A stretch of DNA of 64,000 nucleotides. Origin: Levilactobacillus lanxiensis. Lineage in GTDB: Bacteria > Bacillota > Bacilli > Lactobacillales > Lactobacillaceae. The DNA lies in contig NZ_BOLN01000001.1 in assembly GCF_016861655.1 (NCBI RefSeq), forward strand, positions 372,001-436,000, read 5' to 3'. The translations under genes and the position numbers were made by a program. Each line of letters begins with the position of its first letter. Positions within the stretch are counted from its first letter, which is position 1. Shown piece by piece: positions 1-64,000 of this stretch. The notes below the pieces were generated by a model. It ran no database searches and was not told where the DNA came from. It worked only from the letters and a program-made list of their open reading frames with translations.

Positions 1-1389
1 ACCACCAAGACCGAGCTGACCAACGGCGGCAAGACCTACACGTTTAACCTCCGTAAGGGGGCCAAGTGGTCCAACGGCGACGAGGTCACGGCCAAGGACT
101 TCGTTTATTCCTGGCAACGGACGCTTGACCCTAAGACCGCTTCACAAGATGCCTTTTACTTCTTCCAGGTGAAGAATGCCGAGGCCGTCAATAGTGGCAA
201 GAAACCGCTCAGCTCCCTCGGGATCAAGGCCGATGGCAAATACAAGCTGACGGTGCACCTCACCAAACCCGTTTCCTACTTCAAGAAACTCCTCGCTTGG
301 CCCCTCTTCTACCCGGTCAACCAAAAGGCCGTTCAAAAATACGGCAAGAAATACGGCACCACTTCCGCCACGACCGTTTACAACGGGCCATTCCGTTTGA
401 CCAAGTGGAACGGGACCAGCACTACCTGGACGCTTGCCAAGAACAAGACGTACTGGGACAAGCAAGCCGTGCATCTCGACAAGATCAACGAAGTCGTGAC
501 CAAGAGCACCACGACCAGCTACAACTTATTTAACGCCAAGAAGACCGACGAGACCTTACTCGACGGCCAACAAGTGAAGAACAACAAGAACAATGAAAAC
601 TTTGTTAAACGCCTCCCAACCGGAACGCAACGCCTGAGCTTGAATCAAAAGACCGTTCCCGCCTTTAAGAACGTGAACGTCCGCAAGGCCTTCTCCTTGG
701 CCATCGACCGGAAGCAACTGGTCAACGACGTGCTCCAAGACGGCTCAACGGTTTCCAAGGGCTTCGTACCAGCCGGCATGGGCAACAATCCTAAGACTGG
801 CGAAGGCTTCGACAAAGAAGCCGAAGTCAAATCCGCTGTTTCCTACAATTTGAAGGAAGCCAAAACGTTACTGGCCAAGGGTCTCAAGCAGACCGGTAAG
901 AAGTCACTCGACGTTTCCCTGTTAGTTTCCGACACCGACGCCAGCAAGCAAACAGCTGAATTCCTCCAGAGTTCGCTACAGAAGCTGCCCAACGTAAAGG
1001 TCTCCATCAACACGATTCCTTACGTTCAGCTGATTACGCGTCAACACAATAAGAACTACGACCTGACATTGAGCGGCTGGCAATCCGTCTTCGCCGACCC
1101 AATCAACTTCCTCGACGTTTACGAATCCAACTCTAGCTACAACACGTCCAGCTGGTCCAATAAGCAATACGACCAACTGCTCGACGAATCCGAAAACAAG
1201 GATGGGAACCAAGCATCCAAGCGTTGGAGCAAGCTGGTCGAAGCCGAAAAGGTCTTGATGAACGATCAAGGGACGATTCCCCTGTACCAAGCTGCGAAGT
1301 CCCAACTGTTACGGAAGAACGTGAAGAACATCAACTACAACCCAGCCGGTGTGCCTTACGACTTCAAGACGACCTACATTGCTAAGTAA
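1..1389 (+). CDS. Oligopeptide ABC transporter substrate-binding protein (OppA-like), 5' end missing
   Basis: The reading frame is open from base 1, so the N-terminus with its lipoprotein signal lies outside the window and 462 residues are visible. It belongs to the SBP_bac_5 family, which captures oligopeptides at the outer membrane face for an OppBCDF importer. Visible family features are the stretch TFNLRKGAKWSNGDEVTAKD near the start, the LAIDRKQLVNDVL segment in the middle, and the late DLTLSGWQSVFADP followed by WSNKQYDQLLDE. The protein ends YIAK just before a strong hairpin at 1503-1551. No permease genes follow, so it may be a stand-alone OppA paralogue, or its partners lie upstream. 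Family assignment is firm; peptide specificity is unknown. Confidence 0.9.
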   Translation, partial: TTKTELTNGGKTYTFNLRKGAKWSNGDEVTAKDFVYSWQRTLDPKTASQDAFYFFQVKNAEAVNSGKKPLSSLGIKADGKYKLTVHLTKPVSYFKKLLAWPLFYPVNQKAVQKYGKKYGTTSATTVYNGPFRLTKWNGTSTTWTLAKNKTYWDKQAVHLDKINEVVTKSTTTSYNLFNAKKTDETLLDGQQVKNNKNNENFVKRLPTGTQRLSLNQKTVPAFKNVNVRKAFSLAIDRKQLVNDVLQDGSTVSKGFVPAGMGNNPKTGEGFDKEAEVKSAVSYNLKEAKTLLAKGLKQTGKKSLDVSLLVSDTDASKQTAEFLQSSLQKLPNVKVSINTIPYVQLITRQHNKNYDLTLSGWQSVFADPINFLDVYESNSSYNTSSWSNKQYDQLLDESENKDGNQASKRWSKLVEAEKVLMNDQGTIPLYQAAKSQLLRKNVKNINYNPAGVPYDFKTTYIAK

Positions 1390-1502
1390 CGATTGATTAA
1401 TTCCTAGTCCAGCTGAACCGCGACCCCCCTCGTGGCCCGGTTGGCAGGCCTCATCAGCCAGCACCACCTGTCAGACTTATCCATGTCTTCTTTATATAGT
1501 AG

Positions 1503-1551
1503 AAACAGGTTCCAACCGGCGTTTGAAGTGCGCCCCGGTTGGAACCTGTTT
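1503..1551. terminator. Intrinsic terminator after the OppA-like gene
   Basis: A perfect 17-bp stem (1503-1519 with 1535-1551) ends in a T-run. It reads as a terminator for the plus-strand gene and, because of its A-rich start, possibly for both directions. Confidence 0.85.
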
Positions 1552-1660
1552 TTGCGTTTATTGTAATTTGTAAAAGTCTGTGGGGTAGCTGGCAACCGTG
1601 TGTCGAAAGGCTGTCATCGTTCGACAGTACCGCCATCCCCATAATCAAAACGCGACTGTT

Positions 1661-2173
1661 CTAATCCAACAAGTCACCAACGGAATGACTAGGTAGTGGT
1701 TGGCGGAAGGCGTAAAATTTTGTGCCAGATATTTTAACCTGCAAGGCCTGCACCTTTTTGCCCAGAATCTTGACCTTAACCTTAGTCTTGCTTAACGTGA
1801 TTGCCGGCGTGCCGGACGTCATGCGCAGAACCATCCGGTAGCTAACCTTGTGGGTCTTCTTGGCAACCTTTTTCGTGTAGATCAGGGGTGCCACAAAGCT
1901 CACTTGCCAGGTTGGCTTCTTCAGAGTCGGCGCAGTCGAGGTGCAGATGCTATACGTCACTTTCTTAGGCGCCAGCTTCACGCGCGCGTAGGAAAAGACG
2001 GGGGCTTTCTTTTTGCTGACGGCTTCTGCGCCACCATAGAGGTACCAGCTACCGCGGTAACTCTTTGGCAGGGCGACCGCCTTACTGGCAGCGTGAACGG
2101 GGATGGTGCTGGCCACGCCAAAGAAGCTGACGCTGGCTAGACTGACAATCAACCCTTTAACCCATTTGTTCAT
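1661..2173 (-). CDS. Small secreted protein, LRGxW family, copy 1
   Basis: A 170-residue protein with a clear signal peptide: MNKWVKG, a hydrophobic core, and a likely cut after PVHA. The mature part begins with the short motif LPKSYRGSWYLYG and is Lys/Thr-rich with predicted beta character (for example KVKVKILGKKVQALQVKISG). The same arrangement of signal peptide and then P-x-x-(L/Y)-(R/Q)-G-x-W occurs in three other proteins of this window (2192, 31665, 54897), so this is a paralogous family. It lies 18 bases downstream of copy 2 on the same strand and is probably cotranscribed with it. I know no function for the family; a cell-surface or extracellular role is inferred from the signal peptide only. 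Confidence 0.75.
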   Translation of the reverse strand: MNKWVKGLIVSLASVSFFGVASTIPVHAASKAVALPKSYRGSWYLYGGAEAVSKKKAPVFSYARVKLAPKKVTYSICTSTAPTLKKPTWQVSFVAPLIYTKKVAKKTHKVSYRMVLRMTSGTPAITLSKTKVKVKILGKKVQALQVKISGTKFYAFRQPLPSHSVGDLLD

Positions 2174-2191
2174 CAGAAAACATCCTCTCCG

Positions 2192-2674
2192 CTAGTCCAT
2201 CATATCCCAGGAACGCGCCTTCGTGGCCTTACTAAAGGCATAGTTCGTGTCGCCATCCTGGTCCCAAGCCAACGCTGGGGTCTTCACACCCTTGACCTTG
2301 ACCGACGTCAGCCGAAATTTCCCCAGATTACTCTGGTCGCCTAAAGCTCGGGCCTGATAGAAGGTTTGGTTGTGCTTCGTTTTGACACTGAATGTCACCT
2401 TGGCCTCGGAGGTTATAAATGACGTCAAATCTGACAGATCAGCGTTCTTAGTCGAGCTAATGTCACTATCGATACCAGAATCCGTTAACGCAATCTGCTC
2501 CACGTAGTAGTACTTCGTGTGATGGTGACGCGCATTTCCCAGGTACCCATACCAATTTCCCTGCAGGTTATCTGGCAACGTCGCAGCGTGTGCCGTGGTA
2601 CTCTGACTAGCCACTGCCCCAAACGCCACAACGGCTAACCCAGCGATGATTCCTTGAATAAATTTCCGACTCAT
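2192..2674 (-). CDS. Small secreted protein, LRGxW family, copy 2
   Basis: A 160-residue protein with a signal peptide (MSRKFIQGIIAGLAVVAFGA, cut likely after TAHA). The mature start ATLPDNLQGNWYGYLG matches the motif of the neighbouring copy. The body contains several short beta-like stretches and ends SWDMMD. It is the first gene of a two-gene unit with the 1661-2173 protein. A 17-base palindrome at 2716-2732 lies upstream and could be an operator. The function is unknown. Duplication next to its paralogue suggests a diversifying family of secreted proteins rather than an essential enzyme. Confidence 0.75.
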   Translation of the reverse strand: MSRKFIQGIIAGLAVVAFGAVASQSTTAHAATLPDNLQGNWYGYLGNARHHHTKYYYVEQIALTDSGIDSDISSTKNADLSDLTSFITSEAKVTFSVKTKHNQTFYQARALGDQSNLGKFRLTSVKVKGVKTPALAWDQDGDTNYAFSKATKARSWDMMD

Positions 2675-2715
2675 CTGAATCCCCTACTTTCTCCTCAAAA
2701 TAGTTATTCCAACTA

Positions 2716-2732
2716 ACTATCTTAAAGATAGT
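2716..2732. promoter_or_regulatory. Palindrome upstream of the secreted protein pair
   Basis: ACTATCTT-A-AAGATAGT is an 8-bp perfect inverted repeat around one base, about 40 bases upstream of the start codon at 2674. It could be a regulator site. No regulator is identified. Confidence 0.35.
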
Positions 2733-2860
2733 CCAACCGGGTTAATAATACAAGATGTTTTTGTTCCGATGCAAATATTAACGATGTACACTGCTGTTGA
2801 GCCAATCTATCAGGACTCACGATTTTTAACTCTTGTAACAGGTTTTGCTAAAATGGGTGT

Positions 2861-2893
2861 AAAAAAAGCGCCGGAAATTTAGCATTCCGGCGC
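2861..2893 (-). terminator. Terminator of the LacI-family gene
   Basis: On the minus strand a GCGCCGGAA/TTCCGGCGC stem is followed by seven T residues, 16 bases after the regulator's stop codon. Confidence 0.9.
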
Positions 2894-2908
2894 CACGAAT
2901 TAACTTAT

Positions 2909-3907
2909 TTATTCTGGACTCAGCATCCGCACACTCTGGCGGTTAACTAACTTGATTGGCGTAATCTTCTGCGGTAGCGTCTCGATTGACCGCAATTGTT
3001 GAACGCCCGCAATCCCCATTTCATAGAAGTTTTGCGACACGCTGGTCAGTTGTGGTTGGACCAGGCTGCACAGTTCCGTGCCGTCAATCGCCACGATGGA
3101 GAGGTCCGCGGGCACCAGCAGGCCCAGGTCACGCGCCTGATTCATCACGCCAATGGCCGCCATGTCACTAGCGCCCACAATGGCGGTCAGTTCGGTCTGC
3201 GCGCCGTACGCCTGCATCGCTGCCTGCCCGGCGTCATAGCTGTAATTGCCCAGCTGAATCCACTCAGCCTTGGGTGTGATGCCAGCATCCTGCAAGGCTT
3301 GCGTATACCCGAGTACCCGTTGCCGGCCGGTATGAAAGTCCCTATCGACGCCAGCCAAGCCAATTCGGCGATGTCCCTGTTTGATCAGTGCTTGCGTCGC
3401 TTGGTAGCCGACCTGCCAATCGTCCGAGGTGATGTACGGCAAACGCTCCCCGTCAAATGAGATGGACAGGAAACAATACGGCACCTGTGAACCTTGAAGT
3501 AGCGTCAGATTTTCCGGTGCCAAGTCCACAGATAATAGCAGAATGCCCATCACCGGTCGTTCAATCACCGTCATCAATGCACGGCGTTGTTGGGCCGAAT
3601 CAGCATCCCCGGCGTATAAAATAATCACGTTCAACTCATGTTGGTGGGCTTCCGCTTGAATCCCTTCAATAATCTGACTGGCGAAGTTGGTCTTGGTCGA
3701 ATTGACCACGGCCGCAATCACATTGCTATGGCGTGTCACCAACTCGGCCGCCGCCGTATTCTTCTGGTAACCCAGCTCAGTCGCCGCCGCGTGCACCTTA
3801 GTGGCCGTCGCTTCACTAAAGAACGCCGACTTGTTGGCCAAAACGCGCGACACGGTGGCCGTGGAGACCCCCGCTAATTTCGCAATATCCTTAATCGTTG
3901 CGGCCAT
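2909..3907 (-). CDS. LacI/GalR-family transcriptional regulator
   Basis: A 332-residue repressor. Residues 3-22 form the canonical LacI helix-turn-helix (TIKDIAKLAGVSTATVSRVL). The rest is a periplasmic-binding-like sensor domain with the family landmarks VIAAVV, GHRRIGLAG and ELTAIVGASDMAAIGVM. ATG at 3907 is preferred over an in-frame GTG at 3916 because AGGTGG is correctly spaced only for the ATG. The gene is divergent from the alpha-glucoside porter and glucosidase, and the intergenic region holds two near-identical inverted copies of a CAAACGTTTG-type operator. It therefore most likely represses both itself and the sugar genes until an alpha-glucoside inducer binds. Confidence 0.92.
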   Translation of the reverse strand: MAATIKDIAKLAGVSTATVSRVLANKSAFFSEATATKVHAAATELGYQKNTAAAELVTRHSNVIAAVVNSTKTNFASQIIEGIQAEAHQHELNVIILYAGDADSAQQRRALMTVIERPVMGILLLSVDLAPENLTLLQGSQVPYCFLSISFDGERLPYITSDDWQVGYQATQALIKQGHRRIGLAGVDRDFHTGRQRVLGYTQALQDAGITPKAEWIQLGNYSYDAGQAAMQAYGAQTELTAIVGASDMAAIGVMNQARDLGLLVPADLSIVAIDGTELCSLVQPQLTSVSQNFYEMGIAGVQQLRSIETLPQKITPIKLVNRQSVRMLSPE

Positions 3908-4038
3908 CACGACCACCTACTTTCCTTTGTTTTTCTACTACTGGTTCCGGCCAGTCGTTGCTCTGTACCTGACCTTTGCGTTTTCATGTCTACGTCCTAT
4001 TCTACCGTTAATAGCGTGAAATAACAAAGTCATTTGCC

Positions 4039-4120
4039 ATGAATTCAGTAATTTTACACAAACGTTTGCTTTTCTTGTTTTAAGCCATTGTAAACGTTTG
4101 TGTAAAGTGCTAGAATTCAT
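4039..4120. promoter_or_regulatory. Symmetric divergent operator/promoter region of the alpha-glucoside locus
   Basis: The stretch 4039-4070 reads ATGAATTC...TTTACACAAACGTTTG and is mirrored by 4090-4120, GTAAACGTTTGTGTAAA...GAATTCAT. The two 31-base arms match over almost their full length and each contains an AACGTT-centred LacI-type half-palindrome. A plus-strand promoter fits TTGTAA (4088-4093), 17 bases, TAGAAT (4111-4116), so one operator overlaps its spacer. The mirrored arm probably serves the regulator gene. Confidence 0.7.
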
Positions 4121-4122
4121 CT

Positions 4123-4136
4123 TGTAAGCGGTTACT
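4123..4136 (-). promoter_or_regulatory. cre site (CcpA) in front of the alpha-glucoside operon
   Basis: Read on the minus strand the sequence is AGTAACCGCTTACA, a perfect match to the consensus WGNAANCGNWNNCA. It lies just downstream of the predicted -10 box at 4111-4116, the usual place for CcpA repression when a preferred sugar is present. Confidence 0.75.
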
Positions 4137-4195
4137 TAATTAATTCAACCGATGATAGCAATTATTCAACTTTCATTTTTTAAGGAGGAATCACT

Positions 4196-5593
4196 ATGGC
4201 TCAAAATACAGCCTTAGAAAGTGAGCAAGCCCCGACGACCGCAGCTACGACCGCCAGTGAAAACTCACTACCGAAACTACCCTTGAAGACCATCTTCGCA
4301 ATGACGTTTGGTTTCTTCGGGGTCAACATGGCCTTTTCCTTACAGTCCTCACAAATGGGCCGGATTTTCCAAACGATTGGCGCTGACCCAACTAAACTGG
4401 GCTTCTTCTTCCTGTTGCCCCCGTTGGCCGGTATGGTCGTCCAACCCTTGATTGGGAAGTATTCCGATATTACTTGGAACCGGTTCGGCCGGCGGATGCC
4501 CTATCTCATGATTGGGGCGCCCATCGCCGCATTGGTCATGATTCTGTTGCCTAATGCCGGGTCGTTTGGCTTCGGTTACGCCTCACTGGCCGCCCTGTTA
4601 TTTGGCGCCATCGCCATTCTCTTCATGGACTTGTCCTCTAACGTCTGCATGCAACCGTTCAAGATGATCATTGGGGATATGGTCAATGAAGACCAAAAGG
4701 ATTTGGCCTGGTCCTGGCAACAATCCTACTCCAACTTGGGTGGGGTATTGGCAACGATCTTCCCATTCGTGTTAACTTGGTTTGGGGTATCCAACGTGGC
4801 TGCTAAGGGCACCGTGCCCCTGTCCGTGCGGATGGCCTTCTACATTGGCGCCGCGATTCTCTTAATAACTTCTATCTACACAATTGTTTCCGTTAAAGAA
4901 TATGACCCTGAAACTTATAACCGGTTCCACCACGTCAAGGCGGAAACCAAGCAAAAGACGGCCAGTCTCTGGCACTTAGTGAAGACCGCACCACGGGCCT
5001 TCTGGGAAATTTCCTTCGTGCAACTGTTTGACTGGTTTGCCATTCAATACCTCTGGACTTACGGGACTGGCGCCATCGCCGACAACGTTTGGCACACGGC
5101 CAACGCCGCTTCCGCCGGTTACCAAGCCGCTGGGAACTGGTTCGGCATTCTTTCCTGCATCCAGTCACTAGCCGCCGTTGTTTGGGGCTTTGCCGTGCTG
5201 TCTCACACCAAGCCAAACCAACGAAAATTCTGGTTCCGGGTCAGCTTGATCATGGGTGGTCTTGGCATGATTTGGATCTACTTTATCCATTCACAATGGC
5301 TATTAATTCTGCCATTCTGCCTGATTGGTATCTGCTACCTGACCATGCAGACGCAAGCCATGTCCCTCTTCACCGAATCGCTCAACGGGAAAAACGAAGG
5401 CGCCTACTTGGGACTCTTCAACTGTGGGATCTGCTTGCCACAGATTATCGCTTCCCTGGCCAGCTTCGCCATTTTCCCAGCCATCGGCCAATCCATGCCC
5501 GGGATGTTAGTCATCGCCGGCATCGCCTTTCTCTTAGGGGCCGTCGCTGTGAGTGTTATTCACCCTAAATTATCTGAAAATTCTGTAAACTAG
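4196..5593 (+). CDS. MFS sugar transporter, SLC45/GPH-like (alpha-glucoside porter)
   Basis: A 465-residue membrane protein with about 12 hydrophobic segments. The short cytosolic loop after TM2 carries GKYSDITWNRFGRRMPY, a sequence seen in SLC45-type disaccharide/proton symporters. The family imports disaccharides such as sucrose or maltose unphosphorylated. The start is supported by AAGGAGGA seven bases upstream. The next gene, 30 bases downstream, is an intracellular oligo-1,6-glucosidase, so the likely cargo is isomaltose, isomaltulose, maltose or a similar alpha-glucoside. Control by the divergent LacI regulator and by CcpA is indicated by the upstream sites. The exact substrate cannot be read from the sequence. 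Confidence 0.88.
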   Translation: MAQNTALESEQAPTTAATTASENSLPKLPLKTIFAMTFGFFGVNMAFSLQSSQMGRIFQTIGADPTKLGFFFLLPPLAGMVVQPLIGKYSDITWNRFGRRMPYLMIGAPIAALVMILLPNAGSFGFGYASLAALLFGAIAILFMDLSSNVCMQPFKMIIGDMVNEDQKDLAWSWQQSYSNLGGVLATIFPFVLTWFGVSNVAAKGTVPLSVRMAFYIGAAILLITSIYTIVSVKEYDPETYNRFHHVKAETKQKTASLWHLVKTAPRAFWEISFVQLFDWFAIQYLWTYGTGAIADNVWHTANAASAGYQAAGNWFGILSCIQSLAAVVWGFAVLSHTKPNQRKFWFRVSLIMGGLGMIWIYFIHSQWLLILPFCLIGICYLTMQTQAMSLFTESLNGKNEGAYLGLFNCGICLPQIIASLASFAIFPAIGQSMPGMLVIAGIAFLLGAVAVSVIHPKLSENSVN

Positions 5594-5623
5594 AGTTAGC
5601 AATTTCTATAGGAGGTTTTATCT

Positions 5624-7297
5624 ATGTCTAAGCAATGGTGGAAAAACGCCATCGTCTATCAAGTTTACCCGCGCAGTTACCAAGACAGTAACAACGATGG
5701 GATTGGGGATCTCCCCGGCCTGACCCAACGCCTACCCTACATTAAAAAATTAGGGGCCGACGTCATTTGGCTGAACCCCATTTATAAGTCACCCGACAAG
5801 GATAACGGTTATGACATCAGTGATTACCGCAACATCCAGGATGCTTACGGCACCATGGCCGACTTCGACAAATTATTAGCCAGTGCCCACCACCAAGACC
5901 TGAAAATTTTAATGGACTTAGTGGTCAACCACACGTCTGATCAACACGACTGGTTCCAACAAAGCCGGCAGTCCAAGGACAATCCTTACTCAGACTATTA
6001 CATTTGGCGTGACCCCGTCGATGGCCACGAACCCAACAACTGGGGCTCCTACTTTAGTGGGTCCGCTTGGACGTTTGAACCCAAGCGTGGTCAGTACTAC
6101 CTGCACCTTTTCGCACCCGGCCAACCCGATTTGAACTGGGAAAATCCAAAGGTTCGCCAAGAAATCTGGAGTCTCATGAGATTCTGGCTGGACAAAAGGG
6201 TCGACGGCTTCCGGATGGACGTCATCAACTTAATTTCCAAGCCAGCTGGTTTACCAGATGCACCCCAAGCACCGGGTGCCCCTTACGGTAACGTGGAGCC
6301 ACTGGTCTCCGATGGCCCCAAGCTCAACGATTACCTGCGGGAAATGAACGACGAGGTCTTGTCCCACTACGACGTCATGACGGTGGGTGAAATGCCTGGG
6401 TCTACGCCAGAAGACGCCATTACCTACACGGGTCTTGAAGCTAACGAATTGAACATGGTCTTCCAGTTCCAGCACGTCAGCCTATCCCCAAACGCTGATC
6501 CCCGTCTGGGCAAGTGGAACGACGCTCCCGTCAAATTGACCGAATTAAAGAGCGCCCTCTCCCGTTGGCAAAAGGCCTTGGATGGCAAGGGTTGGAACAG
6601 CCTTTATTGGAACAACCATGACCAACCCCGTGCCGTTTCTCGTTTCGGTAATGATACGCCAGCTTACCAGGAACTCTCCGCGAAAATGCTGGGCACCACG
6701 CTTCACATGCTCCAAGGCACCCCTTACGTTTACGAGGGTGAGGAGTTAGGCGAAACCAACGTGCACTACACCTCACTCGACCAGTACGAAGACCTGGAAA
6801 GCCTGAACGCCTACCGGCAAAACGTCGAGGAAGAAAAGATCATCGACCAACCAACGATGCTGAAATACCTGTCGCACATGTCCCGGGATAACGCCCGGAC
6901 ACCCATGCAATGGGATGATTCCAAGAACGCTGGTTTCTCCAAGGGTCAACCGTGGTTCGCTTTAAACCCGAACTACACCAAGATCAACGCGGCAGCCGAA
7001 GTCGATGATGACCAATCCGTCTTCAACTACTACCGGCAGTTGATTGCCTTACGCCACAGCAGTGACCTGATTGTTCACGGTACCTATGAAGAATTAGATG
7101 CCGACGACGAACAAGTCTTCGCCTACAAGCGTCACTATCAAGGGCAAACCCTCTTGGTCATCAGCAACTTTACCGACCAGACGGTCACCCGCGACTACGA
7201 CCAAGCTAACGCCAGTGAAAAGCTCATCGGCAACTACGCCGACGACCAAGGCACCACGCTCCGGCCTTACGAATCCAAAGTTTATCTCTTCAAATAA
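5624..7297 (+). CDS. malL: Oligo-1,6-glucosidase / alpha-glucosidase, GH13 subfamily 31
   Basis: A 557-residue cytosolic glycoside hydrolase that releases glucose from the non-reducing end of short alpha-glucosides. GH13 residues are in place: nucleophile Asp199 in GFRMDV, acid/base Glu256 in VGEMPG, and stabiliser Asp333 in NNHDQ. The early motif WWKNAIVYQVYPRSYQDSNN is typical of subfamily 31. The residue after the nucleophile is Val200; in this subfamily Val at that position is linked to alpha-1,6 preference, whereas Ala goes with alpha-1,4 (established knowledge). Isomaltose-type substrates are therefore favoured. AGGAGG precedes the ATG. It forms an operon with the porter at 4196 and ends at the hairpin 7326-7379. 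Confidence 0.93.
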   Translation: MSKQWWKNAIVYQVYPRSYQDSNNDGIGDLPGLTQRLPYIKKLGADVIWLNPIYKSPDKDNGYDISDYRNIQDAYGTMADFDKLLASAHHQDLKILMDLVVNHTSDQHDWFQQSRQSKDNPYSDYYIWRDPVDGHEPNNWGSYFSGSAWTFEPKRGQYYLHLFAPGQPDLNWENPKVRQEIWSLMRFWLDKRVDGFRMDVINLISKPAGLPDAPQAPGAPYGNVEPLVSDGPKLNDYLREMNDEVLSHYDVMTVGEMPGSTPEDAITYTGLEANELNMVFQFQHVSLSPNADPRLGKWNDAPVKLTELKSALSRWQKALDGKGWNSLYWNNHDQPRAVSRFGNDTPAYQELSAKMLGTTLHMLQGTPYVYEGEELGETNVHYTSLDQYEDLESLNAYRQNVEEEKIIDQPTMLKYLSHMSRDNARTPMQWDDSKNAGFSKGQPWFALNPNYTKINAAAEVDDDQSVFNYYRQLIALRHSSDLIVHGTYEELDADDEQVFAYKRHYQGQTLLVISNFTDQTVTRDYDQANASEKLIGNYADDQGTTLRPYESKVYLFK

Positions 7298-7325
7298 AAC
7301 CTCTGACTGACATCAAGGCAAATTA

Positions 7326-7379
7326 AAAACCACCTAGGTCCAACAACGACTGCGAGCGTTGTTGAACCTAGGTGGTTTT
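7326..7379. terminator. Bidirectional terminator between malL and repeat copy A1
   Basis: A 23-bp stem built on ACCACCTAGGT is flanked by T-runs on both strands. It can end the plus-strand glucosidase operon and the minus-strand permease/phosphoribosyltransferase transcript after that transcript has passed through repeat A1. Confidence 0.9.
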
Positions 7380-7445
7380 GTTGTGTAATGAGATTTAATG
7401 TTGATCAAGTTTATTCACGGATAGCTTGGGCGACAACTGGTCAAT

Positions 7446-7660
7446 GGGTTAAACCCGTGTCAGCCGCAGAGAAGGTGAAAATGAGCCCAGCCGTGGGAAT
7501 TGCCTTAGTGGCGTGAGCCGCTTAGGCAATTGATACCTTTGAGACTCGCTTTTCAGAGGCTCAAAGTAAGTCTGGAGACCGCTCTTTGGCTCCAGACGTT
7601 CGCCCACAGCGGATCGGTCTCATTTTGACCTTCCCGGAGGCGCTGACATGAATTTAACCC
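7446..7660 (+). repeat. Structured repeat, short type, copy A1
   Basis: A 215-bp imperfect palindrome. The ends GGGTTAAA and TTTAACCC pair, then GTGTCAGC with GCTGACAT, then GGTGAAAATGAG with CTCATTTTGACC. These stems close a junction of three hairpins: ATTGCC...GGCAAT, CTTTGAG...CTCAAAG and GTCTGGAG...CTCCAGAC. It starts three bases from the stop codon of the minus-strand phosphoribosyltransferase gene and is followed, in that direction, by the terminator 7326-7379. The strand given is that of the GTCAGCCGCAG end; transcription from the host gene reads the other strand. Confidence 0.85.
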
Positions 7661-7662
7661 GT

Positions 7663-8211
7663 TTAATCGATGGGAAACAAGGGGAGCTTGGCCAAGTACT
7701 GAATGTCCGGCCGGTCCGCCGCGGCGCCCTCGGCCAGGATGGCCATCTGGCCCACAATGGTGGCCCCCGCCCGCTTCAACAATTCCTGAGCGGCGTTCAA
7801 TGAGCCGCCACTGCTAATGACGTCATCGACAATGACGACCTTCTTCGCAACCAACCGGTCGGCATCGGTGCCATCCAGCACCAACTCCTGCGGCGCACTG
7901 GTCGTGATGGCCGTTACGGGAACCTTGAGGGGCGCCCGCATGTAATCCTTGGTGGCCTTTCGCAGAACCACAAATTGCGGGTGATCGGTCAGCCGGCTAA
8001 GCTCTTGGGCCAACGGAATGCCCTTACTCTCTAACGTGACAAAATAATCGAACTTCTTAGGCACTAACTGGGCCAATTGTTCCGCAGCATAATCGGTTAA
8101 CTCAGCATCCCCTAATAGCACAAATGAGGCAATCGCTAAATCCTGACTGATGGGCACCACGGGCAACTGCCGCGTGATGGGTCCCACTTTTAACTCATAC
8201 GTTTTTAACAT
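7663..8211 (-). CDS. Purine-type phosphoribosyltransferase (adenine phosphoribosyltransferase-like)
   Basis: A 182-residue type I phosphoribosyltransferase. The PRPP-binding loop VVIVDDVISSGGS is present at about residues 124-136, with the upstream FDYFVTLESKGIPLAQELS resembling the PPi-loop region of adenine and xanthine phosphoribosyltransferases. It would convert a free purine base plus PRPP into the nucleotide. It lies three bases downstream of a purine/uracil-type permease gene, so the pair probably imports and traps a nucleobase. Length and the absence of the xanthine-enzyme signature make adenine-type the best guess, but the base is not proven. Its stop codon abuts repeat A1. Confidence 0.8.
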   Translation of the reverse strand: MLKTYELKVGPITRQLPVVPISQDLAIASFVLLGDAELTDYAAEQLAQLVPKKFDYFVTLESKGIPLAQELSRLTDHPQFVVLRKATKDYMRAPLKVPVTAITTSAPQELVLDGTDADRLVAKKVVIVDDVISSGGSLNAAQELLKRAGATIVGQMAILAEGAAADRPDIQYLAKLPLFPID

Positions 8212-8214
8212 CGT

Positions 8215-9288
8215 TTAGACCCCCAGTCCAACTAGTAACAACCCCTTCAACAGGCCCCCGGTTAAGAGACCGGCAAACGGATCGGCCACGGCCGTCACCA
8301 CCAAGGTAATTGCGGCCACGGTCGCGTCCTTCCCCTGCAAGGCCGTCGCCGCATCTGCCGGAAAAATCACGACGGCCCCCAAAATAAACAGGAAACCAGC
8401 AATCGAGGCGCTCGGCACGTATTTTCCCAGCCGGGGCAACCAACCCACCGCCAGAATCGCGGCCATAATCAGCATCATCAGAATCCCGGCAATCACCGGT
8501 TCCGGCGCACTCGCCGTTGCGGAAATAATTGTTTCGACTGGTGCCCCACCGAGCAGGCTGGTCCCCATATCGGCTAACGACTGCGTAATCGTCAACAGGT
8601 TCAGGTTGACCGGATTGGGCCTAAGCCCCGTCATCTCCCCTGTAATCAACCCATAGGAAATATTGGCCCCAATGTTCAGACAGGCCAGGCTCAACGCCCC
8701 ACGGACCACACGGGGATTAAGCGTTGGTTTCGTAAAGACAAATCGGCGAGCCGTCACGTGTTCTGGCAGCTCGGCACGGTAGTGGGTAATGAAGACGGCG
8801 GCCAAGCTCGACCCGACCACGGACAAGACAATCGTCCAGACTAAGTCTTTGGTCACTAAATAGGTCACAGCGGCCAGTCCGACCGATGTCCACCCCGTCA
8901 GCCGTTCTTGCTTAGCCATCCCCAACGCAATCTTCGCCAGCATGAGCCCCACACCAGCCATCATCCCCGCCATGATGCCATTGCCCAGGAGCGCAACAAT
9001 TTTGGTGAGGGTCCCGGTCACCCCAATCAGGAGCATGACCAGGGAACCGCCTAAGATAATCGACGTTCGCTCGCGTAAATCCCTGCCCAGCTTTCCCGTC
9101 AGCGCTAAGGATTCCGCCTGAAAGGATAAGGGGGCCACGGCACCAAATGCCCCGTTGACCGCTGAAGCAAACAGAAACGAAAACATCGTCGGGAATATCG
9201 AGAAGCCTAGTGACATCGCCATAATTCCCTGGGGAATCCCATTTAAGACAACCCCGATTGCTGCCAACAGATCCGCTAACCAATGCAT
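8215..9288 (-). CDS. NCS2-like nucleobase permease
   Basis: A 357-residue protein with about ten hydrophobic helices, beginning MHWLADLLAAIGVVLNGIPQ. Gly-rich segments such as GIMAGMMAGVGLMLAKIALG and the ISYGLITGEMTGLRPNPVNL region fit the xanthine/uracil/purine permease superfamily. The ATG at 9288 has GGAGGG about nine bases upstream; an upstream in-frame ATG at 9363 lacks a good ribosome binding site. It is the first gene of a two-gene operon with the phosphoribosyltransferase. A possible pair of PurR-like boxes lies upstream at 9393-9432. The nucleobase transported is inferred from the partner gene only. Confidence 0.75.
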   Translation of the reverse strand: MHWLADLLAAIGVVLNGIPQGIMAMSLGFSIFPTMFSFLFASAVNGAFGAVAPLSFQAESLALTGKLGRDLRERTSIILGGSLVMLLIGVTGTLTKIVALLGNGIMAGMMAGVGLMLAKIALGMAKQERLTGWTSVGLAAVTYLVTKDLVWTIVLSVVGSSLAAVFITHYRAELPEHVTARRFVFTKPTLNPRVVRGALSLACLNIGANISYGLITGEMTGLRPNPVNLNLLTITQSLADMGTSLLGGAPVETIISATASAPEPVIAGILMMLIMAAILAVGWLPRLGKYVPSASIAGFLFILGAVVIFPADAATALQGKDATVAAITLVVTAVADPFAGLLTGGLLKGLLLVGLGV

Positions 9289-9392
9289 CAGATGTCCACC
9301 CTCCACACGTTTCTTGCCCATTATTTTAACATTCGCTTTCTTTCTACAGAATACGTTAATCAAATGATATTGTCCACTTATTTTTGCATTTA

Positions 9393-9432
9393 TACGAACA
9401 TTAGATATAAATTGCGTTATTATTTTCGGATA
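9393..9432. promoter_or_regulatory. Possible paired PurR-like boxes
   Basis: ACGAACATT and ATTTTCGGAT form an inverted pair about 20 bases apart, upstream of the nucleobase permease. Spacing and sequence recall the inverted CCGAACAWT boxes bound by Gram-positive PurR, but each box deviates from that consensus. Confidence 0.35.
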
Positions 9433-9444
9433 TATTTAAGGTCA

Positions 9445-9479
9445 TAAAAAAGTGTGACTCACCATTCGTTGAGTCACAC
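9445..9479 (-). terminator. Terminator of the 9493 gene
   Basis: A perfect stem GTGTGACTCA/TGAGTCACAC followed on the minus strand by six T residues. Confidence 0.9.
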
Positions 9480-9492
9480 AACCATTATCTCG

Positions 9493-10173
9493 TTAAGAAT
9501 TTTTCAACTGCCGTTCCTGCACCGCGACCCGCAACAACCGCCACGAATCCGGTAACTGCAACGTCTCCAGCTGGCCATGCGCCAACGCCACGGCCTCCTG
9601 CACAAGTTGGCCCGCATGCGTATCACAATCCGCCGGGACATAGCCATCGCACTGGCGGTTCTGCGTGAGCAGTTGGGTCAGGAGTTTTCGCAAAATCGTG
9701 ACCCCTGCCGGTAGGAGTAGTTGGTGGGCCGTCACGCCAATCTCTTGCAGCCAGCACTGCGCCTGACTGGCGACACCCGCCAACCTGGCTGGCGTTGCTG
9801 GGCCACCCGACTGCTGAACCACGACGAGCCCAACCAACGCGCCCATCGTCGCTAACACCGTGGCATGATTCACCTGAGCCAAGTCTAATAGTAGATAGTT
9901 GGCGACGGTTGGCTGCCACGCCGGCGTCGTGACTGGCAGTGCCGCCAACAGCTGATTGCCGAGACGGCCGTAGACGGAGTGTCCTAATTTCTCAATCAGG
10001 TCTTCCAACGACACCTGGGGAACGATGGTGAGCTCGTCGGTCGCTGTATCCTGGATCAACAGGTCCCGTGGCTCCGGGCCCAACAACGCGACCAGGCTAG
10101 CACTGGGGTCGGTCGACCACGGTAGCCGCGGCACAAAGTCTGCCCCCGCAGTCTGAACATTAAATTGTCTCAC
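9493..10173 (-). CDS. Uncharacterised protein
   Basis: About 226 residues, with no signal peptide and no family I recognise. A GTG start at 10173 (MRQFNVQTAG) is preferred because GGAGG sits seven to eight bases upstream; an in-frame GTG at 10191 overlaps that ribosome binding site. The middle is rich in Leu, Ala, Val and Gln with probable amphipathic helices (NHATVLATMGALVGLVVVQQ and REDWR-poor Leu runs). One Cys pair is present late (CDGYVPADCDTH). It stands alone between the permease and a divergent MerR regulator, and has its own terminator. The closing residues ERQLKNS are charged. It could be a lineage-specific cytosolic protein. Confidence 0.6.
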   Translation of the reverse strand: MRQFNVQTAGADFVPRLPWSTDPSASLVALLGPEPRDLLIQDTATDELTIVPQVSLEDLIEKLGHSVYGRLGNQLLAALPVTTPAWQPTVANYLLLDLAQVNHATVLATMGALVGLVVVQQSGGPATPARLAGVASQAQCWLQEIGVTAHQLLLPAGVTILRKLLTQLLTQNRQCDGYVPADCDTHAGQLVQEAVALAHGQLETLQLPDSWRLLRVAVQERQLKNS

Positions 10174-10266
10174 ACCCGCATCCCTCCTCACCTATCAGCA
10201 GTGTACCCCCTTCGACCTACTTGAAGGCAACCCTTTTGTGCCTACATTTTAAACTGAGACAAACGC

Positions 10267-10295
10267 TTGCGCAAATGCCAGCAAACGTGTATGAT
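10267..10295 (+). promoter_or_regulatory. Promoter of the merR-like gene
   Basis: TTGCGC, 17 bases, TATGAT, about 55 bases upstream of the start codon at 10349. The 17-base spacing is ordinary rather than the stretched 19 bases of many MerR-activated promoters. Confidence 0.55.
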
Positions 10296-10348
10296 TGAAA
10301 ACATTGCTTAGAGTTAGTCGAACGCGAACCTTTTGAGGAGGGACCTAG

Positions 10349-10771
10349 ATGTCTTATACCATCCACGAAGTTGCTCAGAAAATGGGCATTTCAACCTATA
10401 GTATTCGCTATTACCACGATCACGGCATGTTGCCCAACGTCAAACGGGACGCCAACAACAACCGCGTGTTTAACGATGTCGACTTGGAAGGGTTACATAT
10501 CATCCTGTGCTTACGCGGGACGGGGATGCCCGTCGAACGGATTCAGCACTACCTCGATCTCGTCCAACAAGGGGAATGCACCGTGCCTGAACGCTATGAA
10601 ATGATGCAAGCGCAACAGGAACGGACGCTCCGCGAAATCGCTGACCTTAAGGAACACCTGTCGACCATCAACTTCAAGGTTGATCATTACGCAGAAATTA
10701 TGAAAACTCACCAGCCCGATAGTTTTGTGCCCGCAAGTATGCGCGACACGGCCACCAACCAAACGGCTTAA
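10349..10771 (+). CDS. MerR-family transcriptional regulator
   Basis: A 140-residue regulator. Residues 1-70 are the MerR winged helix (YTIHEVAQKMGISTYSIRYY, then GLHIILCLRGTGMPVERIQHYL). A coiled-coil dimerisation helix follows (MMQAQQERTLREIADLKEHL). The C-terminal tail is short and contains no metal-binding Cys pair, so it belongs with the small-molecule or stress-sensing MerR proteins common in lactobacilli. GAGGAGG lies 8 bases before the ATG. A terminator separates it from the following MFS exporter gene, which may still be its target. The effector is unknown. Confidence 0.88.
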   Translation: MSYTIHEVAQKMGISTYSIRYYHDHGMLPNVKRDANNNRVFNDVDLEGLHIILCLRGTGMPVERIQHYLDLVQQGECTVPERYEMMQAQQERTLREIADLKEHLSTINFKVDHYAEIMKTHQPDSFVPASMRDTATNQTA

Positions 10772-10821
10772 ACTTGACCGGCTCCCACTAGCATTAACCA
10801 CAGTTTCATCAACCAAATCAG

Positions 10822-10855
10822 CCATCTCTCACCGTTGTGTGCGAGGTGGTTTTTT
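10822..10855 (+). terminator. Terminator after the merR-like gene
   Basis: A stem of 11 positions with one mismatch and one G-T pair (10822-10832 with 10839-10849), followed by six T residues. Confidence 0.75.
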
Positions 10856-10949
10856 GTTGAGTCAACTTTCTTGCACCCCCTTAACCAATATGCTACGCTT
10901 AACCACCTGCGATGCATTTATTAAATATTTTATGAGGGGGGTCCGCTCC

Positions 10950-12227
10950 TTGGAAACCACACACCTGCCGCACTGGCGGCGCAACATCTATCTCTTCTTA
11001 ACCAGTCAGTTCCTGTCGGGCATCACCAGTATGGTGGTCCAGTACGCCATCATCTGGTACTTGACCAAGCAAACGGGCTCGGCGACGGTGCTCAGCCTGG
11101 CCACCCTGCTGGGAATGCTCCCGATGGTGCTCCTCAGTCCCTTCGCGGGGCCATTCGTTGACCGATTGAACAAGAAGGCCCTGCTGATTGTGCCAGACAT
11201 CGTGGCTGCCGTCTTCGCCATCATTTTGTCGATTGCGGGCACGCTCCAATCGACCTTCCCCCTGTGGCTAATTTTCATTTCGCTACTAGTCCGGTCGATT
11301 GCGCAGACCTTTCAGATGCCAACGATTCAGTCGATTCTGCCCACCATGGTCCCGACCGATGAACTCACGCGCATCAACGGACAGCTGGGGATGGTCCAGT
11401 CGGCCAACATGATCATTTCACCGGCGCTGGGCGCATTTCTCTTTGCCATCGTCCCCATGAATTTCTTGATTCTGGTCGACGTGCTGGGCGCTATCATTGG
11501 GATTAGCCTGTTGACGTTCGTGCGGATTCCCGAGCATCCCGTGATTGACGAGAAGGTCCACGTTCTTGCCGATGCCAAATTTGGGCTGATGAAACTCCGT
11601 AACACGCGGGGCCTCTGGGCCATCACCATGATTGGTGCGACCTTCACGCTGATGTTCATGCCCGCCGCCAGCCTGTACCCGCTGATGACCATGGGCTACT
11701 TCCACGGCACGGTCGGCCAAGCTGGGCTGATCGAAGTCATTTACTCCGTCGGCATGCTTGCTGGGGGCGCCATCATTGGCCTCTTTGGTAATTGGCGCGA
11801 CCGGATGAAACCCATCTTCTGGGCGACCGTCGCCATGGGCATCACCTTTGGTGGTAGTGGCTTTCTGCCGGGCAACCAAACCGGCTTCGTCTGGTTCGTG
11901 GTGTTAAATGCCTTAGCCGGTGCCATGACGCCGTTCTACAGCACCCTGTTGATGGCGATGATTCAACAGAGTTTTCCTGCCGACCAACTCGGCCGCGTGC
12001 TAGGCGTGCTCAACTCCTTGACCAGTGTTGCCGGACCGGTCGGCCTGATTTTTGCGGGTCCCCTGGCCGACAGCATTGGCGTCGAAAAGCTGTTCATCAT
12101 CGGTGGCCTCGGCTCCCTGATTTGCGGTCTCGCCATGTGGCTATTGCCAAGTGCTCGCGCTTACGATCAGCAGTTACAGGCGCGCCTAGCAACTGAGGCG
12201 TTGGCTCAACCTGATTTAGATGATTAA
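10950..12227 (+). CDS. MFS efflux transporter (MefA/MFS_3-like)
   Basis: A membrane protein of about 425 residues with 12 hydrophobic segments. It starts METTHLPHWRRNIYLFLTSQ, a layout typical of MefA-like macrolide/drug efflux proteins, including the early FLSGITSMVVQYAIIWYLT and the loop PFAGPFVDRLNKKALLI. A TTG codon at 10950 is chosen because GAGGGGGG lies eight bases upstream; the open frame extends further back to 10725 but would include part of the preceding terminator. The substrate is unknown; drug or metabolite export is inferred from family. A terminator at 12233-12261 follows directly. Confidence 0.82.
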   Translation: METTHLPHWRRNIYLFLTSQFLSGITSMVVQYAIIWYLTKQTGSATVLSLATLLGMLPMVLLSPFAGPFVDRLNKKALLIVPDIVAAVFAIILSIAGTLQSTFPLWLIFISLLVRSIAQTFQMPTIQSILPTMVPTDELTRINGQLGMVQSANMIISPALGAFLFAIVPMNFLILVDVLGAIIGISLLTFVRIPEHPVIDEKVHVLADAKFGLMKLRNTRGLWAITMIGATFTLMFMPAASLYPLMTMGYFHGTVGQAGLIEVIYSVGMLAGGAIIGLFGNWRDRMKPIFWATVAMGITFGGSGFLPGNQTGFVWFVVLNALAGAMTPFYSTLLMAMIQQSFPADQLGRVLGVLNSLTSVAGPVGLIFAGPLADSIGVEKLFIIGGLGSLICGLAMWLLPSARAYDQQLQARLATEALAQPDLDD

Positions 12228-12232
12228 TCCTG

Positions 12233-12261
12233 AGGATCTGTTTCCGGACAGGTCCTTTTTT
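12233..12261 (+). terminator. Terminator of the MFS exporter gene
   Basis: AGGATCTGTT pairs with GACAGGTCCT, followed by six T residues, eight bases after the stop codon. Confidence 0.8.
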
Positions 12262-12314
12262 CTTACCTACCTAATGGCCATTCATTCTGGTCGGCCAAAT
12301 CCGCATCACAACCC

Positions 12315-12358
12315 AAAAAGACACAGCCAAGGGGGAAAACCTCCTGGCCGTGTCTTTA
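12315..12358 (-). terminator. Terminator of the flavin oxidoreductase gene
   Basis: On the minus strand AAAGACACGGCC pairs with GGCTGTGTCTTT, followed by a T-run. Confidence 0.85.
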
Positions 12359-12406
12359 CTTGCTAAAACAAGTATTTTCTATTCGCGAAATTAATAATTG
12401 GTGGGA

Positions 12407-13594
12407 CTACATCTTCTTCTCGAAACCTTCCATTGGCGCCGCTTCGTTTTGGTAATCGGCCGCAACGGCGGGGTCCGTGGTGAAGTGCATGACGGAGTAG
12501 AAGGCGCCCTTCAGGTAGTACTGCATGGCCACCGGAATCTTCAGTTCGGTCATTTCAGATGGTGAGAGTTGGTAACGAATGCTGGCTTCATCCCCGTCCG
12601 ACACCTTTTCCATCCATTGCGGTTCCCGGATCATTTCGCGGCCCATGGCTACCAAATCAGCCCCCATGGCGAGAACGGCATCGGCGTCAGCCGGCGTTTC
12701 CACGGAACCGACACCAATCAATGGCTTGCGGCCAGCTAATTGGGCAACGAACTTCTTGATTAGCGGTTCGTGGTCGCTCTTGTCGTTCAGGGATGTCCGT
12801 TGTGCGGAACCCATGGACATGTGGACGTAATCCACGGCGGAATCCCCTAACATGTCCAGGAAGGCCAAGCTATCAGCTAAACGAATCCCTGGTGTTTCGA
12901 TTTCCTCAGGTGAGATTCGGTAGCCCAACAGGAATGGGCGGTCGGCGTACTGGGTAATCGCCTTATGGGCACTGGCAATCACAGCCTTGGCAAAGGCCAT
13001 CCGGTCATCACGGTCGCCACCCCATTTGTCGGTCCGACGATTTGAGTTAGGAGAGAAGAACTGTTGCAGCAGGTAGGTATTGGCTCCGTGCAGTTCGACC
13101 CCGTCAAAGCCAGCGGCGATGGCCCGACGCGTGGCTTCGCCAAAGGCAACAATCAACTCATCAATTTCTGCCCCCGTCATTTCCCGCGGCGTCTGGGAAT
13201 CGGCTGGAAAGGCAGCTTTAACGGCACTAGCACTGACCGGTTGGGCGCCACGGAGAATGCTGTCGTTAGACTTTCGGCCAGCGTGGAAAATCTGCAGGAC
13301 AGCCTTGGTGCCATTGTGCTTCATGGCGTTGGCCAAACGGCTCAGTCCCTCGATGTCGGTATCATCGGCAATCGACAGTTCGCCTTCAAAGCCCTTACCG
13401 CCAGCAATCACGTTCGCCACTTCGCCAATGATCATGCCAACGCCACCGGCCCGAGCGCCGTAGAAGTCGATTTCATCGTTGGTCACGTGGCCGTCGTAGA
13501 AACTCGACATGGTCGTGGTTGGGGACATGATTACCCGGTTCTTTAACGTAACCCCGTTCTTAAAGCTAAAGTCCTGTTGAAAATTATAAGTCAT
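12407..13594 (-). CDS. NADH-dependent flavin oxidoreductase, Old Yellow Enzyme family (YqiG-like)
   Basis: A 395-residue FMN enzyme with a TIM-barrel fold. Family landmarks: KNRVIMSPTTTMSS near the N-terminus, HAGRKSNDS, the substrate/FMN segment ELHGANTYLLQQFFSPNSN followed by RRTDKWGG, and the late IGVGSVETPADADAVLAMGA. Old Yellow Enzymes reduce activated C=C bonds with NAD(P)H. The ATG at 13594 is supported by AAAGGTGG eight bases upstream; an in-frame GTG at 13606 overlaps that site. The start overlaps the stop of a small winged-helix gene by 11 bases, so the two are translationally coupled and the regulator may control this enzyme. Confidence 0.9.
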   Translation of the reverse strand: MTYNFQQDFSFKNGVTLKNRVIMSPTTTMSSFYDGHVTNDEIDFYGARAGGVGMIIGEVANVIAGGKGFEGELSIADDTDIEGLSRLANAMKHNGTKAVLQIFHAGRKSNDSILRGAQPVSASAVKAAFPADSQTPREMTGAEIDELIVAFGEATRRAIAAGFDGVELHGANTYLLQQFFSPNSNRRTDKWGGDRDDRMAFAKAVIASAHKAITQYADRPFLLGYRISPEEIETPGIRLADSLAFLDMLGDSAVDYVHMSMGSAQRTSLNDKSDHEPLIKKFVAQLAGRKPLIGVGSVETPADADAVLAMGADLVAMGREMIREPQWMEKVSDGDEASIRYQLSPSEMTELKIPVAMQYYLKGAFYSVMHFTTDPAVAADYQNEAAPMEGFEKKM

Positions 13595-13892
13595 CTGATT
13601 TTCCACCTTTCTGAGTTGCGGTACATTTTTGAATTGCCGTTAAAATCGGTCGGAGGGTCTCGCCGGCTGGCGTCAGCGCCCAGCGCCGTTGTTTCACGTG
13701 AAACATCACGAGTTGGCGGCGCTGCAATCGCCACAAGCCACACCAACAACTCCATCGTTGCTTGCCATTTAGCCGCTGCCAGATCATCCTCATGGATTGG
13801 GGACCCGCTGCCAGCAACAGGAGTAGTTGCCACTGCACGGGTTGCGTGACCACCGTTTGGGTCGTCTGTAGCCCGCGAATCGAATGCGCCAT
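13584..13892 (-). CDS. Small winged-helix (HxlR-like) protein, coupled to the flavin oxidoreductase
   Basis: A 102-residue protein whose layout follows HxlR regulators: QPVQWQLLLLLAAGPQSMRMIW, a Trp-rich recognition region, then RRWALTPAGETLRPILTAIQ, which matches the usual wing-plus-'LTPxGxxLxPIL' ending. The helix region has unusual residues (KQRWSCWCGLWRLQRRQLV), so it is diverged. GAGGAGGTGG lies five bases upstream of the ATG, a strong argument that it is real. It overlaps the downstream oxidoreductase by 11 bases. A perfect parS site lies inside the gene and encodes the residues MFHVKQ; the site has evidently constrained the protein. Regulatory function is inferred. Confidence 0.72.
   Translation of the reverse strand: MAHSIRGLQTTQTVVTQPVQWQLLLLLAAGPQSMRMIWQRLNGKQRWSCWCGLWRLQRRQLVMFHVKQRRWALTPAGETLRPILTAIQKCTATQKGGKSDDL
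13690..13705. other. parS chromosome-partition site
   Basis: TGTTTCACGTGAAACA is a perfect 16-base palindrome and matches the conserved bacterial parS consensus TGTTNCACGTGAAACA bound by ParB/Spo0J. It lies inside the winged-helix gene. No other parS match was seen in the window. parS sites normally cluster around the replication origin, so this suggests that the window lies in the origin-proximal part of the chromosome. Confidence 0.85.
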
Positions 13893-13938
13893 CGCGCCAC
13901 CTCCTCAACGAAACCTAGCATAACCGCTTGCCGGGCAG

Positions 13939-13965
13939 AAAAAAAGAAGGCACTTAAAAGTACCT
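13939..13965 (-). terminator. Terminator of the hxlR-like gene
   Basis: AGGTACTT/AAGTGCCT stem on the minus strand followed by a T-rich run, a few bases after the stop codon. Confidence 0.7.
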
Positions 13966-13970
13966 CCTCG

Positions 13971-14342
13971 TTAATTTTCTAAAATATGGCTGAAGCCCCC
14001 ATGGTCATTGGCGATTTCCATGTCGGGCACTTCACTGGCCCGGCGTTCACCCCACACGGACATCTGTACCAGGATCTGGCCCAAAGAACGGCCTAGGTCG
14101 GTCAACGCGTAGGTGACTTTAAACGGTGCCCGTTCCCCAGAAATGTGGCGGATGATGATGCCGTCTTGTTCCAGCTCCCGCAGTTGTTGCGTCAGCACCT
14201 TTTGCGAGATGGCCGGCAACTCACGGCGAAGGTCACACGTTCTTTGAGGCCGGTTGCCCAAATGGCACAGCAGTTGGGGCTTCCATTTCCCACTAATAAT
14301 ACCCAGCGTTGCCTCGACCCCATTGTTATACGACTTCTTCAC
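13971..14342 (-). CDS. HxlR-family transcriptional regulator
   Basis: A 123-residue winged-helix protein with all the family landmarks: ATLGIISGKWKPQLLCHLGN, then CDLRRELPAISQKVLTQQLRELEQDGIIIR, and the wing ending KVTYALTDLGRSLGQIL. A conserved Cys early in helix 2 (LLCHL) and another before RRELP could act in redox or aldehyde sensing as in some HxlR proteins, but this is inference. GAGG precedes the ATG. It is a single-gene unit next to a second, diverged HxlR-like protein on the same strand. The target is unknown. Confidence 0.9.
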   Translation of the reverse strand: MKKSYNNGVEATLGIISGKWKPQLLCHLGNRPQRTCDLRRELPAISQKVLTQQLRELEQDGIIIRHISGERAPFKVTYALTDLGRSLGQILVQMSVWGERRASEVPDMEIANDHGGFSHILEN

Positions 14343-14494
14343 GTGATGACCTCCTCAATAGTTTTACCCATTATAGCGCCTAAGCGACCTTTTGGGGAGT
14401 AGGCACCTTTTAGTAACCATGGAATCAATTCCCCAATCCATCGTTAAAAGCGTAGAATGAGATTAATTTAAAATTGAGAGGTAAGTGTTTGTAA

Positions 14495-14923
14495 ATGTAT
14501 GATTTTAAATTTCGAATTCTAGCTAGTTGTATGGCGGTCGTGCCTACAGCAATCATCGGTGCAGAATGGTATATTAACTTATCAATGAATGAAACACCCT
14601 TAGAGTTTGCAGTTGCAATCTTATTGCTGGCTTGGGTTTGGCTAGCATCATTGGTTAGTAGCATAGTTCTTTTAAGACTGATTTCGATCTGCTTATATCA
14701 AAAATCAATTCAACAACTTTTAAAAACACCTAATCTTAATTACATGCTAGAATCTAGAGATTTGCAAGATCTGTATAAAATTTTTCAAGCACTCGATTTC
14801 AGCTACTCTAGAAGGCTCAGAAAGGTTGCGAAAAAAGAGAATATCGATCAAAAACGTAAGCGCTTAATCGGAGCCATTATCCATCGTAAAATTTTACTGG
14901 AAATGGACGAGAATAAGTTGTAA
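14495..14923 (+). CDS. Uncharacterised AT-rich gene for a small membrane protein
   Basis: A 142-residue protein with two likely membrane helices (ILASCMAVVPTAIIGAEWYI and FAVAILLLAWVWLASLVSSI) followed by a basic cytosolic tail with possible coiled coil (SRRLRKVAKKENIDQKRKRL). I do not recognise the family. The DNA is clearly more AT-rich than its neighbours and uses codons such as TTA, AGA and ATA freely, so it was probably acquired from another source. GAGAGGTAAG lies about 12 bases upstream of the ATG. It is a single gene; the downstream region has no obvious terminator until 15140. Confidence 0.6.
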   Translation: MYDFKFRILASCMAVVPTAIIGAEWYINLSMNETPLEFAVAILLLAWVWLASLVSSIVLLRLISICLYQKSIQQLLKTPNLNYMLESRDLQDLYKIFQALDFSYSRRLRKVAKKENIDQKRKRLIGAIIHRKILLEMDENKL

Positions 14924-15139
14924 TTGCTAGAATTGATTCTATCGTGAACGTAATAGCACTACAGAGAGACCAAACAACCGTTTTTCGACGGGGCTTGGCC
15001 TCTTTGATTTGTCGTGTATATTGTGCCACGGAACGTCTTGTGGATTCGGTCTGGCTATAACGCTAAACGGGATGGAAACTTACGGCAAAAAATCATCGAA
15101 TTATTAATTAATAATCAAAAACCAGTAATTATTAATATC

Positions 15140-15170
15140 AAAAGGAGCCGCCATATTAGCGACTCCTTTT
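15140..15170. terminator. Terminator downstream of repeat B1
   Basis: AAAAGGAGCCGC pairs with GCGACTCCTTTT and is flanked by T-runs on both strands. It can end the minus-strand cation exporter transcript after repeat B1, and also plus-strand transcription from 14495. Confidence 0.75.
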
Positions 15171-15247
15171 TGTTCAAACAACTTGTTTTCTAGTTTAAAA
15201 ACTCATATTACCCGAAAGGCCTAGGAAACACCGTGCTGGCTCCCAAT

Positions 15248-15537
15248 GGGTTAAACCCCTGTCAGCCGCAGGGCTGGGAAAACTGAACCAGTCGTGGAAG
15301 TGACCAGAGGCGAGCCAAGATGTCCGGCTGTGTCGATGGCCTTGGCTGGGGTACTTTCTCAGCCTAGCCCATGGGGCAACCTTTGAGACCGCCCTCCGGC
15401 TCAAAGTTGAGGTGGAAAACCGTTTCTCAGGTTGGAACCGACCCCACAGCAGGGTATCTTGGGCGCGCCGCCGGGAACAGACGCGACCAGGCTCAGTTTT
15501 CACCAGCCCGGAGGCGAAGTCAACATCAATTTACCCC
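15248..15537 (+). repeat. Structured repeat, long type, copy B1
   Basis: A 290-bp copy of the long variant. Outer stem GGGTTAAA/TTTACCCC; GGCTGGGAAAACTG pairs with CAGTTTTCACCAGCC. The three internal hairpins include CTTTGAG...CTCAAAG. The right end contains the stop codon (15531-15533) of the minus-strand cation exporter, so the element is the start of that gene's 3' untranslated region, with a terminator at 15140-15170 beyond it. Confidence 0.8.
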
Positions 15538-16508
15538 GCTGGAACGGCCATCACGTTGGTGTCGACGACGCCGAACTCGTGGCGCATCGCCGCTTCAATC
15601 TCCTCGCCCAACCGGTAACTATCCTGCACCTCCATGTGGGCGTCGACTGCGATCACCAAATCAACCGTGACCACGTTGCCGTTGTAGTGAGCCTTGAGAT
15701 CTTCCACCCGTTTGACCCCCGCAAAGCCCGCGGCCATTTGCCGAAATTGTTCTTCTACTTCCGGGTCAAAGTAGTCGGCCAAATTCAAGCTACTCTCACG
15801 GAAAATCTTGATGCCCGCCGTCAAAATGTAAATACCGACCAGCATACTGGCCACCCCATCAAGCCAGGTCAGCTTGAAGGCCAGCGCGCCGCCAATCGCA
15901 ATCATGGACGCAATACTGGTTATGGCGTCGCTCAAACTATCCAGCGCGGCGGCCGTCAATGCAGCGTTCTTTAATTTTCGACCGGCGCGCCGGTTCAGCC
16001 ACCACACACCCAGCATGACGACCGTGGCGATACCGGCCCCCAGAATCGTAATCGGTTGGGGCACCTCCTGGTCGGCGGGATTCATGAGACTCTTGATGCC
16101 GCTGTAGATGACGCTGGCGGCAATGGCAATCATCACGATCCCGGTCAGCATGGTGAAGACCGTTTCGTAGTGAAACCGCGTCAACTGGAGGCGTTGGCCG
16201 TTGTGGCTGTAATCCTCCGGTAACGGCTGGCCCATCAAATCATCGTCGTGAATATCACGGGCAATGTAGATACCAATTAATAACAAAACGGTTGAAATAA
16301 TCCCGGATAAATTATTAAACGCATCGGCCCGCAACGTTTGGGAGTGCCCCACAATCGCCAAATAAAATTCGATAACAGCGATGCCCAGGTAAGCCGCCAC
16401 GTTTAAGTATAGGTGCCGCTGAGCGCCGCGTAACTTGGCCAACTCGGCCTGTTGCCGGGCCTGCCATTCGGCCTGTTCCTGTTGCCGATGCTCGTTCAAT
16501 TCTTTCAT
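15531..16508 (-). CDS. Cation diffusion facilitator (CDF) family metal exporter
   Basis: A 325-residue membrane protein with about six helices and a C-terminal cytosolic domain. The CDF metal sites are visible as RADAFNNLSG in TM2 and ALDSLSDAITS in TM5; the DxxxN/DxxxD pairs suggest Mn, Zn or Fe export and do not decide between them. The N-terminal 30 residues are a charged Gln/Arg/Glu-rich helix. The C-terminal domain carries HYNGNVVTVDLVIAVDAHMEVQDSYRLGEEIE, typical of the dimerising metallochaperone-like fold. ATG at 16508 follows AGAGGGA; an upstream in-frame TTG (16514) is less likely. Its stop codon lies inside repeat B1. Confidence 0.9.
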   Translation of the reverse strand: MKELNEHRQQEQAEWQARQQAELAKLRGAQRHLYLNVAAYLGIAVIEFYLAIVGHSQTLRADAFNNLSGIISTVLLLIGIYIARDIHDDDLMGQPLPEDYSHNGQRLQLTRFHYETVFTMLTGIVMIAIAASVIYSGIKSLMNPADQEVPQPITILGAGIATVVMLGVWWLNRRAGRKLKNAALTAAALDSLSDAITSIASMIAIGGALAFKLTWLDGVASMLVGIYILTAGIKIFRESSLNLADYFDPEVEEQFRQMAAGFAGVKRVEDLKAHYNGNVVTVDLVIAVDAHMEVQDSYRLGEEIEAAMRHEFGVVDTNVMAVPAG

Positions 16509-16592
16509 ACACAATCCCTCTTATCCGCTTAGATAGCTCCATTATAAGCCGTTTAGTCTCTGTTTGATTAGGGAATTTCAGTGTTCCCCAAA

Positions 16593-17567
16593 TCAGTGAA
16601 ATACGGCGGCATCAACCCGTTTGCCCAGTTGATTCATCGCCGGAATCTGCTGGGAAAGCTCGCCATTTTGCGACAGTGCCACGACCACCACGGCCTGCTT
16701 GCCCCGAGCAAAAATGGCCGCATCATTTTCCACGCCATAGGTATCGAACTCACCGGTCTTGTTGTAGATTTGACGACTGGCTGGCACCAATTTGGGTAGC
16801 TTGGTGTGATTGGTATTGGCCGCCATCAATTTTAAAATCGCCGTATCGGCAGACCGTGAAATCAGCTGGTGCCGCCAAATTTTCATTAGCAAGTTCCCCA
16901 AATCACGAGCAGAGGTTTCGTTGTCCCGTCCCGCTGCGAGCGCCTTTTGATCCATCATCTTTCGCCGGAGCACCGTTTGGGTGGCCCCCAGCCGCTTGAT
17001 TTCCTGATTGACGGCCGCCAAGCCCCCGACCTCGCGGATGATGATGTTAGTGGCGGTGTTATCGCTCACGGTCATCATGTCCTTTAGCAATTCGCGATTG
17101 GTGACCCGCGTTCCGGCGGCTTGCGCCTGTAGATTTCCCGTGCCGCCCACCTTGTCCGCCTCCCGGAGCGTATAGGTCGCGGCCAAATCAAACTTACCAG
17201 CCGCAACCTGACGATAGACTGTCGCCAAAATAAACAACTTAATATCACTCGCGGCCTTCTGTGAACGGTTGTGCCAACTCAGCGTCTGCCCCGCCGTTGT
17301 TTGAATGAACACGGCGTTTTGCCCCTTCAAGTGGCCCATCGTGCTCTGCGCAATTTGTTTAAATGGCGCGGCTGGAACCGGCTTGGTCGTTTGGGACTTA
17401 GCCGCTTTTGCTTTAGGTGTTTTTGGCTTGGTTACGCTAGAACTGGCCGATGCCGAGCGGCTAGATGTCATTTTTTTCGCCGCCTGATGTGCTTGGCCAC
17501 GCGACTGACAGCCGACCAATCCCAAACTTGTGACACCGACCAGTAACCACAATCCCCATTTTTTCAT
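16593..17567 (-). CDS. Lipoprotein with class A beta-lactamase-like serine hydrolase domain
   Basis: A 324-residue protein with a lipoprotein signal (lipobox LVGC at about residues 17-20) and a Ser/Lys/Ala/Pro-rich linker to about residue 65. The catalytic domain has the three penicillin-recognising motifs in order: SDIK (Ser-x-x-Lys), SDN in MMTVSDNTATN, and KTG in IYNKTGEF. Such anchored proteins in lactobacilli are beta-lactamase-like or D,D-peptidase-like, acting on peptidoglycan or related peptides outside the cell. No omega-loop Glu is obvious (the equivalent region has DNETSARDLG), so true beta-lactamase activity is uncertain. AGGAGG is seven bases before the ATG at 17567. Confidence 0.85.
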   Translation of the reverse strand: MKKWGLWLLVGVTSLGLVGCQSRGQAHQAAKKMTSSRSASASSSVTKPKTPKAKAAKSQTTKPVPAAPFKQIAQSTMGHLKGQNAVFIQTTAGQTLSWHNRSQKAASDIKLFILATVYRQVAAGKFDLAATYTLREADKVGGTGNLQAQAAGTRVTNRELLKDMMTVSDNTATNIIIREVGGLAAVNQEIKRLGATQTVLRRKMMDQKALAAGRDNETSARDLGNLLMKIWRHQLISRSADTAILKLMAANTNHTKLPKLVPASRQIYNKTGEFDTYGVENDAAIFARGKQAVVVVALSQNGELSQQIPAMNQLGKRVDAAVFH

Positions 17568-17586
17568 CAAAATTCCTCCTGACCTA

Positions 17587-17624
17587 AAAATACACGGCGG
17601 CCGTCAGATGCGGGTTGCCGTGTA
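17587..17624 (-). terminator. Terminator of the Asp-rich lipoprotein gene
   Basis: TACACGGC/GCCGTGTA stem followed by ATTTTTAGG on the minus strand, between the two lipoprotein genes. Confidence 0.7.
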
Positions 17625-17638
17625 CTAAAGATCTTAAT

Positions 17639-18409
17639 TTACTGCATCCAGACTTCGTTCACTAAATCCCCATCGTACGAGTTCCCGTCCGTCAACACGA
17701 TATCATCGTCGTAGGACGTGTAACCGTAGTACGTTTCGTGCTCGCCATTGCTCCAAACCACGTCGATTTCCACGTTGGCATCGATGGTCTTGGTGTCGTT
17801 GGTGCCGGTCGTCACGTCATAGGACAAGACACCGTGCGCGCCGGAATCCTTGATGGTCGCGGTCCCATGAAAGGCGGAACCGTCGTTGTTGTTCTGCACG
17901 ACCGAGCCGTTATCGTGAATCGTCAACGTTTCCTGTTGCCGGTCGCCATCGTCGTCATTATAGAAATAATAGTCGCCAACGTACTTGCTGTAACCGTCAA
18001 AACTATTGTTGGTAGTCGTTGTGGTCGTATTGCCGCCACTGGCCTGACTCGTGGCCGCGCTATTGCCCTTGGACTGGGTCTTCTTCAACAGAAATTTGTC
18101 ATTGCTCTTTTGCAGACTGAAAAATTCCGTCTTCAGGGCGCCAAAGCCCTTCTTGTTCAAGTCCGTCAGATTAATGCTGCTCAGCTTTTTGTTCGACTGC
18201 TTGTATTTGCCATCGGCATTCAAGGATTGTGCCGCCGCAATGATCGACTCATCTTTGGCCGTTTTCCCCGACGCCTGTTTACGACTGGACTGGTTTTGCT
18301 TAAACGCATTCTTGGCCTGCTGACTACTCATACTAGACGTGCATCCCGCCAAACTCCCAGCCGCCAACAACGCAACAGCGACCGTTAGCCAATGCTTTTT
18401 ATGTGCCAT
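17639..18409 (-). CDS. Uncharacterised lipoprotein with Asp-rich beta domain
   Basis: A 256-residue lipoprotein (lipobox SLAGC at about residues 19-23). Residues 25-125 are helical, Lys/Gln/Ser-rich, with KQNQSSRKQASGKTAKDES and a long Thr/Asn/Ser linker (GGNTTTTTTNNS). The C-terminal 110 residues look like a beta domain with clusters such as YNDDDGDRQQETLTIHDNG and SYDDDIVLTDGNSYDGD, which could bind Ca2+ but match no family I can name. Lactobacilli encode similar lipoproteins of unknown role. Three structured repeats lie upstream of the start. AGGCAG precedes the ATG. Confidence 0.75.
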   Translation of the reverse strand: MAHKKHWLTVAVALLAAGSLAGCTSSMSSQQAKNAFKQNQSSRKQASGKTAKDESIIAAAQSLNADGKYKQSNKKLSSINLTDLNKKGFGALKTEFFSLQKSNDKFLLKKTQSKGNSAATSQASGGNTTTTTTNNSFDGYSKYVGDYYFYNDDDGDRQQETLTIHDNGSVVQNNNDGSAFHGTATIKDSGAHGVLSYDVTTGTNDTKTIDANVEIDVVWSNGEHETYYGYTSYDDDIVLTDGNSYDGDLVNEVWMQ

Positions 18410-18652
18410 TTTTCTGCCTCCGCAATTGATTTATGTACTTCTTAGTTTCAATTTTAGGCCAACCCATCAACAACTACAATGGCTAACACTAAATAGTGAT
18501 TGTCCGATTAATAATTAAGATAAACGACAATCATTGTCGCAGATTACTGTCTTAAATATGCTAATAATGTCCTATGCATACGATGGACAGCAACTATCCC
18601 TTCAACTCAATTTAGCAACTGGGCACGCCAACAATCACCCTCCCGTAACTAC

Positions 18653-18948
18653 GGGCTAAACTAGTGTCAGCCGCAGAGATGGCGGAAATTGCGCCATTCA
18701 CATACCAGGTGAGTGACCAGAGGCGGATCAAAATGACCAGCTGTGTCGATGCTCTTAGCTGAGTGCTTTATTCTCAGCTTAGAGCATCGGGCGACCTTTG
18801 AGACCGCACTCCGGCTCAAAGTCGAGGTGGAAGACTGCCTTTTAGTCTGGAACCGACCCCACAGCAGGGCGTTTTGAATCCGCCGCCGGGAACGGAATAG
18901 CTACTACGTTCCGACGTAATTTCCACCATTCCTTCAACCCAATTTAGA
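18653..18948 (+). repeat. Structured repeat, long type, copy B2
   Basis: About 296 bp. Clear hairpins are GCTCTTAGCTGAG...CTCAGCTTAGAGC and CTTTGAG...CTCAAAG, and GGATCAAAATG pairs with the GTTTTGAATCC side. GATGGCGGAAATT pairs with AATTTCCACCATT, the same stem position that other copies fill with GGTGAAAAT/ATTTTCACC. No gene ends here: it lies upstream of the lipoprotein gene 17639-18409. Confidence 0.75.
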
Positions 18949-18996
18949 CTAGACTAAGACAATTGGGCACGCCAACGACCACCCTCCCGTAACTGC

Positions 18997-19180
18997 GGGC
19001 TAAACCAGCGTCAACCGCAGGGATGGGAAAACTGCACCACCATGTTAGTGACCAGAGGCAGGTCAAGGTGAACAGCTGTGTCGGTGGTCTTGGCTGAGTG
19101 CTTTATTCTCAGCTTAGAGCACGGGGCGACCTTTGAGACCGCGTCTCAGGCTGGAGCCGGACCACCCAACGGCGGACATT
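18997..19180 (+). repeat. Structured repeat, long type, truncated copy B3
   Basis: Starts GGGCTAAACCAGCGTCAACCGCAGGGATGGG and follows B2 through the GGTCTTGGCTGAG...CTCAGCTTAGAG hairpin and the CTTTGAGACCGC segment, then breaks off into unrelated sequence near 19170, losing its right arm. About 45 bases upstream of it repeat the sequence upstream of B2, so it arose by tandem duplication. Confidence 0.65.
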
Positions 19181-19230
19181 AACTGCCACCAGCCATAACC
19201 AAATGTACCAACAACCAATCCCGTACCCGC

Positions 19231-19444
19231 GGGTTAAACTCGTGTCTGCCGGAGGGATGGTGGAAATGAGCTCAGCCGTGGGAGTTGCCTTAGTGGCCTG
19301 CCACTTAGGCAACTGCTATCTTTGAGACGTGCTCTTCGGCTCAAAGTAAGTCCGGAGACCGCCCTTTGGCTCCGGACGTGCGCCCACCGCGTTCCGGTTC
19401 AATTTCCACCATCCCGGAGGCCGTGACAACGACTAGTTTAACCC
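19231..19444 (+). repeat. Structured repeat, short type, copy A2
   Basis: A 214-bp copy. GGGTTAAACT pairs with AGTTTAACCC; GGATGGTGGAAAT pairs with ATTTCCACCATCC. Hairpins AGTTGCC...GGCAACT, CTTTGAG...CTCAAAG and GTCCGGAG...CTCCGGAC are intact. It lies between repeat B3 and the DhaT-like gene and is not preceded by a gene end. Confidence 0.8.
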
Positions 19445-19672
19445 GACCCCGGGAAAATGCGTCAGGGGGTTCACGACCCGGTGAAACCTGACGCAAGCAG
19501 CTGTCTCCCCCGAAATTCACACCAAAATGAGAACAATTTGTTTATCTTTTCATTAACCCGTTTTCATTATTGTAAGCGCTAAATAAATTTTCTTTAGGCA
19601 TGATGAACACCGTCAAATCGGTGATATACCCTGGTTTTCTCGGACAACTAACAAACTTTTACCCGAAAGCAG

Positions 19673-19701
19673 TTGCAAACTGTAATTTTTTTAGTTATAA
19701 T
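19673..19701 (+). promoter_or_regulatory. Strong promoter of the DhaT-like gene
   Basis: TTGCAA, 17 bases, TATAAT, about 60 bases upstream of the start codon at 19760. The near-consensus boxes fit the highly biased codon use of this gene. Confidence 0.8.
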
Positions 19702-19759
19702 TGCTTTGTGAAATTGGTACCAATGATTTTCAAAACTTCCGAAAGAAGGCATTTGTATA

Positions 19760-20932
19760 ATGGCTGAACGTAGTTATGACTTTCTTATGCCCAGTGTCAA
19801 TTTCTTTGGCCCTGGCGTAATTAGCAAGATTGGTGACCGTGCAAAGATGTTAGGGATGAAGAAGCCCGTCATCGTAACGGATAAGTTCCTTGAAGGAATG
19901 GAAAACGGTGCGGTTGAACAGACCTTGAACTCCTTAAAGGCTGCTGGTGTTGACTACGTTGTGTACAACAACGTTGAACCGAACCCTAAGATTCGCAACA
20001 TCAAAGAAGTTAAGAAACTTTACTTGGATTCAGGCGCTGACTCCATCATCACTGTTGGTGGGGGTTCTGCTCATGATACTGGTAAAGGTGCCGGCATTAT
20101 CTTGACTAACGGTGATGACATCACCAAGTTAGCTGGGATCGAAACGCTCGACAAGGCTTTGCCACCACTGATCGCCGTTAACACGACTGCTGGGACGGGT
20201 TCAGAATTGACTCGTCACGCCGTTATCACGAACGAAGAAACCCACTTGAAGTTCGTTGTTGTTTCATGGCGGAACATTCCGTTGGTTTCCTACAACGACC
20301 CTACTTTGATGTTGGACGTTCCTAAGGGCTTAACTGCCGCTACTGGGATGGACGCTTTCGTTCAATCCATCGAACCATACGTTTCTGTTGACCACAACCC
20401 AATCACCGACTCACAATGTATCGAAGCTATCAAGTTGATTGAAACTTCCTTACGTGAAGCCGTTGCTAACGGCCACAACCTTGAAGCTCGGACCAAGATG
20501 GTCGAAGCTGAAATGTTAGCCGGGATGGCCTTCAACAACGCTAACTTAGGTTACGTTCACGCCATGGCTCACCAATTAGGTGGTCAATACGACGCTCCTC
20601 ATGGTGTTTGCTGTGCTTTGCTCCTGCCTTACGTTGAAGAATACAACATCATTGCTTGCCCAGAACGTTTCGCTGAATTAGCTGAAATCATGGGCGAAAA
20701 CACTGAAGGCTTATCAACGCGCGACGCTGCCGAATTGTCCATCAAGGCCATGAAGCAAATGTCACAAGACGTTGGTATTCCTAAGTCCATCAAGGAAATC
20801 GGTGCAAAGCCAGAAGACTTTGAACTGATGGCTGAAAACGCCTTGAAGGATGGGAACGCCTTCTCTAACCCTCGTGTAGGGACTAAAGAAGATATCGTTA
20901 AGATTTTCCAAGCAGCTTACGACGCAAAATAG
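19760..20932 (+). CDS. dhaT: Iron-containing alcohol dehydrogenase, 1,3-propanediol dehydrogenase type
   Basis: A 390-residue type III alcohol dehydrogenase that matches DhaT closely along its length: SVNFFGPGVISKIGDR at the start, GGGSAHDTGKG for NAD(P) binding, NTTAGTGSELTRH, SWRNIPLVSYNDP, and the Fe-binding set Asp in LTAATGMDAF, two His in GYVHAMAHQLGG, and His in APHGVCC. DhaT reduces 3-hydroxypropionaldehyde to 1,3-propanediol with NADH, which lets heterofermentative lactobacilli use glycerol as an electron sink. No glycerol dehydratase genes lie nearby, so use on other aldehydes is possible. Codon bias suggests high expression. The stop codon is followed at once by a long hairpin (20934-21044). 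Confidence 0.9.
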   Translation: MAERSYDFLMPSVNFFGPGVISKIGDRAKMLGMKKPVIVTDKFLEGMENGAVEQTLNSLKAAGVDYVVYNNVEPNPKIRNIKEVKKLYLDSGADSIITVGGGSAHDTGKGAGIILTNGDDITKLAGIETLDKALPPLIAVNTTAGTGSELTRHAVITNEETHLKFVVVSWRNIPLVSYNDPTLMLDVPKGLTAATGMDAFVQSIEPYVSVDHNPITDSQCIEAIKLIETSLREAVANGHNLEARTKMVEAEMLAGMAFNNANLGYVHAMAHQLGGQYDAPHGVCCALLLPYVEEYNIIACPERFAELAEIMGENTEGLSTRDAAELSIKAMKQMSQDVGIPKSIKEIGAKPEDFELMAENALKDGNAFSNPRVGTKEDIVKIFQAAYDAK

Positions 20933-20933
20933 A

Positions 20934-21044
20934 GTGCGGAGTGGGGCGCTTAGACAGCGAGCATTAACGGCGTAACGGAAATGCCCCCGCACCTGGGGGA
21001 TTTTCGTTACGGTGTTAAGCGGAACTGTCTGCCCCACGGAGCAC
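20934..21044 (+). other. Long hairpin directly after the dhaT stop codon
   Basis: A 111-base structure starting two bases after TAG. The outer arms GTGC/GCAC, TGGGGC/GCCCCA and GACAG/CTGTC enclose CATTAAC.../GTGTTAAG and an inner stem CGTAACG...GCCCCC with GGGGG...CGTTACG and a six-base loop. There is no T-run after it, so it is not a simple terminator. It is a different sequence from the repeated elements but holds the same position after a stop codon. Confidence 0.6.
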
Positions 21045-21372
21045 GTTTCAGAGGCCGCAAGTCTCCGGAATAGATAAGTGGAGAACCCGACTAACTGTCT
21101 GATTCTTACATCACGTTTTAGCATCTGTCAGTCCCACCGGTTCAAGGGTCCAATAACAGAGGCCAGTCCCTCTGCGACACACCACCCCGGTAACCGCCAA
21201 CAACGTTCACAACCAGACAGCCCCCCGCTATCCAGCTTGTGAACCATGTTACGGACTGACAACTGCGATCGGTTAGAATTAACCGTCTAACCGATCAGAA
21301 AATTTCAGTGGCCACCTGGTTACCCCCTCTTGGTCACCACTAAAAATTGATTGATTGTGTATTACAACGACG
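21045..21372. other. Non-coding stretch between dhaT and the HAD gene
   Basis: No gene is seen. It holds short perfect hairpins: CAGAGG...CCTCTG near 21159-21177, GATCGGTTAG...CTAACCGATC near 21268-21298, and an AGTGG...CCACT pair near 21308-21343. The next terminator on the plus strand is at 21373-21399, so a structured 3' tail or a small RNA is possible. Confidence 0.4.
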
Positions 21373-21399
21373 AAAAGCCACCTTTGCGGGTGGCTTTTT
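21373..21399 (+). terminator. Terminator upstream of the HAD gene
   Basis: AAAAGCCACC pairs with GGTGGCTTTT and ends in T. It precedes the start of the HAD gene by 25 bases, so it ends a transcript coming from upstream, or attenuates the HAD gene. Confidence 0.8.
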
Positions 21400-21423
21400 A
21401 GTTTAACTAAGGAAGTTATTCCG

Positions 21424-22080
21424 ATGACAAAATTTCTAACCTTTGACTGTTACGGCACCCTGCTACGGGAGGAAGGCACCTACGCGGAAATCGTGCGGGC
21501 CGCCCTCCAGCTGGGGGTCGATGCCAAATTGGCGCGGCAACGATTCATCACCTACCAGGGCGACCGCAACAACATGCATCCCTACCTGGACTATGATCTG
21601 CTGACCCGCAACAACTTACTCCACCTAGACGAACAATTTGGCCTCCAACATGGTTTCGAGCGCTACTATCCCGAGGTGTTAATGGCGCACCGCGCGCTCA
21701 CGCCGTTCCCCGAAGTCATTGCCACGCTCAAAACGTTGCGTGAGCGCGGCTACCATCTGATTATGATGTCCAATTCCAGCTGGGACATCATCCCCGCCAA
21801 TGCCGACAGCCTCCAGGTGCCCTTCGACATTTGGACTGCCGAGGACGTCCACGCCTACAAACCGGATCACACCTTCTTTGACGCCGTGGGCAAGCATTAC
21901 GGCTTCACTCCCGAGAATCACTGGCACATCGCACAGGGCTACGCCAGTGACATCATCCCCGCTGATCAGCTTGGCTGGCGGTCGATTTGGGTCAACCGGG
22001 AAAACGCGAAACCCACAGCTGCCGCTCGGCCAACCCACATGGTGACCACCCTGGATAGCGTTCTACAGTGGCTCCCGTAA
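21424..22080 (+). CDS. HAD-superfamily hydrolase (haloacid dehalogenase type II-like)
   Basis: A 218-residue cytosolic HAD enzyme. Motif I is FDCYGTLL with the nucleophile Asp9; motif II is MMSNSS; motif III Lys is in AYKPD; motif IV is in YASDIIPADQLGW. The helical cap after motif I resembles L-2-haloacid dehalogenase-type proteins, most of which in lactobacilli are phosphatases of unknown substrate. ATG at 21424 is preferred because AAGGAAG lies upstream; the frame extends back to 21355 but would run through the terminator at 21373. The preceding leader hairpin could attenuate it. The substrate is not predictable. Confidence 0.85.
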   Translation: MTKFLTFDCYGTLLREEGTYAEIVRAALQLGVDAKLARQRFITYQGDRNNMHPYLDYDLLTRNNLLHLDEQFGLQHGFERYYPEVLMAHRALTPFPEVIATLKTLRERGYHLIMMSNSSWDIIPANADSLQVPFDIWTAEDVHAYKPDHTFFDAVGKHYGFTPENHWHIAQGYASDIIPADQLGWRSIWVNRENAKPTAAARPTHMVTTLDSVLQWLP

Positions 22081-22097
22081 TTTTTTAATCATACCAA

Positions 22098-22129
22098 AAA
22101 AGTCGTCCGATAATTGTCAGGCGACTTTT
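22098..22129. terminator. Shared terminator between HAD and GyrI-like genes
   Basis: AAAAGTCG/CGACTTTT stem with A and T runs on both sides serves two convergent genes. Confidence 0.8.
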
Positions 22130-22132
22130 GCG

Positions 22133-22759
22133 TTACTTCGGTTGAACCCGATACCGTAGCAGGGTTTTCGCCCTTTCCGGAGCAGTCCGGCGGGCATCCG
22201 TCAGGTAAATTTCGCGGTGCCAGTAATCGCCCATGGTGGGGATGACCTGCAAGTTCTGCTCGGTCAAGACCGTCTGGAGCTGGGCAAACGTGGCCGGCTC
22301 ATCGTCAAACGGCCCCTGATGGATGGTCTGGAGCACCTGTCCCTCCGAGTAGGTTTCCCAGCTCAATTGGTCAAAGTAGGGATTGGTCTTCTTCGCTTGA
22401 ACGTCAGCCAAGGCCTGGTCAAAATCCGTGGCCGTCAACCGGTCTGGCTGGCGCAACATGATTTTGTATTTCAAGGCCGCCTTGTTCAGGTCGGCCCCGC
22501 GTGAGCCATCAGTCGTCGTCCAGACGCCCTCCAACGGGTAAACCGTGTACTCGTAGGGTTCGCCCAGCTCGCCGCGTTTCAGCGCCATTCGCAGCTGATA
22601 GGCCACCGGATACAGGGCGGCAACGTGCTCCCCGAAGTCCGGCTGATTGGGATCACCCTGGCCTTCAATCGTGATAAAGTTCAGTGCTGGCAACGTCAAA
22701 AGTGTCGGTTGCTTGGATAAGTACCAGTCCTTCTCTGCCTTGCGCCATTCATGTTTCAT
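22133..22759 (-). CDS. GyrI-like small-molecule-binding protein (COG4832 type)
   Basis: A 208-residue protein of the GyrI-like superfamily. It starts MKHEWRKAEKDWYLSKQPTL and contains LNFITIEGQGDPN, YEYTVYPLEGVW and a second repeat with the strand-rich QVLQTIHQGPFDDEPATFAQL...YWHREIYLTDARRTAPER ending, typical of stand-alone GyrI-like proteins. Related domains form the effector-binding part of multidrug-sensing regulators and some act as hydrolases of electrophilic compounds. This protein has no DNA-binding domain. A second GyrI-like protein lies just upstream on the same strand, so the two may be cotranscribed and related in role. The ligand is unknown. Confidence 0.8.
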   Translation of the reverse strand: MKHEWRKAEKDWYLSKQPTLLTLPALNFITIEGQGDPNQPDFGEHVAALYPVAYQLRMALKRGELGEPYEYTVYPLEGVWTTTDGSRGADLNKAALKYKIMLRQPDRLTATDFDQALADVQAKKTNPYFDQLSWETYSEGQVLQTIHQGPFDDEPATFAQLQTVLTEQNLQVIPTMGDYWHREIYLTDARRTAPERAKTLLRYRVQPK

Positions 22760-22830
22760 GGAAACGCCTCCTCGTTAATATTTCCATTATACAAAAAATC
22801 GTCAGCCACCTGCACTGACGATTCACGAAT

Positions 22831-23301
22831 TTATTTCTCGACTAAAGGAACCAGCATTTCGCCGTGAACACCGGCGTCATCGCTCCCAGTCACGTAAGAC
22901 GTGTTGGGACCACCCACGTAGGCGTAGTCGGTTAATTGGGGTAAGATTTCGCCGAAAGCGGGACCTTCGAGCGCGTTGTACAGCCCCATTTGATCCGCAG
23001 CCGTGCCGGTAATGACCAGGTATTTGCCAGCGGGAAATTCAATCAACCGTTGACCCGCTGCGGCCGTCGCAGCCGTCGTCACTTGTCGACCGGCGTAGTA
23101 GTGAAATTCACCGTTGATGGCTTCGTTAACCGCGAAGGGGTAATCGTTGATGCCGTCCAGCTTTGCCAGCGCTTGATCCGCGTTGATCTTTTGCCAGAAG
23201 TTCGCCTTCTGCTGACCCATTTCGGGGAAGTTGCCAGTCAGCACCGTGTCGATGCCTAAAACAGTGAATGCGGGTTTCGTTTCAATCGTGTAATTTGCCA
23301 T
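22831..23301 (-). CDS. GyrI-like / AraC effector-binding domain protein
   Basis: A 156-residue protein beginning MANYTIETKPAFTVLGIDTV, the usual start of AraC effector-binding domains, with internal GEFHYYAGRQVTT, IEFPAGKYLVITGTA and the late VPLVEK. It is a stand-alone GyrI-like domain without DNA-binding helices. ATG at 23301 has GGAGG nine bases upstream; an upstream in-frame start at 23355 lies in the divergent promoter region. It is divergent from a WYL-type regulator at 23381, which probably controls it. The physiological ligand is unknown. Confidence 0.82.
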   Translation of the reverse strand: MANYTIETKPAFTVLGIDTVLTGNFPEMGQQKANFWQKINADQALAKLDGINDYPFAVNEAINGEFHYYAGRQVTTAATAAAGQRLIEFPAGKYLVITGTAADQMGLYNALEGPAFGEILPQLTDYAYVGGPNTSYVTGSDDAGVHGEMLVPLVEK

Positions 23302-23380
23302 ATTGTGGTGGCCTCCTTCAAATGATAGACTCAGTATAGTCACTAATGGTTTCAAAAACTGACGCTATTGGGAGAAAATC

Positions 23381-24346
23381 ATGACAAAAACGGAACGGGT
23401 CAATACCATGATGCGGTACATCAACAATCGCCAATTTTTTACGATTCGTGAATTGATGGCCCACTTTCAGGTGTCGCGGAGCACGGTCATTCGTGATCTT
23501 GAAAATATTCAGGAGCTGGGGATGCCCCTGACGTCGAGCGTCGGCCGCGATGGCGGTTACGCCGTTCTTCAGAATACCCTGTTGCCCGCCGTGCAGTTCA
23601 ACAATGAAGAGCTGAAGGCTCTATTTGTCAGTTTCCTAGCGACGTTAAATACCCAGCTTCCCTACCTGCAGAATCGCAATACCTTAACGGAGAAGCTCGT
23701 GGCCATCGCCTCGCAGGCCCAGCAGGATGACCTCCTGACGCTCCAGGAGCTACTAGTTTTCAGTCACACCAACCCGGCCAACACCAAATTAACCGAGCTG
23801 ACTGACTTTGCGCCACCCATGCTGCGCACACTACTAAATAACTGTTTGAGCAGTCGCCAGCTCTGTCTCAAACTGGCGACGACCACCCGCACCGTTTGGG
23901 TTCGCCACGTCTACAATCGTCAGGCCATCTGGTACGTCGACGCGTGGGACCTGAACGACAACGGCTTCTACGAATTAAAAGTCACGGACATCGTGGCCAT
24001 CACCCCGGTCGCTCAGGAACAGACGCTGGACCCGGACGCCATCACTGCGGCTATCAAAGCGGCCCGGCCGCAACCCAATGTTTGCTTGGAATTGACGACC
24101 GACGCCATTCAACAGTTTAAACAGCATCCCCATCCCACGGCGCCACTTCAGTACCGTGACCAGTTCCAGCAGAGGGCTATATTGGAATGCTACCTGGACC
24201 CAGCCTCGCCAGAACAACTCCAGGACTTTGCCCGCTGGTTTCTTTACTTGGGTCACGCAGCCACGCTTCAGACGGCGCCAACCGAATTGATTGCTGCCAT
24301 CCGCACTGAATGTCAGGAGCAATTGAGCCAACTACCTACAGAATAA
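23381..24346 (+). CDS. YafY-type transcriptional regulator (HTH_11 plus WYL-like domain)
   Basis: A 321-residue regulator. Residues 1-60 form an HTH_11 winged helix (ERVNTMMRYINNRQFFTIRELMAHFQVSRSTVIRDLE, with GRDGGYAVL as the wing). The middle part contains a WYL-like ligand domain (VRHVYNRQAIWYVDAWDLNDNGFYELKVTDI), with the WYL tripeptide appearing here as WYV. It reads divergently from the GyrI-like gene 22831-23301, with 79 bases between them, the classic arrangement in which a YafY/DeoR-like regulator controls a GyrI-like partner. The ligand is unknown. It ends at the terminator 24355-24380. Confidence 0.85.
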   Translation: MTKTERVNTMMRYINNRQFFTIRELMAHFQVSRSTVIRDLENIQELGMPLTSSVGRDGGYAVLQNTLLPAVQFNNEELKALFVSFLATLNTQLPYLQNRNTLTEKLVAIASQAQQDDLLTLQELLVFSHTNPANTKLTELTDFAPPMLRTLLNNCLSSRQLCLKLATTTRTVWVRHVYNRQAIWYVDAWDLNDNGFYELKVTDIVAITPVAQEQTLDPDAITAAIKAARPQPNVCLELTTDAIQQFKQHPHPTAPLQYRDQFQQRAILECYLDPASPEQLQDFARWFLYLGHAATLQTAPTELIAAIRTECQEQLSQLPTE

Positions 24347-24354
24347 TTGTCGTC

Positions 24355-24380
24355 ATCCACCGAAATTTGGTGGATTTTTT
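24355..24380 (+). terminator. Terminator of the WYL regulator gene
   Basis: ATCCACC/GGTGGAT stem with a seven-base loop, followed by five or more T residues. Confidence 0.9.
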
Positions 24381-24712
24381 GCTTTTCAGGGCGAATGTAA
24401 AAAGTTCTCTAATTTATTTATTTATACATCCAATCCTCATAACAAATGGGTATTTTTCAAGTTCACCATGATTACGCTAATTTAACGTTAGCATCACTAA
24501 AAATGACAATGACTCAATTTTCAGCACCTATTCCCTTGGATTCAACTGGTACATAGCTGAGTAAAATCAGTACATAGAATGACCTCGAAACGCTGATATA
24601 TCAGCGTTTTCCAAGCTTGCATGTCCTCAATCTAGGTGCTATCATTAATTTTGTTAACAAGGAAGCAATTCAACGGCGCTGTTGAAAATAACTAACAAAG
24701 GAAGTACCACTT
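24381..24712. other. Non-coding leader region with a 22-bp palindrome
   Basis: No gene is seen. At 24588-24609 lies a perfect palindrome centred on GATATATC with arms ending in AAACGC/GCGTTT. Two GTACATAG copies (near 24549 and 24570) precede it. The region lies upstream of the tandem unknown genes and probably contains their promoter and operator. Confidence 0.45.
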
Positions 24713-25207
24713 ATGAACAATTTAAATGAAATCATTTTAGACATGTTAGCAAAATTCCAAGCAAAGTACCCCAACAGTGTCGTTTCTCCTATTCGATTAA
24801 TCAAACGGGCCATCTACAACTACGAACACCGGCGTTGGTCCTACGACCATGAGTTCCTGGCCGCAGCCCTCGTCATGGTCGGACCCCAAGCGTTTGACTT
24901 TGCGGACCTGAAGCGGGTGGCCACGGACCTCTCCGGCGTCCAATATGAAGCCATTAATATTACAGCGGACCTCGATGCCTTCATTCGGGTCTGTGCGGAT
25001 GTGTGTGGCGTCACGCCCACTGCCTTTGCGGCTCGGATGAGCAACTGTGACTTCGCCTTCGCTGACCTAGACCAAGCCACCACCATCCCTATGTCTGACC
25101 GCGGTTACGATCATTATGCAAAGCAAACAGGCATCGTCTGTGGTATGCTCAAGGGCAAGTCCCTGGCTGAGGTGCAAGCACTGATTTCAACGATTTTTAG
25201 CAAATAA
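24713..25207 (+). CDS. Uncharacterised protein, first of a tandem paralogue pair
   Basis: A 164-residue cytosolic protein, mostly helical. I do not recognise the family. The central segment RRWSYDHEFLAAALVMVGPQ and the later DLDAFIRVCADVCGVTPTAF and SNCDFAFADLDQATTIPMSD align with the next gene (WTFDTDFLVASLLYYGTP; NITRGCAQIAGVSNDDF; ARLAFKDLELTPKFPLDP), so the two are paralogues. AAGGAAG lies upstream of the ATG. Four Cys residues are scattered in the second half, one of them (position 137 region, IVCGM) absent in the partner. The 12-base gap to the next gene shows cotranscription. Confidence 0.65.
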   Translation: MNNLNEIILDMLAKFQAKYPNSVVSPIRLIKRAIYNYEHRRWSYDHEFLAAALVMVGPQAFDFADLKRVATDLSGVQYEAINITADLDAFIRVCADVCGVTPTAFAARMSNCDFAFADLDQATTIPMSDRGYDHYAKQTGIVCGMLKGKSLAEVQALISTIFSK

Positions 25208-25218
25208 GGCGGTGCCCG

Positions 25219-25731
25219 ATGACCTTACACCTCCTAACCCCAGAAACCCTAACCGTTCTCACGCACCACAATGCCGATCCACAAACGACCTACATCGACG
25301 GGCGGGTCGCCGCTAACTATGGCGTGTGCCACCGAGTTTACCGACCGTGGACGTTTGACACCGACTTTCTCGTCGCGAGCCTGCTCTACTACGGCACACC
25401 AATTCTGCCGCCAGCGTTGCTCAACCAGCGCGTTCGCCAGTTTACCAGCCAGCAACACGGTCGCTACTTCTTCACCAATCAAACCGACAACATCACGCGA
25501 GGGTGCGCCCAAATTGCCGGGGTCTCAAACGACGACTTTCACCTGCGACTGGCGCAGGCCCGCCTCGCCTTCAAGGACTTAGAGCTGACCCCCAAATTTC
25601 CGCTGGACCCCGTCGCGGATGTGCGTTATCCCCAACAGCTCTGGCTGCTCTGCCAGCTCGTTGCCAAAGCCGACCGCACCACGATTCAACAATTTATGAC
25701 ACTTCTCCTGGGCGGTCCCGATGCCGCCTAG
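25219..25731 (+). CDS. Uncharacterised protein, second of a tandem paralogue pair
   Basis: A 170-residue protein, 12 bases after its paralogue. It shares the W-(S/T)-(Y/F)-D-x-(E/D)-F-L-x-A core and the later GCAQIAGVSNDDFHLRLAQARLAFKDLELTPKFPLD block with the first gene, but the N-terminus differs (MTLHLLTPETLTVLTHH). Its codon use is GC-rich. No catalytic motif or membrane segment is visible. A heteromeric complex of the two gene products would fit the tandem arrangement, but this is inference. The start follows GGCGGTGCCCG, a weak ribosome binding site, so translational coupling to the first gene is plausible. Confidence 0.62.
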   Translation: MTLHLLTPETLTVLTHHNADPQTTYIDGRVAANYGVCHRVYRPWTFDTDFLVASLLYYGTPILPPALLNQRVRQFTSQQHGRYFFTNQTDNITRGCAQIAGVSNDDFHLRLAQARLAFKDLELTPKFPLDPVADVRYPQQLWLLCQLVAKADRTTIQQFMTLLLGGPDAA

Positions 25732-25738
25732 GAGACAG

Positions 25739-25767
25739 AAAAGCCGCCTAACTCAGGCGGCTTTTTG
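25739..25767. terminator. Terminator after the paralogue pair
   Basis: A perfect AAAAGCCGCCT/AGGCGGCTTTT stem with a five-base loop, ending in T. Confidence 0.9.
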
Positions 25768-25864
25768 ACTACTCTTTTTTCACCATGTGCTAACCGACAT
25801 TTTCTATCTCTCGTCCCAAACGAAAAGGCCCGGACCAACGCCCAAGCCTTTCATGGTTAACGTT

Positions 25865-27247
25865 CTATTTGCCTGACATTTCAGCTTTCTTATCGTTATG
25901 CCGCAGTTCCATTTCGATTTCTTCCAGTGACTTGCCCCGCGTTTCAGGAACCAAGTAGTGGACGAAGAACATGGACAAGACGGCGAACACAGCAAAGACG
26001 GCGAATGGGCCACCGACGTTGTTGTGGAAGTAAGCCAGCATGACCAGGAAGAATTGGGAAACCAAGAAGTTCCCAATCCAGTTGGCTGCGGACCCGATGG
26101 AAGACCCGATTCCCCGGACACTCAATGGGAAAATTTCCCCAATCGTGACCCAGGCAATGGGACCCCAAGAAATGGCGAACCCGAAGATATAAATGGCAAT
26201 CAGAATCATGGTTGGCACGGCCGTCGTGTGGATGTCCATGGTGAAGTTCATCACGGCTAAAATCCCTAAGGAAACGGCCATCACGATTGACCCAAACATC
26301 AGGAAGGTCTTCCGGTTGAATTTGTCCATGATAAACGTGGCCAGCACCGTGACCACAAAGTTCACGATCCCAATCCCAACAGAAATCCAGATGGCACTAC
26401 CTTCCGCGAAGCCAAATCCCTTAATGAAGACTTGGGGCAGGAAGTAAATCACGGAGTTGATCCCAACTAATTGTTGCAGCAACATGATACCGACCGCCAC
26501 AACCACGGCTGGCCGGGCAATCGTAAACAGTTCCTTGACGCCACCCTTAGGTTGATTGGCAACGGTTTCAATTTCGGCCAATTCCTTTTCAGGATCATCG
26601 GTCGTATTCTTCCGTAACATTTTTAAAACGCTCAAGGCTTGTTCGCTGTCACCCTTTTCGGCCAAGAACCGTGGGGATTCGGGTAATAACAGGCCACCAA
26701 TCAGCAGTAAGGCCGCTGGAATCAAGGCTGACCCCAACATCCACCGCCAGTCACGGATACCCAACAGGTTGTGGTTCAAGAACCCCAGGTTAGACACGTA
26801 GGCCAACAGAATCCCTAAGGTAATCATCAATTGGAACAAGGTCCCCAGAGACCCCCGGCGTTCAGCGGGCGCCAATTCGGCCAGGTAAGCTGGCGTCAAA
26901 GCGGACGCAGACCCCACGGCAAAGCCCAAGATAATCCGGGCGATAACCATGGACCAGAAGCCCACGGCCACCATGGATAACGATGACCCTAACAGGAACA
27001 GGATCGCGGCTAAAATCAGCAGTCGCTTCCGCCCATATTTATCGGCCAACGGACCCACGCCCAGTGCCCCGACGGAAGACCCAATCAGCACGGATGACGT
27101 GATGAACCCCGTCTGGCCAATGCCTAAGTTAAAGTTGTTTTCGATCAATGGTGAGGCCCCAGAAATAATACCAGTATCAAACCCGAATAAGAGGCCACCT
27201 AATGCACCGAATGTGAAAATAAAAAATGTACTCAAATGTCGATTCAT
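25865..27247 (-). CDS. Sugar/proton symporter of the MFS sugar porter family (XylT-like)
   Basis: A 460-residue protein with 12 predicted membrane segments. Sugar porter signatures are in place: GGLLFGFDTGIISGA in TM1, DKYGRKR after TM2, PESPRFL after TM6, LQQLVGINSVIYFLPQVF in TM7, and PETRGKSLEEIE near the C-terminus. Lactobacillus D-xylose/proton symporter XylT has the same layout; pentose or other monosaccharide uptake is therefore likely. ATG at 27247 follows GAGGAAAG; an in-frame GTG at 27262 overlaps that site. A perfect cre site lies upstream at 27310-27323, showing catabolite control. No sugar isomerase or kinase lies next to it. Confidence 0.88.
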   Translation of the reverse strand: MNRHLSTFFIFTFGALGGLLFGFDTGIISGASPLIENNFNLGIGQTGFITSSVLIGSSVGALGVGPLADKYGRKRLLILAAILFLLGSSLSMVAVGFWSMVIARIILGFAVGSASALTPAYLAELAPAERRGSLGTLFQLMITLGILLAYVSNLGFLNHNLLGIRDWRWMLGSALIPAALLLIGGLLLPESPRFLAEKGDSEQALSVLKMLRKNTTDDPEKELAEIETVANQPKGGVKELFTIARPAVVVAVGIMLLQQLVGINSVIYFLPQVFIKGFGFAEGSAIWISVGIGIVNFVVTVLATFIMDKFNRKTFLMFGSIVMAVSLGILAVMNFTMDIHTTAVPTMILIAIYIFGFAISWGPIAWVTIGEIFPLSVRGIGSSIGSAANWIGNFLVSQFFLVMLAYFHNNVGGPFAVFAVFAVLSMFFVHYLVPETRGKSLEEIEMELRHNDKKAEMSGK

Positions 27248-27309
27248 ATTAACTTTCCTCACCCTTCATAAATAATCAGCAAATACATGATACCGCTGGT
27301 GAGTTGTGT

Positions 27310-27323
27310 TGTAAACGCTTACT
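27310..27323 (-). promoter_or_regulatory. cre site (CcpA) of the sugar porter gene
   Basis: Read on the minus strand: AGTAAGCGTTTACA, a perfect match to WGNAANCGNWNNCA, about 63 bases upstream of the start codon. Confidence 0.75.
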
Positions 27324-27396
27324 CTGGCGTTAAATCGCTCTTTTGGTCTTCACAAAGTCTGAAACTGCTCTAGACCAAATCCGCAGCTAACGCGAT

Positions 27397-27427
27397 AGAA
27401 AAAGGGCCGCCAGTCAGGCAGTCCTTT
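27397..27427 (-). terminator. Terminator of the heme efflux operon
   Basis: AAAGGACTGCC pairs with GGCGGCCCTTT (one mismatch, one G-T pair), followed by TTTTTCT on the minus strand. Confidence 0.7.
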
Positions 27428-27493
27428 CCGATGGTGTAGACCAATTTTGCGTATCTTCGCACAAAATCCGTCTACCCTTTTATAAAAATATTT

Positions 27494-28165
27494 TTAAGCG
27501 AGGGTCATCCGCCCATCCATAATCGCGTAAGTCTTATCCGCAAACTCCTGGAGCCGCAGGTCATGGGTCACGACCACGATGGCCTTGTTGTGCTGCTTGG
27601 CCAGGTCGTGGAGCAGTTGTCCGACCACCTTGACCCGGTCACTGTCGAGCGCCGCCGTGGGTTCGTCCGCTAAAATGATGTCGGGGTTCTGGTACAGCGC
27701 CCGCGCAATGGCGACCCGCTGCGTTTGCCCGCCGGACAGTTCGCCCGGATACTGCTTCGTCAGGTTAGCAATACCGAGTTGGTCTAACAGATTGGCCAGT
27801 TGTGCCGCCGTCAAATTACCGTGTGGCTTGACCCGGTCGACCAAGGTAAATTGGTCCTGGACCGACAGATACGGAATCAGGTTGTAGGCCTGCAAGATGA
27901 ACCCAATCTTGTTTAACCGCAGGGCATCCCGCGCCTTCCCCTCCAATTGCTGGAGCGACTGGTCCTGCACGTGGACCTCACCGGCTGTGGGCGTTTGAAT
28001 GCCACCCGCAATCGTCAAAAACGTACTCTTCCCGGAACCCGAAGGCCCAATCACCAGACTGACCTGGCCGGCCTCCGCCTCGAAGTTCACGTCCTTTAAG
28101 ACGGTGACCTGGTTGGTGTCGTGCCCAAATTGCTTACTTACGTGTGCTAACGTCAATGCTGGCAT
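27494..28165 (-). CDS. hrtA: ABC transporter ATPase, HrtA-like
   Basis: A 223-residue ABC ATPase of the MacB/LolD branch. Walker A is GPSGSGKST at about residues 40-48, the signature is LSGGQTQRVAIARAL, and Walker B is IILADEPTAAL, followed by the His switch in VVVTHD. It sits three bases after the permease and belongs to a three-gene unit with a TetR regulator. In other Gram-positive bacteria HrtA powers export of heme, protecting the membrane from heme toxicity. The assignment to heme rests on the operon layout, the permease type and the operator sequence rather than on the ATPase itself. Confidence 0.82.
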   Translation of the reverse strand: MPALTLAHVSKQFGHDTNQVTVLKDVNFEAEAGQVSLVIGPSGSGKSTFLTIAGGIQTPTAGEVHVQDQSLQQLEGKARDALRLNKIGFILQAYNLIPYLSVQDQFTLVDRVKPHGNLTAAQLANLLDQLGIANLTKQYPGELSGGQTQRVAIARALYQNPDIILADEPTAALDSDRVKVVGQLLHDLAKQHNKAIVVVTHDLRLQEFADKTYAIMDGRMTLA

Positions 28166-28168
28166 GGT

Positions 28169-29230
28169 TTAACCTCCAATCACGCTGACGGGGTCAACGT
28201 GTAAAATAATCCGAACGGGAATCAAGGCACCCAGCACACCGGTCAGGAGAATCCCCCCGGTCACGCCGGCAAGTAGCGGCAGGTTAAAGCTCATCGGCAA
28301 CCCGGCTGGCAGGACCAGCACCGTTGCCGCGGTCAAGGCAGCCCCGATAACCAGGCCCCCGACGACTAGGATCAGCGCCTGACTGATGGTCGTCGTGACC
28401 AAAACTTTTGCCGGAATCCCCTGTGCGCGCAAAACCGCATAGTTGGGTAACTTTTGCATGGTTAAAATATACAGGAACACGGCAATCACGACCATCGCAA
28501 TCACCATCAAGAAGGCAATCATAAAGGTAAAGGTCGTGTTCTGAGCCGAATAACCCGGTAACTTGTTAATGAACTGGCTCATGGCGAGCGTCTTCAGGTC
28601 GCTGGTCTTGAGCTTAAAATCAGACCGGTTCGACACGATACCGCCGGCCTTGAAATCACTGGTGACGTGGCTCAACGTCCGCCAGGTCCCTAACGTCCCG
28701 TAAACGACCGGGGCCACGCTCAGCTTGGCGTTGTGGGTGAACCCAACAATTTTAAATTTTCCGCCGGTGGCGCCGAGACTCACCTTATCACCCAGGTGGT
28801 AGCCGTTAGTCTTAAAGCTATCGTCGACCAAAATTTGCCGGGCCGTGGTTGGCTTGTGGCCGCTCGTCACGATCAGCTTGCGATAAATAAATTCGCCGCG
28901 GTTGATTCCTAGGAACTGTGCGGATAACTTCGGTTGGCCCTTGGCCTTGGCGACCACCCCGGCTTGGCCGATGTAAGCCTCGTGGCTGGTCAGGGTCACT
29001 TTCTTGGCCGTCTGCTTGGTCATCAGTGACTGTGCCAGGCTATCGTTGGCATCACTGGTCACCGCAATTTTCTGGGCGTCCCAGGTCGCGATTGCCTGTG
29101 TGTTCTGCTGGGCCAGGCCGTACGCCAGCCCGCTCAACACGAAGACCAGGTAGCTGACCAGGACGACCATCCCGACGATCAGCCCATAACGCAGCTTCTC
29201 GTGGCGAATCTCCTTGAGTGCTAAAAACAT
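28169..29230 (-). CDS. hrtB: FtsX-like ABC permease, HrtB-like
   Basis: A 353-residue permease with one N-terminal helix, a large extracellular domain (about residues 45-230) and three C-terminal helices, the DevC/FtsX layout. The N-terminus MFLALKEIRHEKLRYGLIVGMVVLVSYLVFVLSGLAYGLAQQNTQ resembles HrtB. The C-terminal part has YILTMQKLPNYAVLRAQGIP and ends LIPVRIILHVDPVSVIGG. With HrtA it would form a heme exporter that takes heme laterally from the membrane. The TetR gene precedes it by 11 bases. Lactobacilli do not make heme, so the pair would protect against or respond to heme in the environment. Confidence 0.82.
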   Translation of the reverse strand: MFLALKEIRHEKLRYGLIVGMVVLVSYLVFVLSGLAYGLAQQNTQAIATWDAQKIAVTSDANDSLAQSLMTKQTAKKVTLTSHEAYIGQAGVVAKAKGQPKLSAQFLGINRGEFIYRKLIVTSGHKPTTARQILVDDSFKTNGYHLGDKVSLGATGGKFKIVGFTHNAKLSVAPVVYGTLGTWRTLSHVTSDFKAGGIVSNRSDFKLKTSDLKTLAMSQFINKLPGYSAQNTTFTFMIAFLMVIAMVVIAVFLYILTMQKLPNYAVLRAQGIPAKVLVTTTISQALILVVGGLVIGAALTAATVLVLPAGLPMSFNLPLLAGVTGGILLTGVLGALIPVRIILHVDPVSVIGG

Positions 29231-29241
29231 GGTGGTGCCTC

Positions 29242-29751
29242 CTATTCTGCCAGTAACTGTAGGGCTTGCTGGAAGCGCGTCAACGCCGCATCCCGGTTAG
29301 CTGGTCGTAACATAATTTCTTTGATGGTCGCGTGACTCAGCACCATCGCCGACCAATCCGCCGCCGGTAAACTCACGGGCACGGGATGGTCGGGCAACAG
29401 ACTTTCATTTTCACTATAGTGCCGGCGAATCAACTCATCGTATTGACTATTACTGAACTGATCCACGAAGGCCACCACGGCATCGTAGTACGTCGCCGGC
29501 GTAAACACCCCACTCGGCGTCGTCTCAACGTCCCGGTGAACGGCAGCCAAGGCCTCGTGGTAAACGGTTTGGTAGGCGTCCGTCAGGTCATCAAAGTACT
29601 TATAAAAGGCCCCCCGGGCAATCCCGGCAGCCGTCACGATTCGCGCAACCTGCGCCTCGGCTAAGCTATGATTAGAAAACTCCGTTAGTAAGGCCGCCAT
29701 CACGCGCGCCCGTTTTTCAGGATTTAAGTTTTTAAAAGTTGTGGAAGGCAT
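29242..29751 (-). CDS. hrtR: TetR-family regulator, HrtR-like
   Basis: A 169-residue TetR regulator. Residues 1-50 carry the DNA-binding helices (KRARVMAALLTEFSNHSLAEAQVARIVTAAGIARGAFYKYFDDLTD). The C-terminal ligand domain contains one His-rich stretch (RRHYSENESLLPDHPVP) that could coordinate heme. ATG at 29751 has AAAGGAG well spaced; an in-frame start at 29769 is less likely. The gene heads the operon with hrtB and hrtA, and the upstream region has two GTGACAC/GTGTCAC palindromes. In Lactococcus the heme sensor HrtR binds the palindrome ATGACACAGTGTCAT in front of hrtRBA, so this gene is probably its counterpart. Confidence 0.8.
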   Translation of the reverse strand: MPSTTFKNLNPEKRARVMAALLTEFSNHSLAEAQVARIVTAAGIARGAFYKYFDDLTDAYQTVYHEALAAVHRDVETTPSGVFTPATYYDAVVAFVDQFSNSQYDELIRRHYSENESLLPDHPVPVSLPAADWSAMVLSHATIKEIMLRPANRDAALTRFQQALQLLAE

Positions 29752-29773
29752 GTAAAAGACTCCTTTCAAGTTA

Positions 29774-29834
29774 AAAGTGACGTCGTGTCACTTTATTACG
29801 AGTGTCAGCATACCATGCAGGTGACACGGTGTCA
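29774..29834 (-). promoter_or_regulatory. Double operator of the hrtRBA-type operon
   Basis: Two palindromes: AAAGTGAC-N5-GTCACTTT at 29774-29794 and TGACACGGTGTCA at 29822-29834. The second differs from the lactococcal HrtR operator core TGACACAGTGTCA only at the central base. They lie 23-83 bases upstream of the regulator's start codon. Confidence 0.75.
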
Positions 29835-29844
29835 ACTTTGTTGT

Positions 29845-29876
29845 AAAAAAGAACTCGGCTAGGCTTCGCCGAGTTC
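29845..29876 (-). terminator. Terminator downstream of repeat A3
   Basis: Perfect stem GAACTCGGC/GCCGAGTTC followed on the minus strand by six T residues. It can end the transcript of the MFS gene 30363-31547 after that transcript passes through repeat A3 and its truncated copy. Confidence 0.9.
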
Positions 29877-29965
29877 TAACACTTCTATTGTAAGTTAAAA
29901 TCCACCACTAAATTGATAAGTGATTAGCAACGAGCCACAAAACAAATTAGTCAGACCAACTTGAT

Positions 29966-30056
29966 GGCGGGGCTAAACCCGTGTCAGCCGCAGGGATGGT
30001 GAAAATGGGACTAGCTATGAGCAATGTTAGTGACCAGAGGCGGGTCAAGCTGCCAC
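29966..30056 (+). repeat. Structured repeat, truncated copy
   Basis: Carries only the left arm (GGGCTAAACCCGTGTCAGCCGCAGGG...GGTGAAAATGGG) and the start of a long-type body (GTGACCAGAGGCGGGTCAAG), then stops. The 70 bases before it are repeated before A3, so the pair arose by tandem duplication. Confidence 0.7.
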
Positions 30057-30134
30057 TAAAAATATAACCCTAACACCACGCTGATAAGTAACTGACAACG
30101 ACCCCGTAGCACAAATTAGCCAGACCAACTTGAT

Positions 30135-30354
30135 GGCGGGCTAAACCCGTGTCAGCCGCAGGGATGGTGAAAATGGGCCAAGCCGTGGGAGTTGCCTTAG
30201 CGGGTTCCCCGCTTAGGCAACTGCTATCTTTGAGACGTGAACTTCGGCTCAAAGTAAGTCTGGAGACCGCCCTTCGGCTCCAGACGTGCGCCCACAGCGT
30301 CACGGCCCATTTTCACCATCCCGAAGGCGATGATTAGAACAAGTTTAACCCGCC
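30135..30354 (+). repeat. Structured repeat, short type, copy A3
   Basis: A 220-bp copy with a long outer stem: GGCGGG/CCCGCC and TAAAC/GTTTA. GGATGGTGAAAATGGGCC pairs with GGCCCATTTTCACCATCC without mismatch. Hairpins AGTTGCCTTAGCGGG...CCCGCTTAGGCAACT, CTTTGAG...CTCAAAG and GTCTGGAG...CTCCAGAC are intact. It ends nine bases from the stop codon of the minus-strand MFS gene. Confidence 0.85.
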
Positions 30355-30362
30355 AATTCAAG

Positions 30363-31547
30363 TTAGTCGGTAGCTAATTTTTGCGGCTCGCCAATCACGA
30401 AGTGGCCCGCCACCGCAATGACCAGGAACACCAAAGCCACCAAGCAAACGCCCAGCCAACCGGCATGACTCCACGCCCAGGTAGCGGACAAGGTCCCAAT
30501 CGACCCGCCCAAGAAATAACTGAACATGAAGACGGAGTTGTTCCGACTACTCTGTTGGCGATTCAAGGACTGCACGATGGCCTGGCAGGACACCTGACTG
30601 AATTGGGTTCCCAAGTCGAGGAGAACAATCCCCACGATGAGGCCCAGCAGCCAGTGGCCGGCTAGCCAGAAAATCAGGAACGCGACGCCGGAGAAGACCA
30701 TCCCCAGACCCACCGTCAAACGCGGTGACCGCTGATCGACTAACGTCCCAATCATGGGAGCGGCTAACACTCCCGCAATTCCTAACAGGCCGAGCAATCC
30801 GGCCACGCTGCTGCCCAGGTGATACTGCGCAGCGAGGTAAAAGGCTAGCGTGGACCACAGGACGTTGGACATGCCAAACAGGCAAAAGCCATTGATGGCC
30901 GCGCCGCGTAACGGTTTTTGACTCGCAAATAACTTGGGTAGCGTGCGAATGACCGGCCAGTATTTCAAATCCTGATGGCCCCGTTCGTCGTGGGGCAACT
31001 GGAAATGCACAATAACCAGAAAAACCAGGTCAATGGCCGCCGCTACCAGGTAGATATCCTGCCAGGGCATGATGCTCCCTAGCAATCCGCTAAAGGACCG
31101 CGACAGGAGAATCCCCGTCAATAGGCCGCTCAAAACGATGCCCAAGACCTTCCCCCGTTGGAGTCCCGGCGCCAAGTACCCGGCATACGGGATGATAATC
31201 TGGGGGGCCACCGAGGTGATGCCGACTAACCCCGTGGCGACCGCAAAGACGCCAGCGTTTGGCGCCCAATGCGCTAGTAATAAGGAAAGAATGGATAATA
31301 CCATCATGAATTGAATCAATCGATACCGGTCGAAAATGTCTCCTAGTGGCACGATTAGTAACAGGCCAAAAGCGTATCCCAATTGCGTGACCATCGCCAG
31401 CATGCCGACGACCGCCTTGGACAGGTTGAAGTCCGCCGCAATTAAATTTTCAATCGGCTGGATAAAGTTCAGGTTGGCCACAATGACCCCCGTCACGACT
31501 GCCATCAATAAGATGGTCTTTTTTGACAACGCTGCTTGCTCTTTCAC
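30363..31547 (-). CDS. MFS transporter (drug/metabolite efflux type)
   Basis: A 394-residue membrane protein with 12 predicted segments. It starts MKEQAALSKKTILLMAVVTGVIVANLNFIQP; the N-terminal FIQPIENLIAADFNLSKAVVGMLAMVTQLGYAFGLLLIVPLGD and loop DIFDRYRLIQ are typical of the YgaY/YybF-like MFS branch. The start is GTG, supported by AGGAGG nine bases upstream. A hairpin-forming palindrome (31564-31586) overlaps the promoter or leader. The substrate is unknown. Its stop codon is followed by repeat A3, a truncated repeat and a terminator at 29845-29876. Confidence 0.82.
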   Translation of the reverse strand: MKEQAALSKKTILLMAVVTGVIVANLNFIQPIENLIAADFNLSKAVVGMLAMVTQLGYAFGLLLIVPLGDIFDRYRLIQFMMVLSILSLLLAHWAPNAGVFAVATGLVGITSVAPQIIIPYAGYLAPGLQRGKVLGIVLSGLLTGILLSRSFSGLLGSIMPWQDIYLVAAAIDLVFLVIVHFQLPHDERGHQDLKYWPVIRTLPKLFASQKPLRGAAINGFCLFGMSNVLWSTLAFYLAAQYHLGSSVAGLLGLLGIAGVLAAPMIGTLVDQRSPRLTVGLGMVFSGVAFLIFWLAGHWLLGLIVGIVLLDLGTQFSQVSCQAIVQSLNRQQSSRNNSVFMFSYFLGGSIGTLSATWAWSHAGWLGVCLVALVFLVIAVAGHFVIGEPQKLATD

Positions 31548-31563
31548 TCCGCAAAACCTCCTA

Positions 31564-31586
31564 CGTAAAAGTTTAAGACTTTTACG
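31564..31586. promoter_or_regulatory. Palindrome upstream of the MFS gene
   Basis: CGTAAAAGT-TTAAG-ACTTTTACG, a perfect 9-bp inverted repeat 17 bases upstream of the GTG start. An operator or leader hairpin is possible. It lies between two divergent genes, so it could affect either. Confidence 0.45.
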
Positions 31587-31664
31587 CGGAAAAGGCCACC
31601 ATCCCCCAGATTCCCGGTTAATCAGCCATTCTGGTATAATAGGCGGTATCGGAGGGGATTATTT

Positions 31665-32144
31665 ATGAACAAATTTATAACAGGGACCATCGTTGTCTTG
31701 GGGTTAGCGCTCGGTTGCGGGGAAGCCACCACGGCGCAAGCTCAGGCCAAAGCCAAATGGATGCCTGGCACACCGAAACAGTTGCGCGGTGTCTGGTACG
31801 CCAAGCCACGCGTGCAACACCTGGGCCACGACACCACGGAAATCACGAACAACGCGATGATCTTGATTCCCAAGTGGTTGTACGTGATGTACGACTACGG
31901 CACCCACGACTATGGCGGCAATCGCCTGGCCTACAAGAAAGTTGGTCAGGCCTACCGCTTACGGTCCTACGACAGCGTCGAAAAAACGTGGGCCTACACC
32001 AAACTCCAGCGTCAGGGGAAGACGTTGAAGCTGCAAAAGTACGGAACACGTAAGACCGGAAAAGCCTTTAAGTCTCATGCCGGCCACACCTATCAGCTGC
32101 AATACAAACAAAAATTAAGTGTCAGCGTCTTAACCCGCAAGTAA
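31665..32144 (+). CDS. Small secreted protein, LRGxW family, copy 3
   Basis: A 159-residue protein with a signal peptide (MNKFITGTIVVLGLALGCGE, cut likely after AQA). The mature start WMPGTPKQLRGVWYAKPR carries the family motif. The body contains tandem aromatic/Lys patterns such as YKKVGQAYRLRSYDSVEKTWAYTKLQRQGKTLKLQKYG, which look like beta strands. GGAGGGG is seven bases before the ATG, and TATAAT lies at about 31634. It is monocistronic, ending at a long hairpin (32184-32231). The function is unknown. Confidence 0.75.
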   Translation: MNKFITGTIVVLGLALGCGEATTAQAQAKAKWMPGTPKQLRGVWYAKPRVQHLGHDTTEITNNAMILIPKWLYVMYDYGTHDYGGNRLAYKKVGQAYRLRSYDSVEKTWAYTKLQRQGKTLKLQKYGTRKTGKAFKSHAGHTYQLQYKQKLSVSVLTRK

Positions 32145-32183
32145 GCGAAAGCGTCTGGGACAAAACTCATAACTCACGTATTG

Positions 32184-32231
32184 AAAGGGACTGTCCGAGA
32201 AATCGATGATTTCTCGGAACAGTCCTTTTTT
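32184..32231 (+). terminator. Terminator of secreted protein copy 3
   Basis: A stem of about 20 bp built on GGGACTGTCCGAGAAATC, followed by TTTTTT. Confidence 0.9.
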
Positions 32232-32432
32232 GAATCTTATGTATACACAGAGAAGATAATCCCTGCTATTCTTAAGGCGCTGAACCCAAAAAGAAAAGGG
32301 ATTATTAATCTCTATGCAGGTCAATACGTAGACTCAAGGCCTAGGCCTAGTTTCAACCAGGCCTAGCAGTTAAAACCCGGTCCTAACTATGCTAAAATTA
32401 CTAGACGAATAAGCTTTACAGGAGGTGCCACC

Positions 32433-33095
32433 ATGCAATTTACAAACAAATTTAAAATGACTAAGCAACAAGCGCAGTTTTTTGCTAAAAAGAACCTGGT
32501 CAACTTGGTCTACGCAACTTCCAAGTTTGAGGGCACACATGCCACGTTACCTCAGACACGGACCATCGTTGAGGGAATGTCAGTGTCTGGCATCTCAACG
32601 GACGACATCACCACTATCGTTAATTTAAAACGCGGTTGGCAATTCGCTATCGACAATCAGGCCCCCTATTCACTGGCTATCAGCAATGAGATCAATCGCT
32701 TGGTCGCCCAAGCTGATTCGCTTGACCCCGGTCATATCCGTACAGTCAATGTTACGTTAGACGATACGGAATACGTCCCAGACATTCCAGTTGCAGACCA
32801 AGTTCCGGAGCTGATCAACGCAGCTTTGGTGCAAGACAAAACGCAGACTGAAAGCTTGCTGGATCTATTGCTGTTGATGATGCGCAGTCAGTTTTACTGG
32901 GACGGCAATAAGCGTACGGCATTCTTGACTATCAACTATCTGGCCATCCCCATGGGTATCGGTATCATCACCGTCAACGAACAGCAATTGGAAACCTTCA
33001 ACGAGTTGTTAGCCCCATTTTACGAAACCAATGACGGCCGACAACTGAAAGAGTGGCTATACGCTAATTGCATTCACGGACTCGATTTAGCTTAG
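32433..33095 (+). CDS. Fic-domain protein with atypical active site
   Basis: A 220-residue protein. The Fic core reads SQFYWDGNKRTAFL at about residues 151-164; the canonical motif is HxFx(D/E)GNxxR, so the catalytic His is replaced by Gln while Asp-Gly-Asn and Arg remain. The N-terminus has TSKFEG, which fits the (S/T)xxxE(G/N) inhibitory-helix motif of self-inhibited Fic proteins. Fic enzymes transfer AMP or related groups to proteins and are often toxins; loss of the His argues against ordinary AMP transfer. I have the impression that a subfamily with WDGNKRT exists in Firmicutes. AGGAGGTG precedes the ATG. No antitoxin is visible next to it. Confidence 0.8.
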   Translation: MQFTNKFKMTKQQAQFFAKKNLVNLVYATSKFEGTHATLPQTRTIVEGMSVSGISTDDITTIVNLKRGWQFAIDNQAPYSLAISNEINRLVAQADSLDPGHIRTVNVTLDDTEYVPDIPVADQVPELINAALVQDKTQTESLLDLLLLMMRSQFYWDGNKRTAFLTINYLAIPMGIGIITVNEQQLETFNELLAPFYETNDGRQLKEWLYANCIHGLDLA

Positions 33096-33166
33096 AATAC
33101 AGCCAAGAGAGTGGGTACACAAAAATCGAGCCTGGGGTTTTGTCTGTCCCAGACTCTTGCACCCAT

Positions 33167-33676
33167 TTACTTGCCCTGAAGCTTATTCAATCGTGGCGCA
33201 ATCACGGTCGACCACATGCTCTTCAAGAGCGCGTAAGCCAAGATAACCCCAACCAAGGCGCTCATGAAGAAGCTGGGTAGAAACAGCCAGACGGCCCCGG
33301 TCGTGCCCATCAACCAAGCGGCAACGGGATAGGCCACGAAGGCGCCAATCACGCCCGACCCCAGCAGTTCGCCACAGACGCCGGCTAGGAGCTTTCCCGT
33401 TTTCTGGAAGAGCCAGCCGCTAAGAAACGCGCCAATCATACTGCCAGGAAACGCCAACACCGTGCCTGTCCCCATGATATTGCGAATCACCGAAGTTAAA
33501 AACGCCTGCGCCAACGCCCACCACGGTCCCAACAAAACGCCAGAGACCACGTCAATCAAATGCTGAACCGGGGCAACCTTGGCGACCCCAATCGTAAAGG
33601 AAAACACACTCCCACCGATCACGGCCAACGCCACCAACATGGCGGTCAGCGTCATCGGATACACTTTCTTGGACAT
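33167..33676 (-). CDS. thiW: Energy-coupling factor substrate-binding subunit ThiW (thiamine precursor uptake)
   Basis: A 169-residue membrane protein with five or six helices. VYPMTLTAMLVALAVIGGSV at the start, the GVAKVAPVQHLIDVVSGVLLGPWWALAQAF segment and RNIMGTGTVLAFPGSMIGAFLSG match ThiW, an S-component that binds a thiamine precursor (probably the thiazole or a related compound) for a shared ECF module. ATG at 33676 follows AGGAGTG; an in-frame GTG at 33685 is too close to that site. A TPP riboswitch in front (33756-33846) confirms the thiamine link. The ECF ATPases and T-component are not in the window. Confidence 0.9.
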   Translation of the reverse strand: MSKKVYPMTLTAMLVALAVIGGSVFSFTIGVAKVAPVQHLIDVVSGVLLGPWWALAQAFLTSVIRNIMGTGTVLAFPGSMIGAFLSGWLFQKTGKLLAGVCGELLGSGVIGAFVAYPVAAWLMGTTGAVWLFLPSFFMSALVGVILAYALLKSMWSTVIAPRLNKLQGK

Positions 33677-33704
33677 TCTCGTCACACTCCTACTGCAAAT
33701 TCAC

Positions 33705-33735
33705 CAAAAAAGCCCCGTTCCCCACGACGACGGCT
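33705..33735 (-). terminator. Riboswitch-linked attenuator hairpin
   Basis: Downstream of the TPP aptamer the leader contains AGCCGT...ACGGGGCT followed by six T residues on the minus strand, suitable as a terminator formed when TPP is bound. The stem has a bulge, so the fold is tentative. Confidence 0.55.
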
Positions 33736-33755
33736 CCCCTGGCATTTCCAGCAGA

Positions 33756-33846
33756 CCGACCACTTTCCTACGCGAGTCTTAGCTCAACAGGTTCAAAGGG
33801 ATTGGCACGTGTCCATCTCAGCCGACTGGCACCCCTAGTGTCTTTT
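33756..33846 (-). promoter_or_regulatory. TPP riboswitch (THI element)
   Basis: On the minus strand the conserved thi-box blocks appear in order: GGGGTGCC, GGCTGAGAT, CCCTTTGAACCTG and CGTAGGAAA. This aptamer binds thiamine pyrophosphate and turns off the downstream thiW gene when thiamine is sufficient. Confidence 0.92.
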
Positions 33847-33977
33847 TCAGTTAATCCCGACTATACCGGGTGTGAAATTTAAAAGCAACTCATAATATGC
33901 TGGACTGATTGAACGTTAATTGGATTATCTCTCACATCAAACGACAGACTGGTATACTAAGCAGTGGAGGGGATTAT

Positions 33978-34781
33978 ATGTTCAAAAAGATCGTTATCTT
34001 AACCTTTTTAACACTATCTGCTATCCTACTATTGCCGACCGCGGCGCACGCGAGCCAGTACGTGACGACCGACAGCTACAGCCTGTCGCGGCCGTCCTAC
34101 TACCATAACCGGGATACTCAGACGCATTATTTGTGGAATCAACAGCACACGGCCAAACTACATAATACGAAATACTTTCCGCACACGACCTGGGTCGCCC
34201 AAAAGACGGCGCTGCTCCAGCATGGGACTCACGTGGCCCGCTACTACTACGTGGTCAGTAAGAACAAACGCACCGCGGGTTGGATCTGGCACGGCTTTCT
34301 AAAGTCCGGGACTTACCGCAAGCAAGTGCTCGCTACCGATGGACTCAGCCTATCAACGGCCCTGAACACCACTGACCAGAATCAGCTCAATCTTTTTGTC
34401 ATTAAGCAGTTACAAAAGGATGGTTACGAAAACAATAACCACCTCGCAATGATGTACGATTACTACATGTCTAATCACCTGACGCCCGACCAGATGTCCA
34501 TGGCCGCCGTCATTCAGCTTGTCCGGATCAAGAACCTAGACGCCGATAAAATTACGACGGTCAATCTCCCAGCTATCACAAATCTAGCAGCCGCGATTGA
34601 CCCGCAGCACCACAACGCCAAATTGGAAACGATGGGCAAGGGCCAACTGGGCCTCAAAATCGTTGCCAGCGTCGAGAAGGCCCTAGTTGCCAACCACGAT
34701 ACGACCTACGTTTTATACCCAACGGCTAGCGGTAACCCGACAAATGGCCAGATTGCCTTCACGCTGTATCTTTACGAATGA
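33978..34781 (+). CDS. Uncharacterised secreted protein with SH3/GW-like N-terminal part
   Basis: A 267-residue protein with signal peptide MFKKIVILTFLTLSAILLLPT, cut likely after AHA. Residues about 30-115 contain YLWNQQHTAKLHNTKYFPHTTWVAQK, then VARYYYVVSKNKRTAGWIWHGFLKSG, which resembles the GW/SH3-like surface domain of lactobacillus secreted proteins. The remaining 150 residues are helical and unrecognised (QLNLFVIKQLQKDGYENNNHLAMMYDYYMSNHL). ATG at 33978 with GGAGGGG is preferred over an in-frame ATG at 33909, which would precede the signal peptide. Cell-wall binding is inferred; no catalytic domain is seen. Confidence 0.72.
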   Translation: MFKKIVILTFLTLSAILLLPTAAHASQYVTTDSYSLSRPSYYHNRDTQTHYLWNQQHTAKLHNTKYFPHTTWVAQKTALLQHGTHVARYYYVVSKNKRTAGWIWHGFLKSGTYRKQVLATDGLSLSTALNTTDQNQLNLFVIKQLQKDGYENNNHLAMMYDYYMSNHLTPDQMSMAAVIQLVRIKNLDADKITTVNLPAITNLAAAIDPQHHNAKLETMGKGQLGLKIVASVEKALVANHDTTYVLYPTASGNPTNGQIAFTLYLYE

Positions 34782-34788
34782 TGACTAA

Positions 34789-34834
34789 ACACACACAAAG
34801 GCCTTGGGAAAATTCCCAGGGCCTTTGTGTGTGA
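34789..34834. terminator. Strong bidirectional terminator
   Basis: ACACACAAAGGCC pairs with GGCCTTTGTGTGT with further pairing TTGGGA/TCCCA inside, then an A-rich tail. Confidence 0.85.
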
Positions 34835-34940
34835 AAAAAACTAAACTTATCTGCGTAACCTTCAGCAAATCAGCATCCGTCACCGCTAGTTTAGGTCTAT
34901 ACTCTTCCTAACCTAGATAACTGCAGCGGGGGATGTTTAC

Positions 34941-35063
34941 ATGAAACCAGTTAACATTTTTGACACCTACTCTAAATGGTTTAAGCTGCTAAACGCACTC
35001 TTTATCGGCGATAGCATTTACAGGATCATCAGACACTTGATTCGGAATCGTCCTAAAAATTAA
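34941..35063 (+). CDS. Candidate 40-residue small protein
   Basis: A small ORF starts at ATG 34941 and encodes MKPVNIFDTYSKWFKLLNAL, then FIGDSIYRIIRHLIRNRPKN, and stops at 35063. GGGGGA lies about nine bases upstream, and a terminator (35062-35096) follows at once, so it fits a complete transcription unit. The sequence is amphipathic with a basic C-terminal half, and the helix IYRIIRHLIR could be membrane-active. No family is recognised. The alternative is that the ORF is chance and the region only holds leader sequence. Position between two terminators favours a real gene. Confidence 0.5.
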   Translation: MKPVNIFDTYSKWFKLLNALFIGDSIYRIIRHLIRNRPKN

Positions 35064-35096
35064 AGCGCACTCAGGCTCAAACCTGAACGCGCTTTT
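35062..35096. terminator. Terminator downstream of repeat B4 and of the small ORF
   Basis: AAAGCGC...CAGG pairs with CCTG...GCGCTTT. A T-run (AATTTTT) follows on the minus strand, ending the two-component operon transcript beyond repeat B4; on the plus strand it follows the 40-codon ORF. Confidence 0.8.
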
Positions 35097-35178
35097 ACAT
35101 AGGTAGTTATTTTAAAATATTATTCTGTCTAATCCTACCAAACCAAAACCGACACCCTTAACCATAACCACAAGTTTC

Positions 35179-35470
35179 AGTTCTAAACCCGTGTCAGCCG
35201 CAGGGCTGGGAAAACTGGGCCGGTCGTGGAAGTGACCAGAGGCGCGCCAAGGTGCCCGGCTGTGTCGATGGTCTTAGCTGAGCGATTTTTCTCAGCTTAG
35301 AGCATGGGACAACCTTTGAGACCGCACCCCAGGCTCAAAGTTGAGGTGGAAGCCCGCCCTTCGGCTGGAACCGACCCCACAGCAGGGCGCCTTGAGCGCA
35401 CCGCCGGGAACGGACGCGACCAGGCACAGATTTCACCAGCCCGGAGGCGCCAGAACGCCCGTTTAGAACT
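35179..35470 (+). repeat. Structured repeat, long type, copy B4
   Basis: A 292-bp copy. The outer stem is AGTTCTAAAC/GTTTAGAACT, which replaces the GGGTTAAAC/GTTTAACCC pairs of other copies and spans the last codons and stop (35463-35465) of the minus-strand response regulator. Internal hairpins GGTCTTAGCTGAG...CTCAGCTTAGAG and CTTTGAG...CTCAAAG are present. Confidence 0.82.
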
Positions 35471-36116
35471 CGATTAACTTGTGGTGGATGGCGTAGCGGA
35501 CTAGCTCGACGTGCGACGTCAAATCCAATTTCCGCATAATACTAGCCTTATGTGCCTCCACCGTCTTGGTCGTGATATTCAGCTTAGCCGCCACTTCCTT
35601 GTTGGAGTACCCCAACGCCACCAGCGGCATGACTTCCCGCTCCCGTTTGGACAACGGACTGTGGCCCCACAGATTGGTCTTATCCACGTCCGTGAGGATA
35701 TTCTTGATATCGGACTTCAGCAGGATGACGTTCTCATCCACGTAGTGCCGGCCGTTCACGATGGTCGTGATGGCATTGATGATCTCGCTATCCGGCGAAC
35801 TCTTCAGGACGTAACCGGACGCACCGTTCTTAATGGCCTGATCCACGTAATCCTCTTCGCCATGCATCGATAAAATTAAAATCCAGATTTTCGGGTACTG
35901 GCTGTGAATGCGTTTGGTCGTCACCAGGCCACTTTCACCCGGCGGCATGCTCAAATCCATGATAATCATATCAATATCGCCCTGACCAGCGCGCACAAAA
36001 GTATCATTACCATTGGCCGCCTCCGCGACGACTTGGTAATCCGGCTGATCATCCACGATAGCTTTCAGGCCCGACCGCACGATTGCGTGGTCGTCCGCGA
36101 CTAAGACTTTATACAT
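35463..36116 (-). CDS. Two-component response regulator, NarL/LuxR family (NreC-like)
   Basis: A 217-residue regulator. The receiver domain has the acidic pair ADDHAI, phospho-acceptor Asp54 in MDLSMPP, and Lys in YVLKSS. The C-terminal LuxR helix-turn-helix reads SPLSKREREVMPLVALGYSNKEVAAKLNITTKTVEAH. ATG at 36116 overlaps the end of the kinase gene by 8 bases and has GGGGAG upstream; the longer frame to 36206 has no ribosome binding site. With its kinase it resembles NreBC, which activates nitrate/nitrite reduction without oxygen in staphylococci. No nitrate reductase lies here, so the target is unknown. The last codons lie in repeat B4. Confidence 0.88.
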   Translation of the reverse strand: MYKVLVADDHAIVRSGLKAIVDDQPDYQVVAEAANGNDTFVRAGQGDIDMIIMDLSMPPGESGLVTTKRIHSQYPKIWILILSMHGEEDYVDQAIKNGASGYVLKSSPDSEIINAITTIVNGRHYVDENVILLKSDIKNILTDVDKTNLWGHSPLSKREREVMPLVALGYSNKEVAAKLNITTKTVEAHKASIMRKLDLTSHVELVRYAIHHKLIEF

Positions 36117-37158
36117 GTTGAAGGCTCCCCTTACTCGTGCAGACTGGAAACTTAACCGACACCGTGGTCCCCACGTCCGGCGTAGATTCCAACTGGAAAA
36201 TCCCACTCAATGACTTGATGCGTTCGTGCATATCGCTCAAGCCTAGCGAGTGGCCGTTAAATTGAGAATGTTTAGAGACGTCAAATCCATCCCCATCATC
36301 AATAATTTGGAGGGTAATAAAGTGGTTATGCTCAACCAATAAGAGCATAATCTCCTGCGGATTGGCATGTTTCACAGCATTGTTGATGGCTTCCTGAGCG
36401 ACCCGGTACATGGCGCTTTGAATCGCCGACGATAGCTGTTCCGGCTTAGCGTTGCCGCCAACCGAAATTGCGATGCCGGTCGTGCTCTGCAGGCGGGTAG
36501 CTAATGACCGCAACGCTGCAAACAAGCCAAAGTCGTCCATGACTGACGGCCGCACCGCCAGCGCCATGTTCTTGACCTCGGCCAAGGTGGCCTGAAGCTG
36601 CTTGGTAATCGCGTCGGCCTGTTGTTGCCGTTCGGCCGGACTAAGGTCACAGTTGGCCAACCGTTTAACCCCGGTCGTCGCAAAGTACAGGCCCTGGGCA
36701 ACGTTGTCGTGGAGGTCCGCCGAAATTTGATGACGGTCTTCCTCGTTGGCCTTGACCACGTAGCGACTGATTTCTTCATTCTGGGCCAGTCGGAGTCCCC
36801 GATTGACTGAACTACAGCTCTTTAACGTTAAGGAGGAGATATGTTGTCGCAGGTCCAGGGCCTTGTAAAACATCAAGTAGCCCGCGTCCGCCGAGTCATC
36901 CTCAGCGGCCAGGACCGGCACCACGACTTCTCGTGCCTGTTTGGCGATTTCACAGGTTGGGCAATCCGTTACAGGTCGTCCCTGTTGATTGACCGCTGCG
37001 TGGCCAATTTCATATAAGTAATGTGGATCAAAATTCAATTTTTCTTTCAAACACCGCGCTGCCTGATTACACGCTAGCATCTCATCTTCTTGGAATAAAA
37101 TAATGGCAACGGGGGCGTTTTCAAAGTAACGATCAATCCACTTTTCGTTCTCATTCAA
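36109..37158 (-). CDS. Sensor histidine kinase, NreB-like (PAS, HisKA_3, HATPase)
   Basis: A 349-residue cytosolic kinase without membrane segments. The N-terminal PAS-like domain begins KWIDRYFENAPVAIILFQED and contains Cys30, Cys36, Cys66 and Cys69 (the last two in TDCPTC). The dimerisation domain has the phosphorylated His in SADLHDNVAQG, and the ATPase domain has EAINNAVKHA and DDGDGFD. In NreB four Cys in two CxxC pairs hold an oxygen-sensitive 4Fe-4S cluster. Here only one CxxC is kept and the other two Cys are spaced CxxxxxC, so Fe-S binding is possible but not certain. It lies next to the suf operon and its Rgg-like gene. Confidence 0.86.
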   Translation of the reverse strand: MNENEKWIDRYFENAPVAIILFQEDEMLACNQAARCLKEKLNFDPHYLYEIGHAAVNQQGRPVTDCPTCEIAKQAREVVVPVLAAEDDSADAGYLMFYKALDLRQHISSLTLKSCSSVNRGLRLAQNEEISRYVVKANEEDRHQISADLHDNVAQGLYFATTGVKRLANCDLSPAERQQQADAITKQLQATLAEVKNMALAVRPSVMDDFGLFAALRSLATRLQSTTGIAISVGGNAKPEQLSSAIQSAMYRVAQEAINNAVKHANPQEIMLLLVEHNHFITLQIIDDGDGFDVSKHSQFNGHSLGLSDMHERIKSLSGIFQLESTPDVGTTVSVKFPVCTSKGSLQHV

Positions 37159-37322
37159 AGCCCATCCTCCTTGTCCTATTTTGGTTTAATCTTTAAATTA
37201 TGTTCACTGCCGTTAATTGGTCATGGTCACAATCATTTAGCAGGATACCTACTACAGTTGTAGTATAACATACTGTCAGTGAAGCGTTTTCAGTTTCCGG
37301 ACAAACTTAATCTTCAGGCACC

Positions 37323-37356
37323 AAAAAGGCCGACTTCTCGCAAAAAGTCGACCTTT
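37323..37356 (-). terminator. Terminator of the suf-rgg operon
   Basis: AAAGGTCGACTT pairs with AAGTCGGCCTTT, followed by T residues on the minus strand, 29 bases after the regulator's stop codon. Confidence 0.88.
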
Positions 37357-37384
37357 GTTCGTTGGTTCTAACACCTAACTAACC

Positions 37385-38278
37385 TTATTTATTCTCCGCC
37401 AACTGACGGTTGAATTGACACTTCAACGCCGCCAGTTTAACTTCGATGACTTCATTTTGATTGATGCGGGTGAAGGCCAGCGTCTCATCCATGAGGCGTT
37501 GAATCGTCGCCGGTTGTTTGCCCTGGTTGACCGCGTTTTGCGTGGCCAGGAACTTCAGGCGGGGCAGGTAATACGTGACCCGCTCGTCGGAACACAGCTG
37601 CACGCCGGTGTCAATCAGTTGATTGCTCAGCCGATACTTTTCCTGGCCCGCATAGAATTCCGCCGTGAAGAAGATCAGCGTCAGCATCCGCAGGTAATAC
37701 CGGTTGGGTTCATCCAGATGGTCGTCCGGGTGGTACGCCTTGATGTGCTGATAGACCTTGTCAAAGTAGAAGTCCGCCTGCTGGGTCTCCTGGTGCCGCG
37801 CGTACATGATGCCCGACCCCAGAAAGGCGAGCTGGGTAAAAATCGTTTGGTGACGTTCGTCCAGGTCATTTAAAATCTGGGCGAAGTCGAAGAGAATCTT
37901 GTCCGGTTGTTGATTGACCAGCGCATTCACACACCCACGCAGGTAACAGAACTGCATCTTTACGTTGATCTCATCAATTTGGTTGGGCTTGAATTTCGCC
38001 AACCGTTTCAAAACGCACTGATAATTCTCCATCATCAGTTCCTTTTCAATATTGTCCAGGTCGTGCCGCAACTGCACCGCAGTCTCCGCACTTTCCTGGT
38101 AGAGGTCATCCACCGTGAGCCCCAAGCGCACGCAAAGCTTGCTGAGAATCGACAGCGACGGAACGCGGTTATTATTTTCAAATTTACTGAGCGTCGCCTG
38201 CGTGCAAATTCCCGTACACAGCTTGACCTGCGAAATCTTGAGGGCCTTGCGGCGAGCCACAAAGATGCCAATATTCAT
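37385..38278 (-). CDS. XRE-type regulator with TPR-like domain (Rgg/PlcR-like)
   Basis: A 297-residue protein. Residues 5-60 form an XRE helix-turn-helix (ARRKALKISQVKLCTGICTQATLSKFENNNRVPSLSILSKLC), followed by about 220 residues of tandem helices (FCYLRGCVNALVNQQPDKILFDFAQIL and similar), the layout of Rgg/GadR/MutR and PlcR regulators, which often sense short peptides. The gene starts 11 bases after the DUF59 gene of the suf operon, so it is the last gene of that transcript. A regulator fused in transcription to Fe-S assembly is unusual. No small peptide gene is apparent next to it. Confidence 0.82.
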   Translation of the reverse strand: MNIGIFVARRKALKISQVKLCTGICTQATLSKFENNNRVPSLSILSKLCVRLGLTVDDLYQESAETAVQLRHDLDNIEKELMMENYQCVLKRLAKFKPNQIDEINVKMQFCYLRGCVNALVNQQPDKILFDFAQILNDLDERHQTIFTQLAFLGSGIMYARHQETQQADFYFDKVYQHIKAYHPDDHLDEPNRYYLRMLTLIFFTAEFYAGQEKYRLSNQLIDTGVQLCSDERVTYYLPRLKFLATQNAVNQGKQPATIQRLMDETLAFTRINQNEVIEVKLAALKCQFNRQLAENK

Positions 38279-38289
38279 ATCAACTCACC

Positions 38290-38613
38290 CTATTCATGAA
38301 TGCCTAAAGCTACCTTGGCGTAGCGGGTCATCATGCCCATGTTCCACGCCGGTTCCCAAATCAACTTAATGTCACAGTGTTCGATGCCTTCGACGGCCGT
38401 GACCACCTGAATAATCGCTGCATCCAGCGCGTTACTCAGCGGACAGCCCATCGTGGTCAATGTCATGTCGACCTCACAGGAATCGCCATCGACGTGCACG
38501 CCGTAGATCAAGCCTAGGTTGACCAAATCAATGCCCAATTCTGGGTCGATCACCATTTCCAAGGCCTGCATGACGCTGACCTCAGCCGGTGACAGTTGTT
38601 TTGCTTCATCCAT
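38290..38613 (-). CDS. MIP18/DUF59-family Fe-S assembly factor (SufT-like)
   Basis: A 107-residue protein: VMQALEMVIDPELGIDLVNLGLIYGV at the start and VDMTLTTMGCPLSNALDAAI with the conserved Cys in GCPL. This family (PaaD/SufT/MIP18) helps to mature Fe-S proteins, probably by handing over clusters. Here it closes the core suf operon, 32 bases after sufB and 11 bases before the Rgg-like gene. The exact partner is inferred from the operon. Confidence 0.87.
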   Translation of the reverse strand: MDEAKQLSPAEVSVMQALEMVIDPELGIDLVNLGLIYGVHVDGDSCEVDMTLTTMGCPLSNALDAAIIQVVTAVEGIEHCDIKLIWEPAWNMGMMTRYAKVALGIHE

Positions 38614-38645
38614 CTGTGTTGAACCTCCTTTGCTTGAGCTCCGGC

Positions 38646-40052
38646 CTAGCCGATAGCTCCTTCCATTTCAAAACTGATCAAGCGGTTCAATTCGACCGCG
38701 TATTCCATTGGCAATTGCTTGGTGAAGGGTTCCACGAAGCCCATGACGATCATTTCCGTCGCCTTGGCTTCTGAAATCCCCCGACTCATCAGGTAGTACA
38801 GTTGCTCCTCAGAAATCTTCGAGACCTTGGCTTCGTGTTCCATGGAAACGTTGGCATTAGAAATTTCATTGTACGGAATCGTATCGGACGAGGACTGGTC
38901 ATCCATGATGATCGTGTCACATTCCACGTGCGCCTTGGACCCATCGGAGTGGCGGCCGAAGCGCACCGTCCCGCGGTAATCGGTCGAGCCACCGGTCTTC
39001 GAAATGGACTTGGACACGATGGTACTGGACGTATTCTTGGCGTTGTGAATCATCCGCGCACCGGAGTCCTGGTGAATGTTGTTGCTGGCAACGGCGATGG
39101 ATAACATGGTCCCGCGAGCACCCTCACCGTTCAGGTAAACGGATGGGTATTTCATGGTGACCTTGGAGCCTAAGTTACCGTCGACCCATTCCATCGTGGC
39201 GTTCTCAGCAGCGGCAGCCCGCTTAGTTTCCAGGCTGTAGACGTTGTTCGACCAGTTTTGAATGGTGGTGTAGCGGCAGTAAGCATCCTTTTCCACGTTC
39301 ACTTCAACGACCGCGGCGTGCAGGCTATCCGACGAGTAGTTCGGGGCGGTACAGCCTTCCACGTAATCCACGCGAGCGCCGGGTTCAACGATGATCAAGG
39401 TCCGTTCAAATTGCCCGGAATTTTCGGAGTTCAACCGGAAGTAGGACTGGATTGGCGTCTTCGTTTGCACACCCTTGGGCACGTAAATGAAGGAGCCACC
39501 GGACCAAACGGCCGCATTCAAAGCGGCAAACTTGTTGTCGGTTGGCTTGACCAATTTGCCAAACCACTTCTTGAACAGCTCGGGGTATTCCCGCAAGGCC
39601 GTGTCGGTATCGGTAAAGATGATGCCGAGCTTGGCGAAGTCGTCACGCATGTTGTGGTAGACCACTTCTGATTCGTACTGGGCTGAGGAGCCGGCCAGGT
39701 ATTGGCGTTCGGCCTCGGGAACCCCTAACCGATCGAAGGTCTTCTTCAAGTCAGCGGGCACATCGTCCCAGTCCCGGTACTTCTTGTCGGTCATCTTTTG
39801 GTAGTACAGCATATCTTTCAAATCCAAGCCGGACAGGTCTGGCCCGTATTTAGGCATCGGCAATTTCTTGTAGATCTCGTAAGCCTTCAGCCGGTAATCC
39901 AGCATCCACTTGGGTTCCTTCTTGGCAGCGGAAATGTCCCGCACGGTCTGTTCCGTCAGGCCCCGGCCCGTAGAATAGGCGGGCTTGATATCATCGTGGA
40001 ATCCGAATTCATAGTCCTTATCATCGACCACTTCTTCTGGCATGTCTGACAT
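38646..40052 (-). CDS. sufB: Fe-S cluster assembly scaffold SufB
   Basis: A 468-residue protein that forms the SufBCD scaffold on which Fe-S clusters are built. Landmarks are [22 protein letters not shown] near residue 25, [13 protein letters not shown], the cluster-related [20 protein letters not shown], and the strongly conserved [20 protein letters not shown] and [22 protein letters not shown] segments. The C-terminus ends [12 protein letters not shown]. Its start overlaps the stop codon of sufU by one base (TAATG), so the genes are translationally coupled. Confidence 0.96.
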
Positions 40053-40519
40053 TATGCTTCCTCCTCATCTGTGGGCGCGTCTTCTTCAAGTAATGCCCGT
40101 TGTAAGGCCCACCAAGCTAGCGTTGCGCACTTGATACGAGCCGGAAAACTCATGATACTGGATAAAATGGCGGCATCCCCTAATTCATCAAGGTCTGCTT
40201 GCGGATGCTCCGTGCCCATGACCATGTCGGAAAAGGTCTTGGCCATGCGCAGCGCGGTTTCTTTGTCCTTGCCCATGACGGCGTCGGTCATCATGCTGGC
40301 GGACGACTGGCTAATGGTACAGCCGTCGCCGCTGAAGCCGATGTCCGCGATTTGATCTTGATCATCCAATTTAATGGAAAGATTGATCACGTCACCACAA
40401 GTGGGATTTTTTAAGGTAATCGTATTCGTACTCGTCTGTAAATCGTGTTTGTGACGCGGATGATCCGCGTGATCCAGGATAACTTCCCGGTATAAACTGT
40501 TAAGCTTTGACAGCCCCAT
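40052..40519 (-). CDS. sufU: SufU, Fe-S assembly sulfur-transfer protein
   Basis: A 155-residue SufU/IscU-type protein. The zinc-site residues are in [10 protein letters not shown] (Cys and Asp), SGDGCTISQ (Cys) and RIKCATLAW (Cys), as expected for SufU, which accepts sulfur from SufS. The insertion [14 protein letters not shown] is typical of the Gram-positive SufU form. The start overlaps the 3' end of sufS by 20 bases, and its end overlaps the sufB start by one base. Confidence 0.95.
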
Positions 40520-41744
40520 GGTTGAAGAACTCCTTTGTTTCGGCCAGGGCGACTAACAACCGGTCAGCGTCCTGCTGGGTATTGTAGAGATAGAAGCTAG
40601 CCCGGGCGGTCGCAACCAACCCGAGGTACGTCATCAACGGCTGTGCACAGTGGTGTCCGGCCCGAACGGCCACACCCTCCATGTCCAGCGCCGTGGCGAT
40701 GTCGTGGGGGTGAATGCCCTTTACGTTAAAGGCAATCACACCGGTATGTTTAGCGGGATCGTGGGGACCGTAAACCTCGAGGTCGGGGTCCGCCACTAAT
40801 TTCGGTAATAAGTAATCGACAATGGCTTGTTCGTGGGCTTCGACGTTGGTCATGCCCACACTCGTCAAGTAATCCACCGCGGTGCCTAAGCCCACGGCGC
40901 CGGCGATGTTTTGCGTGCCGGCTTCAAATTTGTAGGGCAACTGCGCCCAGGTACTGTCCTGCTGGTGCACGAAGTCAATCATTTCTCCACCGTATTGGTA
41001 AGGTGGCATGGCTTCGAGCAACGCCCGTTTGCCATACAGGGCCCCAATCCCGGTTGGGCCCATCATCTTGTGACCGGAGAACGCGTAGAAATCCACGTCC
41101 AAGGCTTGAACATCGACCGGCACATGTGGGGCGGCTTGGGCCCCGTCACCCACGATGATGGCGCCGTGTTGGTGGGCCAACTTTGCCAGCTCGGCCAACG
41201 GGTTAATCACGCCCATCACGTTGCTAGCGTGGGCAATGGCCACAATCTTGGTCTTGTCGGTAATCTTGGCGGCGGCATCGGCCATGTCGAGCTCGCCATC
41301 GGCCGTCAAACCAATGTACTTCAGCGTGGCGTGCTTCTTGATGGCCAGCTGTTGCCAAGGAATCAGGTTGCTGTGATGCTCCATGATGGAAATCACGATT
41401 TCATCGCCCGCCTGAATGTTAGCCTCGCCATAGGTGCTGGCGACCAGGTTCAGGCCATCGGTCGTGCCTTTGGTGAAGATCACTTCTTCGGGTTCGGCGG
41501 CGTTGATAAATTTTTGGACCTTCCGCCGCGCATTTTCATAGTCTTCCGTGGCGCGTTCGGCTAACGTGTGGACGCCCCGATGAACGTTGGCGTTGTCCGT
41601 TTGGTAGAAGTGAACCAGGCTATCGGTAACTGCCGTGGGGCGTTGGGCCGTCGCGGCATTGTCCAAATAAACCAGTTGTTCATCGTTTACTTTTTGATCC
41701 AGGATTGGAAAATCTTGGCGTACATCTAAATTTTTAGCGACCAT
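40500..41744 (-). CDS. sufS: Cysteine desulfurase SufS
   Basis: A 414-residue PLP enzyme that takes sulfur from cysteine. PLP-binding Lys lies in DFYAFSGHKMMGPTGIG, the active-site Cys in VRAGHHCAQPLM, and the early FPILDQKVNDEQLVYLDNAATAQ is typical. ATG at 41744 overlaps the end of sufD by 11 bases; an upstream in-frame ATG at 41771 lies deeper inside sufD and is less likely. The Cys loop is long as in SufS-type rather than IscS-type enzymes. Confidence 0.95.
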   Translation of the reverse strand: MVAKNLDVRQDFPILDQKVNDEQLVYLDNAATAQRPTAVTDSLVHFYQTDNANVHRGVHTLAERATEDYENARRKVQKFINAAEPEEVIFTKGTTDGLNLVASTYGEANIQAGDEIVISIMEHHSNLIPWQQLAIKKHATLKYIGLTADGELDMADAAAKITDKTKIVAIAHASNVMGVINPLAELAKLAHQHGAIIVGDGAQAAPHVPVDVQALDVDFYAFSGHKMMGPTGIGALYGKRALLEAMPPYQYGGEMIDFVHQQDSTWAQLPYKFEAGTQNIAGAVGLGTAVDYLTSVGMTNVEAHEQAIVDYLLPKLVADPDLEVYGPHDPAKHTGVIAFNVKGIHPHDIATALDMEGVAVRAGHHCAQPLMTYLGLVATARASFYLYNTQQDADRLLVALAETKEFFNHGAVKA

Positions 41745-43014
41745 TTTCAAGTTTCCTTTCAATGATATCAACCAACTGGCTCCGAACGGCCTTGGCCGGA
41801 ATCGCGCTCAAGACGGCCCCCAGGAAGCCCCGGATAACCAAGCGCTCCGCGGTCTCCCGCCGGATGCCACGACTCATCAAGTAGTAGAGTTGTTGTTCGT
41901 CAACCTGCCCCACACTAGCGGCGTGGCCGGCCATGACATCATTTTCATCGATCAAGAGAATCGGGTTGGCGTTCCCGTGAGCGTTGCTAGACATCATCAG
42001 TAACCGGTTTTCCTGTTCGGCTTCGGAGCCGGCAGCGCCGTGAATGATATCGCCGATTCCGTTGTAAACCAGTTCGGAATCTTCCAGGATGACCCCGCGT
42101 TGCAGGATATTCCCGTTGGTGTGCTTCCCGCGGTTAGTAATCTTGGTGTTCACACCCATCCGTTGGTCGTGGTCGGTAATAGCAATGACCTTGGCATCTG
42201 CGCGGGAACCGACACCGTTCAATTCGGTATCGAAGTTCCCAATCGTATTGCCTTCGTTCATGAAGCCGACCGCCCAGTTAACGGACGCATTGTCGGCGGC
42301 GTAGGCCCGACGTTCCACGTAGGCCATCGTCTTGCGTCCCAGTTCATCCAACGTGGCGACCGTGACGTGACTGTTCTCATCGGCAATAACTTCCATCAAG
42401 CAGTTGGCCAAGTTCGCGTTTTCCCCGACCGTGGTCAGGTGTTGGCTGACGGAGACTTCCGTGTTGCGGCCGGCAACGACCAGCACGTGCGAGTTCAACG
42501 GTTGATCCAACGTGTTGTCTTGAATCAATTGGATGTCGATGGGTTCACTGATAACAACATTGTTTGGCACGTAGAGGAAGACCCCGGCGTTCAAGTAAGC
42601 CGTGTGGTAGCTGGCCAAGCGGTTCTCATTGGACTTCATCGCCTTGGTCATAAAGGCTTCCTGAACCAAGTCCGGGTAGTCCTTGACCGCCGTGAAGAAG
42701 TCGGTCAGCACCACGCCTTGTTCCTGGAGCTTCTCTGGTAAATTGACCCGCACCGTGGTCTGGCCAACCTGCACGATTTGAACGGGCCCGTCAGCGACTT
42801 GTGCGAGGTCCCGTTTGGAATCGGCCCACTGCAGGTTACCGGGCATTAATTCCCAGTCACGGTAGTTGAACCGTTGGACCAGTGGCATCGGTAAGTCGGC
42901 CATTTGGTCTAGCGCTGCCAACCGCTTGTTGATCAGCCAGCTAGGTTCATTGTGTTGCTGGGCAGCAGCTTGAACAGCCGTTGCCGCTTGAGTTTGCGTT
43001 TGCATGGTATCCAA
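41734..43014 (-). CDS. sufD: Fe-S cluster assembly protein SufD
   Basis: A protein of about 426 residues that joins SufB and SufC in the assembly scaffold. Features: PSWLINKRLAALDQMADLPMP near the N-terminus, LIQDNTLDQPLNSHVLVVAGRNTEVSV, and the conserved C-terminal [35 protein letters not shown]. The start is ambiguous: TTG at 43014 is best spaced from AGGGGG; GTG at 43023 overlaps that site; ATG at 43005 is 17 bases away. The gene begins within 15 bases of the sufC stop codon. Confidence 0.92.
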   Translation of the reverse strand: MDTMQTQTQAATAVQAAAQQHNEPSWLINKRLAALDQMADLPMPLVQRFNYRDWELMPGNLQWADSKRDLAQVADGPVQIVQVGQTTVRVNLPEKLQEQGVVLTDFFTAVKDYPDLVQEAFMTKAMKSNENRLASYHTAYLNAGVFLYVPNNVVISEPIDIQLIQDNTLDQPLNSHVLVVAGRNTEVSVSQHLTTVGENANLANCLMEVIADENSHVTVATLDELGRKTMAYVERRAYAADNASVNWAVGFMNEGNTIGNFDTELNGVGSRADAKVIAITDHDQRMGVNTKITNRGKHTNGNILQRGVILEDSELVYNGIGDIIHGAAGSEAEQENRLLMMSSNAHGNANPILLIDENDVMAGHAASVGQVDEQQLYYLMSRGIRRETAERLVIRGFLGAVLSAIPAKAVRSQLVDIIERKLENGR

Positions 43015-43026
43015 TCTTGCCACCCC

Positions 43027-43821
43027 CTAGTTTTCATCCACGAGTGCCACGTCAATGTCCAAGTCGTCCCGCAAACCGGCGTAGCCTTCCTTTTCCAACC
43101 GCTTAGCCAATGACGCATCCCCGGTCTTAACGATGCGGCCACCCATCATGATGTGGACCACGTCAGGCACGATGTAGTTCAACAGGCGTTGGTAGTGGGT
43201 GATGATCATGGAACCGAAGTTGTCGCCACGCATGGCGTTGACCCCTTTGGAAACGACCTTCAGCGCATCGATGTCCAGCCCGGAATCAATTTCATCCAGC
43301 AGGGCAAAGGATGGTTGAATCATTAAGAGTTGGAGAATTTCGTTCCGTTTCTTTTCCCCGCCTGAGAAGCCTTCGTTCAAGTAACGTTCTGTCATGGCTT
43401 CACTCATGTCCAGAATGGCTAAGTTCTTATCTAACATCTTTAAGAAATCCATGACGGAAATCTGGTCGTCCTTAGCCCGCCGAGCGTTAACAGCGGCGCG
43501 CAGGAATTCAGCGTTCGTGACCCCTTGGATTTCAGCGGGGTATTGCATGCCTAAGAACAAGCCTTTACGCGCCCGTTCATCAACTGGCATGTCCACGATG
43601 CTCTCGCCGTTCAAGAGAATATCACCTTGGGTAACGTGGTAAGATGGCTGGCCCATGATCGTTTGGGACAACGTTGATTTCCCGGTACCGTTAGGCCCCA
43701 TGATGGCGTGGATTTCACCAGTCTTCATGGTTAAGTTAACCCCTTTTAAGATTTCCTTAGCCGTTTGATTTTCTTCATCGGTCACTTCAACGTGTAAGTC
43801 TTTAATTTCTAGTGTTGCCAT
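43027..43821 (-). CDS. sufC: Fe-S assembly ATPase SufC
   Basis: A 264-residue ABC-type ATPase, cytosolic. Walker A is GPNGTGKST, the signature FSGGEKKRNEILQLL is diagnostic of SufC (GGEKKRNE), and Walker B is FALLDEIDSGLD. It is the first gene of the operon sufCDSUB, followed by a DUF59 gene and an Rgg-like gene. The 270 bases upstream hold two TTATGCC motifs and a TATAAT on the minus strand near 43981; these are the likely control region. Confidence 0.96.
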   Translation of the reverse strand: MATLEIKDLHVEVTDEENQTAKEILKGVNLTMKTGEIHAIMGPNGTGKSTLSQTIMGQPSYHVTQGDILLNGESIVDMPVDERARKGLFLGMQYPAEIQGVTNAEFLRAAVNARRAKDDQISVMDFLKMLDKNLAILDMSEAMTERYLNEGFSGGEKKRNEILQLLMIQPSFALLDEIDSGLDIDALKVVSKGVNAMRGDNFGSMIITHYQRLLNYIVPDVVHIMMGGRIVKTGDASLAKRLEKEGYAGLRDDLDIDVALVDEN

Positions 43822-44091
43822 TATCCATCAACCTCCGTTAGTTATGAAATTCACTGTTGTGGCGTTTTTCATTGCGGTCTTGTGCAGTTTTCACAAATTA
43901 TGCCCGCATATTCCGGAAAGTGTGCAATTTTATGCCTGGGGCTATTCCGCTTTAGACCGCCCTTTGTAAGCGCTTGACATTATTATAGGCAGAATATTCC
44001 TGGAATAATATTAGGCATTTCCCTAATATATGTGAAAGTGCTTACATGGTAAGCTAGACCCATCAAATGCATTAACCTGCTCTTGGTGTCT
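43822..44091 (-). promoter_or_regulatory. Control region of the suf operon
   Basis: A minus-strand TATAAT lies near 43981-43986. Two TTATGCC motifs (43898-43904, 43930-43936) occur between it and the start codon, and an AATATTCC-T-GGAAT near-palindrome lies around 44000. A GAAAGTGCTTACA stretch near 44032 differs from cre by one base. No riboswitch is recognised. Confidence 0.45.
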
Positions 44092-44390
44092 GGGTCAAAC
44101 GTCTTTTAACAGCGCCTCCGGACTGGTGAAAATGGGCCGGTCCGTGCTGAACGTTCCCGCCGGTGGCCTCAAGACGCCCTGCTGTGGGGACCGGCTCCAG
44201 CCTGAGAAGCGGTCTGGGGCCTCGCCTTGAAACCTCGCTAAAAACCGCGAGTTTCCAAGGTCGTCCCGTGCTCTAAGCTGAGAAAATCACTCAGCTAAGA
44301 CCACCGACACAGCTGGTCATCTTGGCCCACCTCTGGTCACTCACACGGCGCGCATTTTCACCAGCCCTGCGGCTAAGACTTGTTTGGCCC
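44092..44390 (-). repeat. Structured repeat, long type, copy B5 (inverted)
   Basis: A 299-bp copy in the opposite orientation to the others. Outer arms GGGTCAAAC/GTTTGGCCC, then GCGCCTCC...GACTGGTGAAAATGGGCC and the matching CATTTTCACCAGCCC side. Hairpins CTTGAAA...TTTCCAAG and GCTCTAAGCTGAG...CTCAGCTAAGACC are present. It lies upstream of sufC, not after a gene end. Confidence 0.78.
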
Positions 44391-44635
44391 GTCACCAAGG
44401 CGGTTCATGCAGTTGATGAGTAGCTGACCATGCCATTGGTTGGTTGTGCTACTTCTTCTATCACTTAATCATTATTCTGGCTGTGCGCCTCTATCACATA
44501 ATTTGATGGCAACTTAGCCACTGCTTAATCTCGTGCGCAGCTGCTTACTTGAATAATGCAAACATAAGCTTGCTGATTAAACCTGTCTCACCTATATGAT
44601 TGCGGGAGAACCAGTGGCAACCAAATGACACGCAA
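44391..44635. other. Non-coding stretch between repeats B5 and A4
   Basis: About 245 bases without a gene, RNA or repeat that I recognise. It separates two oppositely oriented repeats between the divergent suf and feo operons. Confidence 0.4.
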
Positions 44636-44849
44636 ACTGGTGCTGGTTAAACCAACGTCAGCCGCAGGCAGGGTGAAAATGGCTTCAGCCGTGGGAATGT
44701 TCTTAGCCGCGCTCTTTGCGGGTTAGAACATTGGTGTCTTTGAAACTCGCTCCTCAGAGGTTCAAAGCATCCCGGAGACCGCCCTTTGGCTCTGGCACGT
44801 TCCGAGCCATTTTCAGCTTGCTGAAGGCGAAATCACTGGCACACCAGTA
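44636..44849 (+). repeat. Structured repeat, short type, copy A4
   Basis: About 214 bp. Compensatory forms: AATGTTCTTAG...GTTAGAACATT for hairpin 1 and CTTTGAA...TTCAAAG for hairpin 2. GGGTGAAAATGGCT pairs with AGCCATTTTCA. It is directly followed by copy A5, and the first 45 bases of both are nearly identical. Confidence 0.8.
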
Positions 44850-44858
44850 TCAAACCGG

Positions 44859-45081
44859 TGCTGGTTAAACCAACGTCAGCCGCAGGCAGGGTGAAAATGA
44901 GCTCAGCCGTGGGAGTTCCCTTAGCGGTTTACCGCTTAGGGAACTGATATCTTTGAGACTCGCTCCTTGAGGCTCAAAGTAAGTCTGAAGACCGCTTCCC
45001 AGGCTTCAGGCGGCGCCCACAGCGTCACGACTCAGTTTTCACCCTGCCGGAGGCGAAACCAACGACAATATTTAACCAGCA
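44859..45081 (+). repeat. Structured repeat, short type, copy A5
   Basis: A 223-bp copy with outer stem TGCTGGTTAAAC/ATTTAACCAGCA, another set of compensatory changes. Hairpin 1 is AGTTCCC...GGGAACT, hairpin 2 CTTTGAG...CTCAAAG, hairpin 3 GTCTGAAG...CTTCAGGC. It ends 34 bases before the feoA start, so the feo promoter must lie in or next to it. Confidence 0.82.
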
Positions 45082-45114
45082 AAACCTGTTTAAAGACTTA
45101 ATTTGAAAGGCCTG

Positions 45115-45348
45115 ATGATAATGCAACTCCGTTATTCAGAATCAGCCTATCCAATCGTAACTGTCGAACAGATGGCGACCCTTGATGGCCAGACCGCTCA
45201 CCGACTACATAACCTCGGCATTCACCCTGGCAGCCAGCTGACCGTGCTCCGGCAATATCCGTTTCACGGCCCCGTCATCGTTGAATTCGATCAGCAGAAA
45301 GTTGGGATTCGCTACGTCGTTTTCGAAGCACTCTTAGGGGGGCACTAG
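45115..45348 (+). CDS. feoA: FeoA, ferrous iron transport accessory protein
   Basis: A small cytosolic SH3-like protein of about 77 residues: LRYSESAYPIVTVEQMATLDGQTAHRLHNLGIHPGSQLTVLRQYPF with the typical LxxLGI-x-PG-S turn, ending VVFEALLGGH. It assists FeoB. ATG 45115 has GAAAGG five bases upstream; TTG at 45103 and ATG at 45121 are alternatives. It ends two bases before feoB, so the two form one operon with the small Cys-rich gene at 47355. Confidence 0.9.
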   Translation: MIMQLRYSESAYPIVTVEQMATLDGQTAHRLHNLGIHPGSQLTVLRQYPFHGPVIVEFDQQKVGIRYVVFEALLGGH

Positions 45349-45349
45349 C

Positions 45350-47338
45350 ATGACAACCGTTGCCCTCTTAGGAAATCCAAATACTGGCAAGACCACGCTA
45401 TTTAACGAACTGACCGATAAATATGCCTACGTTGGTAATTGGGAAGGGGTCACCGTTGACAAGAAGATGGGGAAGATTCGCCACTCTGAAATGGTGGTGG
45501 TCGACCTCCCCGGCATCTATTCCCTCACGCCAATCACCAAGGACGAGGCCGTCGCCTGCAACTATTTGCTAAACGACTCGCCCGACATGATTTTAAACGT
45601 CACCAACGCCAGTCAGCTGAAACGCAACCTGCTGCTCTCTATTGAGCTGTTGGAATTCGGCCGCCCGGTGGTGCTCGCCTTAAACATGATTGATGATTTG
45701 AAAACAAACGGGGTCACCTACGACTTCGACGAACTGGCTAAACGCTTGGGCTGTCAGGTCCGCGCCACCAACGCTCGGAAGAAATCGGGACTGGATCAAC
45801 TCCGCCAAGAACTGTTGGCCACGCCGCCGGAAACGACCGCGCCCCTGCACTTGGCCTATCCCGCTGCGGTTCAGGACGCCATCGCCACGGCCACGCAACA
45901 GCTGGTCGCCGACGATCAATTGACGCCGACCTTTGCCAACTGGCTAGCGATTCAGTTCATGAACCGTAACCAAATCGTCCGCCGCTACGCCAGCAAGCAC
46001 CAATTGAACCCTCTCCTGACCCAGCAGGACGCTTACGACAAACAAGACTTTGAGGAACAAATCTTCCAAACGCGACTGGCCTTCATTGATGAAACGCTGA
46101 CGGCCACGACCAAGTATCTGCACGAGGTCTCCAATGCCAATTTGACGGCGAAGATTGACCGCATCGTCACCCATCCCCTGTTGGGGCTCCCCATTTTCGT
46201 GGGTATATTCCTGTTAATGTTCAAGCTATCCTTCGATTGGATTGGAACGCCGCTGTCGGACGTGATGGACGCCTTTATCTCCGGGCCACTGTCCGCGACC
46301 GCCAGTCACTTTCTGACCAGCGTTGGGGCCATGCCGTTTCTGAAATCCCTAATCGTTGACGGCATTATCGCCGGCGTTGGGGGCGTGCTCAGCTTCATTC
46401 CTCAGATTTTCGTGTTGTTCGCGTGCATTTCCATTCTGGAAGATTCCGGCTACATGGCCCGCGCCGCGCTAGTGACCGACCGGCTGATGCAGCTGATTGG
46501 GCTCAACGGTAAAGCCTTCATTCCGCTGATTATCGGCTTCGGCTGTAACGTCACGGGGATCATGGCCGCGCGCACGATTGAGCAACCCAAGGAACGGCTG
46601 GTCACCACGCTGATCTCGCCATTTATGAGTTGTTCGGCCCGGCTCCCCATCTATGGGCTGTTCGTTGCCGCCTTCTTCGACCGGAACCAGGCGCTGATCG
46701 TGCTCTCCCTCTATTTCCTGGGGATTGCGCTGGCGCTGTTTATGGCCAAGATTTATCAGTGGGTGTTTAAAGTTAAAGAAAATTCCGTCTTCATTATTGA
46801 ATTGCCCAAGTACCACATGCCCCGGCCGGACATCATCGCCATGGGCACCTGGGAAAAGGGCAAGGGCTTCATCCGCAAGGCCGGCACCGTCATTTTTGGC
46901 GGCACCGTGCTCATCTGGCTGCTGTCCAACCTGGGACCAGCCGGCATGGTGACCAACATCGACCAGAGTTTCTCCGCCATGATTGGCCGCTTCGTCCTGC
47001 CCGTCTTCGCCCCTATCGGCATCACCTCGTGGCAAACGATCAGCGCGCTGATGACCGGGATTCTGGCCAAGGAAGTCATCAGTTCCAGCATGATCGTGCT
47101 CTTCCATTTGAGCGGGCAAACCGGTTTGATTGCCACCTTCAGTTCCCTGTTCACCCCGTTGTCTGCCTACGCCGTCCTGGTCTTCATCCTGATTTACGCA
47201 CCGTGCTTTGCCACCTTGGCGACCATCAAGGCCGAAACCAATTCGACCAAGTGGGCCGTTTATTCCGTGGTCTCCAACACGGTGATCGCCTACCTGGTCG
47301 CGATGATTATCTTCCAGGTCGGGTCGCTATTCATTTAA
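45350..47338 (+). CDS. feoB: FeoB, ferrous iron transporter
   Basis: A 662-residue membrane protein. The N-terminal GTPase has GNPNTGKTT (G1), DLPGIYSLTP (G3) and NMIDD (G4), followed by a helical domain to about residue 260. The membrane part contains the Fe(II) gate segments VGGVLSFIPQIFVLFACISILEDSGYMAR and PLIIGFGCNVTGIMAAR, with Cys in GFGCNV, plus a late YAPCFATLATIKAE. It drives Fe(II) uptake, which fits the adjacent suf operon for Fe-S assembly. It is the second gene of the feo operon. Confidence 0.96.
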   Translation: MTTVALLGNPNTGKTTLFNELTDKYAYVGNWEGVTVDKKMGKIRHSEMVVVDLPGIYSLTPITKDEAVACNYLLNDSPDMILNVTNASQLKRNLLLSIELLEFGRPVVLALNMIDDLKTNGVTYDFDELAKRLGCQVRATNARKKSGLDQLRQELLATPPETTAPLHLAYPAAVQDAIATATQQLVADDQLTPTFANWLAIQFMNRNQIVRRYASKHQLNPLLTQQDAYDKQDFEEQIFQTRLAFIDETLTATTKYLHEVSNANLTAKIDRIVTHPLLGLPIFVGIFLLMFKLSFDWIGTPLSDVMDAFISGPLSATASHFLTSVGAMPFLKSLIVDGIIAGVGGVLSFIPQIFVLFACISILEDSGYMARAALVTDRLMQLIGLNGKAFIPLIIGFGCNVTGIMAARTIEQPKERLVTTLISPFMSCSARLPIYGLFVAAFFDRNQALIVLSLYFLGIALALFMAKIYQWVFKVKENSVFIIELPKYHMPRPDIIAMGTWEKGKGFIRKAGTVIFGGTVLIWLLSNLGPAGMVTNIDQSFSAMIGRFVLPVFAPIGITSWQTISALMTGILAKEVISSSMIVLFHLSGQTGLIATFSSLFTPLSAYAVLVFILIYAPCFATLATIKAETNSTKWAVYSVVSNTVIAYLVAMIIFQVGSLFI

Positions 47339-47354
47339 AAAGGAGCGCTTGTCC

Positions 47355-47504
47355 ATGTCAATCCTGATTAATAGCGTTATTGTTATTGCCATCATTGGTG
47401 GCGCTGGGTTCGTGTTGTACCGGCATTTGAAAAAGTCCAGCCAGGGCAGCTGTCCGGCGTGCGAATACGATTGCCCCGCCAAACAACAACTGAAAAAGCA
47501 CTAA
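47355..47504 (+). CDS. FeoB-associated Cys-rich membrane protein
   Basis: A 49-residue protein: one N-terminal membrane helix (SILINSVIVIAIIGGAGFVLY), a basic stretch (RHLKKSSQ) and a Cys cluster CPACEYDCPAKQQ. This matches the small FeoB-associated Cys-rich proteins that follow feoB in Firmicutes and may take the place of FeoC. AGGAG lies eight bases upstream of the ATG, 16 bases after feoB. The gene is too short for many gene finders. The following repeat C starts 22 bases after its stop codon. Confidence 0.88.
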   Translation: MSILINSVIVIAIIGGAGFVLYRHLKKSSQGSCPACEYDCPAKQQLKKH

Positions 47505-47526
47505 GCTGAAAAACACGTGTCGTAAT

Positions 47527-47709
47527 GCGCTACGCCGGCGGGCGACCGGTGCTCCCAGCCTATGGGGACCGCCCGAAGCCTGAGAAGCGGTCTTCGCGCT
47601 AGAGCCTCAAAGTACAGAGTCTCCAGCACGTCCAGTGGCGTAAGCCGACCCAGAACGTCGACAAACGCCACGAACACAGGATTCCGCACCGGTCGCCCGC
47701 CAGCTACGC
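47527..47709 (-). repeat. Structured repeat, diverged variant C
   Basis: A 183-bp relative in the opposite orientation. The arms GCTACGCCGGCGGGCGACCGG and CCGGTCGCCCGCCAGCTACGC pair almost fully, and read on the minus strand the body contains CTTTGAGGCTC and GAAGACCGCTTCTCAGGCTTC, which match the cores of the other copies. It follows the feo operon on the plus strand and is followed 97 bases later by a terminator. Confidence 0.65.
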
Positions 47710-47805
47710 TAACCCTAGTTTTTCGGTTGCGCCTTTTCATTGTTGGCGGTCAGCGCATTTGTGCTACTGTTATCATTACTTAATTCGTCTTCCTCCAAAT
47801 AGTTA

Positions 47806-47849
47806 TAGGTCGTGATTCCTAATCAAATGGAATTACGACCTATTTTTTT
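47806..47849 (+). terminator. Terminator of the feo operon
   Basis: TAGGTCGTGATTCC pairs with GGAATTACGACCTA, followed by seven T residues. Confidence 0.92.
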
Positions 47850-47873
47850 GATTATCCTCTGCGTGTAAGCGTT

Positions 47874-48022
47874 TCAAATCAAAAATCGGCAATTTTTTAA
47901 TAAACAGCGACGGTTGGACCCGTACAAATCAAAAAATCAGCCTTTTTTCAATAAACATCAACGGTTAACACCCGCGTAAATCAAAATCAACCGTTTTTCC
48001 ATTAATGCTACGATTAAGCTGA
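47874..48022 (+). repeat. Three tandem 50-52 bp repeats
   Basis: Three degenerate units begin AAATCAAAA at 47876, 47926 and 47978. Each runs AAATCAAAAATC, a short GC part, TTTTTT, AATAAACA or ATTAATGC, and an ACGGTTnnAcCCG or CGATTAAG end. No gene covers them. The spacing (50 and 52 bases, about five helical turns) puts the units on the same face of DNA. Confidence 0.65.
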
Positions 48023-48054
48023 TACCCTATTAGGTGACATTCTCCCAGATAGCA

Positions 48055-48094
48055 AAAGATCGTGACCCTTAGTTTTAGGGAATCACGACCTTTT
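48055..48094 (-). terminator. Terminator downstream of repeat A6
   Basis: AAGGTCGTGATTCCCT pairs with AGGGTCACGATCTT and is followed by T residues. Its arm matches the feo terminator at 47806, so the two terminators may be related copies. Confidence 0.8.
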
Positions 48095-48176
48095 CTGTTA
48101 GTAATCAACATTCACGTAAAGTGTCTGTTCACGCAGTCAGTCTAGAAAACTGCCGAACTAGCAAACACTTTGCGAC

Positions 48177-48381
48177 CGGGCTAAATCTACGTCAGCCGCA
48201 GAGATGGTGAAAATGAGTTCAGCCGTGGGAGTGGCCTTAGCGGTTTCACCGCTTAGACCACTGATATCTTTGAGACGTGATTTTCGGCTCAAAGTAAGCC
48301 TGGAGACCGCTCCTTGACTCCAGGCGTGCGCCCACAGCGTCACGACTCATTTTCACCATCTCGGAGGCGACCATTTAGCCG
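48177..48381 (+). repeat. Structured repeat, short type, copy A6
   Basis: A 205-bp copy. CGGGCTAAAT pairs with ATTTAGCCG; GAGATGGTGAAAATGAG pairs with CTCATTTTCACCATCTC. Hairpins AGTGGCC...GACCACT, CTTTGAG...CTCAAAG and GCCTGGAG...CTCCAGGC are intact. It overlaps the last 14 codons of the minus-strand glycosyltransferase, whose C-terminal NGRLRDGENES is encoded by the repeat. Confidence 0.85.
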
Positions 48382-49203
48382 TTGGAGCTGTTGCTGGTAG
48401 TTCAGGAATAGACCGGTAAACTTGCCGTCGCTGGCCGGGTCCCACGGCTTGGGCGTCCCGCAGTAATGCAGAATCACCGTATTGGCCATCACCCAGTGAA
48501 TCTCGTGCTGATTCAGGCTGCGCGTCTGGTACATCAGGTATTTACGCGTGTCGTAGTTCCAGATTTCCTCGGAAATTTCCAAAATATCCGGCCCGTACAG
48601 GAAGTTCAAGATATCCTGATCCGGTAAAATTAACTCGCTTTCATATTTCTCAATTGTCTGCGTGATGTCGCTCAGCTTAATCTTGGTCCGCGCTTGGTCC
48701 AAATCAATGACCAGCACACCCGAGTTGAAATAGCTGGTCGTCGTGCCCAGCCGCAACTGATTGACGCTGTCCATAAGATTGGTCACGCCGCGGTGAACGG
48801 CGGCCGCTAACATGTGACCCGCTAAATCTAGCGTCCATAATGGCCGTAAATTGTTAATCACCAACAAGTCCGGGTCCAAATAAATGACCCGCTTCACTGA
48901 TTTCGGCAAAATCTGTCCGCTCAAGAGGCGGAAATACATTTCCCGTGGATACCGTTTGATCAAGGGAACGCCAGCCGTGAAGTCCGCCGTCACCCGTTCG
49001 GCGCTCAACTCCCAGCCAAACGCCGTGGTCAGTCGCCGCACAGACGCCACCTCATCAGGCGTCAGACTGGCATGCACCAGCCACAAATGCATGCGTTCCC
49101 CAGGATTATTGGCGTGCGCCGAATACAACATAACTTTCAACGGCTCCAAGTATCCAGAATTGAGTGTGACCAGCAAATTAATTTCATCAGACAAAGCTTC
49201 CAC
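48340..49203 (-). CDS. Glycosyltransferase family 8 protein
   Basis: A protein of about 287 residues of the GT8 family (LPS-galactosyltransferase/glycogenin type). The metal-binding DxD is in YLDPDLLVINNL, with YFNSGVLVIDLDQAR, LPDQDILNFLYG and the late ILHYCGTPKPWDP, all diagnostic. It transfers a sugar from a nucleotide sugar, perhaps for wall polymer or glycoprotein decoration. The start is unsettled: GTG 49203 has a weak ribosome binding site; TTG 49194 (MSDEINLLVTLNSG) gives the usual GT8 start. The C-terminal tail is encoded by repeat A6, so the original end of the protein was probably replaced or extended. Confidence 0.82.
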   Translation of the reverse strand: MEALSDEINLLVTLNSGYLEPLKVMLYSAHANNPGERMHLWLVHASLTPDEVASVRRLTTAFGWELSAERVTADFTAGVPLIKRYPREMYFRLLSGQILPKSVKRVIYLDPDLLVINNLRPLWTLDLAGHMLAAAVHRGVTNLMDSVNQLRLGTTTSYFNSGVLVIDLDQARTKIKLSDITQTIEKYESELILPDQDILNFLYGPDILEISEEIWNYDTRKYLMYQTRSLNQHEIHWVMANTVILHYCGTPKPWDPASDGKFTGLFLNYQQQLQRLNGRLRDGENES

Positions 49204-49385
49204 CGACTTCCGTTTGATTTGGTTGATTCTATCTCCATTAAATCACGTTTACTGCCTATTTTTGATTCCGACGACTTACAAGTTACACCACAATCTGTGG
49301 TCGTAATTTATGACGCATAATTTTGCTCGGAACCCACCCACCATCAATACCCGAGGCACAATTTTGCTTGAGACCCGCTCCACCC
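49204..49385. other. Non-coding region upstream of the GT8 gene
   Basis: About 180 bases with no gene. It holds the GT8 promoter and short AATTTTGCTxGxG repeats (49320 and 49361). Confidence 0.35.
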
Positions 49386-49573
49386 CAGCCGTGAGGGCGA
49401 CAAAAAATGGGTTCAGCCGTGGGATTTACTGAGCGGTCAGCTCAGTAAATGGCGACTTTGAAACTCGGGCTGTGAGGTTCAAAGCGAGGTCGAAGACCGC
49501 TTCTCAGGCTTCGGCCGTCCTGCCCACCGCGTTCCGACCCATTTTTTGTCGCCCGGTAGGCGCTGACAACGAC
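49386..49573 (+). repeat. Structured repeat, short type, diverged copy A7
   Basis: About 188 bp. Stem GGGCGACAAAAAATGGGTTC pairs with GACCCATTTTTTGTCGCCC, a different sequence from the GGTGAAAATGGG/CCCATTTTCACC stem of other copies but at the same place. Hairpin 1 is ATTTACTGAG...CTCAGTAAAT, hairpin 2 CTTTGAA...TTCAAAG. It lies between divergent genes and lacks the outer GGGTTAAA arm. Confidence 0.78.
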
Positions 49574-50006
49574 CATCCCCCAGTCCCAAGCACAATTATG
49601 CCATCTGAGGGATTGGGGCGCATATTGGCGGGAATAATTCGCCGCCAGTATTTTATGCCAAAATCACATGGAAAAGTTTCGCCCCAGCACCATTAATTAC
49701 CGCAATCGCTGGTAATTCACGTTTTCGCAAGGTTTTCGCCACCCCAACTATTAGGCAAAACCCTCAATTATGCCAAATGACAGGTGTTTTTTCTATATAC
49801 AAATGTATATAGAAACCGCTCCCAAACGCGAATATCGGCCAGAATTCCCGGGAATTTTTTACCGTCACCCCTGGACATGGTATTCTCTAGTTGTTCAAGG
49901 CACGTGAAAGAAATAACAAGGTACATAACCAGACTTATACCGACCGTCACGCGCCTCATCATTATAGCAATCAACCAAATCAAAAAAAGATAGTGAGGGT
50001 ATCAGC
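49574..50006 (+). promoter_or_regulatory. Control region of the preTA operon
   Basis: Contains three TTATGCC motifs (49596-49602, 49653-49659, 49768-49774), two of which are preceded by CAA, and a perfect 9-bp inverted repeat TCTATATAC-AAAT-GTATATAGA at 49792-49813. The promoter itself is not clear to me. Confidence 0.5.
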
Positions 50007-51269
50007 ATGACTAAAAAATACGAAACAGAAGCCCCAGGATACACTATGACTACGGTGATGGAAGAAGCAGCTCGTTGCTTGCTCTGCCATGACGCACCAT
50101 GTTCCAAGGCCTGCCCCGCTGACACTGATCCAGCACGTTTCATCCGCAGCGTGCGCTTCAACAACGTTAAGGGTGCTGCCGAAACCATTCGGGAAAACAA
50201 CGCCTTGGGTGCCATTTGTGCCCGGGTTTGCCCAACTGAAAAGTACTGTGAACTGGCTTGCTCACGGACTGGCATTGACTGCCCTATCGATATCGGTGGG
50301 ATTCAACGTTACGTCACCGACTTCGAACAAGCTGCCAAGATGGACATCCTGAAGCAAGGCAAGTCCAACGGCAAGCACATTGCCATCGTTGGTAGCGGCC
50401 CTGCTGGCTTGCAAGTTGCCACGACCATGTTGACCAAGGGTTACGCCGTTGACATTTACGAAAAGAATGAAAAGGCCGGCGGTTACTTAACCTACGGCAT
50501 CCCAGAATACCGTTTACCAAACGATATCGTGGAATACGAAATCAAGCGGATCATCAACTTAGGTGCTAACATTCACTACAACACCACGGTTGGCGATGAC
50601 ATCATGATGGACGACTTAAAGGCCAACAATGACGCCGTTGTCGTTGCCGTTGGTGCTAGCGAAAGTAAAGTTCTTCCTATGTTCGCTGACAACGAAAACG
50701 TTGAAACGGCCGTTGGCTTCCTGGCTCGCGTTAAAGAAGCCAAGGGGAACATCACCGACTTACCTGAAAACGCCGTTGTTATCGGTGGTGGGGACGTTGC
50801 GATGGATGTTGCCACAACCTTACGCCGCTTAGACGTGAAGAACGTGACCGACATGGCTTACGAAGAATTTGACGAATTCAAAGCTTCCAAGAAGGAACTC
50901 AAAGGCACCCGCGAAGCCGGCGTTACTATCGTTGATGGCTACGTCCCAACTGCTGTAAACGGCAATGAAGTCACCTTCAAGCACCGTCACATCGACAGCG
51001 AAATGACCATCAAGTCCAACAAGATCATCCTCGCCGTTGGGCAACGGGTTAACGCTGCTAACCTGAACATCACCATCGACAAGCACGAAGAAGTTCCTTA
51101 CGCTGGTTACGGCACTGCCGATCCAAAGGTCTTCGTTACTGGTGATATCGCTCAAGGCGACAAGACCGTTGTCTGGGCCGTTCGTAAAGGTAAAGAAGTC
51201 GCAGAACAAATTGACAAAATGATTATGGGTTCCACTAAAGAAGCAGACTTGGTAGGAGGTAACGAATAA
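50007..51269 (+). CDS. preT: Dihydropyrimidine dehydrogenase subunit PreT-like (NAD(P)/FAD oxidoreductase)
   Basis: A 420-residue GltD-like flavoprotein. N-terminal Fe-S ligands: [15 protein letters not shown] and [18 protein letters not shown] binding is in [13 protein letters not shown] and NAD(P) binding in [12 protein letters not shown]; the C-terminal [21 protein letters not shown] is the usual FAD cap. With PreA it forms the NADH-dependent dihydropyrimidine dehydrogenase that interconverts uracil and dihydrouracil. The stop codon overlaps the preA start by one base (TAATG). Codon use is that of a highly expressed gene. The natural substrate in this organism is inferred from family. Confidence 0.88.
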
Positions 51270-52540
51270 TGATTAAAAAAGACTTATCCGTAGATTTCTT
51301 AGGCGTACATTTTGAGAATCCTTTCCTCCTATCCTCTTCTCCCGTAGGCAACTGTTACGAAATGTGTGCCAAAGCCTTTGATGAAGGCTGGGCCGGCGTT
51401 GCCTTCAAGACGATTGGACCAAAGCACTTTAAAGTTGACGAAGTTTCGCCACGGTTTGATGAATTAACCAAGGAAGGCACCCCATTCGTTGGGTTCAAGA
51501 ACATGGAACAAATTGCCGAACATCCCTTGGAACAAAACCTGCATGACTTAAAGAAGTTAAAGGAAAACTACCCAACCAAGATCATCATCGCCTCCATCAT
51601 GGGGACCAACGAACAAGACTGGGAAGAATTAGCCCAATTAGTCACCGAAGCCAAAGCCGACATGATTGAAATGAACCTCTCTTGCCCACAGATGACCTCT
51701 CACGACATGGGTTCTGACGTTGGGACCAACCCTGAATTAGTTAAGAAGTACTGTGCCGCCGTTCGTCGCGGATCTGATTTACCAATCTTAGCTAAGATGA
51801 CGCCAAACATCACCGACATGGTTCCTGCTGCTAAAGCCAGCATGGACGGTGGCGCTGACGGGATCGCCACAATCAACACGGTCAAGTCCATCGCCAACTT
51901 GGACATCGACCGCAAGACGGCCTTACCAACGGTTGACGGCAAGGGTTCCGTCTCCGGGTTCTCTGGGAAAGCCGTTAAGCCAATCGCCTTACGCTTCATT
52001 CAACAATTACGTGAAGCTGCCGGCATGGAACAACTGCCAATCTCTGGGATTGGTGGGATCGAAACTTGGCAAGACGCTGCTGAATTCCTCCTGTTAGGGG
52101 CAACCACCCTTCAAGTTACCACGTCCGTTATGCAATATGGTTACCGGATCGTTGAAGACATGAAGAACGGGTTAATGCACTACATGGAAGAACAAGGGAT
52201 CGACCACCTGTCAGAAATCATCGGCGCTGCCAACAAGAGCATCGTGCCCGTTGACTCTCTGAACCGGGACTACAAAGTTTACCCTAAGATTGACTGGGAC
52301 AAGTGTATCGGTTGTGGCCGTTGCTACATTTCCTGCTTCGATGGTGCGCACCAAGCTATCCAATGGAATGAAGAAGCTCGCCGCCCAACAGTCGATATCG
52401 ATAAGTGTGTCGGCTGTCACCTGTGCAACCTGGTCTGCCCGGTTGGCGCTATCTCAACTGGTGAAGTTGTGATGAAGCCAGGTCGGGAAGGTAATCCAGA
52501 AGACATTAAGATTGAGTCACCACGCTTGACTCATTTCTAA
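51269..52540 (+). CDS. preA: NAD-dependent dihydropyrimidine dehydrogenase subunit PreA
   Basis: A 423-residue protein. The N-terminal DHODH-like FMN barrel (residues 1-310) contains [17 protein letters not shown] with the catalytic Cys and [23 protein letters not shown]; the C-terminal 70 residues carry two 4Fe-4S motifs, [11 protein letters not shown] and [12 protein letters not shown]. In E. coli PreTA reduces uracil and thymine with NADH. High codon bias suggests abundance. Its many Fe-S clusters would draw on the suf system encoded about 7 kb upstream. Confidence 0.9.
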
Positions 52541-52762
52541 AAAATTAAGCGCGTCACGCCTGCTTGCCGGGGGATTTAAGAAAATGATTGAACGCGGGGC
52601 GTGACGAACCCCGAATGAGGCTGGGCCAAAACGTTATGTTTGGGTTCGGCCCCATTTTGGGTTTAAACGTTTTACCTAAAGTCCTTGCGCGGTTCTGCGT
52701 AATTCTGTACACTAGAGCAATACGTAGAATGGAAGCGCTAACTAGCAAAGGGGATTACACTC

Positions 52763-53335
52763 ATGAAAATTAGTAAAAAAGTTTGGTTCGACTCCATTGG
52801 GGTCGGTGGCTTTACCATCGTTTACAGTCTAATCATGACGGGCTTTTCACTGTGGATGGGCGCGGCAGCCTTCATCGCCGTTTCCTATTTCTTCGGTGCC
52901 GGTTTCCCTAAGGATAAAATTTGGAATATTATGTTGAGCTTCTGCCTGGGCCTCATTTGGGGTCTGATGGCGTTCTCACTGCTGCACGTTTCTTGGATCT
53001 CGGGACTGGTCGCTTCCTCAGTGATGTTTGGGATTCTGACCTTCCTGGCACTCTTCCTGCAGGGGACCATCCTGCCGTTCACGGAAGTCCCCGCCTGGCT
53101 GATCACTTGGGGGACGACCATGCTGATCATCTCCAACATCACCATCAAGAGCTGGCCAATGTTCTGCTTTGAACTGTTGGCATCCATGTTCATGGGAATC
53201 TTCGTGATTGGGTACGCGTCAGACTACTTTAACAAGATTATGTTCAAGTTCTTCCCGGAAAAGGAAGAGGATAAGAACGGTAAGCATCACGATGATACCG
53301 CGGATAAGAGTGAACCTGAGGACCAGATGGGTTAG
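52763..53335 (+). CDS. DUF1097-family membrane protein
   Basis: A 190-residue membrane protein with about five hydrophobic segments (SIGVGGFTIVYSLIMTGFSL through LLASMFMGIFVIGYASDYF) and a charged C-terminal tail (FFPEKEEDKNGKHHDDTADK). The layout matches DUF1097 proteins of unknown function. TAGCAAAGGGG precedes the ATG. A cre-like sequence TGGAAGCGCTAACT (52730-52743, one mismatch) lies in front, so catabolite control is possible. It is a single gene with a terminator at 53379. Confidence 0.75.
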   Translation: MKISKKVWFDSIGVGGFTIVYSLIMTGFSLWMGAAAFIAVSYFFGAGFPKDKIWNIMLSFCLGLIWGLMAFSLLHVSWISGLVASSVMFGILTFLALFLQGTILPFTEVPAWLITWGTTMLIISNITIKSWPMFCFELLASMFMGIFVIGYASDYFNKIMFKFFPEKEEDKNGKHHDDTADKSEPEDQMG

Positions 53336-53378
53336 CCTTTGATACCTGTTTCCGCAACGTAAGTGAATTAGCTTAAGC

Positions 53379-53424
53379 AAAGAAGGCCTGAGAACGTGTG
53401 TAACGTTCTCGGACCTTCTTTTGT
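53379..53424 (+). terminator. Terminator of the DUF1097 gene
   Basis: AAAGAAGG...GAGAACGT pairs with ACGTTCTC...CCTTCTTT, with a T-rich tail. Confidence 0.85.
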
Positions 53425-53556
53425 TTGTGCTCAACACTCTAGGAGACGTCCAGCCGATGGACAACCCCGCTAATTGCGTGTCTCTGGGCGTCTATTTCGT
53501 TAGGCGGTTCGTTAGATAGTTGCCGTACTGAGCGCCTTAGATTGCCTCTCAGTACG

Positions 53557-53587
53557 AAAAAAGCCGCCACCAACCGGCGACGACTTT
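53557..53587 (-). terminator. Terminator of the NlpC/P60 gene
   Basis: AAAGTCGTCGCC pairs with GGTGGCGGCTTT, followed by T residues on the minus strand. A second hairpin, CGTACTGAG...CTCAGTACG, lies just beyond at 53524-53556. Confidence 0.8.
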
Positions 53588-53605
53588 CACTAACACATAT
53601 TCAGT

Positions 53606-54619
53606 TTAACCCACCAACCGGCGAACGCTACCGTTGAACCGGCTCTTCCAGTGGCTATCGTTTAAGCTAGAAATCCCGACACCACCAGTATCTGAGCTTG
53701 GTGAGTCGTGAAGAAAGACCTTGTTGCCCAAGTAAATGGCAACGTGACAGTTAGGCCCTTCAGCCTTGTCGTTGAAGAAGAAGATGTCCCCACGCTTCAT
53801 GTCCTTTGGCTTAATCTTCCGGCCCATGTGAATCAGCGTGTAGGTCGTGCAACTGGACGTTGGTCCTAAGCGCACGCCTGACTTGGCGTAGATCCAGTGA
53901 ATAAAGGATGAGCAGTCAAACCGACGAGCTGCGATGCTGGAGCTGGTCCGGCCGCCGCCCCACAGGTACTTGGACTGACCCACCAGTGCGGAACCCGTCT
54001 TGATGGCCTTTTCAACCTTCTTGATGTTCCCCTTGAGGGCCTTTTGGTCCATGGTCATGTACTTGGCGCGAATCCAGTAATTCTTGTCGCCAACGTTGAT
54101 CCGGTAGTAGCCGGACTTGGATGGCGTGGTGTTCAATTCGACCCGCTTATCCACGTGGTACCAGTGGCCGACGAGGTTCTTGGTGCTGGTACTCCCAGTC
54201 ACTTTGGCGCCCTTCAGTCCCTTAGGCTTATTGTAGAGCAAAATGTGTTTCTTGTTGACCTTCATGGTGTAATCCATTTTGTTGGAATAACGAACCCATT
54301 TGTAAAAGGCATCTTGGCGAATCCACCCCCGGTTAGTCTTGTAGAAGACCCCGTGACCGTTCTTAGCAATCCGGCTAACCTTGAAATGGTGCTTGTACTC
54401 GTATTTAGCCGAAGCGGATTTCTTCATCCCCGTCTTGTACATCTTCTTGTAGAAGCCGTATTTGGTGTGATACAACGTCTTGGTCTTGTTATAAACCTTG
54501 TTGTAAACGACTTTGTCCGCCGTGTTGCTGGCTTGGGCTGTAACTGGTTGGGCCGCAAATCCCGTGACCATCAAGCCGAGCGCGAAGAAGCCGCTCAATA
54601 TGTACTTCACTTTATGCAC
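53606..54619 (-). CDS. Secreted NlpC/P60 peptidoglycan endopeptidase with SH3/GW-like domains
   Basis: A 337-residue secreted protein with signal peptide MHKVKYILSGFFALGLMVTG, cut likely after TAQA. Residues 40-200 hold two SH3/GW-like wall-binding units (FYKTNRGWIRQDAFYKWVRY; YYRINVGDKNYWIRAKYM). The C-terminal NlpC/P60 domain has the catalytic Cys in RRFDCSSFIHWIY and His in GPNCHVAIYLGN. Such enzymes cut between D-Glu and the third residue of stem peptides in wall remodelling. The ribosome binding site is GGAGGG. Cell separation or wall turnover is the likely role. Confidence 0.9.
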   Translation of the reverse strand: MHKVKYILSGFFALGLMVTGFAAQPVTAQASNTADKVVYNKVYNKTKTLYHTKYGFYKKMYKTGMKKSASAKYEYKHHFKVSRIAKNGHGVFYKTNRGWIRQDAFYKWVRYSNKMDYTMKVNKKHILLYNKPKGLKGAKVTGSTSTKNLVGHWYHVDKRVELNTTPSKSGYYRINVGDKNYWIRAKYMTMDQKALKGNIKKVEKAIKTGSALVGQSKYLWGGGRTSSSIAARRFDCSSFIHWIYAKSGVRLGPTSSCTTYTLIHMGRKIKPKDMKRGDIFFFNDKAEGPNCHVAIYLGNKVFLHDSPSSDTGGVGISSLNDSHWKSRFNGSVRRLVG

Positions 54620-54896
54620 TGTGAATCCCTCCTGAATGGTTAACTATTTAGTTATGAAACGATGAATACAGGGTAATCCTACTAAATATTCGGGTTTCGG
54701 GGTAATGCGGTTTACCTTGCAGAAATCAGGTGGGAATGCACGGGCAGACTGATTGGTAACGTCCATTTAGTTCCGGTAAACTCGAGTTAGCTCAGGTTGT
54801 ATCGCCTCCAAGGTGATGAACGATTATGGGCGACCAACTTATATCAATTTAAAAAGCCGCCGACGGGTTCGCCAGCGACTCTAGGAGGATGATCTT

Positions 54897-55319
54897 ATGC
54901 GGAAAATCACGAAATTAATGGCAGCCGGTTTAATCATTGCGACTGTTGAGGCAGGCATGCCTGGTATTTCAGCTCAGGCGGCTTATAAACCGATACCTAA
55001 ATCACTTCGTGGAACCTGGAAGACTAAGGGCACTGCCACGTATCGCCGGCAATTACATGTTAAAAGCCATTTTATTTACGAAACGTTTTCCTATAAAATT
55101 AGTAACCAATGGCAAGGTCTTGACTTGGGAATCGCTAAAGCGCATCTGATTAAATCTAGTAAAAATACTTATTTAATCAAGGGCATCTCTACGAATTCTG
55201 GCAAAAACGGTGGTAATTTTAGTACTACCATTCACGTAAAAAAGAACGGAAAACACGTTTCGGTTAAGGGTATCGACGAAATAGGTACGGTTCATAAATA
55301 TGTCTCATTCCATAAATAA
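54897..55319 (+). CDS. Small secreted protein, LRGxW family, copy 4
   Basis: A 140-residue protein with signal peptide MRKITKLMAAGLIIATVEAG, cut likely after SAQA. The mature start YKPIPKSLRGTWKTKGTATY carries the family motif, and the body is rich in Lys, Ser, Thr and beta-type residues (LIKSSKNTYLIKGISTNSGK). It uses more AT-rich codons than its neighbours. AGGAGG sits seven bases before the ATG. A GC-rich hairpin (54855-54880) lies directly upstream and may belong to the leader or be a minus-strand terminator. The function is unknown. Confidence 0.72.
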   Translation: MRKITKLMAAGLIIATVEAGMPGISAQAAYKPIPKSLRGTWKTKGTATYRRQLHVKSHFIYETFSYKISNQWQGLDLGIAKAHLIKSSKNTYLIKGISTNSGKNGGNFSTTIHVKKNGKHVSVKGIDEIGTVHKYVSFHK

Positions 55320-55387
55320 TCCTTACACAAACAAAAAATATATGGTAAGCTAGCGTCTCGTGGGAAATTTAAACGAGGAGCAACACA

Positions 55388-55891
55388 ATGCCTAAAAATT
55401 TCAAAGAAGAATTACTTTTCACAGCCGTTATGGCGGGACTCATGGTCTTGGTCATGGCTGGCTACAACATCGCCTTAGCCGACGGATTTTCACACCACTT
55501 CATCCGTGAAGTCCTGACCGGCTACCCGCTGGCCCTTATCGTCGCCGCCATTTGCGACCTGGGGATTATCGGCCCCGGCGTCAAATATATCTTTTTCCAC
55601 TTTATCGTTAACGATTACATGAAAAAGAAACAGATTCGTATCGCCCTCACCATCTCAGTGATGATGGTTGCCGGCATGGTCACCCTGATGTCTCTGTTCG
55701 GGATGGTCGTTACCCAAAACTTCGGTAGCAACTTCTTCCTCACTTACCTGCACACTTGGATTTTCAACCTGTTCATGGCCCTGCCATTGCAGCTGTTGAT
55801 TGTTGGGCCAATCGCCCGCGCTATCCTGGGTGCCGTGCAGAAGCGGACTGCCCCAGCCGAAGTCTTAGAAACCAAATCAGTCGAAGATTAA
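55388..55891 (+). CDS. DUF2798-family membrane protein
   Basis: A 167-residue membrane protein with four hydrophobic segments, two in each half: LLFTAVMAGLMVLVMAGYNIAL and YPLALIVAAICDLGIIGPGV, then IALTISVMMVAGMVTLMSLFGMVV and WIFNLFMALPLQLLIVGPIAR. The repeated PLxLIV...GP pattern is typical of two-unit DUF2798 proteins. The function is unknown. CGAGGAG precedes the ATG, and a strong terminator (55901-55937) follows. Confidence 0.8.
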   Translation: MPKNFKEELLFTAVMAGLMVLVMAGYNIALADGFSHHFIREVLTGYPLALIVAAICDLGIIGPGVKYIFFHFIVNDYMKKKQIRIALTISVMMVAGMVTLMSLFGMVVTQNFGSNFFLTYLHTWIFNLFMALPLQLLIVGPIARAILGAVQKRTAPAEVLETKSVED

Positions 55892-55900
55892 CTAACTAAA

Positions 55901-55937
55901 CGTCGCCGCTACCAACAAGTAGTGGCGACGTTTTTCT
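55901..55937 (+). terminator. Terminator of the DUF2798 gene
   Basis: Perfect CGTCGCCGCTAC/GTAGTGGCGACG pairing with one G-T pair, followed by TTTTT. Confidence 0.9.
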
Positions 55938-55960
55938 TTTTTCGCGGTCCCACGCCAACG

Positions 55961-56006
55961 AAAAACTAAGCAGTGCCAACCGGAATTTTTTGCGGTTGGC
56001 ACTGCT
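55961..56006 (-). terminator. Terminator of the acetolactate decarboxylase gene
   Basis: Perfect 14-bp stem AGCAGTGCCAACCG/CGGTTGGCACTGCT, with TTAGTTTTT beyond it on the minus strand. Confidence 0.85.
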
Positions 56007-56034
56007 TTTAGTTTCCATATTAAGTATTCTGAAT

Positions 56035-56748
56035 TCAGTGTTCCGCCCGCCGAACATCCCCGACGATATCGTCACCACTAAAGTCATGTTGGCGGTAGGC
56101 GGCGTCCGCAATCGGCAAGTGCTGGGCCAGCGTGCTAAAGGGCTGAACGGCCACCTCACCCGTGACACTTTCAAAGTCCAGTAAATGGCCGCCAAAGCTG
56201 TGGTCAGCCGCCAGGAAGTGCTTGTGAAACCCGGCAACCGCAATGCCATCGTAGAGTTGTGGCGCGTAGTAGCCAATCAATGTCCCCTCGACCTCACCGC
56301 GCGAGAAAATTTGTTGTTGCTGCGCGGCCTGGGCCAACGTTTGATACGGCGGCTCGGATTTAGCAACGGCTCGCGTTCGGATGGCGGTGAACAGTCCCGT
56401 AATTTTAACGGAGAAGAAGGCGTTGTCCAGCTGCGCCAGTGCGCGAATCTGCTGGTTGAGGTCGGCCTGACTGGCGCCCAGTACCGTCATCAATGGTTGG
56501 TAGTCGGCGTAGTGACTGTTGGCAAAGGGCAGCGTGAAGTCGCCCGCCACCTCATGGACTTCGCCTTGCGCGTTAACCTGGTATGGATGACCATCCAGAA
56601 TAATCAGCTCGCCATCGAGACCTTCCCCAGTCCCAATACCCGTGTCGCCATGCCGCAAGAGCTCGGCCATGGTCAGAGTGCCGGCTAACAGTCCGGGCAC
56701 CAGCAAAGCCAACGTGCCGTGTTGGTAAAGTGTCGTTGTATCTTTCAT
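56035..56748 (-). CDS. budA: Alpha-acetolactate decarboxylase
   Basis: A 237-residue enzyme that converts alpha-acetolactate to acetoin, diverting pyruvate away from acid. The start LYQHGTLALLVPGLLAGTLTM and the zinc site in the block FHKHFLAADHSFGGHLLDF (three His) are diagnostic, with GIGTGEGLDGELIILDG early. ATG 56748 has AAAGGAAG seven bases upstream; the in-frame GTG at 56766 overlaps it. No acetolactate synthase gene lies nearby. It is also called aldB or aldC in lactic acid bacteria. Confidence 0.93.
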   Translation of the reverse strand: MKDTTTLYQHGTLALLVPGLLAGTLTMAELLRHGDTGIGTGEGLDGELIILDGHPYQVNAQGEVHEVAGDFTLPFANSHYADYQPLMTVLGASQADLNQQIRALAQLDNAFFSVKITGLFTAIRTRAVAKSEPPYQTLAQAAQQQQIFSRGEVEGTLIGYYAPQLYDGIAVAGFHKHFLAADHSFGGHLLDFESVTGEVAVQPFSTLAQHLPIADAAYRQHDFSGDDIVGDVRRAEH

Positions 56749-56823
56749 GAGTGTGCTTCCTTTCACAGTGCTTTGCCTCTACGATACCGCGCGTGGTGGG
56801 GATTGCAAGGGGCATGCCTAGCA

Positions 56824-56857
56824 AAAAAGCCCATTCGCGGTTAAACGAATAGGCTTA
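56824..56857 (-). terminator. Terminator of the nucleotidyltransferase-like gene
   Basis: AAGCCTATTCG pairs with CGAATGGGCTT, followed by six T residues on the minus strand. Confidence 0.88.
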
Positions 56858-56893
56858 AAATCAGGTCATGTCAGATTTATTCTGGCGATGTTA

Positions 56894-57454
56894 CTAGCGT
56901 TTCGCAACCTGTAACCGCGGCCAGGTTCGTTGCCACTGTTTGGCCGCCATTCGCTGCTGATAAATTGCGAGGTGCTCGGCATCCTGCTGGTAAAAGGGAA
57001 TCGGGCGACACCGCAGATTGACCAGGTCGTCCACGCCATGGGGTGCAATCAGGTTGACCGCATCCCCGTCCAGGTAGGCGCCAACACAGGTGGGCACCTC
57101 AACGAAATGACCAATGGCATCGGCCACGGACGTGAACTCGGGCGTATCACTGAAATTATAATGGGCCATGTAGACTTCATTTTTCACCTGCCACTGATAC
57201 TGCGGCGCCAGCTGGGTCAGGTGTTCGTAAATTTTCAAATCATCGCTGGCCGGCCGCTCAGGATCAAAGAAAACGACGTCAATGTCGCTAAGCAGCTGAA
57301 ACGGTTGTCCACTCAACGATTGCCAGACCGTATTGCGAATACTCCCCGCTGCCAACGCCCCTTGCTTGAGGTGACAGTCGCGGATAAGCCGTAGAATCTG
57401 CATGAGTTCTAGGTTGGCGGTGATGATGGCTTGGACTTGGGATTCGGGTGTCAT
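56894..57454 (-). CDS. Nucleotidyltransferase-fold protein (DUF925/COG3575 type)
   Basis: A 186-residue cytosolic protein. AAGSIRNTVWQSL followed by LSDIDVVFFDPER has the G-S-x-R/N and D-x-D pattern of the nucleotidyltransferase fold used by this family. Other family segments are EVYMAHYNFSDTPEFTSVADAIGHFVEVPTCVGA and the late LVNLRCRPIPFY. The biochemical role is not established for the family. ATG at 57454 has AGGAGG eight bases upstream; the frame extends to 57499 without a ribosome binding site. It is a single gene. Confidence 0.83.
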   Translation of the reverse strand: MTPESQVQAIITANLELMQILRLIRDCHLKQGALAAGSIRNTVWQSLSGQPFQLLSDIDVVFFDPERPASDDLKIYEHLTQLAPQYQWQVKNEVYMAHYNFSDTPEFTSVADAIGHFVEVPTCVGAYLDGDAVNLIAPHGVDDLVNLRCRPIPFYQQDAEHLAIYQQRMAAKQWQRTWPRLQVAKR

Positions 57455-57499
57455 TGGTGGGACCTCCTGTGAGTGTTGTTTAACCCAGTATACCGCCAA

Positions 57500-57535
57500 A
57501 AAAGACGCTTGGGCCCAAGTCCAAACGTCTTTTTC
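57500..57535 (-). terminator. Terminator of the Mor-like gene
   Basis: AAAGACGTTTGG pairs with CCAAGCGTCTTT, flanked by T residues. Confidence 0.88.
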
Positions 57536-57807
57536 TATTTCTCCTCGCCATGTTCTTCGCGATGCTTTTGAATGATCTGGCGAATCCAGCGCTGCGAGTA
57601 TTCATATTTTTTGGTTAACTCAGCCAAGTTGTGACCGTCGTATTCCTCAACGATTTGTTCGGCGACCTTGTCGCGGTTGTAAAGGCGCATCGGAAATGAA
57701 ATTTGCCGGCCCCGGTACATTTCATAGATCTTCTCGGTTAACTCTTCACCCACTAACTCATAGAGTTGGGCGTATGATTCCTGTAGTAAATCAACCCGCA
57801 TTCCCAT
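57535..57807 (-). CDS. Small helix-turn-helix protein, Mor-like
   Basis: A 90-residue protein with a dimerisation-type N-terminus (LLQESYAQLYELVGEELTEKIYEMYRG) and a C-terminal helix-turn-helix (NRDKVAEQIVEEYDGHNLAELTKKYEYSQRWIRQIIQKHR). The ISFPMRLYNRDK linker and the ending WIRQIIQKHR fit the Mor/C transcription-activator family first described in phage Mu. Such proteins also occur outside prophages in Firmicutes. No other phage genes are present here. GAGGAG precedes the ATG at 57807. The target is unknown. Confidence 0.78.
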   Translation of the reverse strand: MGMRVDLLQESYAQLYELVGEELTEKIYEMYRGRQISFPMRLYNRDKVAEQIVEEYDGHNLAELTKKYEYSQRWIRQIIQKHREEHGEEK

Positions 57808-58066
57808 TGAGCATTCTCCTCATTATAATGTTTTTTGCCTTTATAGCGTACCAAAAGTGTACGGCCGAAAAAACTGTGTTTAGCTTTATACTACTAAGGT
57901 ATTATTCCATATTTTATTCCATATTCAGTCCGCAAACAACTCCCCCTATCGCCCACCAGCCCCGTTTGCCCACTCAAATTACAAATAGCAAACTTTCTTC
58001 GCCCCTTCCCCCGCGAACCTGCTAAGCTAATGGCCAAGAAGTCATTGAAAATATGGGGGTGAGCGG

Positions 58067-58390
58067 ATGTCATATGTTTACCTAGGCACCGCAATTATCG
58101 GGGAACTCATTGGGACCAATTTACTCAAGGCGGCGGCCGGCTTCACCCGTTTTTGGCCGTCGGTGGGCGCACTGATGGCATATGGCATCTGCTTTTTCTT
58201 CCTATCGTTAGCCATGAAAAGTATCGACCTGAACGTCGCCTACGCCATCTGGGCCGGCATCGGGATCGTCATCACCACCGTGCTTGCCGTCATCCTCTGG
58301 CGTGAGCCCATCAACTTCGCCAGCATTCTTGGCATTACCCTGGTTGTGGTTGGCGTCGTCGTGCTCAACCTTTATGGCCCCAGTCACTGA
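58067..58390 (+). CDS. Small multidrug resistance (SMR) transporter
   Basis: A 107-residue membrane protein with four helices. The conserved Glu lies in AIIGELIGTNLLKAAAGF, the hallmark of EmrE-type transporters, and the segments IDLNVAYAIWAGIGIVITTVLAVILWREP follow the family pattern. It would export lipophilic cations in exchange for protons. GGGGGTGA lies a few bases before the ATG. Members of this family may also act as guanidinium exporters; the presence of WAGIG does not decide. It is a single gene. Confidence 0.92.
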   Translation: MSYVYLGTAIIGELIGTNLLKAAAGFTRFWPSVGALMAYGICFFFLSLAMKSIDLNVAYAIWAGIGIVITTVLAVILWREPINFASILGITLVVVGVVVLNLYGPSH

Positions 58391-58598
58391 ACTTGGCTAG
58401 GCGGTAACGCGCGCAAACTGCTCGACTATGGGCGGCAACCACCTGCACAAAATTGGTTTTGTCATAAGTATATTTATAAGGTGAATTAATGGCTATTCCG
58501 CTGTGGTCAAGCGTATACTGATTCTACGTTGTGTTTCTGACAGCGGCTCATGTCACGGGTACTGTCCCGTGGCCATTTACGGAATTGGAGGCTTCACT

Positions 58599-59381
58599 AT
58601 GACAAAAACGGTCGTCATCTTAGGTGCAGGTTCAGGGTTCGGTTTCGCCATCGCGCAGGCGTTTGGGCAACAAGGTAAGCATGTGGTCTTGGCCGCGCGC
58701 CACGAGGACGCCCTCCAGCACATGACCGCTCAGCTACGTGCCGCCGACATCAGTGCCGACTGGCTTGTGGCCGACGCCACCAATTCACAATCGACCGCCG
58801 ACCTCTTTCGGCAGGTCGTCCAACACTTTGGCGTCCCCGAGACCTTCGTTTACAACGTGGCCGACACCCAGTTGGACCGACCGCGGGACACACCCGCCAC
58901 CCACATCGCCCAGGCCTTTGACGTTAACGTGCTTGGCGCGATTCGCACGACGCGACAGTTTTTGGATTTGGCCGATACCGATATTCCCCGCAACATTTTG
59001 ATTACCGGGGGTGGCGCAGCCCTGAACCCGGTTAAGGCAACCACCACGCTGTCCCTGACCAAGGCCGCCCTGCGTAGCTACGCGTATTCCTTGGCCGACG
59101 AACTGGCCGACACCGCCGTTTACGTGGGCCTCATCACCATCCAGGGTATCTCCGGGACCAGTGACGCCATGCAACCGGCCAACGTGGCCCAGGCCTACCT
59201 TCAGGCCGTGGCCGACCGGAACCAGATTGAACTGCGCTATCCCGCGGGAGAACAAAATGAGTCTGAGTTTTCCGCACTTAAAGCGGTCATGAACGATCCC
59301 GACCGCCTCCAAACCTTTCTCCAGGAACATCCCGGCGTTAACGCCTTTCTGCAGCAGCATCCGGAATTTCTGGCAGACTAA
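58599..59381 (+). CDS. Short-chain dehydrogenase-like protein with atypical active site
   Basis: A 260-residue Rossmann-fold protein. The cofactor motif is GAGSGFGFA near the N-terminus, and NVADTQLDR replaces the usual NNAG. The region that normally holds YxxxK reads TTTLSLTKAALRSYAYSLADEL: the Lys is present but the Tyr is not, so ordinary SDR catalysis is doubtful. An Ala/Gly-rich ITGGGAALNP precedes it. ATG at 58599 has TTGGAGG upstream; the longer frame to 58503 has no ribosome binding site. It may be a binding or regulatory protein, or a reductase with a shifted catalytic residue. Confidence 0.82.
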   Translation: MTKTVVILGAGSGFGFAIAQAFGQQGKHVVLAARHEDALQHMTAQLRAADISADWLVADATNSQSTADLFRQVVQHFGVPETFVYNVADTQLDRPRDTPATHIAQAFDVNVLGAIRTTRQFLDLADTDIPRNILITGGGAALNPVKATTTLSLTKAALRSYAYSLADELADTAVYVGLITIQGISGTSDAMQPANVAQAYLQAVADRNQIELRYPAGEQNESEFSALKAVMNDPDRLQTFLQEHPGVNAFLQQHPEFLAD

Positions 59382-59395
59382 TTCACGTAATCGTT

Positions 59396-59435
59396 CGAGC
59401 AACTGTGGCTACCCTGCCGCAGTTGCTCGTTTTTC
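59396..59435 (+). terminator. Terminator of the SDR-like gene
   Basis: CGAGCAACTGTGGC pairs with GCCGCAGTTGCTCG, followed by five T residues. Confidence 0.92.
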
Positions 59436-59468
59436 TTATCAAGTCCCGAATGTTCTAGGACTTGATAA
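59436..59468. repeat. Perfect 11-bp inverted repeat
   Basis: TTATCAAGTCC, an 11-base spacer and GGACTTGATAA. It lies directly after the SDR terminator and about 255 bases upstream of the aldehyde dehydrogenase gene. An operator is possible. Confidence 0.45.
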
Positions 59469-59725
59469 GGTCACCGACCGAACCGCCCGCCCCTACGCGC
59501 CGACTGGGTTGCCAGCATCGCCACCGCTACCGAAATGGATTATTTGTGAAAATAATCACATTAACAATCAAAACGCGGTATAACAGAGTTGAGGGATAAC
59601 CTCTACACCACAGAAAATTACCTAGCCAGTTAATTACCTACTGGGTCAGGTGCGAGTCATCACCTCGGCATCAATTTGGGGTCAAGTCAGTTTATCTTGA
59701 CGATGTTGAAGGGAGTCTTATTGTT
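59469..59725 (+). other. Leader region of the aldehyde dehydrogenase gene
   Basis: About 257 bases with no gene. It contains small hairpins (AGGTG...CACCT near 59648, GTCAAG...CTTGAC near 59682) and a GAAGGGAG ribosome binding site before the start codon at 59726. I see no known riboswitch. Confidence 0.35.
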
Positions 59726-61201
59726 ATGTCCAAGAGTTCAGTTGCTTTGAAACACTATCAAATGTATATCAACGGTGAGTTTAAGGATTCGTCATCCGGC
59801 AATCTGATCACCGTGTTAAACCCAGCCACTGGGGAGCCCATTTCCACGGTTCCGAGTGCAACTTTAGACGAATGCCGGGAAGCCATCGACGCCGCCTATG
59901 AAGCCCAAAAGTCCTGGAAGAAAGTGCCCGCCGCAACCCGGGGCCAGTACCTGCACGACGTCGCTACTGAGGTTCGTAAGGACTCTGCCCACCTGATTGC
60001 CATGCTCCAAGAGGAACAAGGCAAGGTCAAGGCGTTAGCCACCACGGAAATTATGTTCTCCGCCGACTACTTCGACTACATGGCCAGCGCATCACGGACC
60101 TACGAAGGCGAGATTCTGCAGTCCGACAACGCGAATGAAAATATCATGATTGCCAAGCAGCCTATCGGGGTGGCTGCCGGCATCTTGCCTTGGAACTTCC
60201 CATTCTTCCTGATTGCGCGGAAGATGGGGCCAGCCTTGGTTACCGGGAACACCATCGTCATGAAGCCAAGTACCGATACGCCTAACTTAGGCTTGGAATT
60301 TGCCAAGATCGTTGAAAAGGTTGGGATTCCTAAGGGTGTTGTCAACATCATCACCGGTCCCGGCTCGGTCATTGGCGACGAAATGTCCCGGAACAAGAAG
60401 GTTGGGATCATCAGTTTGACCGGGTCCGTGAACTCCGGGAAGCGTGTCATGGAGGCTGCTGCCACCCATATGGCTAAGGTTTCCTTGGAATTAGGTGGCA
60501 AGGCGCCCGCTATCGTCTGCAAGGACGCCGACATCGACCTCGCCGTGCAATCCATCATCGACTCTCGGGTCGACAACAACGGTCAGCTCTGCAACAACTG
60601 TGAACGGGTCTACGTGCAAGAGGACGTTGCGGCTGAATTTACCAAGAAATTGGCTGACAAGATGGCCGCCGTTACCGTGGGCGATCCCATGAAGAACGAA
60701 GACATCGGCATGGGTCCCCTGATCAACCAAGGCGCCCTCGACAAGGTTGCCGGCATGGTCGACCGGGCCGTTGAAGCCGGCGGCAAGCTGGAAACTGGTG
60801 GCCACAAGGTTAAAATCGCCAATGGCTTCTACTACGAACCAACCGTCATTACCAACGTCAAGCAGGACTCTGAAATCGTGCAAGACGAAATCTTTGGTCC
60901 CGTTCTGCCAGTCTTGACCTTTAAGACCTTGGACGACGCCATCGACATGGCCAACGACAGCGACTTTGGCCTGACCTCTTCCATCTTCACCGAAAACATT
61001 GAGAACGCCATGCGGGCAGCTAACGAGCTCGAAGACGGCGAAACCTATATCAACCGTTTCAACTTCGAAGCCATGAACGGCTCCCACTCCGGCTGGAAGG
61101 AATCCGGTATCGGCGGCGACGACGGGAAGCACGGGATTGAAGAATTCCTGAACACCCACGTCATCTACCTGCAGGGTCACCCAGAAAAGACGCAAGCTTA
61201 G
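59726..61201 (+). CDS. aldA: Aldehyde dehydrogenase, AldA (lactaldehyde/glycolaldehyde) type
   Basis: A 491-residue NAD-dependent aldehyde dehydrogenase that resembles E. coli AldA over its full length: MYINGEFKDSSSGN, ADYFDYMASASRTYEGEILQSD, GVAAGILPWNFPFFLIARKMGPALVTGNT, and late SGWKESGIGGDDGKHG. The catalytic Cys is in NNGQLCNNCERVYVQ and the general-base Glu in SLELGGKAPAIV. AldA oxidises lactaldehyde to lactate and acts on other small hydroxy-aldehydes. Codon bias is high. The neighbouring Zn-alcohol dehydrogenase and the DhaT-type enzyme suggest aldehyde handling, but the native substrate is inferred. Confidence 0.9.
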   Translation: MSKSSVALKHYQMYINGEFKDSSSGNLITVLNPATGEPISTVPSATLDECREAIDAAYEAQKSWKKVPAATRGQYLHDVATEVRKDSAHLIAMLQEEQGKVKALATTEIMFSADYFDYMASASRTYEGEILQSDNANENIMIAKQPIGVAAGILPWNFPFFLIARKMGPALVTGNTIVMKPSTDTPNLGLEFAKIVEKVGIPKGVVNIITGPGSVIGDEMSRNKKVGIISLTGSVNSGKRVMEAAATHMAKVSLELGGKAPAIVCKDADIDLAVQSIIDSRVDNNGQLCNNCERVYVQEDVAAEFTKKLADKMAAVTVGDPMKNEDIGMGPLINQGALDKVAGMVDRAVEAGGKLETGGHKVKIANGFYYEPTVITNVKQDSEIVQDEIFGPVLPVLTFKTLDDAIDMANDSDFGLTSSIFTENIENAMRAANELEDGETYINRFNFEAMNGSHSGWKESGIGGDDGKHGIEEFLNTHVIYLQGHPEKTQA

Positions 61202-61215
61202 ATTAACCATGAAAG

Positions 61216-61246
61216 AAGATAATTCCCTTTCGAATTATCTTTTTTC
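61216..61246 (+). terminator. Terminator of aldA
   Basis: AAGATAATTC pairs with GAATTATCTT, followed by six T residues. Confidence 0.9.
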
Positions 61247-61361
61247 TGTGATTGTGAATAAAGCGTTACCATTTTTCAAATCTGGGGTCAGTCCCCCTTC
61301 AGGACCGTGACCGCAGTCCTAGCAAGCAGTTGTTAGGCTTAGCCTAAAAGTAGCGTTTTCA

Positions 61362-61375
61362 TGAAAGCGCTTGCT
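61362..61375 (-). promoter_or_regulatory. cre site (CcpA) of the Zn-alcohol dehydrogenase gene
   Basis: Read on the minus strand: AGCAAGCGCTTTCA, a perfect match to WGNAANCGNWNNCA, about 62 bases upstream of the start codon. Confidence 0.75.
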
Positions 61376-61436
61376 TTTTGGACTCATTGTGACATAATTA
61401 TCAAGTGTAAATTACTTTTAAAACGAGGTGCCAATT

Positions 61437-62561
61437 ATGAAGATTCAAGCTGCAGTTGTTGATAAGCAAAATGCTGATTTTGAAATTCGTGATGACGTTG
61501 AACTAGCTGACATGGGTGCGGACGATATCCAAGTCCACATGGTTGCCAGTGGAATCTGCCACTCCGACGAAGCTTTACGTACCGGGGTCGCCACCATTGA
61601 CTACCCCATCGTCTTGGGCCACGAAGGTTCCGGGATCGTTGAAAAGGTTGGGCCAGAAGTTACCCAATTCAAGCCTGGCGACCACGTTGTCTTAAGTTTC
61701 TACGGTTGTGGGAACTGCAAGAGCTGTCTGGCGGGGATGCCAACGCAGTGTGAAAACTACGCCGCGAACAACCTGTCTGGGGTTCGTCCTGACGGGACCG
61801 CGCACTTCACCGAAAACGGCCACGATGTCGCTGACATGTTCGACCAAAGTTCCTTCACCTCGACCACGGTCGTTCGGGAACGGAACGCCGTTAAGGTCGA
61901 CAAGGACCTTGACTTACGGAAGCTCGGACCGCTGGGTTGTGGCTACGTCACTGGTTCCGGGACTGTCCTCAACACCTTGAAGCCAAAGCCTGGCGACACC
62001 ATCGCTGTCTTTGGGACTGGGGCCGTTGGGTTGGCTGCCATGATGGCCGGCCGCATCTCTGGTTGCACCAAAGTTATTGCCATTGACATCGTCGACTCTC
62101 GTTTGGACTTAGCCAAGGAACTCGGCGCCACCGACGTCATCAACAGCAAGAAGGTTGACGACGTGGTCAAGGCTGTTCAAGACTTGACTGGCGGCTTCGG
62201 TGTCAACTACGCGGTCGACACGACCGGTGTTTCCAGCGTCATCTCCAACTCCATCCAAGCCTTAGCACAAGGTGGGGTCTCCGCTGCCATCGCCGTTACC
62301 GACCAACACATCGACCTCGACACTTGGAACGACCTCTGTGTCAACGACAAGAGCGTCATCGGTGTTAACATGGGCGACTCCGTTCCACAGATCGACATCC
62401 CTCGTTTGATTGAATTCTACAAGCTGGGCATGTTCGACTTCGACAAGACTGAAAAGTTCTACAAGTTCAGTCAAATCAACGAAGCCAACGCTGATTCCGT
62501 TTCCGGGAAGACCATCAAGCCAGTTCTGGTCATTGATGACAGCTACGTTCCTGGTAAATAA
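61437..62561 (+). CDS. Zinc-dependent alcohol dehydrogenase (class III-like)
   Basis: A 374-residue medium-chain dehydrogenase. Catalytic zinc ligands: Cys in SGICHSD, His-Glu in LGHEGSG and Cys in LGCGYVTGSG; structural zinc Cys are in CGNCKSCLAGMPTQC. NAD(P) binding is in VFGTGAVGLAAMM. The layout matches aryl/benzyl-alcohol and class III-like enzymes of lactobacilli, which interconvert alcohols and aldehydes. ATG 61437 has CGAGGTG upstream; an in-frame GTG at 61428 is possible. CcpA control is indicated by the upstream cre site. Codon bias is high. The substrate is not decided by sequence. Confidence 0.9.
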   Translation: MKIQAAVVDKQNADFEIRDDVELADMGADDIQVHMVASGICHSDEALRTGVATIDYPIVLGHEGSGIVEKVGPEVTQFKPGDHVVLSFYGCGNCKSCLAGMPTQCENYAANNLSGVRPDGTAHFTENGHDVADMFDQSSFTSTTVVRERNAVKVDKDLDLRKLGPLGCGYVTGSGTVLNTLKPKPGDTIAVFGTGAVGLAAMMAGRISGCTKVIAIDIVDSRLDLAKELGATDVINSKKVDDVVKAVQDLTGGFGVNYAVDTTGVSSVISNSIQALAQGGVSAAIAVTDQHIDLDTWNDLCVNDKSVIGVNMGDSVPQIDIPRLIEFYKLGMFDFDKTEKFYKFSQINEANADSVSGKTIKPVLVIDDSYVPGK

Positions 62562-62582
62562 TCAGACTTAATTCTCGTTAAT

Positions 62583-62618
62583 AAAACCGGGCTATCCTGT
62601 GAGGTAGTCCGGTTTTTA
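62583..62618 (+). terminator. Terminator of the Zn-alcohol dehydrogenase gene
   Basis: AAAACCGG...CTATC pairs with GGTAG...CCGGTTTT, ending in T residues. Confidence 0.9.
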
Positions 62619-62706
62619 TGTGCTCGCAATTGTTTACTCACATTTAAAAGTTTGTCCCCTTAATTAGTGGTAAGCTTAGTTTAAAGTCCATCCACGGGGA
62701 GCGCAC

Positions 62707-63429
62707 ATGATGTTGAAAAAATGGTTGAGTCTGTTAGGAATTTTTATCGTGATTGGGATTGTTGGCGGCGGTGCATTTAGTCAAACGGCCACTGAAAACC
62801 ACCAGGGGAAACTACCCAAGAATTATGGAAAAGTGGTCGTGCAATATGTGTACGGGAAAAAGGGCCATCCCCCGAATGATTTGTGGAGTAGCCAGACCTT
62901 AACGGGACGAATTGGTACGCACTACCAGACCAAGGCCAAGGACCTCTTGAATCAGGAAGGCTATATGGTTCTCGCCGGCCACTCGAAGAACACCGCCGGA
63001 ACGTTCAAGCGCCACGTGACCCACGTCACCTACACCTATTGGGACTATTCTGAAATCCAACACGAATTCAAGCACGGCGCCGACCTCATGCTAGACGTCA
63101 CGGCCGACCACCGCATCGGATTGTTTGACCGGAACCTGCAGGATTGCGTGGAGGTCGTGATGGAACGGCCTAACTTTGCCAAACCGTACTATGACGTCAC
63201 CTTTTCCACGCGCAACGATACGAATCACGGCTCTGGTCTGAAGTCCTACCGCTACCGTTTCGGGACCACCACTCGCTTCAAGGATCCGCGAAATGGCAAC
63301 ATCTACACCACCACCCTGACCCCCAAGGGTGGCATTACCTTCAAGGCTGTGGCGACCAAACATTCTACGATGAATGAATTGGTGGTTGTTAACGACCGGG
63401 GAAAATTGGTGACTGCTAAGATTAAGTAG
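62707..63429 (+). CDS. Secreted protein with one MucBP-like domain
   Basis: A 240-residue protein with an N-terminal hydrophobic segment (LSLLGIFIVIGIVGGGAFSQ) acting as signal or anchor. Residues 35-107 match a MucBP repeat: GKVVVQYVYGKKGHPPNDLW, SSQTLTGRIGTHYQTKAKDL, EGYMVLAGHSKNTAGTFKRH and VTHVTYTYW. The C-terminal 130 residues are unrecognised and beta-rich. MucBP units occur in lactobacillus mucus- and surface-binding proteins, but here there is only one and no sortase motif. A start ATG at 62707 or 62710 follows GGGGAGCG. Surface exposure is likely; binding is not proven. Confidence 0.75.
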   Translation: MMLKKWLSLLGIFIVIGIVGGGAFSQTATENHQGKLPKNYGKVVVQYVYGKKGHPPNDLWSSQTLTGRIGTHYQTKAKDLLNQEGYMVLAGHSKNTAGTFKRHVTHVTYTYWDYSEIQHEFKHGADLMLDVTADHRIGLFDRNLQDCVEVVMERPNFAKPYYDVTFSTRNDTNHGSGLKSYRYRFGTTTRFKDPRNGNIYTTTLTPKGGITFKAVATKHSTMNELVVVNDRGKLVTAKIK

Positions 63430-63467
63430 CCGATTACAGTTGGCCGTGCTAAATAAATTCGGACATC

Positions 63468-63500
63468 AAAGGCGCCTGAGATTTTGTCTCAGGCGCCTTT
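63468..63500. terminator. Shared terminator between the MucBP and kinase genes
   Basis: Perfect 14-bp stem AAAGGCGCCTGAGA/TCTCAGGCGCCTTT with a five-base loop between two convergent genes. Confidence 0.9.
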
Positions 63501-63514
63501 CGTATGGATCATAA

Positions 63515-64000
63515 TTATCGATTCTCCGGCCCGGCAATTTCCTGAAAAAGCCGCTGGCACTGCTCCGCCACCGTACTACTCTCATCAAAACAAACAGCTT
63601 CACTGCCCAGTAAGTCCCGCCCCAGCCACCACTGCGTTAGCTGTGCCCGATAAACGATCGGGCCTTGGTCTGGTTGCGTTTCACCGTTGTCGCAAAGGTC
63701 ACGTCAAAATAACCGATTATGGCAGGCCCCCACGCCTGCTTGAGATCCCGCAGAAATTCGCCATACACCGAACGCTTCAGGATGCCTTCTAAAATAATCA
63801 CGGCAAATCCCCGTGCCCGGCCCCAGGCAACCAACTCGGCCATGACCGCGATGGCTGGCGTCCCTACCGTATCCGGGGCGTGCAAAATTTTACGCCGGAC
63901 CACATCTTGACTGATCAACAGGGCTGTCGGCCCCAGAACGCGCTGTAACTGCCGCGCCGTCGTCGTTTTGCCGGACCCAGAATTTCCACGCAACACCACC
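63515..64000 (-). pseudogene. P-loop kinase (AAA_33/zeta-toxin-like), frameshifted, 5' end outside window
   Basis: The reading frame enters from the right edge. VVLRGNSGSGKTTTARQLQ is Walker A; LLISQDVVRRKIL and VIILEGILKRSVYGEFLRDL fit small AAA_33 kinases. The first frame ends at 63637 (KARSFIGHS, stop). Past that point the next frame continues a plausible C-terminus, GPIVYRAQLTQWWLGRDLLG followed by VAEQCQRLFQEIAGPENR, with its stop at 63515-63517. One missing G in AAGGCCCG near 63660-63664 explains both frames. It is a recent frameshift or a sequencing error. The kinase's substrate is unknown. Confidence 0.8.

Follow-up and report, generated by a model that had tools for sequence, protein, structure and literature searches.

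The large intergenic repeats in the 64,000-nucleotide stretch of Levilactobacillus DNA analysed here (the window) belong to a single structured family, and what is conserved in that family is the fold of one strand, which is retained as the letters change. The family makes up an estimated 4% of one genome, it occurs in at least 14 genera, and it has no matching Rfam family or published description that we could find. Few industrial bacteria have been studied as much as the Lactobacillaceae, and these repeats bear on the annotation, assembly and recombination of lactobacillus genomes.

Copies in the window and in the host genome

A first-pass annotation had grouped 14 repeats into one family, and all 14 belong to it. 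Nucleotide profiles (E<1e-4) recovered 13 of them, 11 by construction, as these were the window's own copies from which the profiles were built; copies 18997-19180 and 29966-30056 and all other copies of the contig were left out of the profile alignments. The fourteenth, 47527-47709, was missed by the profiles and was matched at 47525-47711 on the minus strand by the covariance model R2, which was built without it. Two of the 14 copies lie on the minus strand:

7446-7660, plus strand: short-type copy (profile 207 bits, used in profile building; R2 180 bits); its right end adjoins the stop codon of a minus-strand gene, 7663-8211
15248-15537, plus strand: long-type copy (profile 303 bits), in the long-type alignment and fold
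18653-18948, plus strand: long-type copy that opens a tandem trio and has a degenerate right end (284 bits); its flank is repeated (18616/18960)
18997-19180, plus strand: long-type copy, the second in the trio, without a right end (136 bits, profile positions 2-154 of 290)
19231-19444, plus strand: short-type copy, third of the trio (214 bits); the locus holds one long copy in L. mulengensis and one long copy in L. wangkuiensis
29966-30056, plus strand: left-end fragment (50 bits, profile positions 2-77)
30135-30354, plus strand: short-type copy with the top R2 score in the window (208 bits); terminal stem GGCGGG..CCCGCC
35179-35470, plus strand: long-type copy (292 bits); terminal stem AGTTCTAAAC..GTTTAGAACT
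44092-44390, minus strand: long-type copy (282 bits); the site in L. wangkuiensis holds the short type instead
44636-44849, plus strand: short-type copy, partly eroded (161 bits; R2 110 bits)
44859-45081, plus strand: short-type copy (210 bits) upstream of feoB (45350-47338, assigned by NCBIfam)
47527-47709, minus strand: third variant, set apart by its outer stem (R2 43.5 bits, E 4.6e-8)
48177-48381, plus strand: short-type copy (204 bits); its right part overlaps the end of a minus-strand ORF, 48340-49203
49386-49573, plus strand: short-type copy of the GTGAG/GGTAGG internal-loop class (145 bits; R2 141 bits)

The ends near GTCAGCCGCAG and GGAGGCG, said to be shared by all copies, are found in most; several copies have no canonical end. 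No reading frame stays open through more than five of 55 full-length cores, in agreement with the earlier view that no ORF is conserved, and not one of 104 copies lies more than half inside a called gene.

The density first noted in the window, about one copy per 4.6 kb, also holds beyond it, with 104 profile matches in 436 kb of the same contig. In two profile samples, together 836 kb of the 3.03-Mb host genome, 179 copies or fragments were counted; scaled to the whole genome, this gives about 650 copies. R2 found at least 150 matches in the host genome, since all 150 best-scored of 1594 first-look candidates matched, and its 124 local matches count some places on both strands. Because the R2 count overlaps strands and covers the best 150 of 1594 candidates, the copy number was extrapolated from the profile samples. 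The host is closely related to L. wangkuiensis and L. mulengensis.

Copies are polar with respect to genes, in that the 3' end points to the nearest gene and in many cases lies at the stop codon. Of the 55 full-length copies, 42 have their right end no further than 130 nt from a gene boundary; for the left end this is true of one. Where the gene is on the opposite strand, its stop codon falls 11-37 nt beyond the GGC anchor in 23 of 27 cases. Insertion into intrinsic terminators was considered and rejected, as flanks judged by eye have no regular T-tract on the strand of the gene.

A fold retained as letters change

In the fold, an outer stem of some 20 bp, interrupted by an internal loop, leads into a three-way junction or, in Levilactobacillus, a four-way one. 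The internal loop comes in two alternative, matched classes, the second of which is seen in copy 49386-49573 as CAGCCGTGAG / CGGTAGGCG. Single copies already fold far better than shuffled sequence (z -11.8 for 30135-30354 and -8.8 for 35179-35470, with 0 of 200 shuffles as good in either case). That a shared fold persists once copies are aligned was confirmed with 54 sequences, whose sources are other species and several other genera: pairing holds in 95.6% of cells, against 67.2% after shuffling, two-sided change is seen in 49 of 51 pairs against 36.1, and the covariation score is 0.691 against 0.179, a value reached by none of 500 shuffles. Among the best 40 of the 124 R2 matches in the host genome, pairing is 97.3% against 84.1% and two-sided pairs number 38 of 61 against 23. 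The shuffle control covers these two sets; for the long type, an alignment and a fold were made. Covariation of this strength provides a defined fold for probing.

The terminal stem behaves differently between comparisons, with a pairing score of 7.8 against 5.4 in mismatched controls, and of 8.0 for native arms against 8.35 for arms swapped between sister species. No compensatory upkeep of this stem was seen between sister species, native arms being no better than swapped ones.

On the modelled strand, G-U cells exceed A-C cells (83 against 29 of 2637, and 135 against 35 of 2372), which suggests that a single strand matters. This strand is also more stable than its complement in 44 of the 52 cores of A9 and, in the host genome, in 27 of the 36 short cores and 16 of the 19 long ones. 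Both observations would suit a cis-acting RNA module, transcribed within a 5' or 3' UTR, whose fold would be retained because it stabilises, terminates or in some other way regulates the gene next to it. The passages cited report co-transcription of similar repeats in B. cereus (PMC3446304) and expression of some of the BOX elements in pneumococcus (PMC3049150). However, 27 of the 55 copies face a gene on the opposite strand, where the mRNA would carry the complementary strand. Moreover, G-U accounts for no more than 3-6% of cells, and when full-length copies are folded its share is alike on the two strands (0.064 and 0.065 for short copies, 0.062 and 0.073 for long ones). We consider an RNA module of this kind rather unlikely, if a serious contender. 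It is highly improbable that the copies are a family of small RNAs, each transcribed on its own, that has been amplified genome-wide: junction and loop motifs are indeed conserved across genera, but promoter matches in the 160 nt upstream of 55 copies are not enriched (the best match averages 8.33 in sense orientation, 8.29 in reverse and 8.31 in shuffled sequence), and no promoter of their own was seen.

Known families and distribution

The first-pass annotation recognised no described family, and neither did our searches. At the gathering cut-off, Rfam (release 15, 4227 families) found only a TPP riboswitch in the window, away from any copy. Six loci (L120, L126, L134 and L142, which have three-way-junction copies, and two plasmid loci), together with one short and one long copy, were also scanned permissively, and no score at the positions of the element came near a gathering cut-off. 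Among open-licence papers we found no description of this folded repeat family.

Several families are similar by description. BOX is a modular repeat. BOX, RUP and SPRITE of pneumococcus are presented, in the parts of the source cited, as interspersed, strongly structured, slow-moving and thought to be parasitic, and as almost absent outside pneumococcus and S. mitis apart from a BOX-related set in S. suis (PMC3049150). Our family shares their interspersed and structured nature, a likeness of description and not of sequence or fold. The bcr1-bcr18 repeats of the Bacillus cereus group, as the cited passages have it, are intergenic, 100-400 bp long, some MITE-like and some with conserved secondary structure, with up to 130 copies of bcr1; they are found on chromosomes and plasmids, about half are transcribed, in UTRs or operons among others, and they are confined to a single species group and associated with a TTTAT motif (PMC6542083, PMC3446304). 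The repeats described here are likewise intergenic, structured and both chromosomal and plasmid-borne, again a comparison by description and not sequence; unlike bcr repeats, they span at least 14 genera, reach an estimated 650 copies and have a fixed polarity towards genes. Lac-1 of Lactobacillus johnsonii is described as a 231-bp stem-loop family of 34 copies, type G, which we take to mean genic (PMC2267715), and is similar, by description and not sequence, as a stem-loop family in a lactobacillus. REP units are 20-40 bp long (PMC3733652), so the earlier remark that these repeats are larger stands. REP/BIME elements, which go with RAYT, IS200-like Y1 transposases, are also intergenic palindromic repeats, whereas ours are junction folds of 200-300 nt. 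The GTAG/GGAG-like letters at the stem foot resemble those of REP/BIME units, and the GTTAAAC/GTTTAAC ends resemble integron attC cores.

A BLAST search with one short copy matched 22 of 58 genomes, none of them from another genus, and suggested a restriction to that genus, a limit that the first-pass annotation had raised. The covariance model overturned this, with matches in 85 of 301 Lactobacillaceae genomes and 14 of 40 genera; in two wider draws it matched nothing outside the family. The other 216 genomes, the congener G031 included, have no match under strict filters that drop weak matches, and some of them may hold divergent copies. Lactiplantibacillus has copies, L. plantarum included, which makes the family experimentally accessible. 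Part of a Lactiplantibacillus unit matches 26 plasmid records (19 Lactiplantibacillus, 7 Ligilactobacillus), none of which covers 80% of it, and matches no phage. A Levilactobacillus short copy had no match in plasmids or phages, and viral contigs gave one match (L097).

Back-to-back pairs and a possible mobile origin

In the host genome samples, neighbouring copies less than 700 bp apart comprise 35 divergent, 10 tandem and no convergent arrangements, so that all 35 opposite-strand neighbours stand back to back. In the Lactiplantibacillus genome G304, 150 scored candidates contained 54 matches, which we read as 26 divergent pairs and two singles; the pairs form repeated units of 0.72-0.87 kb with inverted ends. 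Of 13 orthologous comparisons, made at 11 sites, 4 pair copies of different interior type.

We suggest, tentatively and with slightly less than even confidence, that the copies derive from one old, family-wide, non-autonomous mobile element. The basic unit would be an inverted pair with the 3' ends as outer borders, and single copies would be remnants of such pairs. An enzyme supplied in trans would recognise the folded strand, either single-stranded DNA exposed at replication or RNA, and move it; recombination between copies may swap the inner part at fixed sites. Any host function would be equally conjectural. We know of no autonomous partner, after a search for its ends in one genome, G304. 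A Y1 transposase occurs in 23 of 35 genomes of the genus (two in the host) and RVT_1 in 10 of 35 (one in the host); neither a REP/RAYT-like partner nor a reverse transcriptase appears to be required, the former being absent from copy-rich G012, G030 and G005 and the latter from copy-rich G026, G020 and G005, although past activity of a reverse transcriptase is possible.

Several results count against this reading. Single copies rarely keep an opposite-strand remnant on the 5' side (4 of 32, against 0 of 32 for same-strand remnants and none in shuffled flanks), and the native arms of the terminal stem pair no better than swapped ones. Neither a clean empty site nor an evident target duplication turned up when the host was compared with L. 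mulengensis, or by eye in G304 flanks. Four of the five presence/absence differences between host and L. mulengensis can be read: two look like deletions in L. mulengensis, a third resembles an internal deletion, and the fourth a decayed copy in the host. One plasmid copy has no core, apparently lost between short direct repeats. A candidate empty site on a plasmid was rejected, as it proved to be a partial deletion, and there was none among the other matches listed.

The element could also be an ordinary DNA-transposon derivative, a MITE, in which the terminal inverted repeats matter and the inner fold is incidental. Inverted ATGATTAAAACGTGCC-like ends (at most three substitutions) occur in 19 of 22 units examined, and Levilactobacillus copies share no open frame, as in a non-coding element with terminal inverted repeats. 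In contrast, two-sided change in 49 of 51 inner-fold pairs is unexpected if only the ends matter, and no target duplication was evident by eye in the flanks examined. We judge a MITE of this kind improbable. Unit-like ends (at most three mismatches) lie at 41 places in G304, and no pair at IS-like spacing was noticed among them. A site acting at the level of DNA (cruciform, topoisomerase, nucleoid or recombination), which the host would retain to organise its chromosome, would agree with intergenic placement and polarity towards genes, but not with the patchy presence across the family or with the G-U excess, and seems to us quite improbable.

To return to the mobile element, it is possible, if on balance unlikely, that it represents a class in which the folded strand is the heritable and recognised entity, with an unnamed enzyme or host process inserting it in fixed polarity and closing the terminal stem on the last codons of the neighbouring gene. 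In such a class letters would drift almost freely, and the junction fold and two matched loop classes would persist family-wide. Polarity and stop-codon placement offer clues to an insertion mechanism. Strand, gene polarity, back-to-back pairing and the matched loop classes were absent from the first-pass annotation and are described here.

A conserved fold in an abundant repeat family

The family of large structured intergenic repeats that the first-pass annotation had proposed in the window was borne out by direct-repeat search, alignment and profile searches. Copies fall into two main types, one short (~215 nt) and one long (~290 nt). Since the profiles were built from 11 window copies, the independent evidence comes from the remainder of C1, the contig to which the window belongs. 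In this profile sample, 104 non-overlapping calls covered 5.0% of the bases in 436 kb of C1, and 75 calls covered 3.7% of 400 kb on four other contigs. Scaled up from these 179 calls over 836 kb, the genome would carry an estimated ~650, fragments counted, and a direct search of the whole host genome gave at least 150 matches. That genome comprises 3.03 Mb in 24 contigs, and the window is 64 kb of C1 with 51.9% G+C. The window's FeoB shares 99% identity with its counterparts in Levilactobacillus wangkuiensis and L. mulengensis, which places the host in Levilactobacillus near both species. Individual features of the window are as follows.

18616-19444: tandem copies with duplicated left flanks; a single copy stands here in both sister species
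29942-30354: tandem copies with duplicated left flanks
33748-33846, minus strand: TPP riboswitch (RF00059, 60.5 bits), the sole Rfam match in the window at gathering scores
47527-47709: divergent copy, missed by the profiles and recognised by the covariance model R2

The short type has an outer stem of ~20 bp, an internal loop near the foot of that stem, and then a junction with three hairpins, one of which is CTTTGAG..CTCAAAG. Two-sided changes were seen in 29 of 58 pairs among 17 short copies from the genus, and in 30 of the 81 predicted pairs among 17 long copies, a count made with no shuffle control. When the best 40 of 124 R2 matches in the host genome were considered, 97.3% of cells were paired, against 84.1% after shuffling. 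In an alignment across the wider family (54 matches from 33 loci), 95.6% of cells were paired and 49 of 51 pairs changed on both sides; covariation scored 0.691 (0.179 shuffled, at most 0.107 when slid). Fitting this alignment to a covariance model favours pairing, but in our judgement its 765 two-sided cells, against ~204 shuffled, far exceed that bias. The predicted common fold held in the 54-match, short-type and host-genome alignments. The internal loop occurs as two matched classes in 55 full copies, CAG with GGAGG (31) and NGAG with GGYAAGG (16); clear mixing was seen in none, and eight fell outside these simple patterns. Judged by eye and uncounted, a T-T mismatch inside CTTAG/CTTAG is kept across genera in the second hairpin of several types.

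Distribution and known relatives

Weak matches came from L. zymae, L. acidifarinae and a Limosilactobacillus MAG, and then from Lactiplantibacillus herbarum. All have similar loops in a simpler architecture, a three-way junction; 12 such sequences showed two-sided changes in 41 of 51 predicted pairs. R1, a model of this form, also recovers the window copies and one in L. plantarum. The family is not limited to one genus, a point that the first-pass annotation had proposed to check: R1 matches were found in 85 of 301 family genomes (the host included), spread over 14 of 40 genera. No more than nine candidates were scored in each genome, and the filters were strict enough to drop weak matches. 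Under equal filters, an order-wide draw matched 12 of 295 genomes, all within the host's own family, and a class-wide draw only the host itself among 299. A contig from a viral collection (L097), putatively viral or host flank, bears two copies, at 830-1080 and ~1190-1375.

No credible Rfam match was found at the element positions scanned. Structured, non-autonomous interspersed repeats are already known as a kind, for example bcr (PMC6542083, PMC3446304) and BOX (PMC3049150); among the stem-loop families in PMC2267715, the one lactobacillus named is L. johnsonii. In the parts of these papers and of the open-licence literature consulted, we found no description of the present family, which is unusual for its breadth and copy number, for how deep its covariation runs and for its polarity.

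Placement and the probable folding strand

With a simple gene caller, none of the 104 copies on C1 lay more than half inside a gene. The length filter retained 62 of the 104, and dropping seven that lacked an end anchor left 55 full-length copies from which end positions were taken. A gene boundary lay within 130 nt of the right (3') end in 42 of these, and of the left end in one. The right neighbour was on the opposite strand in 27 and on the same strand in 28, and in 23 of the 27 its stop codon fell 11-37 nt past the GGC anchor, a right-end landmark. Neighbouring copies less than 700 bp apart on C1 and the four other contigs, counted after merging fragments less than 60 bp apart, were divergent in 35 cases, tandem in 10 and convergent in none. 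The terminal stem often reaches into the gene's last codons, with a mean best complementarity of 7.8 against 5.4 for mismatched ends. However, arms swapped between sister species paired no worse than native arms, so selection on the terminal stem is unproven.

The folding entity is probably one strand, either RNA or single-stranded DNA, since the modelled strand has ~3 G-U cells for every A-C cell and most cores are more stable than their complements (44 of 52 in one alignment). Full-length copies gave the modelled strand a smaller lead, in 22 of 36 of the short type and 12 of 19 of the long, and their G-U share was no different between strands. We lean weakly towards a substrate at the DNA level rather than RNA, because about half of the copies would put the opposite strand into a neighbour's mRNA, no promoter signal was found upstream of copies, and G-U cells are scarce overall.

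Turnover and possible mobility

Sister species often bear an element at matching places. Of 13 comparisons under strict matching, made at 11 sites, four had an interior of the other type, and synteny showed further such cases; we read this as recombination between copies. Five presence/absence differences were read closely: two resemble deletions on the L. mulengensis side, one resembles an internal deletion, one is by appearance a decayed copy in the host genome, and one is ambiguous.

Genome G304 is taken as Lactiplantibacillus because it shares a genus label (g55) with G331, and the matches in G331 are identical to the L. herbarum ones. Its 54 R1 matches, among 150 scored candidates, are read as 26 back-to-back pairs and two singles. 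The pairs sit in repeated units of 0.72-0.87 kb, and 19 of the 22 units inspected have inverted ATGATTAAAACGTGCC-like repeats at their ends; the exceptions are two units with no pair by a fuzzy pattern and one spurious left end. In units L155, L157 and L189-L208, the outer ends of the two back-to-back elements are conserved, and similarity seems to fade gradually past the ends. No autonomous version was noticed in this one genome, and Y1 transposases and reverse transcriptases are each absent from some copy-rich genomes.

In one plasmid copy the core is gone, apparently deleted between short direct repeats. Between two L. plantarum plasmids (L187 and L183), >99% alike in the flanks they share, the unit differs by two internal deletions, each apparently between short direct repeats. 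There is thus turnover, but new insertion is unproven. The best sign of mobility is the presence of parts of the unit on plasmids: stretches of it match 26 plasmid records, 19 from Lactiplantibacillus and seven from Ligilactobacillus, none reaching 80% of the unit length.
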